From Chrysopilus asiliformis (Eukaryota; Arthropoda; Insecta; Diptera; Rhagionidae): DNA of 64,000 bases. The notes beneath the pieces are model-generated. The model did no database searches. It worked only from the letters and a program-made list of their open reading frames with translations, and was not told where the DNA came from. A program made the position numbers and the translations under genes. Below are positions 1 to 64,000 of this stretch, piece after piece (the stretch's first letter is position 1; every line of letters begins with the position of its first letter). Where the stretch lies: assembly GCA_964034945.1 (NCBI GenBank), contig OZ035961.1:66872031-66936030 (forward strand). Direction: 5' to 3'.

Positions 1-820
1 ACTTACATAATAGGGCTATAAGTTCGAATTTGGTATGTATAAAGGCTTGCTTTACTCAATAAAGTATACTCGTGCGATGTTTTTTATTTTCTGAGTGTTC
101 TATTACCCTTTGACGTTTTATTGATTTATTTTACTATTAATTTATTTCATACGCGGGACTATTTCATTCGTAGGGCAATTTTGCAATTTTGCAGGGCAGG
201 CACATGATATACGCTATATGCCGTGATTCTAAAGTTTCAAATTGATTAAAATATTCTAGTTGAATATTTTTAAAACCGGTCTCTCTAAATCTTGATACAG
301 TAGAACACGCTAAATGCACATCGCATTTTGTTCCAATTTACTTGCATTTACCGGTGTTGTGCCTTTATCGTGCGTGGAAAAAGACAATTACTACATAATC
401 TTACAAATTGTGATATTTGTTACACGTAGAAAATTAAATTACGATATTTTACAACTTTTTGCTACATATTGGTACATTTTACTACATTTTTTATACATTT
501 TGCTACATGTTGTTACACATTATGATGTCGGAAATTCAATGAAATGTCAAAATCAACTGTTTTACTTTTTAGTTTCCTTGGATTTGAACAGCGGGAACGC
601 GTTCGTGGACGCATTGATAGTCGCCGTCGTAGCTAGCAATAGCTAATGACGTCAATCTGTCATAGCTCACCGTAGTCAACTATAGTCATGTGCATCACGA
701 ACGACCGTAGTCATAGTCGTAGTTGCTTTTCGTTTGACAGCTCACACACACACTGAAGAATGAACAAAAAATACCATTTTTTTTTAAAAAAACATCGTTA
801 TTCATTTAACCATAAATAAC
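1..820. other. Upstream flank, no gene seen
   Basis: No coding signal with a recognisable domain is visible. The stretch around 305-350 resembles the ends of the MITE at 29665-30146 (an AACACGCT-AAATGCACATCG motif), so part of this flank is probably an old copy of that family. The rest is AT-rich with no structure I can support. Confidence 0.5.
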
Positions 821-1168
821 TTAAAAACTTTTGGGAAAAAACGTTATCCTTACAGTAGAAAAACGGGAAAAGGATATTTGCTTTATCCTTACAGGACCTT
901 CCGTTTCGAATTTTGAAAATCTAATACCGGATTCGTGGTCAGCGACCCTGAAAACCTCCCAAAGCCAGTTTTTCTGAGGAAAAATGGGAAAAATGATATT
1001 TGCGTTATCCTTACAGGACCTTCCGTTTCGAATTTTGAAAATCATAGTTAAAAACTTGCTCCTGGCAACGCAGATCATTTTGCAAAAAACCGCGTAAAAA
1101 TCGGTCCAGTAGTTTTTGAGTTTTGTAATCTCAAACCAACAGACCAACCAACCAACAAACTTGCATTT

Positions 1169-1172
<4 letters not shown>
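821..1172 (-). repeat. Interspersed repeat, inverted copy of 52184-52680
   Basis: Contains repeated units reading GGATAACG...GGACCTTCCGTTTCGAAT and ends in ACTACTGG-type sequence next to an (AT)n tract. The same units occur in opposite orientation at 52184-52680, and shorter relatives lie near 27400-28200 and 44320-44500. The apparent 117-codon frame on the minus strand is repeat sequence, not a recognisable protein. Confidence 0.6.

Positions 1173-1243
<71 letters not shown>
1173..1243. repeat. (AT)n microsatellite
   Basis: About 70 bases of alternating A and T at the edge of the adjacent interspersed repeat. The related copy at 52184 has the same microsatellite at the same edge, so the tract appears to be part of the repeat. 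Confidence 0.9.
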
Positions 1244-1245
<2 letters not shown>

Positions 1246-1424
1246 TTAATAAAAACGACGCTAGCGCCTCAATACGGGAACTTACGGCAACAAAACCCTA
1301 TATGGAATTAAAGGTAATTGTTGTGGCTATAACTTGGAAAAATTTTGACTTGACGTCTGTTGACGGGCAAAACTTATGATCTTTCAAACTTCAAATTTAT
1401 ATGAAAAAAGTGTCCCTAATAAAT

Positions 1425-2425
1425 ATTTAATTAAATGATGTTAGCTCTGTTTTAAGTTATTCTCGTATTTTAATGTATGCTGACGATTTCAAAATTTTTA
1501 AATCTATTGACGATATTAACGATGCTAATCTTTTGCAACTTGACCTTAATAATTTTTTTATGTGGTGTAATAAAAACTTTTTAGTTCTTAATTTAAATAA
1601 ATGTAATATCATAACTTACTCGCGTCGTTCAAATTTCTTTAATTTTGACTATATGTTTAGCTTAAGTTCTATCAAAAGAGTCGAATCCGTCAGGGATCTT
1701 GGGGTAATATTAGATCAAAAATTGACCTTTGATCTACACCGGGAACTGGTAATGACTAATGCAACTAGAATGCTAGCCATGATTAAAAGATTCTCGTCTG
1801 ATCTATCAGACCCATACACTGTTTTGTCTTTATATAATGCATTTGTAAGACCTATACTTGAGTATGCATGTGTTGTCTGGTCTCCTACGTGTACTACGCA
1901 TATTCTTAGGCTTGAGTCTGTTCAAAAAAGATTTTTAAAATTTGCTTTGCGCAAACTACCTTGGATTGATCCACTCAATTTGCCGTCTTACGAACAAAGA
2001 TTGCATCTATTGGGGTTGCCTACTTTGTGTAAAAGACGAGAAACTCTCCAATGTATGTTTATTTATAAACTCTTGCAAAATGAAATCGATGCTCCCAATT
2101 TATTGCTCGAATTAAATTTTAACACTAAGCCTAGAAATACACGGAATTATAACTTTTTTTATGTCAAATTTTCTAAGACATCATATGGGAAAAACGCACC
2201 AATAACGCTCATGTGCAATTTATTTAATAAGAATTATAACTTTATTGATTTTAATTGTTCGTCAAATATGGTAAAGAAGCAACTGCGATCATAATAACGC
2301 TGTATTTGTTTATATTTTTCTTTTGCTTTTAAGATTGAATAATTGTTTTTTTTTTCTTTTGATTTGTAACTATCTTGGAGTTTTGCTCTGTATGATCAAT
2401 TAAATAAATAAATATAAATAAATAA
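1425..2425 (+). mobile_element. Non-LTR retrotransposon fragment, 3' part of the reverse transcriptase
   Basis: An open frame at 1473-2294 starts at the reverse-transcriptase catalytic motif YADD and continues through typical distal motifs (VRDLGVILDQKLTF, RPILEYACVVWSP) of jockey/I-type LINEs. Upstream of YADD the frame stays open only to about 1430 (residues NDVSSVLSYSRIL) and then meets a stop, so the copy is 5'-truncated. It ends in an AATAAATAAATA tail (about 2400-2425), typical of such elements. Known family biology: these copy themselves by target-primed reverse transcription. This copy lacks most of the polymerase and all of the endonuclease and cannot be active. Clade assignment is uncertain. 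Confidence 0.85.
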
Positions 2426-2714
2426 TTAACTTAAAAATAGCTCAGGTTCAAAATTAACTTAGAACTACAGGGAAAGATCCAGTCATTCAAATAAAAAAAA
2501 ACGAATGTAAAATCTTAGAAAATGTGAAAGTTGTGTTCACTTAAAGTTGGGAAAAAACCAAAAAAAAATACTTTTTGGCAAAATTTAAAAAAGCTTCTAT
2601 TTCAATGCTTCCGGAAAGACACATTTTTAAAGATATTGACCTAATATTTTTTATTCCCTACTTTTGAATTATCTACTATTAAATTTGATCAAAAAAATTC
2701 AAATTGGTTATCAC

Positions 2715-4178
2715 TAGGGCTGCCAAAAATATGCATTTGCATATTTCTTCTCGTTATGATTTCGGCTCCGGGAGTTTTTTATTCATCCGAATCAATAAGT
2801 TTAGAAGCGAATGAAGGTCACTTGTTGTTGCATATTTCGCATATTTGACACGTTAGTGCATATTTGCATATAAATGCATATAAATGCATATAATGCATAT
2901 TTAGTTGCATATTTTACAATTTTCATGAACAACCAAATTTTTTTTGTACAATTCAAATTATAATTCGACTGTTTCAGCTAGAATAAATATTAAAAATAAA
3001 TAAATATGTGTTTTTACTTTCTTCTACGAAGTATAATACAGTATTGTATTCATGAAAAATTTCAACCTTTTAATTTAACCTAAAAAAAACATTTCCCGAT
3101 CACTCCTTAGTCGATTGGAGTCATATTACAAAAATGTCTTTCTGTATGTCAGTCTGCCAGTCTGTGTACAAGATTTCTCAAAAACTAATAGAGCTAGAGC
3201 CATGAGATTTTATAGGCATGTTGGGTCCTGAAATGGGACGATCCTATCAACTTTTGGTGGAAATCCGTTAACCGGAAGTATCCAAAATGGCGGTTTTTCA
3301 AAAATCGCAATTTCGTTTTTCTCGATTTACTCCCAAACTACGCGTTTTTTGGAGAAAATAAAATTTACCACACTTTTGTCTTTAGCTATAACTCGATATC
3401 TCAACCTGTTATCGAGATAAACCGTTATTTCAAAAAAATTAATTTTTGTCCATTATCTCGAAAAAAAATGGTTTTTTGCTTACTGTATATATGAGATGAA
3501 TTAATGAGAATGGCATTCTGCACAATTTTGTCTTTTACAGTTATCCGTTATCTTTTACCGTTATTGAAATATTTTTATTAAAATGTAAAAAATATATTTT
3601 TGCGAATTACTTGCAAACTAACAGTTTTTCGAAAAAACTTTTGAAAAACTAATTAAAGGCAATGAAATTTTCTACATTTTTACCTTTTACCGTAAATCGA
3701 TATCTTTTACCGTTCTCAAGTTATTTCACATTTTGTACATTTTGAGGTCGTCTTTGGTTGACAAAACGATAGGGATAGCGTAAATTGCGCAGGGTTGTAG
3801 ATTTTGTGGAAGAAAGTTTTGTGGTAGCAACAACTGAGATTTTTCTACAAGTTTTAACCCCGATTATACCATAGACAATATGAAGTATTGAACATCTTAA
3901 AATTTAACAGTTGCAATTTAGAAACAAGTAAAAAATTTTTTTGTCAGTCAAAATGTCAATCTTTTTTACAGACTATTATTTTTTCAATTTTTTTATTTTC
4001 CACATAAGTCGAATTAACCACATTTTAACAAGTTCCGTTCACTATTTTGGGTGAAATATACTATATTTCGGATTTTTAATGTTTTTAAAGTGCATATTTA
4101 AGTGCATATTTTGCCGTTTTTAGTGCATATTATATGCGCATATTTCGCCTTTTTTAGTGCATATTTTTGGCAGCCCTA
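2715..4178. mobile_element. Non-autonomous hAT-like DNA transposon, 1464 bp
   Basis: The ends are inverted repeats (TAGGGCTGCCAAAAATATGC at the left, its complement at the right). They are flanked by a perfect 8-bp direct duplication GTTATCAC at 2707-2714 and 4179-4186. An 8-bp duplication with a TAGGG-type terminus is the hallmark of the hAT superfamily. No transposase frame is visible. The subterminal regions are packed with TGCATAT motifs, plausibly transposase-binding sites. The interior (3049-3850) is shared with 43155-44065. Confidence 0.85.
3049..3850 (+). repeat. Dispersed module, inverted copy at 43155-44065
   Basis: This block (TTTCCCGATCACTCC..., a CAGTCTGCCAGTCTGTG run, AAAATGGCGGTTTTTC, and a series of TATCTTTTACCGTTAT-like steps) recurs in reverse orientation at 43155-44065. 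There it is not inside the hAT-like ends, so the module is an independent repeat captured by the 2715-4178 element. Confidence 0.75.
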
Positions 4179-4186
4179 GTTATCAC

Positions 4187-4890
4187 AAAAAAATTGAATT
4201 TTGGCCAATAGATTTTAATCCTGAACCACTGTGCGTCGGCACATTTGTTTTCAAAAAATTTTGCCTGCAGCGCATTTCTTTCCCTTTTTATCCCCCTAAA
4301 CGTAATCACTTCCTTGTTGCAGTTCTTCTGCAATTATCAGAATTTGAGAAATTCTCGTGGTGATTGATAGTAAAAAAAAGTTTGACTACCTCTCATATAA
4401 TTATCAACAACATCAATTCTCAAACTGACTAATTTAAAAAAAAAATGCTTGCGCGTTCTGACTTTAAAAATCTGGTCACCTTACTTATGAAGCAGAGTTG
4501 ACATCTGCCTGTTTGTTCGTTATTTAGCTCAATGTCCCAATGAATATGTAGAAAAGCGGTTATTAAATTTATGATTTATGTAGTTTCTATTTATAATTGG
4601 AAATGCTTTTGTTAAATAAAGGGTTTTTTGATTTGATTTAAAAAAAATGCAACATTTAGTGTAATAAAACTGTGTTTAGGTCTCAGGAGGTGTTTACTTT
4701 TCCTATTTTCCGTTACTCTCCTCCCCCCTGAATTAAAGTGTGATACCATGACTGGTTTATCGTTCTAAGTTTCCATGGTTCAATAAAATTTCAAAACTTC
4801 ACTAGCAGAACTGGCGAAATAGAGACACGTTTTTATGATTTTCGTTAATTTTTAAACGTTTTGTTTGTAGAAGTTTGCACTTTTCCTCTT
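4187..4890. other. Intergenic, no gene seen
   Basis: AT-rich sequence between two transposable elements. I see no recognisable coding segment and no repeat structure I can support. Confidence 0.5.
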
Positions 4891-5151
4891 TAACCCTCCT
4901 ATTATGTTCAAAAAATACACACAAATAGAATGTTTTGGGGTCATAAAATGACCCACGTGTATGCATACAAAATAATTGTACAATGCATACAAAATAATGG
5001 TAAATTACAATTTATAAATGATCTTCGCAATAAGTGTTTCACTGTGTGCTCCGCTGTTCAAAAGAAATTTGAACGCATAGAATTTTTAATAACGAAAATT
5101 ATGGTTAAAATTTCTCTGCGTCATGAAATGACCCGAACATAATAGAAGTTA
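4891..5151. mobile_element. Small inverted-repeat element (MITE-like)
   Basis: Ends carry CCTATTATGTTC (left) and GAACATAATAG (right). Just inside are matching TCATAAAATGACCC and TCATGAAATGACCC motifs. About 260 bp with no real coding capacity; the short frame inside is incidental. Confidence 0.45.
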
Positions 5152-5664
5152 AAAAATCATTTACGATTTTGAATATACCGCCGTCCGAATTCTTGTCCAA
5201 AAACTGAACGAAACTAATGTCATGGAATAAGAGATCTTATGCAGCACACGCACGGCTCGCGAGATATGGCATATTCTTCGTCAATCGTGGGGAGTTTTGA
5301 AAATTGAGGAAATTGCAATCTTTTCAAAAACAACACCAAACTTAAACGCCAGTGAAAACCCAAAAATAAGTGACAGAAAATGAGCAGTGCTCTGGTACAA
5401 GTGTGCTTTAGAGGAAATTTTCCAGCTGAACTCCTGGAATATTTTTATTTTCAATCGCGCGGTGTACGGTGGCTAGCACTTGAAGTACAGCTTACTCGGT
5501 TTTGTAGTTAACTTCACACTGGCAAAATTCTAATACCGCTCAAAACAACAAACATGAGTCATCCATCGTCATTGTTTCCCTTCCACTTTACAATTAACAA
5601 CTGTAGCAGCAATAAATCAGTTATCAGTAATTTGGAGGCGAAAACAATACCAGGAATAACGTTG
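5152..5664. other. Serpin 5' flank
   Basis: Non-coding sequence upstream of the putative TATA box. Slightly less AT-rich than its surroundings. I found no ATG-containing exon with a phase-1 donor that would supply a complete signal peptide to the exon at 5969. Confidence 0.4.
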
Positions 5665-5670
5665 TATAAA
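5665..5670 (+). promoter_or_regulatory. Putative TATA box of the serpin gene
   Basis: TATAAA at 5665-5670 would place transcription start near 5695. A plausible 5' splice donor (CTGA|GTAATC) follows near 5720, and the serpin exon acceptor is at 5968. This is inferred from motif and position only; a distal first exon further upstream is equally possible. Confidence 0.35.
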
Positions 5671-5968
5671 TTCCAACATCAGCAAACAAACTGTCCAACG
5701 GGTTTCCGATATCGTGCCTGAGTAATCTTTGCCCAGAAGTTGCAACGTGTACGAGGGAAGGGGACAGCAGAAACTTCGAAAAACTCGTCATCGGTTAGCT
5801 ACGCAAAAGCTAATTTTTCTGTACACTTTGCGAAACAACTCAGTTGAGAATTGGAAGTCGATGAGATTAGTAGGCGATTCTCGATATTTTCACCACATTC
5901 CTGGTTTCAGTTATAATTTCTTCAAAGTCTCATAAATTCGTCAGTTTCTAACGTGTTTTCTTTTACAG

Positions 5969-6855
5969 CTTTGCTATTATCCAGTTTGGCTCTAGGCATG
6001 GCAGCAAACATCAAGGACGCATCCCGCGGCAACTCCAATTTCGCGGTCAATCTTTACCAGAAAGCGATTGAAGGTAACGATGGCAAGAACATCATCCTTT
6101 CGCCCTTGTCGATTCAAACAGCTGTCGCATTAGCTTACATGGGGGCTGGTGGACAAACCGCCGAAGAAATGTCCGTTGGCCTTGGATTCACTGGCCTTGA
6201 TAAGCAAACCGTTGCTAGCAAGTTCCACACCTTAATTGAATCCTATCGCTCCAGCCCAATGATTAAATTGGCCAACAAAATTTTCGTGAAAACTGGCTAC
6301 GAAATCGCCGCCGAATTCAATCAATTGGCAACTGAGCAATTCCGCTCTGAGGCTGAAGCGCTTGAATTTTCCGACAATGTCGCAGCTGCTTCAACTATTA
6401 ACCATTGGGTCGAAGAGAAGACCAATGATAAAATCCATGATTTAATCAAGGCCGATTCATTAGACGAGAACACGCGCATGGTGCTCGTTAACGCAATTTA
6501 CTTCAAAGGTGATTGGGTCAACAAGTTCCCCAAAGAAGCCACCCATGAGGCCGATTTTTACACCAGCGAAACTGATAGTGTCAAGGTCGATATGATGAAA
6601 GTACAAAAGCACTTCAAGTACGGCGAATTGAGCGAACTCGACGCCACTGCCATCGAATTACCTTACAAAGACTCCGATCTTTCCATGTTGATCATTTTGC
6701 CAAATAGCCGAACTGGTCTACCTGAGTTAGAGCGAAAACTCAACGACATGAACTTGGCTGATATTGGCTCCAAAATGTTCGACCGGGAAGTTATCCTCAG
6801 CTTGCCTAAGTTCAAGATCGAATTCGAAATCAAACTCAACGATGTCCTCAAGAAG
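5969..6855 (+). CDS. Serpin invariant exon: N-terminal serpin body
   Basis: Encodes most of a serpin, the suicide-substrate inhibitor of serine (or cysteine) proteases. The exon follows acceptor TTTTCTTTTACAG|CT and ends at AAG|GTAAGT in phase 0. It begins with a hydrophobic stretch (LLLSSLALG) resembling the end of a secretion signal, so a first exon supplying the initiator and one codon base is expected upstream; the GTG at 5953 is intronic. Numbered from the internal ATG at 5998: SPLSI at 35-39 (helix B), NAIYFKGDW at 165-173 (strand 3A), IELPY at 219-223 and LPKFKIE at 269-275 (strand 6A). No lesion is visible. Starting at 5998 instead would give a protein without a signal peptide. It resembles insect serpin-1, alaserpin or antichymotrypsin-2-like proteins and Drosophila Spn42Da. 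Confidence 0.95.
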
Positions 6856-7087
6856 GTAAGTGAAAAATTTTCCCAAAAATTTCTATATTCGAATCGAGAG
6901 TCGTGTTTTTTTCTACTTCGGTTATTTTTATCAATGACTTATTCAGATAAAGCGGTTACTAATAAACTTGATCGATAATTATGTTTTGAATTTATATTAA
7001 GAATATATTGTAGTTTACTCGCATGTAGTCGTAAATGTCGCAATACCGACTGAATGCGTGTAATAATTGATTTATCTTGAAATTTAG

Positions 7088-7229
7088 ATGGGCATGACCA
7101 CCATGTTCGAAGATAACGCCGATTTCAGTCACTTGCTTAAATCATCAGAACCATTGAAGATTTCTGAAGTTATCCACAAGGCCTTCATTGAGGTCAATGA
7201 GGAAGGGGCTGAAGCTGCCGCAGCAACAG
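7088..7229 (+). CDS. Serpin invariant exon: strand 5A and reactive-loop hinge
   Basis: Follows acceptor TTTAG and continues residues 287-333 with [15 protein letters not shown] and the block [16 protein letters not shown], then the hinge [17 protein letters not shown] corresponds to P17-P8 of inhibitory serpins. The small alanine-rich residues are what allow loop insertion into sheet A, so all isoforms have an inhibitory-type hinge. The donor CAACAG|GTAATT cuts after the first base of a codon (G), so every downstream cassette supplies two bases completing G-N-N (Gly, Ala, Glu, Val or Asp). This is the branch point for alternative splicing, placed exactly where the variable P7-P' region begins, as in Manduca serpin-1. 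Confidence 0.95.
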
Positions 7230-7616
7230 GTAATTGTTATGCTCTTATTTGTCCCCTCTGTGTTTTGCTTCGACATGTTGGCTTTTACACTTTCCTTTTT
7301 GTTTTTTTTTTTCAATACTCATTCTGGGTTTGCTTTCTTAATAATTACTTTAGATAATTTAATTTAGAAAAACTTTTCTTATATTTTTCATTTTAAATAC
7401 TAACAATTAAACCACTGCATAATAATCTAGTAACATATTGAGAAACCTTCCGTTTTTTCTATAATTTTTTGATTGGAATGAATTCTAACTTACTTTTACT
7501 TTTAAAAATCACTCTGTAAATCCGAAAGTTTTCTCAATATGGTAATAATAAAATCAATTTTTGGTAGTTTTTTTTAGTGAAATGCTGTTAGTTTTAAAGA
7601 CTTTTTTTTTTGATAG
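7230..7616 (+). other. Intron between hinge exon and first cassette
   Basis: Opens with GTAATT and closes with the acceptor TTTTTTTTTTGATAG. Reading through from exon 7088 gives about 40 extra residues before a stop, with no serpin features, so retention would make a truncated protein. Confidence 0.6.
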
Positions 7617-7783
7617 GATGTGCAGTACGAAAGAAACGTAGCCTTATTATATCCAGACCAATTAATTTTCGTGTTGACCGGTCATTCCTTTTTTCAATTG
7701 TCGGGGAATCGGGATTATTGACAATTTTCAGTGGTTCACTGCGTCTACCTGTTCTTTCTGCCAGACTACATGACGAATTTTAA
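7617..7783 (+). CDS. Serpin cassette 1: furin-type reactive site RKKR|S with C-terminal HDEF
   Basis: After acceptor GATAG the two bases GA complete a Gly codon, and the frame reads GCAVRKKR|SLIIS. P4-P1 Arg-Lys-Lys-Arg is the consensus cleaved by furin-like proprotein convertases (P1 at cassette residue 8). The distal serpin strands follow: INFRVDRSFLFSIV and IFSGSLRLP, with R replacing A/N-H in the usual F-x-A-D-H motif. The 55-residue cassette ends in ARLHDEF, close to the ER-retrieval signal HDEL; one base in the last codon (TTT versus TTA) separates them. Drosophila Spn42Da has a furin-inhibiting, HDEL-ending isoform, so this is probably its counterpart, acting in the secretory pathway. 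ATTAAA lies at 7801-7806. Confidence 0.9.
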
Positions 7784-8351
7784 TTTTAAGCATTTTTTTA
7801 ATTAAATAATAAGCATTTTTATGTATTTGCGAAAGAAAATCTCACTGTTGAATTTCATAATTTTTTATGTTTTTTTTTCCAATACTAAAATTTTGAATAT
7901 ACCGCCTATGGGAGAATTCGCTTCAACTGTGACTTATCGAAGGTTCGAACCATTTGTTCATACCTTGAAACTGTAGATGTCACTGATACATATCTATTTT
8001 TATTATTATTTAAATTTGATTCCGTGAGAATTTCAAAAACATTCACCCTGATCACGATTGTTGTTTCGTTTTCGACAAGAGTAGTTTTACGTGTCTAGTT
8101 GGTAGAAAAGCACGTACAACAACACGTAAACCGTTGAAAACGACACGATAATCATGTTTAGGGTGTAGAGTTCTTATTAAGGACTCTAACAAATTACTAA
8201 CATCATCTCTTACTGAAATGAAAGTTCTGTATATTTAAATTCATTATTAACCCTCTAACCGGAATATTTCCGAGAAAAATTCACTAAAATATGACTTTCA
8301 ACTTGCGACAGACCGTAACCAAGACAACGTAGAGGGCTAAATTTTTTCCAG
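7784..8351 (+). other. Intron sequence, nothing recognised
   Basis: AT-rich, with no cassette I can support. It ends at the acceptor-like tract ATTTTTTCCAG immediately before the open frame described next. Confidence 0.5.
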
Positions 8352-8734
8352 CATGTAAAGCGATAACTTACAAAAGTCAGTGTAAGACGTTCCGGCGATT
8401 TCCGGCGATTAAAATTGTTACCCGTTATAAACAAGCGAATTCCCTGAAGCCCGCCTTTTTAAAGCAAGTTGTAGCGGAATCGTTTTTATTCAAATCTTTT
8501 CTATTCTATATTCAAATTATACGCGTGGTTAACATAGAAAAAAAACGTTTTACAAGTTTTCATTTAGTTTCAACAGATGTCTGTAGTCTGAAGGTTAAAT
8601 TTAAAAAAAAAACTTCTGCTAAAACGCAACAAAAAGGAAAAAATGAAAAACATAATGTAATATTTACGACTCAGGCTTTAATCTTGATTGATTTTGCTTC
8701 TTGCAATTTATACATCGTAAATAACCAAAACTAA
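8352..8734 (+). CDS. Open frame after a splice acceptor, possible atypical terminal exon
   Basis: The frame opens at 8333, just after a stop and just before the pyrimidine tract TTTTTTCCAG. It stays open for about 127 codons in the phase the hinge exon requires (CA completing GCA, Ala). Such a run is unlikely by chance in DNA this AT-rich. However, it lacks the F-x-A-D-H-P-F and F-x-G-R motifs of the other cassettes. The nearest resemblance is VVAESFLFKSFLFYI. It is lysine-rich towards the end. It may be a chance frame, a diverged cassette, or a different kind of terminal exon. Confidence 0.25.
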
Positions 8735-8963
8735 AATTACACTTGCTTTTTCCCTTTAACTCTTTCGACTTGACTCTTGGTACATAACTTTCATTTGAAG
8801 CGTCTTATCTTGAAATGGCGCTCAAATATCAGAAAAACAAATCTATCTTGTACTACCTTATTTGTACCATTCGGGTCGAAAGTGTTATATAGCCATTATA
8901 TTGAGTTTTTGCTAAATTTTTGATTTTTGAATTTATATAAAATTTTTATTTGTTTGCATATAG

Positions 8964-9106
8964 CCGTCAATATAATGTTAAAAACTTCTATGCCTCGAAA
9001 TCGAGTGAGATTCAAAGCCAATCATCCATTTATATATGCGATCCGAAAAACTAAACGTAATCGTTTTTTCTTTATTGGAAGAATTTCTAAACTTGAATCA
9101 TTATAA
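8964..9106 (+). CDS. Serpin cassette 2: reactive site K|T
   Basis: Acceptor TTTGCATATAG; CC completes Ala. The loop AVNIMLK|TSMPRNRVRF places Lys at P1 (cassette residue 7, counting from P17 Glu) with Thr at P1', suggesting a trypsin-like target. Conserved distal motifs are FKANHPFIYAI and FFFIGR, with the short tail ISKLESL. At 47 residues the C-terminus is of normal serpin length. AATAAA at 9144-9149 makes it a self-contained terminal exon. Confidence 0.93.
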
Positions 9107-9198
9107 TTATTGAAATTTATATAATTATATAAAAAAAAATTAAAATAAATGAAATGTAATAATACCCGTAACTTTCGTTGTATGTTTCTTCTCTGTAG

Positions 9199-9359
9199 TT
9201 AGAAAATATCTTCCAGCTTCCAGAAATCTGCATTTCTATTATTATGGTAAACCATATAATATTTTCTACCGATTGGAAATGAATCTCATTAGCTGTAAAT
9301 TCTATGTAAACACTTCAAATCAGCTACACTTCTCACGCAGTGAAACCAAGTTGTTTTAA
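9199..9359 (+). CDS. Divergent serpin cassette candidate: A|S
   Basis: A strong acceptor (TTCTTCTCTGTAG) is followed by a 53-residue frame in the correct phase (TT completing Val): VRKYLPA|SRNLHF, then a stretch YYYGKPYNIFYRL aligning with F-x-A-x-K-P-F-x-F-x-L of other cassettes, then CKFYVN where F-x-G-R would be. The Gly-Arg of the last strand is missing, and no AATAAA or ATTAAA follows before the next cassette. It is either a fast-evolving cassette or one starting to decay. Confidence 0.5.
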
Positions 9360-9508
9360 ATAGTGCACTTATCACAGATTTCAAGAAAATATCTCAAGAT
9401 CTTACAAATCACACAAGCAACTACGAGTTACTAATATTATGTTGTTTGTTTGGAAGGGATGGGATTGACATTATACTGTTAGCAAATGTTAAAAACCAAT
9501 TTTTTTAG

Positions 9509-9642
9509 GTGTACTTATCAAGACATATTCTGCATCCCTGGACCCTCCCAAAAGTTTCACGGCAGATCACGCTTTCATTTATTCAATCTGGGATGGAACA
9601 CGCAATATTCATTATTTTATGGGACACGTGGAGTCTATATAA
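9509..9642 (+). CDS. Serpin cassette 3: reactive site Y|S
   Basis: Acceptor CAATTTTTTTAG; GT completes Gly. The loop GVLIKTY|SASLDPPKSF has Tyr at P1 and Ser at P1', suggesting a chymotrypsin-like target. Distal motifs are FTADHAFIYSI and HYFMGH; the final Arg of F-x-G-R is His here. 44 residues, ending VESI. AATAAA at 9713-9718. Confidence 0.92.
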
Positions 9643-10000
9643 AAAAAAACCCTGAAATTAAAAAAAAAATGTTTGTTTTTCCTCGAAATTCTAGAGTGTT
9701 TTTCTAATTTTAAATAAATTTAATATCGCAAATGATCCAAAGTCTGATTTCTAGAAATATGAAAAAAGCATGTTCAGGAGCTGTCCATAAAATGCGTTTT
9801 TGCAATTTTTAAGTTTAAAAATAGTTTTAAAACGTCAACAAATCACAATAATTTCTAAAATGAAAGTTTGCTTTCCATAACATTTATTTTAATTTGCACA
9901 CAATTATTTTTTAACTAACTTCGAAAAAGACGAAGGTTATTCAAATTAACTCTTTCATAATATTGAACAAACTATATTTTATATGCTATCGTTCGTTTAG
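9643..10000 (+). other. Intron sequence, nothing recognised
   Basis: Contains the poly(A) signal of the previous cassette and otherwise AT-rich sequence. Two AG sites near 9690 and 9754 lead to immediate stops. Confidence 0.6.
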
Positions 10001-10143
10001 AAGTTTTGGTGATGTTGGGTCAAAGTGGAGGTCCGAGAAAACTGAAAACCAGAGTTTTTACAGCAGACCATTCATTTTTGTATGTCATCAGAGATTCAAT
10101 CAATGATAGTGTCTACTTTATGGGCATATTATCGACTTTCTAA
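10001..10143 (+). CDS. Serpin cassette 4: long loop, G|Q at the canonical position
   Basis: Acceptor CGTTCGTTTAG; AA completes Glu, so the splice-junction residue is Glu rather than Gly or Ala. The loop EVLVMLGQSGGPRKLKTRVF is about three residues longer than usual before the conserved Phe. The canonical count puts Gly at P1, but the extra length means the scissile bond could be elsewhere (the basic residues after the prolines are candidates). Distal motifs FTADHSFLYVI and VYFMGI are intact. ATTAAA at 10203-10208. Confidence 0.9.
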
Positions 10144-10923
10144 AGAGAATCATCATTTGTTGGTTTTTTTTTGTTTAATTCGTGATAATATTCATATAAT
10201 GTATTAAATATGTAGTATTCATGCCTATTCTGGAATCCGAAGTAGCGTTAAGTTTGTTCGATTTCCCCTCGATTGAAAGCAATTTGTATTCTTGAATCCG
10301 CTACGTTTCACTTCTGTTCGACTGCGTATGATAGAGTAACGTTTTGAAGGGTAGAATTACTCGTTGGAAATTTCTTGCGTTTGGTGTTGGGCGTGATTGA
10401 CGGAAGGCAGGTTGGATTTTTTGAAATTTATGATGAACAAAGGGTTTTATTTCAAATAGCAGTGCAAAGAAAATCTACATTTTTTGATCACAAGAATAAA
10501 GAAAAATCAGACATCGCGAAAGAGCACACAACATTTTTTCGGTACTTAGGTCCATATATAAAAGACACCACACTAGCAAATAAATCACATAAAAACAATC
10601 AGCTGGGACTTTGACAATCCGTAGCCGAGTGATTGAAAAGTGAGTTTCAGATCGATTTCCAGACTTTGGTTTTACGTTTTAACTTTGGATTCCAGAATAG
10701 CCATGATTGTTGTTTAATAAAAATACACTGTATTAAAATTAATCTTCAGGTTAGCTTACGTTCTTGGAGATATTGATTTCAATCAGATTTTTTTGTCTTT
10801 CAGATTATTTTTTCTTTCACATTATTAATGTTTAGTTTTTCTCGTAACTCCATGACTTGTACGAATAAATCAATTTCAGTGTTATATTGAAAAATCTTAG
10901 CTAAACGGTTCTTAAATTTCTAG
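10144..10923 (+). other. Intron sequence, nothing recognised
   Basis: Several AG sites (about 10697, 10803 and 10878) are followed by early stops in the required phase. An 80-codon frame at 10375-10614 has no serpin motif and no acceptor in phase. Confidence 0.5.
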
Positions 10924-11060
10924 CTGTTAAAGTGGTGGCATATTGCTTGCGAATTGAACCAGAGCCAGACATCTTTAAAGCAGATCATCCTTATATTTTT
11001 ACAATAATGGATAGAAAACTTACGACAGCATATTTTATGGGAAAATTTGTTAAAATCTAA
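10924..11060 (+). CDS. Serpin cassette 5: reactive site Y|C
   Basis: Acceptor TTAAATTTCTAG; CT completes Ala. The loop AVKVVAY|CLRIEPEPDIF has Tyr at P1 and Cys at P1'. Distal motifs FKADHPYIFTI and AYFMGK are well conserved. 45 residues. The nearest AATAAA is at 11277-11282, over 200 bases on. The P1' cysteine is shared by several of the next cassettes and is unusual for a secreted inhibitor. Confidence 0.93.
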
Positions 11061-11414
11061 TCACTTTTTGAGAAAACAATCGAAATTTTATTAATCAATC
11101 TTGAACATTTCTTTTTAAAATTTGTCAATTGATTATAAAAAATTGTTCATGGTCATAATGTTTTAGGAAATATGGAAAACTTTCTTTTTAACCTGTTAAA
11201 CATTATTGTTGTATACATATTGGATTTTGAAAAAAAATACTTGCTAAAAGTTACAACATTTTTATTACATTCCTTCAATAAATTCCTTCTGGGCAGTAAA
11301 ATTTGTTCACTAATTTCTCTACAATCAAAACTGGCCAGCTCAAATATTACGTGTTTATTGACTTTATTTTCCTCCATTTGTTCTCACTCGATAATAAATA
11401 TTTTTTTCCTCTAG
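11061..11414 (+). other. Intron, long open frames without serpin motifs
   Basis: Frames at 11172-11414 and 11303-11414 run open up to the next acceptor but lack F-x-A-D-H-P-F. A stretch KYYVF...LFSLDNKYFF (about 11350-11410) faintly resembles a cassette but has no acceptor in phase, so I do not call it. Confidence 0.45.
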
Positions 11415-11539
11415 GCATAAGAATGAGGCTTCAATGTATTTCTTTTAGCCATAATTTTCTTGCTAATCATCCATTCGTTTATTTTATTTGGAATCGAGAG
11501 CAACGCTGTGCATACTTTACAGGAAGATACAGCGTTTGA
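11415..11539 (+). CDS. Serpin cassette 6: reactive site Q|C
   Basis: Acceptor TTTTTCCTCTAG; GC completes Gly. The short loop GIRMRLQ|CISFSHNF has Gln at P1 and Cys at P1', with Arg at P3. Distal motifs are FLANHPFVYFIWN and AYFTGRYSV. 41 residues. It shares the run WNREQ-x-C-AYFTGR with cassette 7, showing a fairly recent tandem exon duplication. AATAAA at 11583-11588. Confidence 0.93.
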
Positions 11540-11929
11540 AGTTCTTTTCAAGCTGAAAATTTTTTTATTTGTAATGAAATCGAATAAAGCAAAAAAACTA
11601 AAACATATTTTAGCACTTTCTGTGTTAAATATCCACCGCTAAGGGGAAGAGTTCGTACTTTGGATCGAAATTTAACTTTTCCATCGATATCAAAAATCTA
11701 GGAATTATTAAGTTTTTTTTTAATGTAGTGAAGGCCTCATAACTTGTGTATACAAAAAAAAACCTTTGTGCTGATAGTCCTCACTGTTTTTACCTTCCGG
11801 GCTTGTCCCATATACCAACACTAAAAGGTCACAGTATTTTCTTACTTTTGCTTTCAATATTTATCTGAGGTGGCGCCTTTGAAGTGGGTAAGTTTTGTTT
11901 TTCTGGAGAAAGATTATATTTGTAGATCT
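11540..11929 (+). other. Intron sequence, nothing recognised
   Basis: 3' flank of cassette 6, then AT-rich DNA up to the mariner relic. Confidence 0.5.
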
Positions 11930-12440
11930 TGGATCACAAGAATTTGAAAAATCTCTCAGTTAAAAAAGTTTGCTCCGTTAATATTGTAATATATACAATA
12001 CACTACGCCCACGATTCTTCCATTTTTGAATACCTTCTGAATAATAAGATTTCAGCGATGACTTCTTCGCTCGACCCAAATCTCTTGCCACGGAGCCATT
12101 TCTTCAAGTTTGGAAATAGATAATAGGCCAAATCTGGTGAATTAGGAACAAATTCGTAGCGCAATTCATGAAATTTTGTCATTGCGAATGCGGACTTGTT
12201 CGCAAGTTATCCTGATGGAAAAGCACTTTTCCATTAACGAAATGCGGCCGCTTTGACTTCAAATCGGCGTCGAATCGACCCAAAAGTTCTGCATAATATA
12301 CTCTGAGGATCATTTTGCCCTTTCCAAGGTAATCGATGTGAATAACACCCTACTTATCAAAAAAAAACTGTGGATCTGACATTATTGGCCGACAGACACA
12401 ACTTGGTCTTCCTACGACTACAAAAAGTTGCAAAAAGTCT
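11930..12440 (-). mobile_element. Mariner transposase relic
   Basis: On the minus strand, translation gives GVIHIDYLGKGKMI, YYAELLGRFDADLKSKRPHF and VLFHQDN, matching the central catalytic region of mariner transposases, including the second Asp of the D,D34D triad. Several stops and frameshifts break the frame (for example a stop just before GVIHIDYL). The frames at 11929-12123 on the plus strand are shadows of it. Terminal repeats were not identified. It is dead and sits in the intron between cassettes 6 and 7. Confidence 0.8.
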
Positions 12441-12677
12441 TTATAACAGTTGAACTGTAAGTCGAATACAAGACAAAAAATAATGTCTGACTTTAATTTT
12501 TATTCTCCTAATTAAACCAGCACCCCCCTTACATGTTACATCTTTTAGAATTGATACTTTTGTATAGATTCTCGATTATTTAAAAAATATAAATATTCAT
12601 TATGTGTTAGTTCTGCATTTTTTTTTAAATGTTCTTTCACTCTTTAACATGATTTTATTTTATTTTTTACTCTATAG

Positions 12678-12802
12678 GCGTAATAATGATGGCTCGTTGT
12701 GTTCGCATTTGCCCCAATTTTGTTGCCGATCATCCATTTATTTATTTCATTTGGAATCGAGAGCAATGCTGTGCATACTTCACAGGAAGATTTAACAAAT
12801 GA
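12678..12802 (+). CDS. Serpin cassette 7: reactive site R|C
   Basis: Acceptor TTTACTCTATAG; GC completes Gly. The loop GVIMMAR|CVRICPNF has Arg at P1 (trypsin-like target) and Cys at P1', with a second Cys four residues on. Distal motifs FVADHPFIYFIWN and AYFTGRFNK are intact. 41 residues. Closest relative is cassette 6 (same loop length, same WNREQ segment). AATAAA at 12846-12851. Confidence 0.94.
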
Positions 12803-13894
12803 AATTCTTTCTGAGTTGAAAAGCATTTTGTTTATTATGAAATTGAATAAATCAACAAACTTTTAGCATTTTCTGTGTTAAATATATATAACCACGCTTC
12901 TGAAAGGGGGAACAAATCAAAATCGAGAAATGTTGCAACTGTCAAAGGTTAAAATTTTTAATAATTTTTGAACTCGTGTAAACATTTTCAAGAACGATAA
13001 ATCTTCAAATAAAAGAACAATAGATAATACCGTTCAAATGAAATTTGGATTTCTTATGATCCTGTAAATGATCAATTAATATTCGGACGTTTTCCTGATT
13101 TGGTATTAAAAATTTCATAGAATACAAGGATTTTGGAATAATCGCGTGATTTTAAGTCGTTGATATTAAGTTACAGTACCTTAAGTCGATTTTCAGGCGA
13201 AGCCAAAGGGATCTGTGTGGGAATGCAAATATGAATCAGTTTGGCTTGGCTTTAATTTATTACAAAACATAAATATTTAGATAAAAAGTCTGTTTTGTTT
13301 TGGACGCACAGTAAATTCATTCCATGTGCCTGCTTTTCCAGCAACACCAATCGGACAACTTTAAAAAAACTTCACGTTTCTGTAATTATTTTCTATTCGA
13401 TAATGTCCAATGCCACACAATCAAAATATCTGTCAGTATGTAGTTTACTATATTATATGCAACGAAGAAATGATCTCATAAAACGAAAATTGCGTGGATC
13501 ATGATTCATAGCCGAAAGATGTTAATTTCATGCACGGTTGCGAAAAATTTGAATAGTCTAGCACTCGTAGCCTTGATGTGCTGATCTACAGGTATATGTT
13601 CGAACAGCAGAAAACTCATTAGTTTTTTGCTCTTCTCTGATTACTTATAAATTGCTTGAGGTTTTTCAGCAAATAATTCAATTTGAATGAGAGATAAACG
13701 ACATCTGTTTTTAATGTTTTTCTTTATAAATAAAAAATTTTCAGCGAATCAGCCACGAATTAACCCATAAGAAATTCACAAAAGATTTTGTTCCCAATAT
13801 TTGTTCTTGATTTTCTAACAAAATTAATAGCCAGATTGATTTTCAACTAAAAATCAAAGTATTCGCCAACTTTCTAAACAGTTTTTTTACATAG
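12803..13894 (+). other. Intron sequence, nothing recognised
   Basis: AT-rich; no cassette, no clear transposon ends. A 69-codon frame at 13295-13504 shows no recognisable motif. Confidence 0.5.
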
Positions 13895-14025
13895 ATTGGT
13901 CAACGCTTCTACGATGTGAACCAATTATATTTGATTTCAAGACCGATCATCAATTTATTTATTGGATTTGGAACAATAAAACTCTTTCATTTTTTGTAAA
14001 TTTATATTATCTGCCCCATAAATGA
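13895..14025 (+). CDS. Serpin cassette 8: R|C, diverged distal end
   Basis: Acceptor TTTTTTACATAG; AT completes Asp, unlike the Gly or Ala of most cassettes. The loop DWSTLLR|CEPIIFDF keeps the length and R|C site of its neighbour. The distal half has FKTDHQFIYWIWN with Thr for Ala, and the last strand reads LSFFVNLYYLPHK, lacking the Gly-Arg. No AATAAA follows nearby. The frame is open (43 residues), so it may be a working but relaxed cassette or one on the way to becoming a pseudo-exon. Confidence 0.75.
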
Positions 14026-15077
14026 ACACCCAATTACAGATAGTAATATTCAATTTTTAAAAAAATGTGGTTAGAAACACATGGGGTATTTTGAAAATTG
14101 ATGTAAAATTTTCGCCCGACGTTGAACTTTTTTTTATTTAAAAACATTGAAGAACTCGAGAACTAATTGATGTGGAAAGTTAAAATTTGGAATGGAACCG
14201 GCTTTTATCAAAAGGTAAACCTCTTCCAAAAATGGGAAAAATTGAATCACCCCTTCCCCCTTTACAAATGGTAAAGATTTTCGTGATTTTCTCGAAAGCG
14301 GTTCGTTTTTCCAAAATCGGGTTCTATGAGACGATAACAGCTTTTGAATGCAAAAAATCGCGTGAAAAATCGGTTAAGGTTTACTAATAGAAGTCGATCT
14401 TACAAATTTCGTTACATACATCCATACGCACAAAGACTGCGGACTAATCGAACTGACTCGATGGATATATGCCTTAGGGAGTGCGGGGCTATGTTATGAT
14501 TTTGGTTTTTGAAGTGATTTTAATATCTTTCTTATATGTAAGAAAGGTGAAAATAAGTCTTCTCCAGGATCAATCAAATATACGCGTTTATTCTTCAAAA
14601 TATAGCTAAATAATAAGTTAAAAAAAACCCTAAAAAATATGCGTTTTTTAACGTTTCTGGAGCAAGTTTTCAAGCTCGCGAATCAAAGCTCTGTGAACCC
14701 AAAAAAAAATTCTAATATTTAAAATCATTGAATTCTTTGATGATTGCAAGATTTCTTGTGTTTTATGTATCCCAAATGATTTAAAATACAGTTTCCCGCG
14801 TAAACCCTTAAATCTATATAGCGATCAACCCTCACTGGAATAATTGAGCATAACAAGAGTTGTGCCCCCTTAACCAGTAAACTGCTAGACTGCAACTTTC
14901 ACTGATAAGTTAGGTGTATGGACAAAAAAAACTGTTGTCTCCTTTCCGCTAATCTCCTTATTCGGTATTCCATCAACCTTTGAACACTTCAGCTAATTTA
15001 ATTGTTGTGCCATTATCTTTTGAATATAAAAAAATTATTTCTAATCTAATGTTTTCTTAATTTTCTTTTGTATTTAG
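14026..15077 (+). other. Intron sequence, nothing recognised
   Basis: Contains a stretch (14200-14480) with phrasing common in insect interspersed repeats (GGTTCTATGAGACGATAACAG and an ACATACATCCATACGCACA tail). No cassette. Confidence 0.45.
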
Positions 15078-15202
15078 GAATACAAATCATGCTGTGTAGT
15101 TTACCCCTGTTATTCACTTTCAACGCTGATCATCAATTCATGTATTCAATATGGAATCGAAAAACTGCGCACCATGTCTTCATGGGAAAATACACAAGAT
15201 AA
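15078..15202 (+). CDS. Serpin cassette 9: reactive site C|S
   Basis: Acceptor TTTTGTATTTAG; GA completes Gly. The loop GIQIMLC|SLPLLFTF has Cys at the canonical P1 and Ser at P1'; if the true P1 is one residue off it would be Leu or Ser. Distal motifs FNADHQFMYSIWN and HVFMGKYTR are conserved. 41 residues; it belongs to the same short-loop IWN subfamily as cassettes 6-8. No canonical poly(A) signal was found close by. Confidence 0.9.
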
Positions 15203-17040
15203 TGTTTTGATGATATTTTCTACCATTGCAAGAGAAAAATGTTTCTTATCTTTGAATATTTATTAATATAACATTTATTTTTGTCAAACAATTTTATTGA
15301 TAATTTAATCTAATCATATACCAAATATATAAGTATTCATTGAATATCATCTTGTTTAGCTAATGCGATAGGATGGTTACTTATAATTCATTTACACATA
15401 CAGAATTTCCTTTAAAGAAAATGCTGATGTATTTTCGATAACATTTTTTAAGGCAACGTAAATAGAGAGTATTTCGTTTGATGTTCCAATAAGAGCGTGA
15501 ATTTTTACACGTTTCAGTTCACCTACTCATCAAAACCATACAAATGTTTTCGAATTTAATTAGCCATCGGTTGTTGTATTGGCTATGGCCTGACAATTGT
15601 TTATTCGACCATTAGAAGTACAGTATCAATTATACATTGCTAATATTTAATTTTTGAGAATTTCCCAAAATTATTTTATTTATAATTTGGTTTGATTAAA
15701 TATGATCTACTCCAAAGTTCTGATACCATTGAAGTTTTTTTCGACTTTACAATTAGTTTGTGTAGAGTTCCTCCACAGAAATACGATACACTAGATGTCG
15801 CTGTTTTAAAGAAAAGTAATTTTTTGAGAATTTGTAAAGAGCGGTTTTGAAAACATTTTGTCGGGCTGAACAAAGAAAACGAGTTTTCTAATAACCCGCT
15901 AATTACAAACTAATTGAAATTTTCGCCCAAAGAATTTTCTAATAATAATAATTTCTTGCCCGCCCGGTGGAAAAAAATTCCAATTCAAAAAACAGGGTTA
16001 CCAGATTTCAAACATATCACTTTTTGTTAAAGGAGAAAATTAGGAAATAATTGAAAAGATTTTTTTACGACAGAATTTGGAACAATCGCAAAAAAGACAC
16101 AATATCCACAATGTTATGTGATACATTTTATATGGCTCAATTAATATTTTGATATATAAACAAATATAACCGATTGCTCTCCAATTTATTTCATTATCCC
16201 TAATTATTCAAAGTAGTAATGAAACTAAAGGAAATATTAAATGTTTTCGATATCCCGTCTTATATGATTGGAAAAAGTAATTTTTTGGCATCCGAAAATT
16301 TCGAATACGATACAACTAGCGATATGTGTGTTATATGATCTCTGTGAACTACCAAGCTGAACCCTGGATAAGGCGGACAAATTTCCGGGTTCTATGCAAA
16401 ACCGGCTTATATAGATTTTTACGAAACCTTTACCGGATACTATTTCGGCTTCTTTTTGCTTGAAATTTACCAGCTAACTCGATTTAGCAGTCGCTAAAAA
16501 TTTCGTGAAACTCGCCATTTGAACACTCTGTGGGTAGATAAAAACCAAGGTAGAAGTAGCAACTTTGACAAATATATTGGATCGCATCCGGCGGAAATTT
16601 TTGAGGGTGCGAGGTAAATTTTTTGATTTGTTAGATGAATGTATAAATCCAGGCAAAAAATTTCGCTTGCGGCGAATTTTACTACGACTTTTCTATTTTT
16701 TTGCAGTTTTTTTTTTATTTAAAAAATATCTTTTTTCCATGATACGTGCCCGTAAAAAATCTCCCATTTTAGATTTGCCTTTAAAAATATCATATTTAGT
16801 GTGGAGGAGGGGGAAATGTGATAGAGGAAGGGTTGTGGCAAGTTGAGAGGGGTGTGTGAGGAGAAGCCGCTGAATTATCGTATCTATATGTTACTTCGTT
16901 TTTGTCTATACGTTAATTCGACGAGACAAGAAAATTATTAGTAATAAGCAGGACCAACCACCACTAGAACATATATTGGAAATAATAATGTATGTAAACA
17001 GATATTAATATTAAATGTTCGTGAGCGGATGCGAGAACGT
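15203..17040 (+). other. Intron sequence, nothing recognised
   Basis: AT-rich, with no cassette and no transposon ends I can define. The frame at 16565-16846 is a chance frame crossing a T-rich tract. Confidence 0.45.
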
Positions 17041-17067
17041 GGTTTGAGATTCCAAAGGGGGCAGACC

Positions 17068-17215
17068 GCTAAGAAGTCCGAAACAGTCTAATTGCATTCT
17101 AACTCTTATTCGCTTTTATTAATTCTCTCAGCGATCTGAAAACTTTCCAATAAAAACTGGAATTAGAACGGGAATTGGCATGCAATTAGACCGTTTCACA
17201 CACGTCCTTAGTAAA
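17068..17215. mobile_element. Small MITE related to 38265-38460
   Basis: Imperfect inverted ends: GAAACAGTCTAATTGCA at the left and TGCAATTAGACCGTTTC at the right, flanking a T-rich core. The same terminal words occur in the element at 38265-38460. Boundaries are approximate. Confidence 0.5.
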
Positions 17216-17218
17216 CAT

Positions 17219-17316
17219 GATAGGGGTATTCACTTCATCTCGCAAAACCGTCGCAAACTGAGTATTTGGCCCAGTTTGCGACGAAGGTTTTGCGAAGTGA
17301 ACTGATAGCCCCTAAT
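17219..17316. repeat. Foldback palindrome, about 100 bp
   Basis: TAGGGGTATTCACTTC...CGCAAAACC...GTCGCAAACTG pairs with CAGTTTGCGAC...GGTTTTGCG...GTGAACTGATAGCCCCTA. A half-copy of the left arm occurs at 17700-17745. Typical of a tiny foldback MITE. Confidence 0.7.
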
Positions 17317-17745
17317 ATAATGTGTATAAAAACGTCTTTATGCATCAAAATTACAAAATATCTTTGCTAATAAAATAAAAAATACATTTTTTATGAAGTT
17401 ACAAAAAAACTAACAGCATTTCTACATTCACCTGCATGTCAAAACTTTTAATTGAAAAAAATAGATATTAAATTATATTTAAGAACGAAGTTTAAAATAA
17501 AAATGTGTATATATATACGTTAACGTAGTTTAAGGACATATAAAATTGAAAAAAAAATGACTATGAAATCATAAAGGTAAGTCATTTCATAAATATTCAA
17601 ATTTCCTTAACGAGTAGAAATAAGGATATTAATTAATTTACATGCTTTTAGCTTTCGATAACCCATAATTTGTTCAGTACCTTAAAACAAAAAATTTAAT
17701 AGGGGTATTCATTTCACCTCGCAAAACCGTCACAAACGTCGTAGA

Positions 17746-20509
17746 CTGATCTGGCAAAAAGAAGAATTATTGTTCTTAAGAAAACCCATATATGTAACTA
17801 TCTAGAAAAAAAGTTAAATCTTAAAAAATCGGGTGAATGCAGCCAAACTACTCACAGATTCAGATTCAGCGATGCCAACTCACCCAATAATGAATTTATT
17901 TTTCACGCCAACAACAAAAATAAAAATTTTCAGTTTATATGGAATTTTTCGGCTTTTCTCAAAAATTAGAGCCAATCTGGTCAAACCACTCGCATATTCG
18001 AAATCAGCTACGTAAAATTATCCCAAAAAATCTTTTGCAAGACATAAAAGTAATTTTTTGATGGATAGTTTTGATGGTGTGTTTATTTATCACGAAGTAA
18101 TTCGATTCAGTTTTCATAAAAATGAAAATAAATTCCATAAAAATAAAAATAATAAAACATAACCAAAATTGATAAAATTTAACAAACAGAAAATACGAAA
18201 AAAAACCAAAATAGCGGTTCTAAGTTTACAAAAAGAAAATAAAATTTAAAAGAAAAAAACTCGTACAAATGTTTCATGCATTTAAATAAAAAAAAAACAC
18301 TGCCCAACAAAAACGACATTTTATGTGTGGCTAAAAATATAGAATTTTAGGATATTTTGACGTTATTGATTCTGGATCGGATTTTACTTTGACCAGAATG
18401 ACTAGAGACAGAAAATATTTTAGACACCAAAAAAGTTGCATAAAATATTTTCTTTTTCATATCTCCAGAAGTAGATTGAATCTGGCCAAAACAAAGTCCG
18501 CTTCAGAATCAAAATATGAATACAAATACTACCCCAATATTTTACGTGATATTTTATGCAGGGTTATTCTTGATGAACTTTCGTGGAAAACTTCACGGAA
18601 AAATGATACAAAATAAAATAAGGCAAAAATAAATAATCGAATAATTTTTTCTCTGTTTTCGTTATTGTAACAGAATTAAATTTTTATAACGTTATAACAT
18701 AATTTTGAACAAAAACCCAAAAATTCTTTCTTAATTTCCTTATGATAACGTTTTCCATCCCTGGTTCTAATTCTTGGTGAAAATCTGCAAATTTAAAAAA
18801 CATTGGATATTTTTAGGGATGAATGCGAATCATATATGAAAGGATTTAGTGAAAGTTCAAAAATTTAGCACTTAAAAACTGAGCACGACAGAAGTATTTT
18901 TTCACCCCATTTAATAAATGATTACAACTTTTAATATTATAGAAATTCTGCTGCGATTTGCATTTCACATAAAAGTTTTTATCAGTTTCTGAATCCTTTG
19001 TAACCTGCCTGTCATGTTTTTCAGCGCTGGCTGAACTCCTCTATCCAGCTATGTGAATCCAGACAAGAAGAACTCGTTCAGCTTAGCTTTCTTAAGTACA
19101 AGAGATTTGTAGGGCACCTCAAGGATTGATCGTTAGAATTTCTCATCAGAAATAAATCAATTCGAGTCTTAAGGGTCACATCGAAAATTGGTTTAGTATC
19201 CGAAGTAAAAGGTTTTTCTATGAACGGATCTCTGCCCCAACTTTCCTCTACATTTGAATACTTCTCGATCATTTTCTGGTCAACTACTTTGTCTGATAGC
19301 AGTGTCATGGGAAATTCCTCTACTTGTTCCGTTGATTGAGAGATTCCCCCACTTGTTCCGACTGTTAATCCAAAATTTCAATTTGCTTTACTCGTTCATG
19401 TAACGATGGTTCTTCATTGACCCAAAATGGCTGTCAATCGTTAGATATTGAGATTTTTGAATTTTTCTTCTAACCTACATGTATAATTTCCTATTTAAAT
19501 ACTCATAATATCACTCTCAAATATTGCAACACAATAAAACAAATTTGAAATTACAACACACGTCGAATTGCAACCATAGGCAACAAAACATCTGGTGAAA
19601 TCGAGGGTTGTGTTTGGTATACTATACTCTTATGATAAAACCTTTCGACTATCTAGTGCTCATTCAAAAGGTAGATGGCATGACTTTTGAGTGACAGGAC
19701 TTACTATTGCTCAAAATACTTTATGTCGTGTATAGAAATGCACCTCTGGTATAGGTTGCTTATTGCAAAGCTATCTTTTGTTTAAAAAAAATTTAAAAAA
19801 ATAAAGCGAAATAAATATTTTTTTATGTTTTTCTCTCGTTCTTATTTCTGATACACAGCGCCCCAAAAAAATGTTTTTCTTCTTTTTACTACAATTTTTT
19901 AAATAAAAGCTTTTTTTAAAAAAATTTCTATTATATTTTATCCTTTTTAGTCATTTTGCATTTGATTTGTAGGGCCAAAAATCCAAAAAAAATATCGTTT
20001 GTCTTTCGCCACACTTATCTATACTTTTCAGTCCTCGGATATCCTTGTCTTTGAGATATCCTTACGGACTTTCTGACTCCAGAATTGGATAATTGTTGAT
20101 AAACTATGCACATGTTCAGCAAAATAAAATGTCCCTGGGGGAAAAATTTGGCCTTCGCCAACAAGTAATCAACCAAAGAGAGACTATACTGTTGAAAAGC
20201 CTCTGTGAAATGTGTAGAACAACAACTGTTTGAAAGTCACCAGAAGCAACTAATTTTGTAATTTTTATAATAAATATTTTATAATTATCATATTTTTAAA
20301 AACAATTTTTATGCTAATAGCATCTCAGTAGTTTCAAAAAATAAAAATATGATCAAAATAAACAATAAAACAAGACTATTTTCATGAAATTCCATACAAA
20401 ACGTATGAAGGTACACGGATACCTTGTCACCCTTTTAAGGTTTTGTTTTTAAAAACAGGTGTATACCTCGACTAAAGCCATTAAAATAAGTAAATTTATT
20501 AAATTTTAG
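17746..20509 (+). other. Long intron stretch without cassette
   Basis: About 2.8 kb of AT-rich DNA. I checked AG sites after pyrimidine tracts (for example 19024, TTTTTCAG) and found only short frames without serpin motifs. The segment 19750-20010 resembles part of 44080-44300 (a CTGATACA-AGCGCCC/AAAAAA motif), so it is probably repeat-derived. Confidence 0.45.
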
Positions 20510-20592
20510 GAGTTGTCAGTGAGTTTAAGGCCTCTAGCCCATCCAGAAACTTTTTCTTTAATTTTGAAAATGCAAAAGGTACAGCCACATAA
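20510..20592 (+). pseudogene. Relic serpin cassette cut by a MITE
   Basis: A good acceptor (AAATTTTAG) and correct phase (GA, Gly) lead to GVVSEFKASSPSRNFFFNF, then ENAKGTAT and a stop. EFKASSP matches the F-K-A-N-H-P step, but the reactive-site segment between GVV and EFK is about ten residues short, and the F-x-G-R strand is missing. The inverted-repeat element at 20594-21034 begins two bases after the stop, exactly where the last strand should start, so an insertion probably ended this cassette. Confidence 0.45.
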
Positions 20593-20593
20593 G

Positions 20594-21034
20594 AAGACTG
20601 TGTTTAGATTGAGACTTTTCAGGCGCCTCCCTCGGCTCGTTTTCGCGCCTGAGTGTTCAGACTGGGACTTAGAAATAGCAAATGTGGGATTAGTGAAACA
20701 GCTGAATCGGAATCGGAAATTTTAAATTGAGTTTTTAACTCTAAATTGCTGATACAGTACCATTAAACACAATGTTTCGTTGTTTTTTCCAGTTCGACAT
20801 AATTATAAAAACTTCCATTCTTTTTACCCAAAGTTTTAGCAGTTGAAAAGGAATACATGAAAACAAAACAATCAAACGAGAATTGTATTAGCCAATCAGA
20901 GGCCTATGCCCCCGAAAACGGAATGGAATTGCTAATTTTCGTTTGTGTTTTCCTATCACACTCTCCTCTTTGCCTTTCACTAATAAACTGGTCAGGCAGG
21001 CGCCTAGGAAGTCTCAATCTAACACACAGTCTAA
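20594..21034. mobile_element. Inverted-repeat element, about 440 bp
   Basis: The left end AGACTGTGTTTAGATTGAGA and the right end (complement of AGACTGTGTGTTAGATTG) form an imperfect 35-bp inverted repeat that also includes AGGCGCCT on both sides. No transposase frame. It lies directly against the relic cassette at 20510. Confidence 0.7.
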
Positions 21035-21483
21035 GAGTTAAACGATAATTTTAAATAACAAGGAATAGATTTTGTTAGGTCACATTTTTCAGGGATTTAA
21101 AACTGTTTTACTGCAAATTTGAAAATATAGTTTATAAGAGTTGATACTGAACTGAAACTTAAAACAAGCACAAAGGATTAAGTAAAGAAGATTACATTTT
21201 GTCACAAATATAACACCACGAAATTAAGTTTATTATTTCTTGTAAGAGATGATATTAACAAAAAAAAAACCAAATCAGATATCATCAAATATCATTATTT
21301 ATTGAGGTTAAATCCACTAATCAATATTTTGCGAGATAATCAATTTTGTTATCGTGTATCGAAAAGACATGCACAAAATTTTTAAACACTCTGCACAAGA
21401 TTCTTCAATAGTTATTAACGCTACTACTTGTTTCTCTGTTATTAAAAAATTAAATAATATCTATTACTGTTTATATATTTTAG

Positions 21484-21644
21484 GAGTCGGAATCTCTTTG
21501 TTATCAATCGGCATAAATGAAAAGGAATTTAATGCAAACAAGCCATTTTATTTTACACTCAAATATATGAGTAACAATCAGATTTTTTCGGGCCGTTTAA
21601 AAGTCCCTTGTCACAACGCGAATCACACAAATCACGAAGTTTAA
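21484..21644 (+). CDS. Serpin cassette 10: reactive site L|S, long C-terminal tail
   Basis: Acceptor TTTATATATTTTAG; GA completes Gly. The loop GVGISLL|SIGINEKEF has Leu at P1 and Ser at P1' (chymotrypsin- or elastase-like target). Distal motifs are FNANKPFYFTL and IFSGRLK. After the usual serpin end it continues with VPCHNANHTNHEV, a His/Asn-rich tail with one Cys, for 53 residues in all. ATTAAA lies at 21782-21787. The ANKPF variant is shared with cassette 16. Confidence 0.92.
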
Positions 21645-22638
21645 TCAAGAAAAATAATGTAAGTTTCTGATAAAATTTTTCCTTTTGAGCAATTCTTTTT
21701 TTTCATGCTTTTTCACACTTTTTTTTTGCCTCAGATGTATATTCTTGTGAGTGTCGTTAGATTTTTCAAAAAAGCTTGATTATTAAAAAAAATTGAATAT
21801 ATATTGTGATTATATTTTTCTCATTTTTGTTTAATTAAATTTTAATATATAATATGAGAGCACATTTTAACGGTTTTTAAAAAGTTGTGAAATGTTTTTC
21901 TTTTCTAAAATTAAAGAGGCTAAAGGTCATGGAGAGAGAACAAAAATAAACATAACAAAAGCTATAATTGCCAATCTTGGAATTATTGAAAATCCTTATG
22001 GTGATATTCGTATCAAAATTCGAACAGTTGTCCAAAATTCCACTTTGAAGTGAAACTTCCCAAAAAGTTTTTTTTAAATTTATTCCAATCGGATTTTGAT
22101 GTTTTATGTAGAATCATATCCTAAATAACTTTTGTTCTTGGACGTATTGCATTTTACGAAAAACCAATCTGCGCAAAATTTCAAGAAAATCTAATATACC
22201 CTTTGGTTTTACCATACGGGTATAAAAACAGACGAATCGTCGAGGCTTATTAAAATATCTGATTAAAATTAATTTTTAAAAGTGAATAGTTCGCCCTTTG
22301 ATGCCGATTTCTATTAGAGAAATAGTATATTCCATTCGCCCGTCTAATTCAGAGTGGTTAACAAACACCTCGGTAATGTCTTATCCTCATAAAAATGTTT
22401 TTCTCTTACATCCTATCAGCCGAATGGGTCCTTATTATTTGTTCTACTAAAATCGCCTCAAATAGTTATTATTTCGGTATTTACATCATTTTTTCTCTAA
22501 ATTATTTAGACCTTTTTAATTACGTTTAAAGAGAAATATTACGCTAGATATTTTATATATAAATATTATCACATACGCTAGATATTTTCGATGAAGGTTT
22601 TTACAGATTGTATATACTCAGCATATAAATATTCCATC
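21645..22638 (+). other. Intron sequence, nothing recognised
   Basis: AT-rich. A part near 22000-22210 has the phrasing of degraded insect interspersed repeats. No cassette. Confidence 0.45.
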
Positions 22639-22641
22639 TTA

Positions 22642-23025
22642 TGCCACATTTACACGAATGACAAATTTGTCATTTTTTTCTTGTCATTATGTTAATTCCC
22701 GTGTAAATGGCATAATTTTTGTAATTTTTTCTGTCAGAAAATGTCAATCTCTCATAAAAGAATGAACTTGTCCATTCTTTTATGCCAGATTGTCATTCGT
22801 GCAAACGCAATATTAGTTATGACAAAAGTTGAATACTAAAGTTGTCATAACTAATATTACGTTTGCACGAATGACAATCTGGCATAAAAGAATGGACAAG
22901 TTCATTCTTTTATGAGAGATTGACATTTTCTGACAGAAAAAATTACAAAAATTATGCCATTTACACGGGAATTAACATAATGACAAGAAAAAAATGACAA
23001 ATTTGTCATTCGTGTAAATGTAGCA
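22642..23025. mobile_element. Full-length foldback MITE, Harbinger-like, copy 1
   Basis: An almost perfect palindrome: the left arm (TGCCACATTTACACGAATGA onward) pairs over its whole length with the right arm ending ...TCATTCGTGTAAATGTAGCA, leaving only a short loop near 22830. It is flanked by TTA on both sides (22639-22641 and 23026-23028). A 3-bp TTA duplication is typical of PIF/Harbinger elements. Copy 2 lies at 50090-50472. Confidence 0.85.
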
Positions 23026-23263
23026 TTACAGCCATACGGTTTAAAACTAATAAAAAATTCATTGTTTTAAAAGCCAAGTCTCTAAAAAGTTTATTAAAAT
23101 GGAAATTGAGTTTCTTTTAAATCCTTAACTAAAGATTTTTATCTCCCACTATCCCGGGTAACGGGATGAGGGGAAAAAATTCGAATTTTCAAGAGTAACG
23201 TTATTGTTTCATTAACTCTATCTTTTTCTGCTCAATTTTCTTAAAATAATTAATTTATTTCAG

Positions 23264-23391
23264 GAGTTATAGTAGCAGTTCCATTTTCTGCAGTTATCAG
23301 CCAGCCTAAAAGATTTAATGCTGTTCATCCCTATGTTTTCGTTATAAAATCGACCTATGGAGTCGTATTTTCAGGCAGAAAACTTAACTAA
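23264..23391 (+). CDS. Serpin cassette 11: P/F|S site, SGRKLN subfamily
   Basis: Acceptor TTTATTTCAG; GA completes Gly. The loop is GVIVAVPF|SAVISQPKRF; counting puts Pro (residue 7) or, more plausibly, Phe (residue 8, before Ser) at P1. Distal motifs FNAVHPYVFVI (Val for Asp) and VVFSGRKLN. 42 residues. Cassette 13 has a nearly identical loop frame (AVIVAVPAS) and all three SGRKLN cassettes (11, 12, 13) clearly arose by duplication. AATAAA only at about 23699. Confidence 0.93.
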
Positions 23392-24319
23392 CCAAATTTT
23401 TGGAGATTTTATTGGACAATAATTAGATTTTCGTTACCGTTTCTCGGAAATACTTCTTGTGTGTAATTTTTTCTTTTCTGTTTTTTATGTAACTATTTTT
23501 TTTAATTTAATTACATATACTCGTTTTAAAAAAATATTTCAATCTCCAAGTGCTTGCTTTTTATCATGATAAGTTAGTTGATATGTAATTCAGTCTCATA
23601 AATTGTTTTCAATCATGCAAGTCGAATTTTTGTCCTAAAACTAAGATGAAATTGATTATTTTTCTCACCAAATATCAATCCTCAAGATAGTATGTAGTAA
23701 TAAAAATATAATTGTTGTTAAATTTAAGCCGTTTAATTTAACAGAATTTTTAATCTGTGTTAATAAAAATACAAATCTTCGTAAATATTCTTACAAAACA
23801 AGCAATTTGAATTTTGATTAACAACTGGACTAATCATTAAAATTGACAGATTTAAAAGCCATACAATTTTATAGACATGGTCGTTCCTAAAATGCAACAA
23901 TGAACATAGCGACGCACTTTTTCATGTATGACAAAAATATTTAACTTTTTAGTGTTTGTTATTTTAGTGCCATGCTTGAGAAAAAATTCTTCTGTTTCTC
24001 CTTTCATTATTATTCTATATCTTTCCTCATTCTCACGATATTAAAACTATTATGTCGAAACAATTTTTTTTTATTTCAATAATTTTCCGTAAGCTCTTTA
24101 CTATTCCGGATTCAAATTAAAATTTAGGGTATTAATATAAAAAAATACGAAAAAATGACAAAGCCAGATTTGTCTTAAAACTGTTTTGCTTCCAAAGAAA
24201 TTAGACCCCAGTTTTTACCGTATACATACCTACTTTTTGTAATTATTTTGTTTCGATTTTTTTGGATAAATTTCGAGAGAAACATTACCTATTGCAAAAA
24301 GTCATAAGTCACAACTTCC
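23392..24319 (+). other. Intron sequence, nothing recognised
   Basis: AT-rich 3' flank of cassette 11; no further exon or element end supported. Confidence 0.5.
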
Positions 24320-25080
24320 AAAAAATTAACACTTCGGTCAAAAAGTCCCAGGACTAATTACTAAAAAAACATTTTTTTTTGCAAAATTCGACATTATTCA
24401 TGAACATAGTCTCCGTTAAGAGTGATACATTCATTCCAACGCTTCTCAAACATTTCGATGCCTTTCTAGTAGAAGGAATTGTCAATACCTCCAAAAAACA
24501 CTTTAGTTTCCGATATGACTTCATCATTTGTGCCAAATTTCTTTCTCTGGAGCATCCTTTTGAGACTTGCGAACAGTTAATACATAGTCAGATCTGGAGA
24601 GTACGGTGAGTGGGGAAGCAATTGGAAGCCCAATTTGTACAGTTTTGCCATCGTAACCATCGACTTGTGATACGGTGCATTGTCTTGGTAAAATAGCAGG
24701 TTGTTGTTGTTGTTTTTGTTCCACTGTGAGTACACGCGGCATCCATTTGGAAAACGGTTTTCTCATACACAAACATTCGTGCAAAATATTGTATACACTG
24801 CCTTTGGATACCTTTAGGATGTCACCGACATATCTCTTGCAACTTCACTTTACGGTTGTCCACTCAGCAAACCATCGACAAATGGTTGTTTTGTCAGCAA
24901 ACCACCGAAAAATTGTTGAGCTTGAACGGTATTTTACCCATCAATAACAGTGTTTAATCAACACACGAAATTGTCCATTGTTTTGAAATAGTCAAAATGT
25001 CGTCTTTTGAAGGTTTATACTACGGAGCACACATACGGATTTTTGTTTTGTGGCGCTATCTATGGGTTAGTGATCAATAA
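24320..25080 (-). mobile_element. Mariner element relic
   Basis: Minus-strand translation gives DNAPYHKSMVTMAKLYKLG, FQLLPHSPYSPDL and further on MFEKRWNECITLNGDYVHE, the last third of a mariner transposase including the catalytic-core QDNAP-type motif. Frames are broken by frameshifts and stops. The left edge (GGTCAAAAAGTCCCAGGACT) and right edge (TTTTGTGGCGCTATCTATG) resemble known mariner ends. The copy is internally deleted and inactive. Confidence 0.85.
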
Positions 25081-25433
25081 GTTAAGTAAAGCACTTTTAC
25101 ATGTTCTCTCCCATTTCAAAAAAAAAAAAAAAAATACTTTCAATATCATTAGATTTTTTTTGTATTCTCTACTACAATGAAGGCTTATATCGGGAAATCT
25201 ACCTTTTTTATGGCTACTGCCGTAAGGCTATATTTTTTTATTTGGGTTTATAGAATTAATTTTAATTAAAGAAACATTCACATCCTAACTGAATTGATGG
25301 CAGTAGACTGATATTAATCAAACCAAAATTTAAGTGTTGTTACCATTTAGTTTATAATGAGATATAGTTACACTTGGATCCCATTATGTAAAAAAGAAAT
25401 TTAAAAAAAAAAGTTAAACAACAATTTTTTCAG

Positions 25434-25558
25434 GGAGTGTGATGGTAATAACTCCCTCAATCCCACACCCAGTAGAGCGGTTCAATGCTGATCATCCCTA
25501 CCTTTTTGCTATCAAATCAGAACGTGGTGTGGCATTTTCAGGAAGAAAGCTTAATTGA
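25434..25558 (+). CDS. Serpin cassette 12: T|P at the canonical site
   Basis: Acceptor ACAATTTTTTCAG; GG completes Gly. The loop GSVMVIT|PSIPHPVERF has Thr at P1 by count; Pro at P1' would block cleavage by most proteases, so the scissile bond may be one residue off (Ile-Thr or Pro-Ser). Distal motifs FNADHPYLFAI and VAFSGRKLN. 41 residues. AATAAA at 25629-25634. Confidence 0.93.
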
Positions 25559-25675
25559 ATTAATATTTTTTTCCTAAAAAGAACAATGTTTGGTTCTTGA
25601 AATTGAAAAATACGTGTTTCTATTTTGTAATAAAATATTTTTGAATATATATTTTTTTATCTTTATCCCATAAAA

Positions 25676-26481
25676 CCTTGTCTCGTTAGACACAAAATCC
25701 GATTTTTAAGTGAAATTTCGGATTTCCTTAAAAGTAGGAATATGAAAATAGCTGCCGAATATTTCGAGTTTCTTGGCAATACGAACAATGTTGCTACACT
25801 CTGCTTTTTGGGTGACATGTTCTCACATATCAATGACTTGAATCTAGCTTTGCAAGGAAAGGGAAAACTTATTTGTGATATGTGAAAAAGACCAAAGCTT
25901 TCCAAAGAAAGTTAAAATTGTTTGAGAATGATTTAAATTCTAGCGAGCTGATTCATTTTCCGTTATTAAAAGCATTTTTTGAAAGTAATGTTGAAGAAAT
26001 TCCACAGTTCGAGGAATACGAGGGTTTTTTGAAAGATTTGCAATTTGAATTTGCTTCACGATTTACCGATTTTTGTCCAATTACCGAATTATTAGGAGCA
26101 ATACAAAGCCCATTCAGTCTTGAGACAAATTGTAATTGGGTGCAACTATTCAATCTTGAGAAGGCTAAATTGCAACTGGAAATTATTGAACTAATGTGCT
26201 GCGAGAGAAATTTGCCGAAACAAATGTTACAAAATTTTGGACAGACACACTCCTTGAACAATCTTTTCCAAATCTCAAAAGAATGGGTACTTTGCTATGC
26301 ACGATGTTCGGATCCACATATATTTGTGAAACAGCATTTTCTAAGATGAATATAATAAAAAAAATTTCAAAATCGATTGACTGACGACTATTTGCGCGAC
26401 TGGATGCTAGTGGCCAATACCACTCACGAACCGAGTTTCAAGAAACTGGCCCAAGATCGGGTAGCACAGTTTTCACATTAA
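25676..26481 (+). mobile_element. hAT transposase fragment (ZBED5/GTF2IRD2-like type)
   Basis: Three successive frame pieces on the plus strand: LGDMFSHINDLNLALQGKGK (ends with a stop near 25882), then an open frame 25882-26349 (KAFQRKLKLFENDL onward), then SFPNLKRMGTLLCTMFGST and, after another shift, LTDDYLRDWMLV ending at the TAA 26479-26481. This is the C-terminal half of a hAT transposase with its dimerisation domain, of the kind domesticated in ZBED5 and GTF2IRD2. At least two frameshifts show it is dead. It lies just downstream of cassette 12. Confidence 0.85.
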
Positions 26482-26554
26482 AAGTGCATTTTACAACTAT
26501 TAAAATAATTGCTCTTGTGGCGAAGTTATCAGAATCTCGATATCGGCGATAGTA

Positions 26555-26682
26555 ATAAAAAAAAACATAAAAAGAAAACAAAAAAAAAAAACGAAATAAA
26601 AAACAAATAAAAAAAAAAAAAGAACAAAAAGAAAAGAAATAAAAAACAAATAAACAAAAAAAAAAAGAACAAAAAGAAAAGG
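26555..26682. repeat. A-rich low-complexity tract
   Basis: Runs of A broken by single G, C or T bases, with an internal approximate duplication (AAATAAAAAACAAATAAA twice). It follows the hAT fragment by about 75 bases. Confidence 0.8.
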
Positions 26683-28751
26683 GATTCGACTTTGCCTCAC
26701 CTTCACGTGGTGATTCTTGGATAACACAAAGAAGGCAAAAAATGAAGTTCTAAATTTATTTGCTGCGGCCCGCGGTATGTCCTCAAACTTCAGATTTGGT
26801 CCGCCACAAAATCTAGTTGCGTATCCCTGGACTATAGTCTAGAGAGCGGACATCAGCATTTAATAGACTGAGTAGGACAGTCTATTAACTCCAATTGGAA
26901 CAGTCTATTAGGCCAGTTAGAACAACTTTTTCTTCAGTTTAGAATAATTTGTAAACAATTTTTGAATTTATTAAAACAACTGCGATTTTCCAAATTTTTT
27001 TGATGCCCCAGACATGAGTTTTTTTTTTACTTATATTAATCGATTTCGGTTATTTTGAAATTTTTAAAGTTTTACGCGCGTGTTTTCAGCTCGACGGCTA
27101 TTTTTACACGTCCACTCTCCAGCAGGCATTTGTCAGAATTCTTTTGATATCTTGGACAAAAATGCTCAAAAAAACTATGTCTATAAGTGTCTTCTCAATG
27201 GCAGACTACGAAAAAAATCCCGGTTTATTTATAATCGCGACCAAAAATAATATAATACGATAAATAACTGTACGTTTTCATGTTTATGTATAATTTGTTT
27301 CTCGAAAACGGCTCTATAGATTTTGTTGAAATTTGAATACTTATAGTTTACGGGGACAAAAATACAATTGCGCTAGGTCGCATCTTCAGTAAAATTCGTT
27401 AAGGTCCTGTAAGGTTAACATGAAGATCCTTTTCCTACACGGTAAAAAATCTTGGAGTAAATTCCAATCAAAACCGGATTACGCTGGACCTATATGTAAT
27501 CCAATGGAAAATTCTAATCCAATAATATGGATTGGAAATTCTTATAAATTTATTTTTGGTTTAATTCAGTATTAAAGTCTAAAATTTTTATTAAATTGTA
27601 GACATTAATGTTAAAAGTACTTAAGTTCGATACATAATAAAAAACTGTTCAAATATGACTGCAAAAAAAATAAAATATTTTCAAAAATTCGCATGTATTA
27701 AATTCCAATCCAAAATATGTATTAAGATTTCGTCAATATAATTTTTGGATTGAAAAATACTCCAGGATTTTTTGCCGTGTATGTTTTCTTGGAAAATCTA
27801 ATAATTTTCAGCGTCGCCGATTACGAATCTGATGTTGGAATTTCAAAATACGAAACGGAAGGTTTTCTAAGGGCGGCGCAAATATTCTTTTTATCATTTT
27901 TGCTCGGGAAAAATAGCAAGGATTGCGAATCTCGAATCTGATAAAAGGTCCTGTAAGGATGATGCAAATATCCGATTTTTCATGTGTTCGGGCAAATTAA
28001 CATCAAAGGATCTTTCTAGGTCGATAATCCGGATTTCAAAAACCCGAAACGAAAGATGGATTGGTGATTACATAAATATCCCTTCTTTCCTTTTTTCTCG
28101 AGAAATTACCGGCGGAGGTTTTCGATCGGGAATTGCAAACCTCAGGAAAGATAAAGATAACGTGAATCTACTTTTTTCCCCAAAAGATTAACAAAAAGAT
28201 GATTTTGAGGTCTTCCTGGAGGTACAAATTACACTACATTTCAAACGACTTTTTGTTGAAAAAATTCTAACATCTTTGAACCCATTTTGGTTAGTTTAAA
28301 TTCTGACTCTAACTCAACCAATGCCAGATTGGGAATCAGCGACTTTATCATTATTAACACATTTCAAACATTTTCATGATTATATTTTTCAAAACTCTCA
28401 AAAAAAAATATCACAAACCTTTCTGGTGCCAACTACGTTTGAAGTTCTTCAAAAACTTGGTTGGTAGATGTCGGATATCTCGAAAAAAAGGTCTCTCGTC
28501 GCTGTGAATTTTTAAATAATGAGAGTCTTTGATCGAATGCAAATCAAATGGCACAGGCGCAAAATTAGAGTATCGAATTTTACTTAATTTTTCCATATTT
28601 ATTCCCAATTAACATTTTTCTGTATCTCATACCATACTTTTAAATATCATCCACTACCAAGGACTACCCCATAATATTTATAATACGGCGAGCGATCACT
28701 TTATTCCCGCTAATTTCAATTCTCTTTTTTTTTAACTACCATTTATTTTAG
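26683..28751 (+). other. Intron with degraded repeats
   Basis: 27120-27230 matches 30800-30910 (TTTGATATCTTGG-CAAAAATGCT-AGAAAAA). 27400-28200 contains several GTCCTGTAAGGAT-type units of the family at 821-1172. No cassette was found before 28752. Confidence 0.5.
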
Positions 28752-28882
28752 CAGTTATAGTGGCAGTTCCCGCTTCTGCAGTTATTCGCCCGCCACCGAA
28801 AATATTCGATGCTGATCATCCGTATCTCTTTGCAATAAAATCAACTCAAGGAGTCGCATTTTCAGGAAGAAAACTTAACTAA
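28752..28882 (+). CDS. Serpin cassette 13: P/A|S site, SGRKLN subfamily
   Basis: Acceptor TTTATTTTAG; CA completes Ala. The loop AVIVAVPA|SAVIRPPPKIF has Pro (residue 7) or Ala (residue 8) at P1; Ala before Ser suggests an elastase-like target. Distal motifs FDADHPYLFAI and VAFSGRKLN. 43 residues. The loop keeps the VIVAVP-x-SAVI frame of cassette 11, with changes concentrated at the predicted scissile bond. AATAAA at 28958-28963. Confidence 0.94.
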
Positions 28883-29351
28883 TATGGATAATGCAAAGTT
28901 TCTATAAAAAAGTCGTTTCTTTACGACAGAGTTAAAAATACTTGTTTTTCAGTCTGAAATAAAGCGTTATTTTATAATAATTTTTTTTCTATGTTTCAAT
29001 TTATTACGTTGGGCTCCTGATATTCATGCTTATTCACAAATTTATTGTTAGCTAACAATATTGTTAAGTAACAATAAATTTCATAGCAATCCATAAAGAA
29101 AATGGTATTCACAATTTCGCTTGTTAAAAAGTTTCGTTAAAAATGTTCGTTGTGTTGTTATGGCAACAATTTTGTAAATTATTATAATAGTTGCAGTTGT
29201 ATTGCATTCGGGGATTGTTGTACTGCATTGGCGGATTGTTGTATTGCATTGCGGGGAGACGATAAATATTTTTTAAAACTGTTTTATTCTATGGAAAACG
29301 GATCGCTGGTATCGCGAAGAAGTTGACTTGGTAATCCACGTGGTAATCCAA

Positions 29352-29645
29352 CATATCGTCGGTGATAGTGCAATACCGCGTATGAGCAGTTTGTAAATAC
29401 CGGGTATCTACATTTTGAATGTTTTACGGGGGAAGCAAAAGTTTGATATTTCTAACCCTTTAAAGAGATTTTCTCATCTAAGATTTTTTGGGACCTCATT
29501 ATATGATTGTCATAATGAGGTCCCAAAAAATCTCTTTAAAGGGTTAGAAATATCAAACTTTTTCTTCCCCCGTAAAACATTCAAAATGTATACCCGGTAT
29601 TTACAAACTGCTCATACGCGGTATTGCACTATCACCGACGATATG
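29352..29645. mobile_element. Foldback MITE, about 294 bp palindrome
   Basis: The left arm CATATCGTCGGTGATAGTGC pairs with the right arm ending GCACTATCACCGACGATATG. The arms match nearly throughout, meeting near 29505 at GACCTCATTA/TAATGAGGTC. No coding capacity. Confidence 0.85.
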
Positions 29646-29664
29646 TCTTTAAAAAAGCAACACC

Positions 29665-30146
29665 GTAAAACACGCTTAAATGCACATCGAACTTCGCAGA
29701 ATTTTATGTGCATTTATCCGTGTTTTGCATTTATCCGTAGCACGGAGAAATACACATTAATGTGCAATTATGCGAGTCAAAGATAAACATGCAACTTTAA
29801 TATTCCTGTAATAAACATTTAAATTCAATTAAGCTACACAAAAACAATGAATCTAATTAAGAATTCATTTTATCACATAAAAATAACAAAAATCACATTT
29901 TTTTTGTTGTTTTTTTTGTACGTTTTATTTTTGCACATGTGCATTTAAACGTGTAAAATTTCATGTAATTTATACTTTTGGGGTATGAAAATGGTTGCAT
30001 TTAAGCAAGTATTGCAATTAAGCGTGTTGTCCGTATTTATCCGTATATATTTATATGAAAGATGCTTTAAAATCCTCCAGGCACAAATATGGCGTCCAAT
30101 TACACGAGTTTTACATTTAAGCGTCTTGCATTTAAGTGTGTTTTAC
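29665..30146. mobile_element. MITE with GTAAAACACGCTTAAATGCA ends
   Basis: The inverted end repeats are GTAAAACACGCTTAAATGCA (left) and TGCATTTAAGTGTGTTTTAC (right). The same word occurs internally several times (for example 29935 and 30020). A diverged relative is near 305-350. Confidence 0.75.
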
Positions 30147-30406
30147 TAAAATCAATTTTTTTGCTTGAAAAATAACATATATTTCTTCCCAAACAACTAA
30201 AATTTATTTTTGCTATCGTAACAATACTTTTGAACAATTCTAACAAGCAATAGTGCACTCTGAATACGGTTTTATTTGACAATTTTTAGCTAACAAAATT
30301 ATCGAAAGTTCATAGCAAGCAAAGTGAAATGTGAATACCGATTTCTATTTAAACAATTGTTATGGGTATTAACAAGCAATAATAGCTTTTGTGAATAAGC
30401 ATGATT

Positions 30407-31238
30407 GTCTACACTACTTTAACAATCTGTGTTAGATTTAGATTAGTCGTTTAGTTTCATATACTATAATTTTTGTTAGATTACAAATTGTCTTGGGAGA
30501 GATTGGACTATTCGAAATGATTATTTCACAAAATATAAAACAAAATATAATTCACATTAAAACCGTCATTTCTAATTTGAAAGTTAAATTTGAAAGTTCA
30601 GGAACTTTTTTTTATTTGTTCGTTTCTTTTCTTCTAATTTTTTCTAAATTTTAGGAAATAATTAAGTACGAATACCTTTCGGTTAGTTTCCTTATTTGAA
30701 AAAAATGTGTGTAGTGGAAGGGGCTTTTGTGGAGATCTCCCGTAGGTAAAAAAGTCTCGATTAGACATAAATTGAAATTTTTTTTCCGTGGTCTGCCATT
30801 GAATACCCAGTGGAGACATCATTTGTCAGATTTTTTTTGATATCTTGGGCAAAAATGCTTAGAAAAAATATGTCTGCAAGTGTCATTTTCATGGCAGGCG
30901 ATAAAAAAAATTCCACTTATGTATTATCGAGACGAGGTTAAACGGACACATGAAACTTAATTTTTATTTCACCAATTTTTGTTTTTCGTAAAAACAACCA
31001 CGAAGTATTTTACATCACTGATGTTGTAAAACTAACCAACAGTTGTGAATTTTACTTTAATGATAACTGTGGTTTGACAATACTATATTTTGCGATTTTA
31101 CATAACAAATGTGTGATTTCGTTTTACACTTCGTATTATAATTTTGCACCATTTTTCCCAGTATTGAAAGTTGAAATTTTTTTTAATTGTGAGCTTAAAT
31201 GGTGATGTAATGATGAAATTTTAACTTTGAATCTACAG
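30407..31238 (+). other. Intron with degraded repeat
   Basis: 30800-30910 is a second copy of the repeat seen at 27120-27230. The rest is AT-rich. Confidence 0.5.
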
Positions 31239-31348
31239 GAATTGCCGTCTTACCGATTTCTACTACTATCCGTACTATTCCACCGAAATTCTCTATAGCT
31301 GATCATTCATTTTTACTTGGAATAAAGGACAACCATGGCCGCGTATAG
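31239..31348 (+). pseudogene. Serpin cassette 14: I|S loop with premature stop
   Basis: Acceptor TTTGAATCTACAG; GA completes Gly. The loop GIAVLPI|STTIRTIPPKF is well formed, and ADHSFLLGIKDNHGR follows. The codon after GRV is TAG (31346-31348); downstream the frame would read GTL where others have F-x-G-R. One residue is also inserted between F and ADH (FSIADH). The missing piece is the last core strand (s5B), so the isoform would probably misfold. It has its own AATAAA (31485-31490). A recently disabled member of the AIKD subfamily, unless the stop is read through. Confidence 0.8.
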
Positions 31349-33091
31349 GGCACCTTGTAGATTTGCAGTGCTAATAATTCAGAGACTAAGCTTCTTTATA
31401 ACAACCATATTGTCCAGCCGTCCCACCTTGTTTTCCTATTCTGTTTGCCGTTACCCTTTTGTAGATATTCAATATTAAAATCAAAATAAATTTAAACTAA
31501 ATGAAAAAAACGGTACTTACTCCAAAAGCGCGTTCCCATGATTATGAATAGCTACACTCTGACTGAGATTATGCCGGATATCAGCCACATCCGCCATTTT
31601 TGTCTTTCTTTTTATAAAATTATTTTAAAAAAACTAAAAAAAACTTTTTAATACAAGTTTAATAATTTAATATTTTTTTATTTTAACAAAATAATGGCAA
31701 AAAACTTTCGCGAATGGTGTTGTGATCTCACTGCCGTAAACCAATCCGGCAAATAATTGAACTGAAGACACGAGTGGATGAAGGTGTTATGTGACAAAAA
31801 TTAAATATCGAGTAATTTGAAGTTTAATTTTTTTTTGTTGTAAATGTTGCAAGTTTCTGTCAGAATTAGGCGGACCATTTCAACCAATGTGAACAGGCTC
31901 AATAACATTAAGGCCGGTTTGCGCGCATTATTCTCAAAAAAATAGGTTGCGGTTAGCTTACTAAGGCCCATTTGCACGCAATAAACTTAAGAGTTTAAGT
32001 CATACTTTATTTCCAAAGTTGTACTTATCGGATTGCACGAAAGTTTAAGCTTCACTTTAAAGTCATTAAGCACAGGTTAAATTAAGTGTCAAATACTCTT
32101 GTACTTAAACATTTAAGTATAGCTTTGTTCAAAAGAAATGAGATTTTTATGAGAAAAAGAGATAATTCCACAATATCAAATCCACTACAAAAAACCGCAA
32201 GAAAAATTTTATGAAAAGCTTAGCATTTCTTCAATTTTAGATTTTTAATCGGCGCACTAAAACTATTACTTTACGTTGTACATAAGTTGCAAAGTTTGGT
32301 TGGTGCAAACGGCACTAAAGAGGATAATTTGTTTTTGTTCTAAAACCTCAAGTTAGGTTAGTATGGCACAAAAATTAAAATTTTATTCGATATTAGTAAT
32401 TCACTTTTAGAAGAATTCACTTAAAAGTATTCACTTTTAGTTGCAAATTTCTCGAGAATGAAATGTTTTTAAAATAGAGAAATGGTGACAGTATTTTAAT
32501 ACATTCAAATATTGTAATACGTATTTTAATACATTAATGTTAATGTTTTTGAGTGAGTGTAATGTGATCTGTAGTAATTTTTAATTGTGTAACTTGGTCC
32601 AGTGTTCTTTTAAAAGGTTTGGCTTGCAAGACTTAGATCTCCTAATATTTATTTAAAACTATTGCTAAAATTTTTTCTTGAAGCTAAGGCCGCAAATTTT
32701 ATTTAGAATTCCGCGAATTTTTTTCATCTATCGCAGAATAAATTCACTTATTTATTTCGGCGATTTTGTATGAAAAAGTCCCGGTTCCTACATCTTTCTG
32801 GAATAAATTTCAAAATTTTTATCATAATGTAAACGGTTATGTAACGTGAATTTAGTGTTGCAGAATAAAATTCGCGGAATAAATTGTCATATGTAAACGG
32901 CGCCTAAGAGTTCATTATTCAAAATACGAATTTGTTTGTAGTGTCTACACTAAGCGTCTAAACTTAACATACTAAACTTAACATACCTTTACTTCATGTG
33001 AGGTTTTTAGTTTAGATATTTTTTAGACATAAATTTCTTTTGTCAATTTTTTTGTCAATCAATTTTACTCGATTTTCCTATATTGTTTTAG
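31349..33091 (+). other. Intron sequence with degraded repeats
   Basis: 31905-32110 has the phrase GGTTTGCGCGCATTATTCTC-AAAAA, which recurs near 34370-34420 (TTTGCGCGTACTATTCTTAAAAA). No cassette between these coordinates. Confidence 0.5.
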
Positions 33092-33219
33092 GAGCAATAT
33101 TTGTGGCGGAGAGTGCTTTAATATCTATACCGAAATATTTTATTGCCGATCATCCGTTCTACTTTTCGTTGTTCAGTTCGGAAGAGACGCTTTTCTTTGG
33201 CAGAGTTTCCAAATTCTAA
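33092..33219 (+). CDS. Serpin cassette 15: acidic reactive site E|S
   Basis: Acceptor TATATTGTTTTAG; GA completes Gly. The loop GAIFVAE|SALISIPKYF places Glu at P1 with Ser at P1'. An acidic P1 is rare in serpins and would suit proteases that cut after Glu or Asp; caspase/granzyme-B-type inhibitors such as CrmA use an acidic P1. Distal motifs FIADHPFYFSL and LFFGRVSKF. 42 residues, intact. AATAAA at 33310-33315. Confidence 0.94.
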
Positions 33220-33427
33220 TTTTTTATTTAAAAAATCATTTACCACACACAACAGAGTTTGATTACTATGAGTTGGTTTTTAATATCAATATAAAAAATT
33301 TACAAATTAAATAAAATTCTTACAATTATTTTAATCGATTTTTCTTTATTATCTGAAAGATTTTTTTTACTTTAAAATTTCTGTAAAGTATTTTATCGTA
33401 AAATACCATTCTTTTTACTATTTTCAG

Positions 33428-33579
33428 GAGGAATAATTATGACAAGATCATTTGTCTCAAAAATTGAATATACTTTTGAAGCAAATAAGCCATTTGTGTT
33501 TTTCCTACATAATCAAAATAATTGTTTTTTCACTGGAACATTACGCACCAAACCAATTGTCTCCGAATGCCTATGTTAA
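33428..33579 (+). CDS. Serpin cassette 16: reactive site R|S, Cys-containing tail
   Basis: Acceptor TTACTATTTTCAG only about 210 bases after the previous cassette; GA completes Gly. The loop GGIIMTR|SFVSKIEYTF has the classic Arg|Ser pair of trypsin/thrombin-like targets. Distal motifs FEANKPFVFFL and CFFTGTL (Thr for Arg). An extra tail TKPIVSECLC with two cysteines follows; 50 residues. ANKPF links it to cassette 10. No canonical poly(A) signal was seen close by. Confidence 0.92.
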
Positions 33580-34722
33580 AGAATGTATGAATAAGTGTTT
33601 TTTTGAAGACACCATGAGGATTAAAACTATTTCACATCCCAAACTTCATTTTTTTATGTCGGCCAAAAAAATTCCAAGGTAATTTTTAAAGCTGCACGGA
33701 TAAAAAATTGTTTTTGCACAGTACTTCCGATTTACACTTCTGATTGTTGTTGTTTTTTTTTTTCAAAGCACAAAATTTCTGTCTAGCCTTTTTTATTTCT
33801 TTTTCTAAGGAGTACTTAAATGCATTATCTTTAGAAGAATATTTTTAAGTAATTAAGTATTTTGTTAAAATCATCAATAATCTCAAATTACTTAATCCCA
33901 AAGTAATCCATGGTATTCGGAATAGAAAACTATTCCAATTTAATGAATTTTAATAGGATATAATTTCTCGTGATTTTTCACAGAAATCATGGCAGAAATC
34001 ATATGAAAAATCGCAAGAAAGTTCGTTAACCCCTCACCATCCCCCTGCAATTCGGTGGCTCTTGAAGCCATATATGAATGAAACTAGAGACTGTGCCCTT
34101 TCCAAAAAGTATTCAACCAAAGTGAAAACTACACGGGTTCAAAAGTTAGTTTAGAGGGGCAAAATCGTGCATCGTTCTTTGACAAGCACATCACTAATGT
34201 TATCAATAGAGTTTTTATTGTACGTACTTCAGGTTTCTTTTACAATCCACGTACCAGGATTACTTTTTTTTACAAGTCTTGTCCGTAGCGCTCTTGAATA
34301 CTGCTCTTCTGTATGGTATCCATCGTAGATGTGTCATATCAAATAAATTGAACAAGTGCAAAGGAGATTTAGGTCCGTTTGCGCGTACTATTCTTAAAAA
34401 TTTAAGTTGCGGTTAGCGTACAAAAATCTCGAAGGTATTTTGCAAGCACCTTTTCCACTGATTATTCAATCCTTAATATTTTAGTGACAGAAATATGTTA
34501 AATTAAAAAAAATACATTTCGAGTTTTTCAATATTGATTAGCAGCTCTGGCGTTATGTTTCTCGCGTTTCAATCTATTGAACCAGGGTTCGAATCCTGTG
34601 TAGGGCAATTTTTATTATTTTTAAAGGGGGTTGAGTTATTTAAGAAAAGGAAATGTAAAATAAAAGCTTTCACTATAATAGGATTTTATAATAGGGTCTG
34701 CAAATAAAACCTTTTATGATAC
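33580..34722 (+). other. Intron with degraded repeats
   Basis: 34040-34070 carries CACCATCCCCCTGCAAT, a word found in the Tc1-like element at 49340-50730. 34586-34596 is GGTTCGAATCC, a tRNA B-box-like word without a full cloverleaf. No cassette. Confidence 0.45.
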
Positions 34723-34730
34723 ATGAAAAC

Positions 34731-36311
34731 CAGGGGCGTGGCGTGAGTTTTGAAGCTAGGGATGCAAATTTTAATTTTTTGGAATTTAATTGCCAATTTA
34801 AGGTTTTTATGTTATTAATAAGGGTATTTTTTGGGTTGTGCAAAAATACGTCTCTCGTTAGCTACTTAAATGAATGACAATAAAATAATAAAAAGTTCAA
34901 AACACTAAAATAACTTGTACTTTATGATTATGAAAAATGCATCCGATCTTTGATCCCCAGACTACGAAATTATAATGTGTTTGTTTTTAATTCGAGACAC
35001 TTATATATCCGAATCGAGAGAAAAAGTAAATTGATGATCTTTTTGTATAAAAAATACAGTTATAAAATAAAATATTTACGATTGTCCGCATAAACCCGGA
35101 TACACCAAGATCGTTCTTAACTCAGAATTGCTAATTCTGAAGAGAATTAAACAGCTCTATGAAAATTTTTTAAATCGCTGTAACTTACAGATTGCCAAAC
35201 GTTGTAATCCTTTGAAAAAAATAAACAAGGCCAACAAAATAACTTTTGCTTATTTGCACAACCGCAAAGCCAATTAAAATCTTCGTAAACTTTGACCGAA
35301 AATCGTCTCGTACAACTTTTATTTACTGTTGTTATATTTAACTTTGGTTTTGGTCTCCCGCGATCAAGAATATTTTGTTTTTCAGAAAAAGAGCGCGAAC
35401 TAAATGATTGTTTTAATAAGCTATCGATTACACAACAATCTGCCATTTTTCACAAACTATTGAAATTACAAAAATCACACAATAAAAAGACACGCTAATA
35501 AATAAACAATTTAAGACACTACTCACTACGCATGCAGAAACGCTACTACCAATTTGCCTTAACGCATTTTTTTTTTACTTATTTTCACTCGGAAGCAACG
35601 ATTCGAATTGCTTATTTCACCTATTCCTGTTGCATTTGACATTACGAGGCAAAAGAGAAATGATCGCCCGAAAGAAATTTTTTATTTTTGGAATGGTTTT
35701 TTTAAACGCGAAAACCGCGTATTTTTTCTTCAAAAAGGTATGAATATTAGATATAGAATTACTCAAAACAAAATCATCTAAATGTCCTCCAAAAAAACTT
35801 TTTAAATACGGATCTTAGTTTTTTAGTTAATTAAATAAAAGCGCAAATTATTTGACTTCTGCTGAGGTGGAAGCAATTTTTATTTTGCATCCACATTTTC
35901 TCTTTTCTCCAGTCGTTAACATAGGTTTTCATCTCTTAAAATTTAGTTTCATCTCTCTTCGTACAAAACTCATAGATGCAACAATAATTTCTGCTTCCAC
36001 ACAGTTTCAAAGGCAAGTTAAGAAATTCTCTCTTTTTTAAAGGCATTCGCGGTTGAATATATCACGACTGTATGATAAAATGCATTTTGTGCCGTACTGA
36101 AGATACAAACGGCACAAAACAGTAACTCTAAGTTGTATTGAAGCTACAAAGGGCACAAAACAGTAACTCTAACAATAAACTCAAACTTAATTATGATCGA
36201 ATTTTGAAAAAAAAAAAAAAATGTTCAATTTAAAAACTCAGTTACCAATATTTTTGTGAGATTTGTAAGGGATGCAATGCATCCCTTGCATCCAATGACG
36301 CCACGCCCCTG
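34731..36311 (-). mobile_element. hAT transposon, 1581 bp, with N-terminal zinc-finger remnant
   Basis: Ends are CAGGGGCGTGGCGT and its complement, flanked by a perfect 8-bp duplication ATGAAAAC (34723-34730 and 36312-36319). On the minus strand 35147-35446 encodes MADCCVIDSLLKQ..., then WLCGCANKQKLFCWPCLFF, the TTF-type zinc finger that begins transposases of the ZMYM1/52K-repressor-like hAT group. The catalytic part is missing, so the copy is internally deleted and non-autonomous. The intact duplication and ends suggest a fairly recent insertion into the serpin intron. Confidence 0.9.
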
Positions 36312-36576
36312 ATGAAAACCTACTGATTCGATAAAATTTTCTTTTTACGCTAAGTTGTGATCGAAATTGATTGAAAATGGAAGTGGAAAGCCAAATTTAA
36401 ATCACAGCTTTTCATATGAAATCAAAAAATTCAGCTTGCAACGATCAAAATAAATTGATGTCCTTTCCTTATTGTATCAGGAGAAAGGTACCAATTTTTA
36501 AAGTTTTTGTACCGACTCTAGCTTGCAACCCGTCATTGCCAGGCTAACATACCTGAATATCTATCTCAGTATTCAG

Positions 36577-36680
36577 TGCAGAGGAAATTTTCAAATATGT
36601 ATTTATTTTACGTTTTCTCTTTATCCATTCTACTTAACTGTTGTGGTGTATGTTATTAGTGGCAGATACGTGCTATATAC
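36577..36680 (+). pseudogene. Possible serpin cassette relic
   Basis: After CAGTATTCAG, in phase, the frame reads VQRKFSNMYLFYVF, resembling K-E-F-x-A-D-H-S-Y-L-F-A-I with a two-residue gap. A shifted frame a little further on gives VISGRYV, like F-T-G-R-Y. The reactive-site part is absent. It lies 340 bases before cassette 17. Weak similarity in low-complexity codons; chance is possible. Confidence 0.2.
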
Positions 36681-37020
36681 CAAAAATACTAGTAGTTTTG
36701 TCATTTTCAACACCATCTCGAACATATATAACAATAAATTAAATAATTAGTAGTTTTAAAATACATGAAATCAGTTGGGCAAAAATTATATCTTCCACAT
36801 AGAATATTTTTTCATCTAAATGTATTCCACAATATTTAATTTGATCTACCTGGGTCAATTTTAATGTGAATCCTACATGCATGTTTGGCTATATTTTAAT
36901 AAAAAAAAAAACTTCATTCACAAATTAATCAGTTGCCTATATGCATGTCACATAATTCGAAAGCCTAGTTCTGCAAATTCTCAAACACTAAAGTTCATGT
37001 AAAACTTTTTTTTCTAATAG

Positions 37021-37148
37021 GAGTTGTGACGACTACTTATTCCATGTCCTTGAGTTCACCAAAGGAATTTACAGCTGATCATTCGTATCTATTTGCTATA
37101 AAGGACAATGCCAGCCGCGCATTTTTCACTGGAAGATTTATCCATTAA
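37021..37148 (+). CDS. Serpin cassette 17: reactive site Y|S
   Basis: Acceptor TTTTTTTTCTAATAG; GA completes Gly. The loop GVVTTTY|SMSLSSPKEF has Tyr|Ser (chymotrypsin-like target). Distal motifs FTADHSYLFAIKD and AFFTGRFIH. 42 residues. First intact member of the AIKD...FFTGR subfamily that fills the rest of the array. AATAAA at 37206-37211. Confidence 0.95.
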
Positions 37149-38264
37149 TTAATTTTAACTGATGATTTCCAGTTTTATGTTATCAAAGATAAAACGTTTT
37201 TTCTAAATAAATGAATCTGCACAAAAGACATTTTTAATTATTTTAGCTGAAAAATGTCTTTCAAACAAGCAACTATTGCACCACTTTGACTATTCCACCA
37301 TATTGACTATTCCACCATATTGAGCTCATACAGAAATAAGTAGTATGCTTAACAAAACAAAACTAAAACTTTTAAAAAACTCCCGACTAAAAAAATACTT
37401 AATAAAAATTAAATAAAAACTCTGTTATTAACATTCTGCGAATGAATTTTGAAATATAGTTTTGAGCTGAAAAACATTTATAAGGATTTATCATTTAAAA
37501 AATCATATATATTGCTATTTTTCCGTAGAAGGTTGATTCTTGACTTATTTTAGAGGCAATGAGCCATTTTGCCATTGAAAAAGCTATAATCTCTCAAAAA
37601 TAACTAAAGGGATACTAAAAATGTACTTTTTTGAACTTCATCGCCTTAAGTTGTCAAGTGGTCGACTTACACAAAAATCTTCTTAGGAGCATAAAATTTT
37701 TCATCGTTACATGTATTGGAAACAAGATGTTGGAGAAAAATTAATTTGTATAGGCTCTCATATAAGCAAAAAATCGTTTGAATATTAGTGTTTCGCAAAT
37801 ATCTTCTTTCTATTGGAATAAAGGACATTAAAAAATATAACAAAATTTATATTATTTTTGTCCGAAAAATTCCTGCTAATAAGTCAGGCATGTCTACTCT
37901 GCAACCTCACTAGGAGCCTGTTTGTTGCATTGAACCTGGCTCACCGTCATCAGAGCGCAAGCTTACAGGATTTGGTGGGGTAAGACTCGATTCGGGTAAA
38001 AACCATGAATCAGAAATGTTTCAATGGTTAAACACAAACAGTAAAATAGTTAATTTCAATTACAAAATAAAAAAAAGTTGAAAATGTTGAAAAACGCTCC
38101 TTCAAAAATTGAAAAACCCCCGAAGAAAAGAAAAATCCTTTAAAAAGGATAAAATAATATAATCATTTTAGTAAATCACCTTTTATGAAAAATGAAAAAG
38201 AAACGACGTTTGGAGCTTTTGTCAAAAAACTTCATCCAAATTTTCACATATAAACATTGGCCCA
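37149..38264 (+). other. Intron sequence
   Basis: Contains a short tandem duplication at about 37287-37322 (GACTATTCCACCATATT repeated). Otherwise nothing recognised. Confidence 0.5.
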
Positions 38265-38460
38265 TACCAATGAGCTGTAACTAACTTAGTAATAGCTTTT
38301 GGCGTGTGCGAAACGGGCTAATTGCTAGCTAATTTCGGATCGAATTCTAGTTTTTATTGGAAAGTTTCCAGTTCGCTGTGATAAATGAATGAAAATGTAT
38401 TAGAATTAGCATGCAATTAGACCGTTTCGCACACCCTTAAGTTGTAACAGCTCATTGGTA
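38265..38460. mobile_element. MITE, 196 bp
   Basis: TACCAATGAGCTGTAAC at the left and GTTGTAACAGCTCATTGGTA at the right, with inner repeats GTGTGCGAAACGG-CTAATTGC and GCAATTAGACCGTTTCGCACAC. Related to the element at 17068-17215. Confidence 0.8.
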
Positions 38461-38711
38461 AGGGTCATTGTCTTTTCGACAATGAATCTTTGATGAATTT
38501 CATTTTTGCAAATTATTGCTTTGATGAATATAATTTTGCATTTTCGTTAGAAGCAAACACTAAATTCAAATTTTTACTTAAATTTTCATACATTAAAAGC
38601 CACATTTAAAAACGATTACCTACACTCCATTCAAGCAATTTTAAATGCTTTTGTCTGCATATCCTAATATCTTAATATTTGGTTTATATGAATTGATTTT
38701 TCTTTTCAAAG

Positions 38712-38836
38712 GAGTGATACCAGTAGTGATGTCCATGCCACCGCCTCTAAAGGAGTTCAATGCCAATCATGGATACATTTTCGCAATCAAAGATAGCACT
38801 AGCTGCGCATTTTTCACTGGAAGATATTCGCAGTGA
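38712..38836 (+). CDS. Serpin cassette 18: reactive site M|S
   Basis: Acceptor TTTTTCTTTTCAAAG; GA completes Gly. The loop GVIPVVM|SMPPPLKEF has Met|Ser, the same pair as human alpha-1-antitrypsin, suggesting an elastase- or chymotrypsin-like target and possible oxidation sensitivity. Distal motifs FNANHGYIFAIKD and AFFTGRYSQ. 41 residues. AATAAA at 38894-38899. Confidence 0.95.
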
Positions 38837-39112
38837 TAAATCATAGATATTTCCATAATATTGTTTATAAACAAAATTTAAAGGTTTGTTCTAAATAAAA
38901 AAGTCTGTGCAAGAAATTTATTTATTTATTGGATATACAAAACAAAATTAGAAATGTTGTAAAAGAATCAGTACCAGGAAAACTGAGCCATGCTCGGCCA
39001 CCTTAAAGTCGTCTCACCTCTTTTTAAATTCCCGACCTAGAAAGCTAGAACTAACGCGCAATGACAAAATTTCATAGAAATCGGTTGTGTGGTTATTGAG
39101 TAATCGTTGTTA

Positions 39113-39485
39113 CCGAGGGTAGGGAAAAGTCAGGTTTGTACTGGTTAAAGCAAAAGCCCCTAGCCCCCTTAGTAATACTGTAAAGTTTCATTAAGATCGG
39201 ACCACCCAATCCGAAAATACCAGGCGAGGGGTTTAGAGGGGAGGGAAAAGTCAGGTTTGTAGTGGAAAAATCGAAAGCCCTTAGCTCCCTTAGTAATACT
39301 GTAAAGTTTCATTAAGATCGGACCACCCAATTCGTTGATACCAGGCGAGGGGTATCGAGGGGAGGGAAAAGTCAGGTTTGTAGTGAAAAAATCGAAAGCC
39401 CTTAGCCCCCTCAGTAATACTGTAAAGTTTCATTAAAATCGGAACACCCAATTCGAAGATAACAGGCGAGGGGTATCGAAAGGGG
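39113..39485 (+). repeat. Tandem repeat, about 121 bp x 3
   Basis: Three diverged copies of a unit containing GGGAAAAGTCAGGTTTGTA, CGAAAGCCCTTAG, CTGTAAAGTTTCATTAA and GATCGGACCACCCAAT, beginning near 39120, 39242 and 39363. It is followed by a (GACA)n stretch at 39593-39611, suggesting the end of an interspersed repeat. Confidence 0.85.
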
Positions 39486-41028
39486 AATTTTCTCAGGGGT
39501 GAGACCTATCTAGATCGATTTTTTGTCCCCGAAAATCCCTAACCCCCAAGTTTCGTGCAAATCGTTAGGCGGGTTTTCGAGATCGTTTGTGCAGACAGAC
39601 AGACAGACAGACATTCCTCGTATTATATTATAGGATAGAAAATATTTTTTTTGTTATAGTACATCGGTTTTCGGTCGCGTCTTGATACCCAGAAACTCTT
39701 CTGAAAGTTTCATCCCAATCGATTTAGTGGTTCTCAACTTATAGACAAAAAACAGTCAGAAATATAGATAAATAGAGAAAAGCGATAAGAAAGAATAGGA
39801 ACCTCGGGTTGAACCCTGGTCTAAAACCCGCTCCTTGACGCCATACTATGGGGCCAAAGTGCCTTTCGGCGGCCAAAAATCCATAACTTTTGAACGGATC
39901 AATATTTTTGAATGGGTTTTTTTTTATCCAAGCTTTATTTCCTCACAATTTGACCACCCCCACCTCTCCCCCTCCCCACCCATCTGCATTTGAAATCAAA
40001 AATTACCAAAATCTCGAGAACGGTTGGTCGTACAGAAAAAAATCATTAATGACGAAAATATTTAGAATGCCGTTTTACATATATCGTCAGTCTAATAATG
40101 TCGTCATCTACGTCGAATTTTAACAATTGTAGGATTTCTTGATCTTCCTCGTCATCCAATTCATCTTTTGCATTTGTCCATTTACAACGCAGAGAAGCCA
40201 AAAATGGATCTGATGATAGAAGTTATATATTCATCAAATCTTCATTTTGGTTAATTCTATCGTTTTTTCTAGTGTTGGTTAGTCTAAAATGTCTGTAGTC
40301 TTTATTATATCTTTGTCCGAAATATCTTTGTCCATTGTTGTGACAAAGTAAGACATTTTTTAAAAACTAATATGTAAAAAATCAGACTTGTGTTTACGGT
40401 GACCAGAGTTGCAGGTAGTAGCAGATGAAATATGGATATTTTGAAAGGTATTGACCTTGGCTATCATTTCCAACTTACACCTGACCGGATCAGATTTTGC
40501 AGAGCCATATATATACAAAATTTCGCGAAAAAAATAGTATTTTTAGAATGCCCAGAATTCCGGGATAACAATTTTAAGAAAAAAAATGTAGTACTACAAA
40601 TTTTTAATTTTTATTATAATTGCCTAAATATGTCCTCAGGTTGATGATAAAATCGATTTTTCTGTACTAAGTGACTTAATAAAATTCAAAAAATTTGTTC
40701 AAAATTCGAAAATTGAAAAAACCAGAAATTTTACTAACTTTGACCCCATGGCGTTCGGAAATTACCCTCTCTAGATTGTGTAGAGCAGGCATAGCCAATT
40801 GTGTTTTTATATATGCTTTTTAAATTTGCTACAAATGTTTTTACCACGATTAGTGGATACTTTTTTTGTCGTTTTGGATGTTTTTAAACTATGCACTATT
40901 ACACTTTGTTCTAAAACAATTTTCATGCATGTTTAATATAAAGTCATTTAGGAAATTTATACAAGTAGAATTGATTTTTGGAAAGCATGATATAAATTGT
41001 TCCTAACTTTCTGAATTATTTGCTGCAG
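39486..41028 (+). other. Intron with degraded repeat
   Basis: 39650-39760 (TACCCAGAAACTC-TCTGAAAGTTTCATCC) is related to 57330-57365. No cassette before 41029. Confidence 0.5.
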
Positions 41029-41153
41029 GAATTCATCTTGTACCACTATCTGTTCAACTTGACCCTAAGCCTTTCGTTGCAAACCATGGATTCCTATTCG
41101 CTATTAAGGATAATGATAGAAAGGCATTCTTTACTGGGAGATATGTCGCATAA
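41029..41153 (+). CDS. Serpin cassette 19: reactive site L|S
   Basis: Acceptor TTATTTGCTGCAG; GA completes Gly. The loop GIHLVPL|SVQLDPKPF has Leu|Ser, suggesting an elastase- or chymotrypsin-like target. Distal motifs FVANHGFLFAIKD and AFFTGRYVA; the ANHG variant is shared with cassette 18. 41 residues. AATAAA at 41217-41222. Confidence 0.95.
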
Positions 41154-43154
41154 ATTAAATATTATATTTTTGTAAAAACTATACACAAAAAAAAAACTTG
41201 AACACATTACGTTTTGAATAAATGATAGCACAAGAGAATTTTTTTTTTGGTTATTTTACTTGTTACCAAAAAAAAATGTGAAAACCTCCCCAAAAATAAT
41301 GTAATATTTTGTTATATTTTTTATTGTGAGTCCAAAATTCGAAAACAATAACGCGTCATAATTGATTTAAAAAAAAAGCAGGACTTATCACTCAAAGGAC
41401 GATGAATTCAACTGATATCGAAGTGCTCTTCGAAAAAACCCGGTACCGTGATTTATGTCCCATGACGAACAAAAATCACCTGCGACCAAAAATCATATAT
41501 CGCTGAAACTCAGTGAAAAAGAAAGTACTTATTGTATAATGTCCATAATAAGTTGCTTAGGCTCCCTTTACAAATGTATAGGCCAATTCCGCAAGGCTTA
41601 AGCGTACGTTGCGAGTAATTAGTCAGCAGAAAACCTTTTCAAAGCATTTAGTTTTGCGGAAAAATTACAAAATTAACTATCAATATTTTCATAAATTGTT
41701 TGTTATGAAGTAGTTCAGTTTTTTAGGTGTTAATGAAGTACTGTAAAATATTTAGTCACAAATTCTGTGCAATACTTGGTATCTGGCTTTTTTATGTGGA
41801 CAAAGTAGATCGTCATCTATCGCCTTAAAACCACCTTACGATCACCTTAGCTGTAAGCCCTTAAACAATTTTCACTGGGAAATTATTGGAAATATTTGCA
41901 AATGTAGCTCCATATGGCAATACGAGTTTTCCCAAGACTTTATCTGGAAAATTCATCGCAACCTCCCGGACCAGGCGATAGTACTCAGCATGAAAATATC
42001 AATACTAGGATTTGCGCACAGGCTAAATTGCAAAATTTTAATGTGTTTTATAATTAACTTTTAACACATTTGACAAACTTAGTTTTTTTATGTAATTTCG
42101 TAGAACATCTGAACTCAACACCGGATCGGATCGGATCAGAAAAAAATCGGATCGAAACCGATTGGATTTTTCTTTTCGAAAAAACAAGACTTAGTTTTTT
42201 GCGAATTTTAGTAAATTTTCTGTCAAATGAATATCGTTTTAGAACATATTCGAGTTCGAGTTCGAATCGCAATAATCAGCAAATCAGACAGACATGGAAA
42301 TAAAATGAACTGTTATCATTTTCCTAGTGACATGTATTTGTGCAACACATATGCTAGTTCTTATCGCTTTCTGAACCGATTTGGATCAAACTTTCAGGGG
42401 AGCTTATCAGCTTTAAAGATCGATTTTTACTCCATTGGTTAACCAAGGACCCCCTTCTGTATTACTTCCTTCCCCTATACTGTTAAATCATTACCAGTCG
42501 CTACTGCGTTGGAATTACCAAATAAAACTTTCAACGATTTTTTCTATTAATCCCACTAAAAATTAAGAACTTTTCGAAAATTTTCGATTTTCTTGTTTCT
42601 GGCAAAGGTTATATCAAAAATTTGAAAAATGCAACTTGAACAGATTAGAGGTTGGAGCGCGAAGCGGCCAGAGACGAATACTGAAGTAAGAATATAAAAA
42701 AGCATGAATACATTAATAGAAACGGGAATATAATCAATCACCAACATGAAAACTGTGAAGTTTTTTTGCGGTACCAGGAGTTTGTTATATTTTAATGATA
42801 AACATTGAATAAGAACATAATGCCTAAATATGAACCAATTTTAAGGTGACACTAGCCTGGCCACCGCTTGCCCCAGCTTGGCAACAACTTGGTCAAACAA
42901 TAGCGGTTTAGTGCGAAACTAGCCTCTACCAGGCCTTTGTTACGTTACAAATTGTTGTTTGTGCAAAGAAACAGGAAAAATTGCCACTGTTGGGCCAAGC
43001 GGTAACCAAGCTGTTTCAAAAAATGTCAAATGTAAAATTACAATACAATTTCTAATTAATCAAAAAATATTTTAAAAAAAAACTGTGCGGATAACCTTTT
43101 CGAAATTTTCGAGAAAAACAACAACCTGAAAACGACTGAAAAAATATCAGTTGT
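41154..43154 (+). other. Intron, nothing recognised
   Basis: AT-rich. A short GATCGGATCGGATC run near 42124 and a CGAGTTCGAGTTCGA run near 42248 are simple repeats. No cassette or element boundary supported. Confidence 0.5.
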
Positions 43155-44065
43155 GGTCAACACAAAACTTTCTTCTACAAAATCTACGACCCTGCGCAAT
43201 TTACGCTAGAGCCCTGTCGCGTTGTCAACCTAAGACGACCTCCCAATAAATTCTTGGTTTATTCAAAAATATCAAAAACGTACAAAATTTGAGATAACTT
43301 GAGAACTGTAAAAGATATCAATTTACGGTAATTGGCAAAAATGTAGAAAATGTTAACATCTTTAATTATTCTTTTAACTGATTTGTCGAAAAACCGTTAG
43401 TTTGCAAATTATTCGCAAAAATATGATTGTTTACATATTAATGAAAATATCTCAATAACGGTAAAAGATAACGGATAACGGTAAGAAACAAAATTGTGCA
43501 GAATGCCATTCTTATTAATTCACTTCATACATTCAGTCAGCAAAAACCCGTTAATTTTCGAGATAATCGCAAAAAACTGTTTTTTTTTGGAAATAACGGT
43601 TTATCTCGATAACAGGTTGAGATATCGAGTTATAGCTAAAGACAAAAGTGTGGGAAATTTTATTTTCTCCAAGTTTTGTCATACTTAAGGCCACTAAAAA
43701 ACGCGTAGTTTGGGAGTAAATCGAGAAAAACGAAATTGCGATTTTTGAAAAACCGCCATTTTGGATACTTCCGGTTAACGGATTTCCACCAAAAGTTGAT
43801 AGGATCGTTCCATTTCAGGACCCAACATGCCTATAAAATTTCATGGCGCTAGCTCTATTAGTTTTTGAGAAATCTTGTACACAGACTGACAGACTGACAG
43901 ACAGACTGACAGACAGACTGACAGACAGACTGACAGACAGACTGACAGACAGAAAGACATTTTTTAAATATGACTCCAATCGACTCAGGAGTGATCGGGA
44001 AATGTTTTTTAGGCAAAATAAAGAGGTCGAAATTTTTCATGAATACAATACTTTATTATACTCCG
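43155..44065 (-). repeat. Dispersed module, inverted copy of 3049-3850
   Basis: Same ordered motifs as at 3049-3850 but reverse-complemented. It carries an expanded (GACAGACT)n microsatellite at 43882-43953 in place of the short CAGTCTG run of the other copy. The apparent open frames here come from that microsatellite. Confidence 0.8.
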
Positions 44066-45092
44066 TAGAAGAAAGTAAAAATTAAAATTAAAGGATAAAA
44101 ATTTTTTTTTAAAAGCTTTTATTTAAAAAAATGTATTAAAAAGGAAAAAATTATTTTTTGGGCGCTATGTATCAGAAATACAAGTTAGATATACATATTT
44201 TATTTTATTTTTTATGCTTTATCTCGCTTTTATTTCTGATACATACCGCCCAAAAAATCATTTTTTCCTTTTTAGTCATTTTGTATTTGATTAGTATGAC
44301 TAAAAATCCAAAATGAAAAGGATAATCACATTATCCTAACAGGACCTTCCGTTATCCTTAGAGATTTCTTAACATCAAAATCGGACTCAGTGACCGCAAA
44401 AAACCCAGATGAGATTTTTGCCGGAAAATTTGAGGAAAAGGATAATCACGTTATCCTTTTCAGGACGTTGTAGTAAAAATATTGTCTTGTCACCGGACTT
44501 ACGAATGAATGTGACATTTCAAGTCAATCGGATGAGTTGGATTGGGCCAAAATTGGATTGCAAGATTTGAATCTGACGAACAAACACGAAGGCAAACTAA
44601 ATAAAAGACTGTATCACAAAGCCAAAATTCATTGTTATTAATAATTACATGGAAAAGCTTACCACCCCTTTTGCAAACAATCTTTAAAAGTGGTCATAAT
44701 GAAAATTAGCATTATCCAAACCAACTTCTTACACCTGAATTCTAAAAAATTTTACAATTCCAATGTTCCGTATTACGCCAGCCATTGCCATCATATTTCG
44801 TATAATCCGAATTCAATGCAAAAAATAAGCAAAACGTAAAGATCAAAAGATTTCTCTTAACTTACTTGTGTAGTTATTGTAAGTATGTACGTGTATTTTT
44901 CAAATTGAAAGCAACCCCGCATAGTTCGGATAATCGAGGATCTACTGTGTATTAAAATGTTGTTAGTCTAGCATATTTCAAATAGTGGTATTTCATGCAA
45001 ATAATTCCATTAAATTATATTCAAGTTTTATCGATGAACACAAGTTTTAATTGGTTGCATTTTAATCTTTTGTGTTTTAATCCTATCTACAG
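44066..45092 (+). other. Intron with degraded repeats
   Basis: 44153-44176 and 44232-44262 form an inverted pair (TTGGGCGCTATGTATCAGAAAT and complement). 44320-44500 has units of the 821-1172 family. No cassette before 45093. Confidence 0.5.
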
Positions 45093-45232
45093 GTGTTATT
45101 GGAGGTTTTAGGTCAGCCCATGTACTCCGAGATCCGCCCAAGGTCTTTAATGCTGACCATCCATTCCTTTATGGAATTAAGGATCAATCTGGTAGAGCGT
45201 TCTTCAGTGGAAGATTGATAAATTTCCATTAA
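45093..45232 (+). CDS. Serpin cassette 20: reactive site R|S
   Basis: Acceptor TCCTATCTACAG; GT completes Gly. The loop GVIGGFR|SAHVLRDPPKVF has Arg|Ser, the signature of inhibitors of trypsin-like clip-domain proteases. Distal motifs FNADHPFLYGIKD and AFFSGRLINFH. 46 residues. AATAAA at 45290-45295. The similar KDQS segment points to common origin with cassette 21. Confidence 0.95.
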
Positions 45233-46663
45233 TTGAACCAAAAGCATAGATAATATCAAACTAAGGAAGTGTAAAAAATTACGTGTTATAATAAATATGC
45301 ATATTCAATATTCCGTCTTTCCAATTTATTTTTGTGCTTGAAAAAGCTTCATACAACAAACGTACCTGACAGATTTCTCATTGCGTGAATAAACTTTAAA
45401 TAACCCCCAAATGTGTATATGTACACCGTTTGAATTGTACCTCGTTTTTTTTATAAATATCGAATATTAGAGTTTGTAAAAAAAATACAGTATGGGTGTT
45501 CATGCAACGAGATAAGTATACCGATTGCGTATTTGCATATCAAATAATTCGTGTAAATTGATCAGCTATTCTTGTTAAACAACCACAGAGAGGAAATATC
45601 TGATGTCAACAGCATATGACGTTCTTATACAAAATCTACATTCCTACGCAATTTTTAACCCGATGAGTAAAATATTAGTTTACATAAACATATAAATTTT
45701 TATTTTACAAAATCTGAAATATCTCGATAAAGGCAAAAATGTAGAGAATTTTATAATCTTTAATTTTTCGTTCAACTGTTTTTTTTTTTTTTTAGTTTGC
45801 AAGCTTTGCAAATTGCATACATTGCACCACCAAAAACCCTTTAGTTTTTGAGATAACCGCAAAATACTATTTTTTTTAAATAATGGTATATCTCGACACT
45901 GGCATAGATTAATACAACTACTATAGATGGGAAAATGCTAAGAAGACATTTTCGGTTAGAAGAGTACAAGAAACTTTTGTTCCACTTGCCTCATTTTTTC
46001 TTTGTGAAGATAGGAATTGATTTTGTGTGGGTATCATATACAGTGCTGCCACATCAGTCAGTGCGATACAAATTTTGTTAGTTAATGACATTTTTTAAAG
46101 TGAAAATTTTTAAATATCTTACATCAATAACCGTTGGCACAGAAATCACAGGAACAGCATTCTTTTTCAGACGACTAGCAGAGCAAAACATTGTTTTTTC
46201 AAAATGAACCTCGCACACACGATGAATGTTTTGGGAATATCTGATATTATCTATTTGAATAGGAACAGCTACTGCTTGCTCGCAATAATCCATTCGAAAT
46301 GTCTAAAAGTAGCGGGAAATTGTATCCACCAAGCATGTCAAAAATTCTTATTTGGTTTCAGAGTCCGGGAATTATATTTTCAGTTTTTTGCCTTGCTTAA
46401 ATCATTTCCACATGATTCTACAACACAAGAAATATAACGTTTTTCCATGTTCGAGAAACGCTCAAAGAACTTTTAAATTTAATGACATTAAAAAAAAACA
46501 AAATACAAGATCCCCTTGCTTCGCACTTCGTGAGCAAGGGAAAATGACAAATAGTGGCGCGCTTCCGCGGTTGAACAGGCGCAATTGGACCTGAACTCAT
46601 ATAAACCTGTAGCTTCTAATACCAGCTGTCCGCGTAATTGTGGGACAGCCTTAAAGCCCAATT
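45233..46663 (+). other. Intron, nothing recognised
   Basis: AT-rich 3' flank and intron. Short frames near 46200-46600 on both strands overlap each other and show no family motif. Confidence 0.45.
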
Positions 46664-47107
46664 CACACCGCGTCTTGATTTGGGATTTTTCATCGCAGAG
46701 ATTTTTGATTGACCAATCAGAGCTCGAGTTGACGGCGATAAAAAATCCCAGAGATAAATTTCAAGAAATCTTGCAATTGCAAAATTTCTTGGAATTTTCC
46801 AATTCAAGATGGCGGAATCTAAATTCTCCCGACAAGCGAAAATAACTAATTTTTACAAACAATACGATACAAAAAGCTTTGGAAGAGAATATATAACATT
46901 AAGAGGTTTTTCTTTTCGTCTGTTCTTCTGTTTCAGCCTTTTCAATTTCACGTATTGCATTAATTGCAAGAGCGGCGACTATGTGTTTTCTTTACATCGC
47001 CATTTTGAGTACTAAAATTTCAAGAGATTTTCGGCCCAGCTGTCAAAAAAATCTCATTGCGGTGAGATATTTCTTGGGATGAAAAATTGTTAATCAAGAC
47101 GCGGTGT
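46664..47107. mobile_element. Inverted-repeat element, about 444 bp
   Basis: CACCGCGTCTTGATT at the left and AATCAAGACGCGGTG at the right, with further matching words inside (GGGATTTTTCATC and complement). The frames within it are short and have no family motif. Confidence 0.7.
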
Positions 47108-47543
47108 CAGACTAACGATTGCTATTACGATTGAGGCTTCTCGACCAATGAGATCAAAGCTTTCAACGATAGAACTATAGGGCTTAAGGCTATTTGGCCA
47201 CTAATTTTGGCAATGAATGGAACTTATTGTAGTGACCCAGCTTTGGCTGAAGATGCGAAGTTTTATATCCCGTGTTGTTTGGGACTGCTGCCGATTTCTC
47301 GGTTGTTCCCTATTTTCTGCAAAAATATGTGGGCACCACATCTTAAATGAAGATAAACACAAACATTTTTATTATATAATTATACTTGCAATATTGCTAA
47401 ACTGCATGATTTGGTCGCATTTTAAAAAAATGGTTAAAACGGGTAAAAACTTTATTATGTGGGTCGATTTGCATGAAAATGAGAAAAAGAAGTCACAAGT
47501 ATAAAAAAAATATTTATTATTCTCAATTTTTCTATCAATTTAG
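47108..47543 (+). other. Intron, nothing recognised
   Basis: Runs to the acceptor TCTATCAATTTAG of cassette 21. A 95-codon frame at 47217-47504 has no recognisable domain. Confidence 0.5.
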
Positions 47544-47674
47544 CAGTTTTAGTCACACTGGGCAGATCAGGACGTGTACAATCAAAACATTTTACAGCAG
47601 ACCATCCATATCTTTTCGCAATTAAGGATCAATCTAGCCGAGCTTTCTTTACCGGAAGAGTACTGCATTTTTAA
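47544..47674 (+). CDS. Serpin cassette 21: reactive site R|S
   Basis: CA completes Ala. The loop AVLVTLGR|SGRVQSKHF has Arg|Ser at residue 8 (the count is one longer than in most cassettes, as in cassette 1). The GR|S context resembles antithrombin-type loops, and trypsin-like proteases are the likely targets. Distal motifs FTADHPYLFAIKD and AFFTGRVLHF. 43 residues. AATAAA at 47721-47726. Confidence 0.95.
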
Positions 47675-48104
47675 TTAAATGTTTTTGAATACAAAAAAAA
47701 AATTGTAAAAATCTTTCACTAATAAAATAGTCTATCATTTTATCAAAATTTGTTGATATAAAAAAGAATATAAAATTTTATATGTAGTATGTTTAGTCTT
47801 TGAATAAATCACTTCTATGACGTATTCATGACGTGCGGATTTCGCACTGGATAAAAATACTCAATAAACATAATAAACATTTTTGCTCGTTTAGCCCAAC
47901 CTTTTTTGTTGTTCCATTTTTAATTAAATAATTGTATATTTTTATGAAGTGTTGTTTTTTCTTGATTTTTTTTCTTGTATCTGATAACTGAATGGAATTA
48001 AAAAAATATTGTTTTTTCGCCGTTAAATAAAAAAGGGCTTTCAAAAGTAGTTTCCGACAAAACAAGAGGGCTGAAAACCAAAAATTTCGAGAGCAGCTAG
48101 CGGA

Positions 48105-48986
48105 CACAGAACTATATACATAGAACGCTCATGGCCATATAAAGCCTAGCATTAAAAGTAAGTCAAAAATTATTGCTTTCTCTGTCCGGCTATATTTCGT
48201 TTCAATGACATTTCATGTGACTTTAATTCACTGAACTGAAATTGAAATGTATAGCTACCTAAGGCGCTAAGATTTGAATTTTTTCCGGCGATAAATCCAA
48301 AATTTCCATCACATTAGAAATTTTTGTTGTTTTAATTCTAAATATTAATTGAGAGTTAGGATTTCTGTACCCCCTTTTTGACCGACTTCCACTCAAGTGA
48401 TTTTGTTACCAAGATGTGGACAAACACAAAACTTAATCAAATTAATATACTGAATATTTTTTCTTCTCAGTTCATTCTTGTGCCCAATTTCTCCTAAAAA
48501 TGTTTACTCAAGAATTTCTTTTAATCTTAGCAACCCAGTCATATCAAAATCAAATGAACTAATGTAAAAAAATGACAAAAACGAATCACTTACTGAAATA
48601 TTGCCACCACATCTTCTTCAGTATTTCCACAACTTTCGACAATACATTTTGATAAGCCTTTCTTAGGCCGTGGCATGATGACGCGACAGAATTTAATTCA
48701 CACAAATAAATTTTATAAATCACTTTTAATATTGACTGCAAACTATTTTGAATAAAACGAAATCGTATCATGTTCTGTCATATGATGACAGTTCAATTAA
48801 CTTAGGTTATGAAAACCGTCAAATTATATGACAGTTCGAGTAACTTATTTACAGTGGAAAAGTGACAACTACTCAGATTTTATATATATTTGTCTCCCTT
48901 TGGCCCAATTTTTTTACCCCACTGAACTGCTAAAAAATGACTTATAAGAGATAGAAGATTGAGCGTTCTATGTATATAGTTCTGTG
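48105..48986 (-). mobile_element. Non-autonomous DNA transposon with 8-bp duplication, copy 1
   Basis: Ends CACAGAACTATATACAT and its complement, flanked by a perfect duplication CTAGCGGA (48097-48104 and 48987-48994). On the minus strand, just after the end region, a short frame begins MPRPKKGLSKCIVESC and soon stops; the same start is kept in copy 2 (62206-63202). The paired cysteines at the very N-terminus suggest the start of a THAP-like DNA-binding domain as in P-type transposases, but this is an inference. Confidence 0.85.
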
Positions 48987-48994
48987 CTAGCGGA

Positions 48995-49337
48995 GAAAAG
49001 GCACAATTTCAAAAAAAATTAAAAAAACATTTAGCTGGGCCCTTGGCGAGATGCCACACTGGCATCAGCTATTGATAATAATCTGATTCCGAAATTCCGA
49101 AATGTGGAAATTTTTGTGTAAAAAACCAAATTGGTAATTTCACGTCAAAGCATTTTGCGTTTACGGTCATGTCCACTTTCTTAATTTTTTTAATTGAATG
49201 TTGCTAAACATCTAAAAAAAAAGTTGCCCGTAATTTTCGGTTGTCGGTGGGTGAGTCAAATTCGGAGAAAAGCCAATAACATGTAAACTTTAAATATTTA
49301 CATGTTATTGTAATGTTATTGTCTTTTCCAAAAAATA
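48995..49337 (+). other. Intron, nothing recognised
   Basis: Short AT-rich stretch between two transposons. Confidence 0.5.
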
Positions 49338-49339
49338 TA

Positions 49340-50730
49340 CACTGCCGGTCAAAAAAACTTGACCGATGATAAAAAAAACCAATTTTTCGACTTTTCACTC
49401 ATGTTTCATGACTATTTGGGCCCGCTTTTCGAGTGACACTTGTTTTTTTCTTGCCATAATTAATATATTACACTTACGAAAGCCGATTTAAAAAATATTG
49501 AATCAACCTTTTTTTGTAATTTTATTATATTCTTAAGAGTGACAAAAAACCATGCATTTTTCGACGATTTTTATGCCCCCTGGCTAACGTTTGAACCAGT
49601 TGGGGTTTCACTTTCGTATTACCCCCATTGGAAAGGTAATTTGCTCTAGTTTCATGGACATAATCTCTTTTTTGGCGGGGAACTGCAGCGGGATGGTCAG
49701 CTGCCATCTTAGGCGCACTGGTTTTTTGATGGAAAAATCATTTTTTGATGGAAAAATCATTTTTTGATGGAAAAATCATTGCGCCTAAGATGGCAGCTGA
49801 CCATCCCCCTGCAGTTCCCCGCCAAAAAAGAGATTATATCCATGAAACTAGAGCAAATTACCTTTCCAATGGGGATAATACGAAAGTGAAACCCCAACTG
49901 GTTGAAAAGTAAGCCCGGGGGCATAAAAATCGTCGAAAAATGCATGAAAAAAGCAGTGCGCCTAAGATGGCAGCTGACCATCCCCCTGCAGTTCCCCGCC
50001 AAAAAAGAGATTATATCCATGAAACTAGAGCAAATTACCTTTCCAATGGGGGTAATACGAAAATGAAACCCCAACTGGTTCAAACGTTATGCTACATTTA
50101 CACGAATGACAAATTTGTCATTTTTTTCTTGTCATTATGTTAATTCCCGTGTAAATGGCATAATTTTTGTAATTTTTTCTGTCAGAAAATGTCAATCTCT
50201 CATAAAAGAATGAACTTGTCCATTCTTTTATGCCAGATTGTCATTCGTGCAAACGCAATATTAGTTATGACAACTTTAGTATTCAACTTTTGTCATAACT
50301 AATATTGCGTTTGCACGAATGACAATCTGGCATAAAAGAATGGACAAGTTCATTCTTTTATGAGAGATTGACTTTTTCTGACAGAAAAAAATACAAAAAT
50401 TATGCCATTTACACGGGAATTAACATAATGACAAGAAAAAAATGACAAATTTGTCATTCGTGTAAATGTAGCATTAGCCAGGGGGCATAAAAATCGTCGA
50501 AAAATGCATGAAAAAAGCAGTGCGCCTAAGATGGCAGCTGACCATCCCCCTGCAGTTCCCCGCCAAAAAAAAGATTATATCCATGAAACTAGAGCAAATT
50601 ACCTTTCCAATGGGGGTAATACGAAAGTGAAACCCCAACTGGTTCAAACGTTAGCCAGGGGGCATAAAAATCGTCGAAAATCGAAAAATTGGTTTTTTCA
50701 TCATCGGTCAAGTTTTTTTGACCGGCAGTG
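49340..50730. mobile_element. Composite Tc1-like element, 1391 bp, with internal repeats
   Basis: Ends are CACTGCCGGTCAAAAAAACT and its complement, flanked by TA (49338-49339, 50731-50732), as in Tc1/mariner elements. Inside is a unit with GCGCCTAAGATGGCAGCTGA, CATCCCCCTGCAGTTCCCCG and CCAACTGGTTCAAACGTTA. It occurs four times: once inverted (about 49548-49722) and three times direct (about 49780, 49950, 50518). The third direct unit is split by the Harbinger-like MITE at 50090. The repeated open frames are the same non-coding unit read several times. Confidence 0.8.
50090..50472. mobile_element. Harbinger-like foldback MITE, copy 2
   Basis: Same family as 22642-23025, with a TTA duplication (50087-50089 and 50473-50475). 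The neighbouring unit at about 50643-50660 preserves the uninterrupted sequence CAAACGTTAGCCAGGGGG. That is a natural empty site proving the insertion point and the 3-bp duplication. Confidence 0.92.
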
Positions 50731-50732
50731 TA

Positions 50733-51112
50733 TTTAAATGTTTTTTTTTTGTTTTTCAGCCTTATAGAAGGGGTGTTTTTTATATTTTGAACCTATTAAT
50801 TTTTTTCTTTGAATCTGGTTAGCTCATGTCAAAATTCAAAAATTTCATGTCAAAATTCGTAAAACTTTCCGTAAAACTTTGGAAATTGGAACACTTGAGT
50901 CACGGAAAATTTGTTTTTTTTTTAAATTTATTTATGTCTTGTTTTTTGTGAATGTCCATAAACTGTATTTGTTTTGTCCGTGATACACATATCCACAAAC
51001 AAACGTTTAATTATCAAGTATGTACACCACGCTTCGCCACAGAATAATGTGTTTGTTGTAAATTTAAAATCTATTCATTTAACTTTTTGTATCGAATTTA
51101 TTGGATCGACAG
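50733..51112 (+). other. Intron, nothing recognised
   Basis: Leads to the acceptor TTATTGGATCGACAG of cassette 22. The pyrimidine tract of that acceptor is weak. Confidence 0.5.
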
Positions 51113-51252
51113 GTGTATATCATCCATGGGGACATTTGCCCTCTCTTGGACCACCACCTCCAATCAACTTCGTAGCTGATCATCCATATTTATATGCCAT
51201 TCTGGATAGTAACAGCAATACACCATTCCTAGGGAGATTGCTTTATCTGTAA
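51113..51252 (+). CDS. Serpin cassette 22: proline-rich long loop
   Basis: GT completes Gly. The loop GVYHPWGHLPSLGPPPPINF is the longest distance (20 residues) to the conserved Phe and carries six prolines. No obvious scissile pair is visible (Gly|His by count), so this isoform may be non-inhibitory or may present its site in an unusual way. Distal motifs FVADHPYLYAI and PFLGRLLYL are intact. 46 residues. AATAAA at 51307-51312. Confidence 0.92.
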
Positions 51253-52091
51253 AACTGATCAAAATATGCAGAATTTAACACATTAAAAAATTTGTAAAAA
51301 AAATTAAATAAACATTTTGAAATTGCACAGTATTATTGGTTATAAAGCAATTTTATTGCAATAAAGGTGAGTTTACATAAGCACCGTTCCAGCAAAAATG
51401 CAAATTTTGCTGAAAAAATGGAGAGATATGGACAGATCAAATGAGGAAAAAACATAAGAGGGGGTGAGACTAATATGTTAAAATTATGTCAGCAACATTT
51501 TATTGGCGAAATATACTGGAAAATTTATAGCAGCAAATTCATTTAGGCGCGAAACGAGTCGAAGAGCTTCAAGAGGGTGAAGTACTAATTTGTCACTCAG
51601 ATATAATAGTTGCAGTCGGTCAAAGGCAATGTTTATGGAAATCTAATCATAAGAACTACAAAAACAAAAACTTGAAAAACAATGGTTGAATTGTTTAAAA
51701 ATAATTCATAGTCATTTTAAAACACAGATTTTGTAAAACATTAGTTTAAACAGACAAAAACCCATAGCAAACTGACAGTTTCAACTCATGTTTAACAAAA
51801 CCTATGTTTAAAAATGACTACGAATACGCGCCAATATTTCACGTCTATCTATTCACTTCACACTTCGTTTTGACATGTGATTTTGACAGAATAACCCTAA
51901 AAAAGGCAGATACGATTCTCTGTCTACTTTTGTTAATTTTCAATAGACTATCTCTATCCAGTTTTCCAGCAAAATCTGCATTTTTACTGAAAAGCTGGCC
52001 ATGTCAAGTTATCTTAAAGCTGCGTTTATGGGAAAATTAGAAAAGAGTTGATAGTCGTTCCAAGCTAAAAAGGGTCACGTTTATGTGCAGA

Positions 52092-52094
<3 letters not shown>
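51253..52094 (+). other. Intron, nothing recognised
   Basis: 3' flank of cassette 22 and AT-rich sequence up to the microsatellite. Confidence 0.5.

Positions 52095-52095
<1 letters not shown>

Positions 52096-52183
<88 letters not shown>
52096..52183. repeat. (AT)n microsatellite
   Basis: About 88 bases of alternating A and T, directly joined to the repeat that follows. Confidence 0.95.
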
Positions 52184-52186
<3 letters not shown>

Positions 52187-52680
52187 GATGTTTGTTTGTC
52201 TGTCTGTTTGAGATTACAAAACTCAAAAACTACTGGCCCGATTTTTACGCGGTTTTTTGCAAAATGATCTGCGTTGTCAGGAGCAGGTTTTTAGCTATGT
52301 TAGATTTTCAAAATTTGAAACGGAAGGTCCTGTGGGGATAACGCAAATATTCTTTTATTCGTTCTTCCCCAGAAAAATCGGCATAAGGGGGTTTCCGGGG
52401 TCGCTGATCGCAAATCCGGTGTTAGATTTTTAAAATTCTAAACGGAGGGTCCTGTAAGGATAACGCAGATGTCCTTTTTCCAATTTTTCTTGCAAAAACA
52501 GGCTTCGGGAGGTTTTCAGGGTATCTTATCCAGAATCTGGTGTTGGAATTTCAAAATTCGAAACGGAAGGTCCTATAAGGATAACGTTTTTTCCCAAAAG
52601 TTTTTTGTGGTTTTTTGGATTCTAAAATTTATACAAAAAACTTTAAGCTGGCAACGAAGGGTCTGCTAGTTTGGTATAAA
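52184..52680 (+). repeat. Interspersed repeat, copy of 821-1172
   Basis: Starts with TTTGTCTGTCTGTTTGAG and ATTACAAAACTCAAAAACTA, then three units each containing AAACGGA(A)GGTCCTGT and GGATAACG. The inverted copy is at 821-1172. Both copies abut an (AT)n tract at the same side. Confidence 0.75.
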
Positions 52681-53551
52681 GTACCAATTTGATCTGATAT
52701 AGTTCTCATATTTATGTAAATTTTGATTTGACATACTTAAGAAAAATTTCGTCAATAATTTTATGTATCAAATTTTAATTCGTCTAAATAAATCTCCGAT
52801 ACCACCACTAACTTGTTTTGAGGTTATAAAATGGTTTTGGTCTGATCCAAAGTCGCTTATGCGCAAGGTCGATTAAGGTCCAAACCAAAATTGAGTCCAT
52901 TGTGGACCAAAAAATACCTGTTTGGTTTTCATTTAGGTGCTGCAAAATTGGTCATACCGTACCGGTTCTGTGCCGCACATACACGCGACCAATCACTCTG
53001 ATATTATTGTAAGAGAGCAGTATTGCAAGTCCAAGTGCAAACTACTTATAAGTTTTCCCTAAACTTTTTGTTACTTCGGAGGACCCGAGAGTACTTATAA
53101 GTGAGATTAGAATTACAACGCAACTATTTAGTACTTCTAGATTTAGATACGCATCAACAAAAGCGCAGCGACTTGAACAGGTTTGTTGTAGAAATTTTTC
53201 ATATCATAAAATATACAGGATAAAGCAGAAAAGACAGACAACGTTTCGGTAAGGAATCTTTTTTACTACCAACTGAATATGAACATAAATAATATACTTT
53301 TGTTCGTACAAAAATTTTCTTTCATAATAGGCGATATGCATTTATAAACTATTAATTTTCAAATTCAGTCTTATCTAACTGGACGATCGATAAAGAGTTA
53401 CCAAATAGTATGGGAACTCTAATGCAAATGGTAAGAAATATTCAATAACTATTATCTAACTAACATAGGTCATGCAATTACAGTTCTATAAATCAATGAT
53501 TCTTTATTATATCAGGGGTTTCAAAAGAAAAAAATTTATTCTCCATTTCAG
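52681..53551 (+). other. Intron, nothing recognised
   Basis: Ends in the acceptor TTCTCCATTTCAG of the last cassette. Confidence 0.5.
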
Positions 53552-53727
53552 AGGGAATTACTGAAAATCGAATTTTCAGACGAAGGCCACATCTCTTAGC
53601 TGATCATTCTTTCTTGTACCAGATTAAAAATTGCGATCATGTAGTGTTCAGCGGCAGATTAGCAAATCCTCCACCAAGGGAAAAGAGTAGTGTGCAGCAA
53701 CATCATAATGTGGAAACAATATTCTAA
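53552..53727 (+). CDS. Serpin cassette 23 (last): R|I site, basic loop, long tail
   Basis: AG completes Glu. The short loop EGITENR|IFRRRPHL has Arg|Ile at the canonical position and an RRR run just after; the conserved Phe is Leu here. Distal motifs LADHSFLYQI and VVFSGRLANP. The frame then continues with a 20-plus residue hydrophilic tail (PPPREKSSVQQHHNVETIF), the longest tail in the array; 58 residues. AATAAA at 53846-53851 ends the gene as far as can be seen. No further cassette was found downstream. Confidence 0.9.
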
Positions 53728-54935
53728 AAGAGACACTTAGCGAAACTGGGCTAAATTATTCAATAATTTTCTACAAAAAATGATGTTATATATGTAACGT
53801 AAAAAAACATATTTTATAAGTATGTAGTTGTAAATTGCATTACACAATAAAGAATGACAAACAAAATACTAGCTTAATGAAGGCCATGCGTTGACAAAAG
53901 AAAACTTTTAATTTTCATAAGACATTTAGTCTATCACCTCTATTGTTGTTAGTGCATTTTTTTCTAATGTTGTTATGTAATATGTAATTGATACGTTTAA
54001 AGTTATCTCCACGTGGTTTTTGTTTCTTTGTTAAATTGTTAATTATTTTAATTTCACATTTATATTGTTGATTGCTACGGACTTCGTCCCTGATGGCTCC
54101 GCGGCTCCTAAATATTTTTGGAATGCACTCTTCATTACCTTTCATTTGAGGTAACACACACCCCCCAGAACAAAGTTTCATACAAAGTTTAGGGATCCCT
54201 GGAGGGGGCGAGCGACGGCTAAAAATACCCATTTTGGACAGGGGATGCTTCTCTCTACCCCTCCCTATACACGAAAAATCTCTAGCGTCATTGTCGCTAA
54301 ACCGAACTTTAGCCGCCCATTTTTATTGTTGAATATTCGATTCAATTCAATTTTTTGTGTCTGTTCGACTGAAATTACAAAAATGAGAACTTTTTGCCGA
54401 CTGCACATTTTTGACAACTGGAAGTTTGACTGGAAAAATTAGAATTCCGTCTTCGCATTTCATAATAACCCAAAGCACGGCGGATCGGATTTGAATACTA
54501 TAATACATAATTTTTGCCCCAACTTAATTGTACTCGTAAACATTTTGCGTTGTACAAATTTCATGTTAATTCACTTGCAGTCATGTTCATATCAAAAGAA
54601 AATTACACAGATAGTCTTTACTTGCTACATCTAGTATGCACATTTGGTTCTTCAAAAATTCAAAAAAAAAAATCAGTGCAAAACGCAAATGTTACACTTT
54701 TTCACTTGAAAGTTAAAGTTGCGAGCCCCTGCAGCAGCAGCCAGCTGACATTTATGCCAAACACATATTTTGATCTTTCTTTATAATACCACCGAACAAT
54801 TACTATGTATTATAGAATGGAAAGTAAGGCCTTTCCTCATTAACTTCCACTAGAGTAAGCACTACACTATAGAAATCGGGTTTTTTATCTCACTTCCCCT
54901 TTCTGCTGTCATACACTCGACCAAAAAAAATCAAA
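53728..54935. other. 3' flank of the serpin gene
   Basis: After the last poly(A) signal no cassette or other gene was recognised. The minus-strand frame at 53915-54232 has no family motif. Confidence 0.5.
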
Positions 54936-55660
54936 GGCCCCTATTGTGAGCTTCGTCAATCGATCGTTGAAATGTCAAATCGAAAAATCGGTATTGTGAT
55001 CATCGATTTTATCGTTCGTGAACGATAAAATCGTTCAGTTGGGAACGATGACATTTGTTTGATCGTTCGGTGAAGTTTATGTCAAGTTAGCGATCGGTGA
55101 AGTATTGCAATTACTTTTTTTTATCAAAATTAGAGGCTAATAATAAAATGGAAGTATTTGTACACATTAGGAAATTATTAATGAGGAATATCTTGATCAA
55201 AACCTCGATCAAAAATCCAATATAAAAATTGGTTGAAAAAATGAAGATAAATAAGACCAAAGTGGTATAAAAATAATTTAAATAAAAAATGAACTTAAAA
55301 ACTGTTTTATTCACATAGATTTGAAATATTGGTCAATTCAAAGAACTCAACATTCGGTGTTTAATATTTTCGCCTTGACGTTGGTTTGTAAAACCGTCTT
55401 CTGGTGTAATTTCGCTCATATTGCCATTGTCATCCACTTTCTCTATGTTTTAAGGGAGGTCAATATTGTATTTTCTGCGTTGAAGTCATTTTTAAACATT
55501 AAAATAACTTCAACAATCTGAATCCCCAAACGTCAAACACTAAAAAAATTCACAATAGCGATTGCTTGAACAATGAACCTTACGCAATACCAAATTGTTT
55601 TTGGATCGTTCCGGCCAACGATGGTCGATCGAATAGATATCGATAACTGCAATAGGCCCC
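54936..55660. mobile_element. MITE-like element, about 725 bp
   Basis: GGCCCCTATTG at the left and CAATAGGCCCC at the right. Just inside, ATCGATCGTTGAAATG and the AACGATGG-CGATCGAATAG region form a looser inverted match. No coding capacity recognised. Confidence 0.5.
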
Positions 55661-57369
55661 AAATAGAATTCCCTTTTACAATACATACAGAAAAGTGCTG
55701 GCACTTTTGTTTACATTTTGCATGACATTTCATTGCAACATTGATTCATTTCATTGCAACGATTGATTTTGATGAATAATCACATTTTGGCGTGTTAACA
55801 TTGCATAATTTCACATCAAAATGAATAAATCACAAATTCACCACTATTTAGTGAAGGAATGTTCCGCTAATTCCATTAAAAACCCAAACATAAAGTTTTT
55901 GCGAGTCCCATCAACAACAGAAAGGTAAAGTATAACGAAAGATCAACAGAATTGCACATGAACGGGCCTTAAAACAATTAAAAACTAAAACTAAATTAAA
56001 TTTAACACCTTTCAACACATAAGAACATTACTAATATGGAAATATCAAATTCTCCATAAAACATTTCCATTATCCGATTTTGTTTTGATTTGTTTTCATT
56101 TCAAGTGACAGATGGGAATCCGTATTGCCACACACCACCAAATCGCTCAGTGTTCATGTACACTGTCATGTAACAGCTATAGAAATCCTCGGATGTACGC
56201 TCCCAACACAAAAAATTTTGTTAGAGCTTTCCATTCTATATAATAGTTGTTCCCTGATTTTACCGATCTCCTTATTTATCACACGAGAAATGAAAGGTTG
56301 CCAACTCGTGTTTTATGTGAATAGTATTTTGGCGCGAATTTATGTGAATGTGTCGCGAAGTGAAAAGTATAATAATAAGTTTGAAGTGCAATTTTAACAT
56401 AAAATGCACTTAGAAAAAAATAATTACAGATGTAATTAAGTATTTTGTAAAATATTCTATTTTCGTTTTATGTGGTTACTTTTCAGGATCTTTTAAAGCA
56501 GCCGTTGAAAGGACATTATAAGCAGAGGCCCACAAAAAATATTGAAATGTATAACTTCAGTCAATACAGTCATTGAGTTATGTTTTAATATGTTTTACTG
56601 GATGTCTCTGCCTATAACATACTTGATGATTTCATGGGTGCAAATACAAAAATCAGCGAAACAAAAATTAAATTATTAAAAATTCGACCAAACCCAAATT
56701 CATTTAGTGATTTAATTAATTTATTTTGAATTTTTTTAATTAGAATCAATTAAACCCGTCCTTTGTAATAGACACGTTTGTTTTGTACGCTACATTTGGC
56801 ATTTCGAATGCAGAGTATTTCAGGAACCATTTAAACATAACCTCAAACATCAACAGATGATTTCTTCAAACAAGATAGATAACACATCCCTATTTACTCA
56901 TACAAGGTTGGTAATGGTATCAGGGGATCCCATTAGAAAGAGAGAGTCAAAATTTGTGAAAGAGAATGTAGCTGTGTTTCGCGCTATTTGATTTCTTAGC
57001 TTATTATGGGGGATTATACTTCCACTGTATATACTTCGTTGCCTTACAGACTTCCTAACGTCAGAATCTGATTCAGCAACCGCAAAAATCACCAGTTGAG
57101 ATTAGGCGCATTTTTGATTTTTTTAATATGTCGTATCAAGAAAAGGGAAAATTGGAAAATTATGAAAAAAAATTGATTTAATTATAAAAATGCAAACAAT
57201 ATCTGAAAGTTTCAATACCAACGCATTTTAATAGTAGTTGTTAATAGTCTAACGGGACAGGAGTTAGCAGTAATGGGACAAAGAACCAGTGGTTAACCCA
57301 TGGCCTAAATCAGCTCCTTGATGCCAGGAAACTCCTATAGAAGTTTCATCCAAACCGGTTCAGTGGCAA
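55661..57369. other. Intergenic, nothing recognised
   Basis: AT-rich. 57330-57365 is related to 39690-39725. No gene supported. Confidence 0.45.
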
Positions 57370-58280
57370 ACTTTCTGGAATAATCGTAGATATGTGGGAA
57401 AAAAGGAAGTCAACAATCTCCGACGATATACCCCAACGTTGAAGGGACTGCCCTGGAACAACGTCTTAAGTCTACCTCCTTATGCAGATCGACTTGCGCT
57501 GCTAAATTTAAAAAGTTTAAAAGAAAGAAGGAGTATCACAAAGACTACCTTTATGTTCAAATTGTTGACGGGACTGATTAGCTCGCCTCAAATATTAGAA
57601 AATTTATCTATACTTACTCCTTCTCGTCCACTTAAGGTGGGTTTAGAAACACGAGCATTTTCATTTTTACTGGCAAAGTGAGCGGGATAGCGAAATTCAA
57701 ATTTACGTGCGCAAAAAGTCGATCACATCAGTGTCTCACACGTACTTTCCCTTCCACTTTATGGCGAACTGTCACTGCACATCACCTTCTCGCAGCAATA
57801 CGTTTGTTATCACTTCAATTTCACCTAACAAAATCATTTTGTGTGATGTTATAATGAATAACATAATTATTATTACCTCCCGTTTCCATTTAAAATGCGT
57901 AGCTTTCAAATAAACATCGAACTTAACCTTACTTTTGCTGGCTGCCATAATTCCCCATAATTCAGGGGTAACATTTTGCTGGCAGGGCGGGGAAGTCCAA
58001 TGTGTTTGTTGTTGTTTACTGCCATAACTTTCCTATCGTCGACGAAAATTATGGATAGTAAAACCACTACATGCAAGCAAAATTTCCAGTAAAATTTTTA
58101 CTGAGTGTTTTCCCGTCCCTTTCCCACTTGGTGAAAAAGTCATAAGAAATTTGGCATTTCACTCACTTTGCCAGTAAAAATGAAAATGCTCGTGTTTCTA
58201 AACCCACCTTTAGATGTCATAACTTTCTTCATGTTGCTATGCATCGTACAAACTATGGTCTTAACGAACCTATATCTAAC
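57370..58280 (+). mobile_element. LINE fragment interrupted by a MITE
   Basis: 57394-57634 encodes the distal part of a non-LTR reverse transcriptase (LPWNNVLSLPPYADRLALL, LKERRSITKTTFMFKLL). After the MITE at 57635-58209 the same reading continues (HRTNYGLNEPI, about 58240-58280), the usual C-terminal motif of such elements. The fragment is 5'-truncated and interrupted, so inactive. Confidence 0.8.
57635..58209. mobile_element. MITE with TTA duplication, copy 1
   Basis: Inverted ends AGGTGGGTTTAGAAACACGA and its complement (match extends about 45 bp to ACTGGCAAAGTGAG), flanked by TTA (57632-57634, 58210-58212). Inserted in the LINE fragment. Copy 2 is at 60774-61790. Confidence 0.85.
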
Positions 58281-58683
58281 ATATCGCACATGGTCCCGTA
58301 GACTGTAGTATCTCAAAAAAATGTGTTTTTGAGTAATTATTCCATTATGTAAAGGAAAATTGACTGAATCAAATGAAAAACAAATTTAAATGTAAATGTA
58401 GTCCTAAAATTTAATTATTTTTGGTTTTTTAAATTCCCATTTTCTAAAATTTAAATTAATTTTGTGGAAAACAAACCTAACTCTATCTTTTATTATTGAA
58501 AAAAAAATGAAGCAAATGATCTGTAAATTATTATCAAAAGAGTAATAAATTGAAATATTACTGTACAGACAACAGAAAAAACAATTATTTATAAACAATT
58601 ATTTTGAAATGAAAACTTTGAATGCGTTTTTCTTGAAATGGCAGATTTTGAGATACTACAGTCTACGGGACCATGTGCGATAT
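58281..58683. mobile_element. MITE, 403 bp
   Basis: Perfect inverted ends: ATATCGCACATGGTCCCGTA at the left and its complement at the right, matching for about 38 bp (to TATCTCAAAA). The core is AT-rich and non-coding. Confidence 0.88.
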
Positions 58684-58766
58684 GCCGTAATTTCAATTTG
58701 AAATTTGAAAATATTGATTTTAACGATAGTTTGGAGTTTCTGAAGAGTAAGCTTTAAATATGTTAT

Positions 58767-59355
58767 ACTATGTTCAGACCGACACAAAATCACGTAATTT
58801 TACGAAATGATTTAGAACTTAAACCAAAGTGTTCACACAGAGATTAAGGTAATTCTGTTTGACATTTCAACTACGTTAGTTCAAAAATGGATCGAGGAAG
58901 TTCGTGTAAACATCGGTGAAATATGTGCAAACAGAATTAGACACTTTAGACTAAAATGGAAATTATCTGTAATGAAAATAAACAATTATTTTCCATTTCA
59001 TATCTAATCGCATCAAAAACAAGTCAATTTTTTTTTGCCCCGCGTAAGTTGTTTACTAATATATCCTTTTCGCGTGCGGAACACAGCTTCTTTTTCTTAT
59101 ATTTCCGTTTTTCCAATGCAGCACAAATGTCAAAACTTCTCAAAACTGATGTGCTGAAGAGAGCTGAATAAGTGATGCAGGGTTGTATTCATTGTTTTTG
59201 CTTGATTTCGTTCGTAATTTTGTGGAAATTGCATACTTTTAGTGATTTTTGAAAACAGGTTAATGTACTGGAAATCTCGTGGTTTCGAGGAAGATTTCGT
59301 TCAAAATTACGAAAATCTTCAAAATTACGTGATTTTGTGTCGGTCTGAACATAGT
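58767..59355. mobile_element. MITE, about 589 bp
   Basis: ACTATGTTCAGACCGACACA and its complement form inverted ends of about 34 bp, continuing to ATCACGTAATTTT. No transposase. Confidence 0.85.
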
Positions 59356-59392
59356 ATTATTGTAAATAATATTAATCAGTAATCAGTATTTT

Positions 59393-59490
59393 GATGAAAT
59401 TTGTAAATAAATAAATAATAAATAAATAAATAAATAATAAATAAATAATAAATAAATAAATAAATAATAAATAAATAATAAATAAATAAA
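59393..59490. repeat. (TAAA)n-type low-complexity tract
   Basis: AATAAATAAATAAT units repeated for about 100 bases, possibly the tail of a decayed LINE. Confidence 0.85.
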
Positions 59491-59897
59491 ATAACAATCG
59501 TGAAAATCCAAACGGTTGCTGTTTGGTGGGTTACAATGAAGTTCATTGACACCTGATCATCTCCTTACAATGCGGGGCCGTTGGTGCTGTAAATGGATAA
59601 AATTACAGGCTATGCCTTTTCTAAAAATCAAAAATTAGCCTAGGGAAACCAAAACACCAATTCCAAGGTTCTTGAATCAGCAAAATCGGTCACTAATTGC
59701 CCCTTTCCCAAAAAATGGAAAAACTTGTTTCTTGAAAACCTTAAGACGTGTGGAAATTATGAAGACAAAAATAATTTTAGTTGGCTCGAGACAAATTCGA
59801 CGTGGTATTTGACGATTGGCCCGAGAGAATTGTAGCTTTCCTTATGTTTATTTTTTACATCAAAATCCACACAAAAATAATTTTTAGATAATTACGA
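59491..59897. other. Intergenic, nothing recognised
   Basis: Sequence downstream of the OST4 poly(A) site (on the minus strand). No gene supported. Confidence 0.5.
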
Positions 59898-59902
59898 ATA
59901 TA

Positions 59903-59908
59903 TTTATT
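59903..59908 (-). terminator. Poly(A) signal of OST4
   Basis: AATAAA on the minus strand (TTTATT on plus), about 180 bases past the OST4 stop codon. No other close candidate. Confidence 0.55.
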
Positions 59909-60086
59909 TTGACAACTTACATATTTAAAGGATTTAAAAAAAAAAGAACTGTGTAACACAAAATTGATCAAATAGTGGTCAGTGTGACCCAAATGCCATG
60001 AATTCTTATTTATGTTTTTGAGTTAAAGATGCAGGTCTGAAAGTAAGAATTACTTATTTCTCAAGTCTAATTTGATATCGGAAAAA

Positions 60087-60191
60087 TTACCGTCCCATGT
60101 TCGCATTGATGTAATGATAAGTGACCACCAACAGGAAAAGGAAGACTCCAAGAACGTTAGAGAAAACAGCTAACTGCACGTCAGTGATCAT
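60087..60191 (-). CDS. OST4: Oligosaccharyltransferase subunit OST4
   Basis: A 34-residue protein beginning [15 protein letters not shown] and ending HYINANMGR. This is the whole of OST4, the mini membrane subunit of the oligosaccharyltransferase complex that transfers N-glycans to nascent proteins in the ER. It has a short lumenal N-terminus (MITDVQL) and one transmembrane helix (about residues 8-27), and matches the family in length and sequence. The start codon sits four bases after a splice acceptor (TTTTCGTTTTCTAG, minus strand), so the 5' UTR is spliced and an upstream exon lies to the right. It converges with the serpin gene. There is no sign of damage; the size makes it easy to miss in automatic annotation. 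Confidence 0.96.
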
Positions 60192-60195
60192 TTTT

Positions 60196-60773
60196 CTAGA
60201 AAACGAAAAAAATATTATGAGACACTCTTCGAAAATTTGTAATTTCTTTAACTTTTTACTTAAATATTTGTAACTGAATTTATAAAATTACACTTAGTTC
60301 ATTCTTATAACATTGTTGTCGATTACAAAGCATAAACAAATCAAAATATTTCAGTACTATTTTTTCATAGGTATAAATTTTTCATTTTTTGTTTGTTTAT
60401 TGTTTGTTTATTTAAAACCCGGAAGAAGGCATGGTGCCTTATAAGGTTATACAATTATATTCAAGTTACTTAAAATTAATTTAACAATATGTAACAATTC
60501 ATGAGTTTTTTCCGGTAGATTCCAGTTCCATCAGCACTAATGCAATAGTAATTAAGCGAAACCAAAATCAAGTTTTCTTTTTGAGAGTAGAATGAAAATG
60601 TGAAAAGAAAATTTTAAAATTACTGTGATAGGGAAGAGGAACCTGTATTCGACCAAGGTTTTTCAATCTCTTGAAAAAGTGTTTAAGGTAGAATCTTTAT
60701 TTTGGGCACAGAAAATTCTGTTTTAAGCTTGTCCAACCAAGCGAACAGAACATCAACAACAAGTGATGGCTTA
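60196..60773 (-). other. 5' intron region of OST4
   Basis: The acceptor next to 60196 implies an intron here. I could not place its donor or the non-coding first exon. Confidence 0.5.
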
Positions 60774-61790
60774 AGGTGGGTTTAGAAAGACGGGTATTTA
60801 TATTTTTACTGGCAAAGTGAGCGGGATAGCGACATTCAAATTTACGTGCGCAAAAAGTCGATCACATCAGTGTCTCACACGTACTTTCCCTTCCACTTTA
60901 TGGCAAACTGTCATTGCACATCACCTTCTCGCAGCAATACGTTTGTTAGCATTTCCATTTCACCTAACAATATCATTTTGTGTGATATTTAATTAAAGGC
61001 CGCCCTCCATTACCATGACTTCGGCAACTGCAAAAAAAATAGAGACACATTTATGTGAAGATACGTTGACGAGAAAGGGAGATAAGAATCAACTGCAAAA
61101 ATTTGTCGGCAACTGCAAGAATAATTTCCCGTTTTTTATGGCGATTTTATGGCGATTTCCACTACAATCACACATTGTCCCTGTAAGTGAATAGTAAGCA
61201 GGGACACATTCAAACTGTTATTATAGCGTGATGTCATTTTTCTCCTTCGCATGCATAGTCAAAAGCTTTGTTACCATGCCAATTTGAACATTATATTCAT
61301 AGCATAAGGTTTGATATGATTGCTATAAAATTGTAAAACTGGAAGGGATAGCGTTTAACTTGTATTCAGTCATTCCTTTTTAGATCTACATAAGTCTATC
61401 TTGCTCTAGTTTTCTGCATTTTTTTGCAGTTACAGAAGTCATGGTAATGGAGGAAAGCCTTAATAACATAATTAATTTTACCTCCCGTTTCCATTTAAAA
61501 TGCGTAGCTTTCACATAAACATCGAACTTAACCTTACTTTTGCTTCCTGCCATAATTCAGGGTTGGCATTTTGTTGGCAGGGCTGGGAAGTCCAATGCAT
61601 AATTCAGGGTTGGCATTTTGTTGGCAGGGCTGGGAAGTCCAATCTGCCATACTTTCCTATCGTCGATGAAAATTATGGATAGTAAAACCACTACATGCAA
61701 GCTTGCCGTCCCTTTCCCACTTGATGAAAAAATCATAAGAATTCTCACTTGCCAGTAAAAATATAAAATCCCGTCTTTCTAAACCAACCT
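60774..61790. mobile_element. MITE copy 2 with internal insertion
   Basis: Ends AGGTGGGTTTAGAAAGACGG and its complement. The body is colinear with 57635-58209 but diverged and split by the element at 60997-61459. A short direct duplication (CAGGGTTGGCATTTTGTTGG) lies near 61557-61640. TTA precedes the left end; the right flank reads TCA, so one copy has mutated. Confidence 0.8.
60997..61459. mobile_element. Nested inverted-repeat element with TTAA flanks
   Basis: Ends AGGCCGCCCTCCATTACCAT and the complement of GGCTTTCCTCCATTACCATG; both are followed by GACTTC-GGCAACTGCAAAAA-type sequence. Flanked by TTAA on both sides (60993-60996, 61460-61463), as for piggyBac-type elements. It interrupts the host MITE, whose other copy is uninterrupted at this point. 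Confidence 0.8.
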
Positions 61791-62078
61791 TCACACTGCA
61801 GCCCAAAACCGGGAACCGATTGTACAGCCGTAAGTAATAATGAGTAAGATTGTTTAAGGGAAAGCGACTTTTTTAATCATGAACATCAAATTAGCCCGGA
61901 ATTTCACAGTCAATTTTGTAGGAATCGCCGAAACTGAAGAAAACGGGATTTTCGAATGTGCGGTTGGTTTTTTGTGTGGTTTTTCGTATCACGAATATTT
62001 AAAAAGGTTAATATATTTTGTACCACGAATATTTAGATAGGTTAATATATTGTGGGGATGATATCTGATTATGAACTA

Positions 62079-63337
62079 AAGCTCAATCCAGACTACACGA
62101 TGTACGGGGTACGAGATACGAGGTTTTTGGTTTCCTCGTACATGGAACTGCATCCACACTGCACAGGGTTTTGCTCATTCGTGTACGCGGTTACCACGTA
62201 CGAGGCACAGAACTATATACATAGAACGCTCAATCTTCTATCTCTTATAAGTCATTTTTTAGCAGTTCAGTGGGGTAAAAAAATTGGGCCAAAGGGAGAC
62301 AAATATATATAAAATCTGAGTAGTTGTCACTTTTCCACTGTAAATAAGTTACTCGAACTGTCATATAATTTGACGGTTTTCATAACCTAAGTTAATTGAA
62401 CTGTCATCATATGACAGAACATGATTCGATTTCGTTTTGAAAATAAATTCAAAATAGTTTGCAGTCAATATTAAAAGTGATTATAGAATTTATTTGTGTG
62501 AATTAAATTCTGTCGCGTCATCATGCCACGGCCTAAGAAAGGCTTATCAAAATGTATTGTCGAAAGTTGTAAATTGAAAATTGCTGCGAAATTTAAATAT
62601 GATTTTATTACTGAATTAATGGGAATAAATATTTGCGTAGAATGTTTATTTAAAGTAATCACGCAGACATTTTATTCAATCAAATATAAACTAATTTTGA
62701 CACGAAGGACGGTTTCGACTATTTAACTTTGTCATTTTTTTTACATTAGTTCATTTGATTTTGATATGACTGGGTTGCTAAGATTAAAAGAAATCCTTGA
62801 GTAAACATTTTTAGGGAAATTGGGCACAAGAATGAACTTGGAAGAAAAAATATTCAGTATATTAATTTGATTAAGTTTTGTGTTTGTCCACATCTTGGTA
62901 ACAAAATCACTTGAGTGGAAGTCGGTCAAAAAGGGGGTACAGAAATCCTAACTCTCAATTAATATTTAGAATTAAAACAACAAAAATTTCTAATGCGATG
63001 GAAATTTTGGATTTATCGCCGGAAAAAATTCAAATCTTAGCGCCTTAGGTAGCTATACATTTCAATTTCAGTTCAGTGAATGAAAGTCACATGAAATGTC
63101 ATTGAAACGAAATATAGCCGGACAGAGAAAGCAATAATTTTTGACTTACTTTTAATGCTAGGCTTTATATGGCCATGAGCGTTCTATGTATATAGTTCTG
63201 TGGTACGAGGATAATCAAACAGCTTCTGATTTTACTCACTAGGTGAAAGCATGTGCAAATTTCCCATCCAAACACTCGATGTTCGGGGTACGTGCCAACC
63301 TCGTACCCCGTACATCGTGTAGTCTGGATCGAGCTTA
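62079..63337. mobile_element. Outer inverted-repeat element carrying a second transposon
   Basis: AAGCTCAATCCAGACTACAC at the left pairs with the right end reading GTGTAGTCTGGATCGAGCTT; the match continues through GATGTACGGGGTACGAG. Removing the inner element (62206-63202 plus one 8-bp copy) leaves an outer element of about 250 bp. Confidence 0.8.
62206..63202 (+). mobile_element. Non-autonomous DNA transposon with 8-bp duplication, copy 2
   Basis: Same ends (CACAGAACTATATACAT) as 48105-48986, with a perfect 8-bp duplication GTACGAGG (62198-62205, 63203-63210). A short frame at 62523-62726 starts MPRPKKGLSKCIVESCKLK and runs 67 codons, diverging from copy 1 after the second Cys. The two copies are otherwise highly similar but in opposite orientation. 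Confidence 0.88.
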
Positions 63338-63600
63338 ATACTCGGGCATCGTTCTACCGTTCCACCCTAATCTCCCAACTTATTCCTCTACGGTATATTT
63401 TCCCTAGATCACCTACCTGCATGAACGTGTGCACGATTTTTCCCTTGAGCCTTAACGTTTTCGTAGTGGAATTTAGGATTTTTTTCATTTCGCGAAGAAC
63501 AAAACTATGGGACGATTTACCATATGATGTGTTCGCACCTGACCATAACCCGCAAAGATTCAAGAACATAAACCGACAGCGACGCTAACTGTAACAAGTA
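63338..63600 (+). mobile_element. LINE fragment, C-terminal end of reverse transcriptase
   Basis: TRASFYRSTLISQLIPLRYIF is followed by RRTKLWDDLPYDVFAPDHNP and QRFKNINRQRR. The W-(N/D)-D-L-P...Q-R-F-K pattern is the usual end of non-LTR retrotransposon polyproteins. The outer MITE at 62079-63337 directly precedes it, so the 5' part is lost or displaced. Confidence 0.75.
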
Positions 63601-63650
63601 TAGTCGAGATCGCTTAAGAGAAACCTGCATAGCAAAACAAACCGCTTAAG

Positions 63651-63930
63651 CACGGCATACAGACAGACAAGGTATGCTGTAAACTTTTGATAGTCAGGTG
63701 TGACGTCATTTGTGCCGACTTTTTTTAATTAATTTTTATGTTTATTGATCACTATTTAATGCAATCAGTCCACTAATTTACAAATATCTTATTTAGATCG
63801 CACAAAAATTTAAATTACCATCCACAAAACAAAATTCCTTCTGCACTTGACGAACTAATCGGCACAAGTGACGTAGCAACGAAATGTCAGATTTGAGTTT
63901 ACAGCATACCTTGTCTGTCTGTATGCCGTG
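63651..63930. mobile_element. hAT-type MITE, 280 bp
   Basis: Ends CACGGCATACAGACAGACAA and its complement, inverted match about 35 bp, flanked by a perfect 8-bp duplication CGCTTAAG (63643-63650, 63931-63938). The core is AT-rich, without coding capacity. Confidence 0.92.
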
Positions 63931-64000
63931 CGCTTAAGAACACACAATCTAGAACCCAATGCCCTTTTTATTAGAGATGTACTGAGAATTCCCCGCTTAG

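Follow-up and report, generated by a model that had tools for sequence, protein, structure and literature searches.

The window, i.e., the whole 64,000-nucleotide stretch of DNA that was analysed, contains one serpin scaffold followed downstream by 23 reactive-loop cassettes, all on the forward (+) strand and extending from position 7617 to 53727. The scaffold is encoded by two constant exons on the same strand. Positions 2-282 of the Pfam Serpin profile match in the constant scaffold exon (5969-6855, preceded by an acceptor; E = 8e-87) and 283-328 in the constant hinge exon (7088-7229, followed by a donor GT at 7230; E = 7e-16). The gene is a serpin of the Spn42Da/serpin-1 type. Its hinge exon closes with the G at 7229, which is the first base of a codon split by the intron after the hinge. 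Each cassette starts behind an acceptor with the two bases that complete this codon and then encodes a loop, the last serpin strands, and a stop codon.

From its start at 5969, the scaffold exon encodes the last part of what is likely a signal peptide (LLLSSLALG), and it has an internal Met at 5998, which could be the start of a cytosolic form. In the 20 kb upstream, 13 weak signal-exon candidates were found, and the one lying 411 bases upstream of the window may be the signal-peptide exon. The hinge donor, GTAATT, is weak (score 4.5, the donor of the other intron scoring 8.1), and this weakness may allow its use to be regulated. NF-kB-like sites, which are reported to be enriched in such genes, were counted using a rough pattern and showed no enrichment (2 versus a Markov mean of 2.9).

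Twenty-one of the 23 cassettes are intact, keeping the open frame, the phase, the A-D-H-type turn, and the F-x-G strand. Cassette 1 (7617-7783), with a furin-type loop RKKR/S and a C-terminal HDEF, was placed using its acceptor, an external serpin model, external tails, and alignment to Spn42Da. The following were identified by profile, acceptor phase, and the external model: cassettes 2 (8964-9106), 3 (9509-9642), 4 (10001-10143), 5 (10924-11060), 7 (12678-12802), 9 (15078-15202), 10 (21484-21644), 11 (23264-23391, with AVH replacing ADH), 12 (25434-25558), 13 (28752-28882), 15 (33092-33219), 16 (33428-33579), 17 (37021-37148), 18 (38712-38836), 19 (41029-41153), 20 (45093-45232), 21 (47544-47674), 22 (51113-51252, with a long proline-rich loop), and 23 (53552-53727, the last of the array, with a long C-terminal tail). 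Cassette 6 (11415-11539) is a duplicate of cassette 7, and the similarity extends into the 3' flank. The two degenerate members are cassette 8 (13895-14025), which has lost the F-x-G strand and whose strongest nearby acceptor is out of phase, and cassette 14 (31239-31348), in which an early stop lies ahead of that strand. An earlier note on this DNA had described one scaffold with at least 22 alternative reactive-loop terminal exons, plus one candidate and one with a stop. The arrangement agrees with the sequence, and the count is revised to 21 strictly intact and two degenerate cassettes. Of the strand motifs given there, F-x-A-D/N-H-P-F and F-x-G-R, the F-x-G part is absent from the cassettes at 13895 and 31239. 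Searched as x-x-[AVCSGIT]-[DN]-H-[PASTG]-[FYLI], the turn motif was matched in 17 of the 23 cassettes and also at two non-cassette sites on the + strand and three sites on the - strand.

Cassettes were scored using profiles from within the window and a model from outside it. With the first profile (15 seeds), the remaining eight cassettes scored from 14.1 (7617, the lowest) to 44.6 bits. The 23-seed profile, which is circular for its own seeds and includes a 13895 seed that is wrong in its first residues, gave 38-70 bits for the cassettes on the + strand and nothing comparable on the - strand; the null, made up of six copies of the window (one reversed, five from a first-order Markov model), peaked at 12.9 bits. 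Applied to 40 kb of upstream and 60 kb of downstream flank, the same profile found no further cassettes and scored 8.2 bits at best. An independent test used the external model, built from 72 outside serpins out of 120 listed proteins, and each of the 23 cassettes added 17.5-38.6 bits. For a scan with this model, the hinge exon was joined to open frames of at least 28 residues behind acceptors above a score floor, in three phases and on both strands, generating 1027 acceptor/frame combinations. Outside the scaffold exons and cassettes, the best combination reached 12.0 bits (19951, possibly a very weak cassette relic), and the best on the - strand reached 11.1 bits.

For 22 of the 23 cassettes, the strongest nearby acceptor has the phase that the split codon needs, the exception being 13895. 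The binomial p of 5e-10 is overstated because the cassettes share ancestry. At 23264, the acceptor score favoured another in-phase AG (23294). An assembly artefact is unlikely since the median pairwise protein identity among cassettes is 33%. Six DNA self-matches involve cassettes; four stay inside the exon or pass its edge by no more than about 11 bases, and two (11415/12678 and 37021/38712) extend into the 3' flank. A consensus alignment of 22 of the 23 cassettes, with 13895 left out and 7617 shortened, served only to show the consensus.

The ends of the cassettes were examined for polyadenylation signals and donors. AATAAA occurs within 150 nt past the stop in 15 of the 23 cassettes. Draws of AT-matched intron windows gave 8.9 +/- 2.1, and 11 of the 2000 draws reached the observed count (58 of 2000 in the weakest of four variants of the test); about nine of the 15 signals could be chance. 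The best donors around or after the stops had a mean score of -0.05 versus a background of 0.24, with a score of at least 6 in one of the 23 cassettes versus 1.3% of background windows. The enrichment of AATAAA after the stops, together with donors at background level, points to alternative terminal exons that each carry a 3' end of their own. Very probably, this is one Spn42Da/serpin-1 gene whose hinge exon, through the donor at 7230, is spliced to any one of the 21 terminal exons that are intact. A transcript would join the hinge exon to one terminal exon at a time, and the chosen exon would complete the protein with its bait loop and last strands, provide the stop codon, and mostly also bring a nearby polyadenylation signal. 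Polyadenylation may help in exon choice, which would decide which protease is trapped through the classical serpin suicide mechanism. The word "combinatorial" used for this locus earlier is not appropriate, as the choice would be one of N.

A different arrangement, in which the cassettes are mutually exclusive internal exons sharing a downstream 3' exon, is found in lepidopteran serpin-1, where the Manduca gene has the same exon 9/10 layout as the Cydia gene. In the available text on Cydia pomonella CpSPN1, ten exons are described and only the ninth varies (PMC10671500), whereas the window cassettes seem terminal. The sole cassette with a strong donor past its stop (51113; score 8.5 at 115 nt) would fit a common 3' exon, but the averaged donors and the excess of polyadenylation signals after the stops do not, and this arrangement is quite unlikely here. 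It is very improbable that the cassettes are parts of separate serpin genes or are trans-spliced to another scaffold. Other serpin genes are present in the genome (429 Mb), including one on the same chromosome (C2:102.69 Mb), but the family search found no second scaffold in or near the array, and the external-model scan found no scaffold-like frame behind any acceptor between cassettes. The serpin on the same chromosome is 36 Mb away, and use of the array by another scaffold was rejected, as the other serpin matches are 27-40% identical (approximately) in the matched stretches.

It is also unlikely that many cassettes are decaying duplicates with few in use. The two degenerate cassettes, the possible relic at 19951, and the weak hinge donor are in line with decay; against it, 21 cassettes still have an open frame in the right phase together with the two strand motifs. 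Also against it, in the eight cassette pairs computed, which span 10 of the 23 cassettes and have several saturated dS values, strand dN (0.09-0.30) was below dS wherever dS was measurable. Four of the eight pairs, picked to share no cassette, were pooled. Non-synonymous change per site was 0.32 in loops versus 0.15 in strands (Fisher p 2e-4), and synonymous change was 0.585 versus 0.57 (p 1.0). Equal synonymous and unequal non-synonymous change within the same exon suggests, for the tested pairs, that selection has favoured novelty or greater freedom in the bait loop while the fold stayed fixed.

The loops were compared for predicted targets. By a rule set after viewing the table of loops, 21 of the 23 cassettes have Ser or Cys as residue 8 or else Ser as residue 9, 51113 and 53552 being the two that break it; over all cassettes, Ser and Cys together account for 9.3% of the residues. 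If P1' is Ser/Cys, the scissile bond would lie between residues 7 and 8 in 14 cassettes and between residues 8 and 9 in seven, cassette 1 among them. The residues preceding the predicted bond are R, Y, F, L, M, A, Q, E, C, I, T, and P. With R, Y, F, L, M, A, Q, E, and C ahead of the expected P1', trypsin-, furin-, chymotrypsin-, and elastase-like targets are all plausible. The earlier name P8 for the last hinge residue would be right with P1 at cassette residue 7; when cassette 1 is aligned to Spn42Da, P1 is residue 8 and the last hinge residue becomes P9.

The hinge exon plus cassette 1 aligned to Drosophila Spn42Da with no gap through P1, RKKR lying opposite RRKR. The Spn42Da stretch aligned gap-free across the scissile bond is EEGTEAAAATGMAVRRKR. 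The HDEF end of cassette 1 is of the ER-retention type and would act as such a signal. For the external tail comparison, 80 of the 120 listed proteins with a recognisable hinge and tail were used; tails ending in DE[LF] or EE[LF] were found in 13 of the 80, all 13 with a basic ..KR loop like that of cassette 1, and these 13 are not independent because at least four are from Drosophila. The best external match to cassette 1 (46%) was the Ctenocephalides felis antichymotrypsin-2-like protein, which has an RMKR/S furin-type loop and a C-terminal RDEF; its scaffold is 49% identical to the window scaffold. In the portions available of two reports from Drosophila, a furin inhibitor carrying an ER-retention signal is described (PMC4006314, PMC2556349). 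Cassette 1 resembles it and most likely encodes a furin inhibitor kept in the ER.

Among the best twenty matches to the scaffold, the closest proteins (61-62% identical) are metagenome or assembled proteins, and the named matches are dipteran (51-55% identical), many labelled 42Dd-like or antichymotrypsin-2-like isoforms. A scaffold tree with 31 rows did not resolve the position of the window serpin, and a dipteran origin of the gene is likely. The nearest solved structure is that of Drosophila Spn42Da (4P0F; E 1.1e-81). Relative to Drosophila melanogaster Spn42Da (Spn4) as given in the text available (PMC4006314), the intact cassettes keep the conserved strand F and G, whereas that gene has four reactive-loop exons and eight isoforms. 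Lepidopteran serpin-1 (Manduca sexta and Cydia pomonella) likewise has an alternative reactive-loop exon near the hinge, but Manduca has 14 isoforms and Cydia six, according to the accessible part of the source (PMC10671500). As far as the available text of a survey goes, 161 of the 192 insect serpin genes that are alternatively spliced at the C-terminus have their splice junction at +1 (PMC10513286), and the window junction follows the same rule, with the exon ending at 7229 in G and 22 of the 23 strongest acceptors matching in phase. The same source reports Pteromalus puparum PpSerpin-1, which has one scaffold and alternative C-terminal exons joined after the hinge with the same extra +1 G (Yan et al. 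2023, PMC10513286). PpSerpin-1 is hymenopteran and its 21 loop forms were all confirmed by RT-PCR, whereas the 21 intact and two degenerate cassettes of the window gene are known from sequence alone. The likeness to Manduca serpin-1 proposed in the earlier note is right as to kind, and the larger size is no novelty given the 21 forms of Pteromalus.

Genes of this kind have been described before in fruit flies, moths, and wasps, and the window gene is a long example. It provides a clean genomic case of a protease inhibitor diversified at the exon level, and its long array of seemingly terminal exons is a good system for how a cell selects one of about twenty ends. A more far-reaching reading would be a near-complete protease-inhibitor repertoire in one gene, with 21 functional, separately polyadenylated loop exons, P1 residues for trypsin, furin, chymotrypsin, elastase, and unusual Q/E, loop-selected diversity, and a place among the largest animal arrays; this reading is tentative and rather doubtful. 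In 90% protein clusters, Diabrotica virgifera has 77 members, Chironomus riparius 43, and Lutzomyia longipalpis 38, and these member counts, which mix databases and N-terminal variants, hint that the three species may equal or exceed the window array. Among the papers listed for sand-fly serpin isoforms, judged by title and the start of the abstract, none was pertinent. A Pfam search of ten window ORFs gave two matches, one to a reverse transcriptase and the other to DUF321, each below its cut-off.

Two last exons, carrying hinge, loop and C-terminus, were found at a serpin locus on another contig of the assembly (G000:C3:40502027-40518190, loci L009 and L010). These exons are separated by 16 kb and match over 341 bases at 85% identity, and one set of upstream exons is visible in the parts of the locus that were read, outside stretches such as 40512001-40516414. 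The locus may be another gene whose loop exons are used alternatively. On the chromosome carrying the window, a scaffold-like serpin frame (profile positions 3-283) is located at G000:C2:102689871-102690707 and is 27% identical to the window's scaffold. No loop exon was detected near this frame in the 40 kb examined using the profile seeded from all 23 cassettes, the top score being 11.8 bits on the upstream side.

Within the window, 19951-20053 is in phase and gains 12.0 bits over the hinge exon; the top chance match on the minus strand is slightly lower, at 11.1 bits. This stretch is possibly a decayed cassette relic. Frames of about 30 residues at 50209 (plus strand) and 22906 (minus strand) lie in opposite orientation with one difference between them and are probably copies of a dispersed repeat within introns. 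The RVT_1 match at 1431-2294 scored 20 bits, under the RVT_1 cut-off of 29.6, and likely represents a reverse transcriptase fragment from a retroelement.
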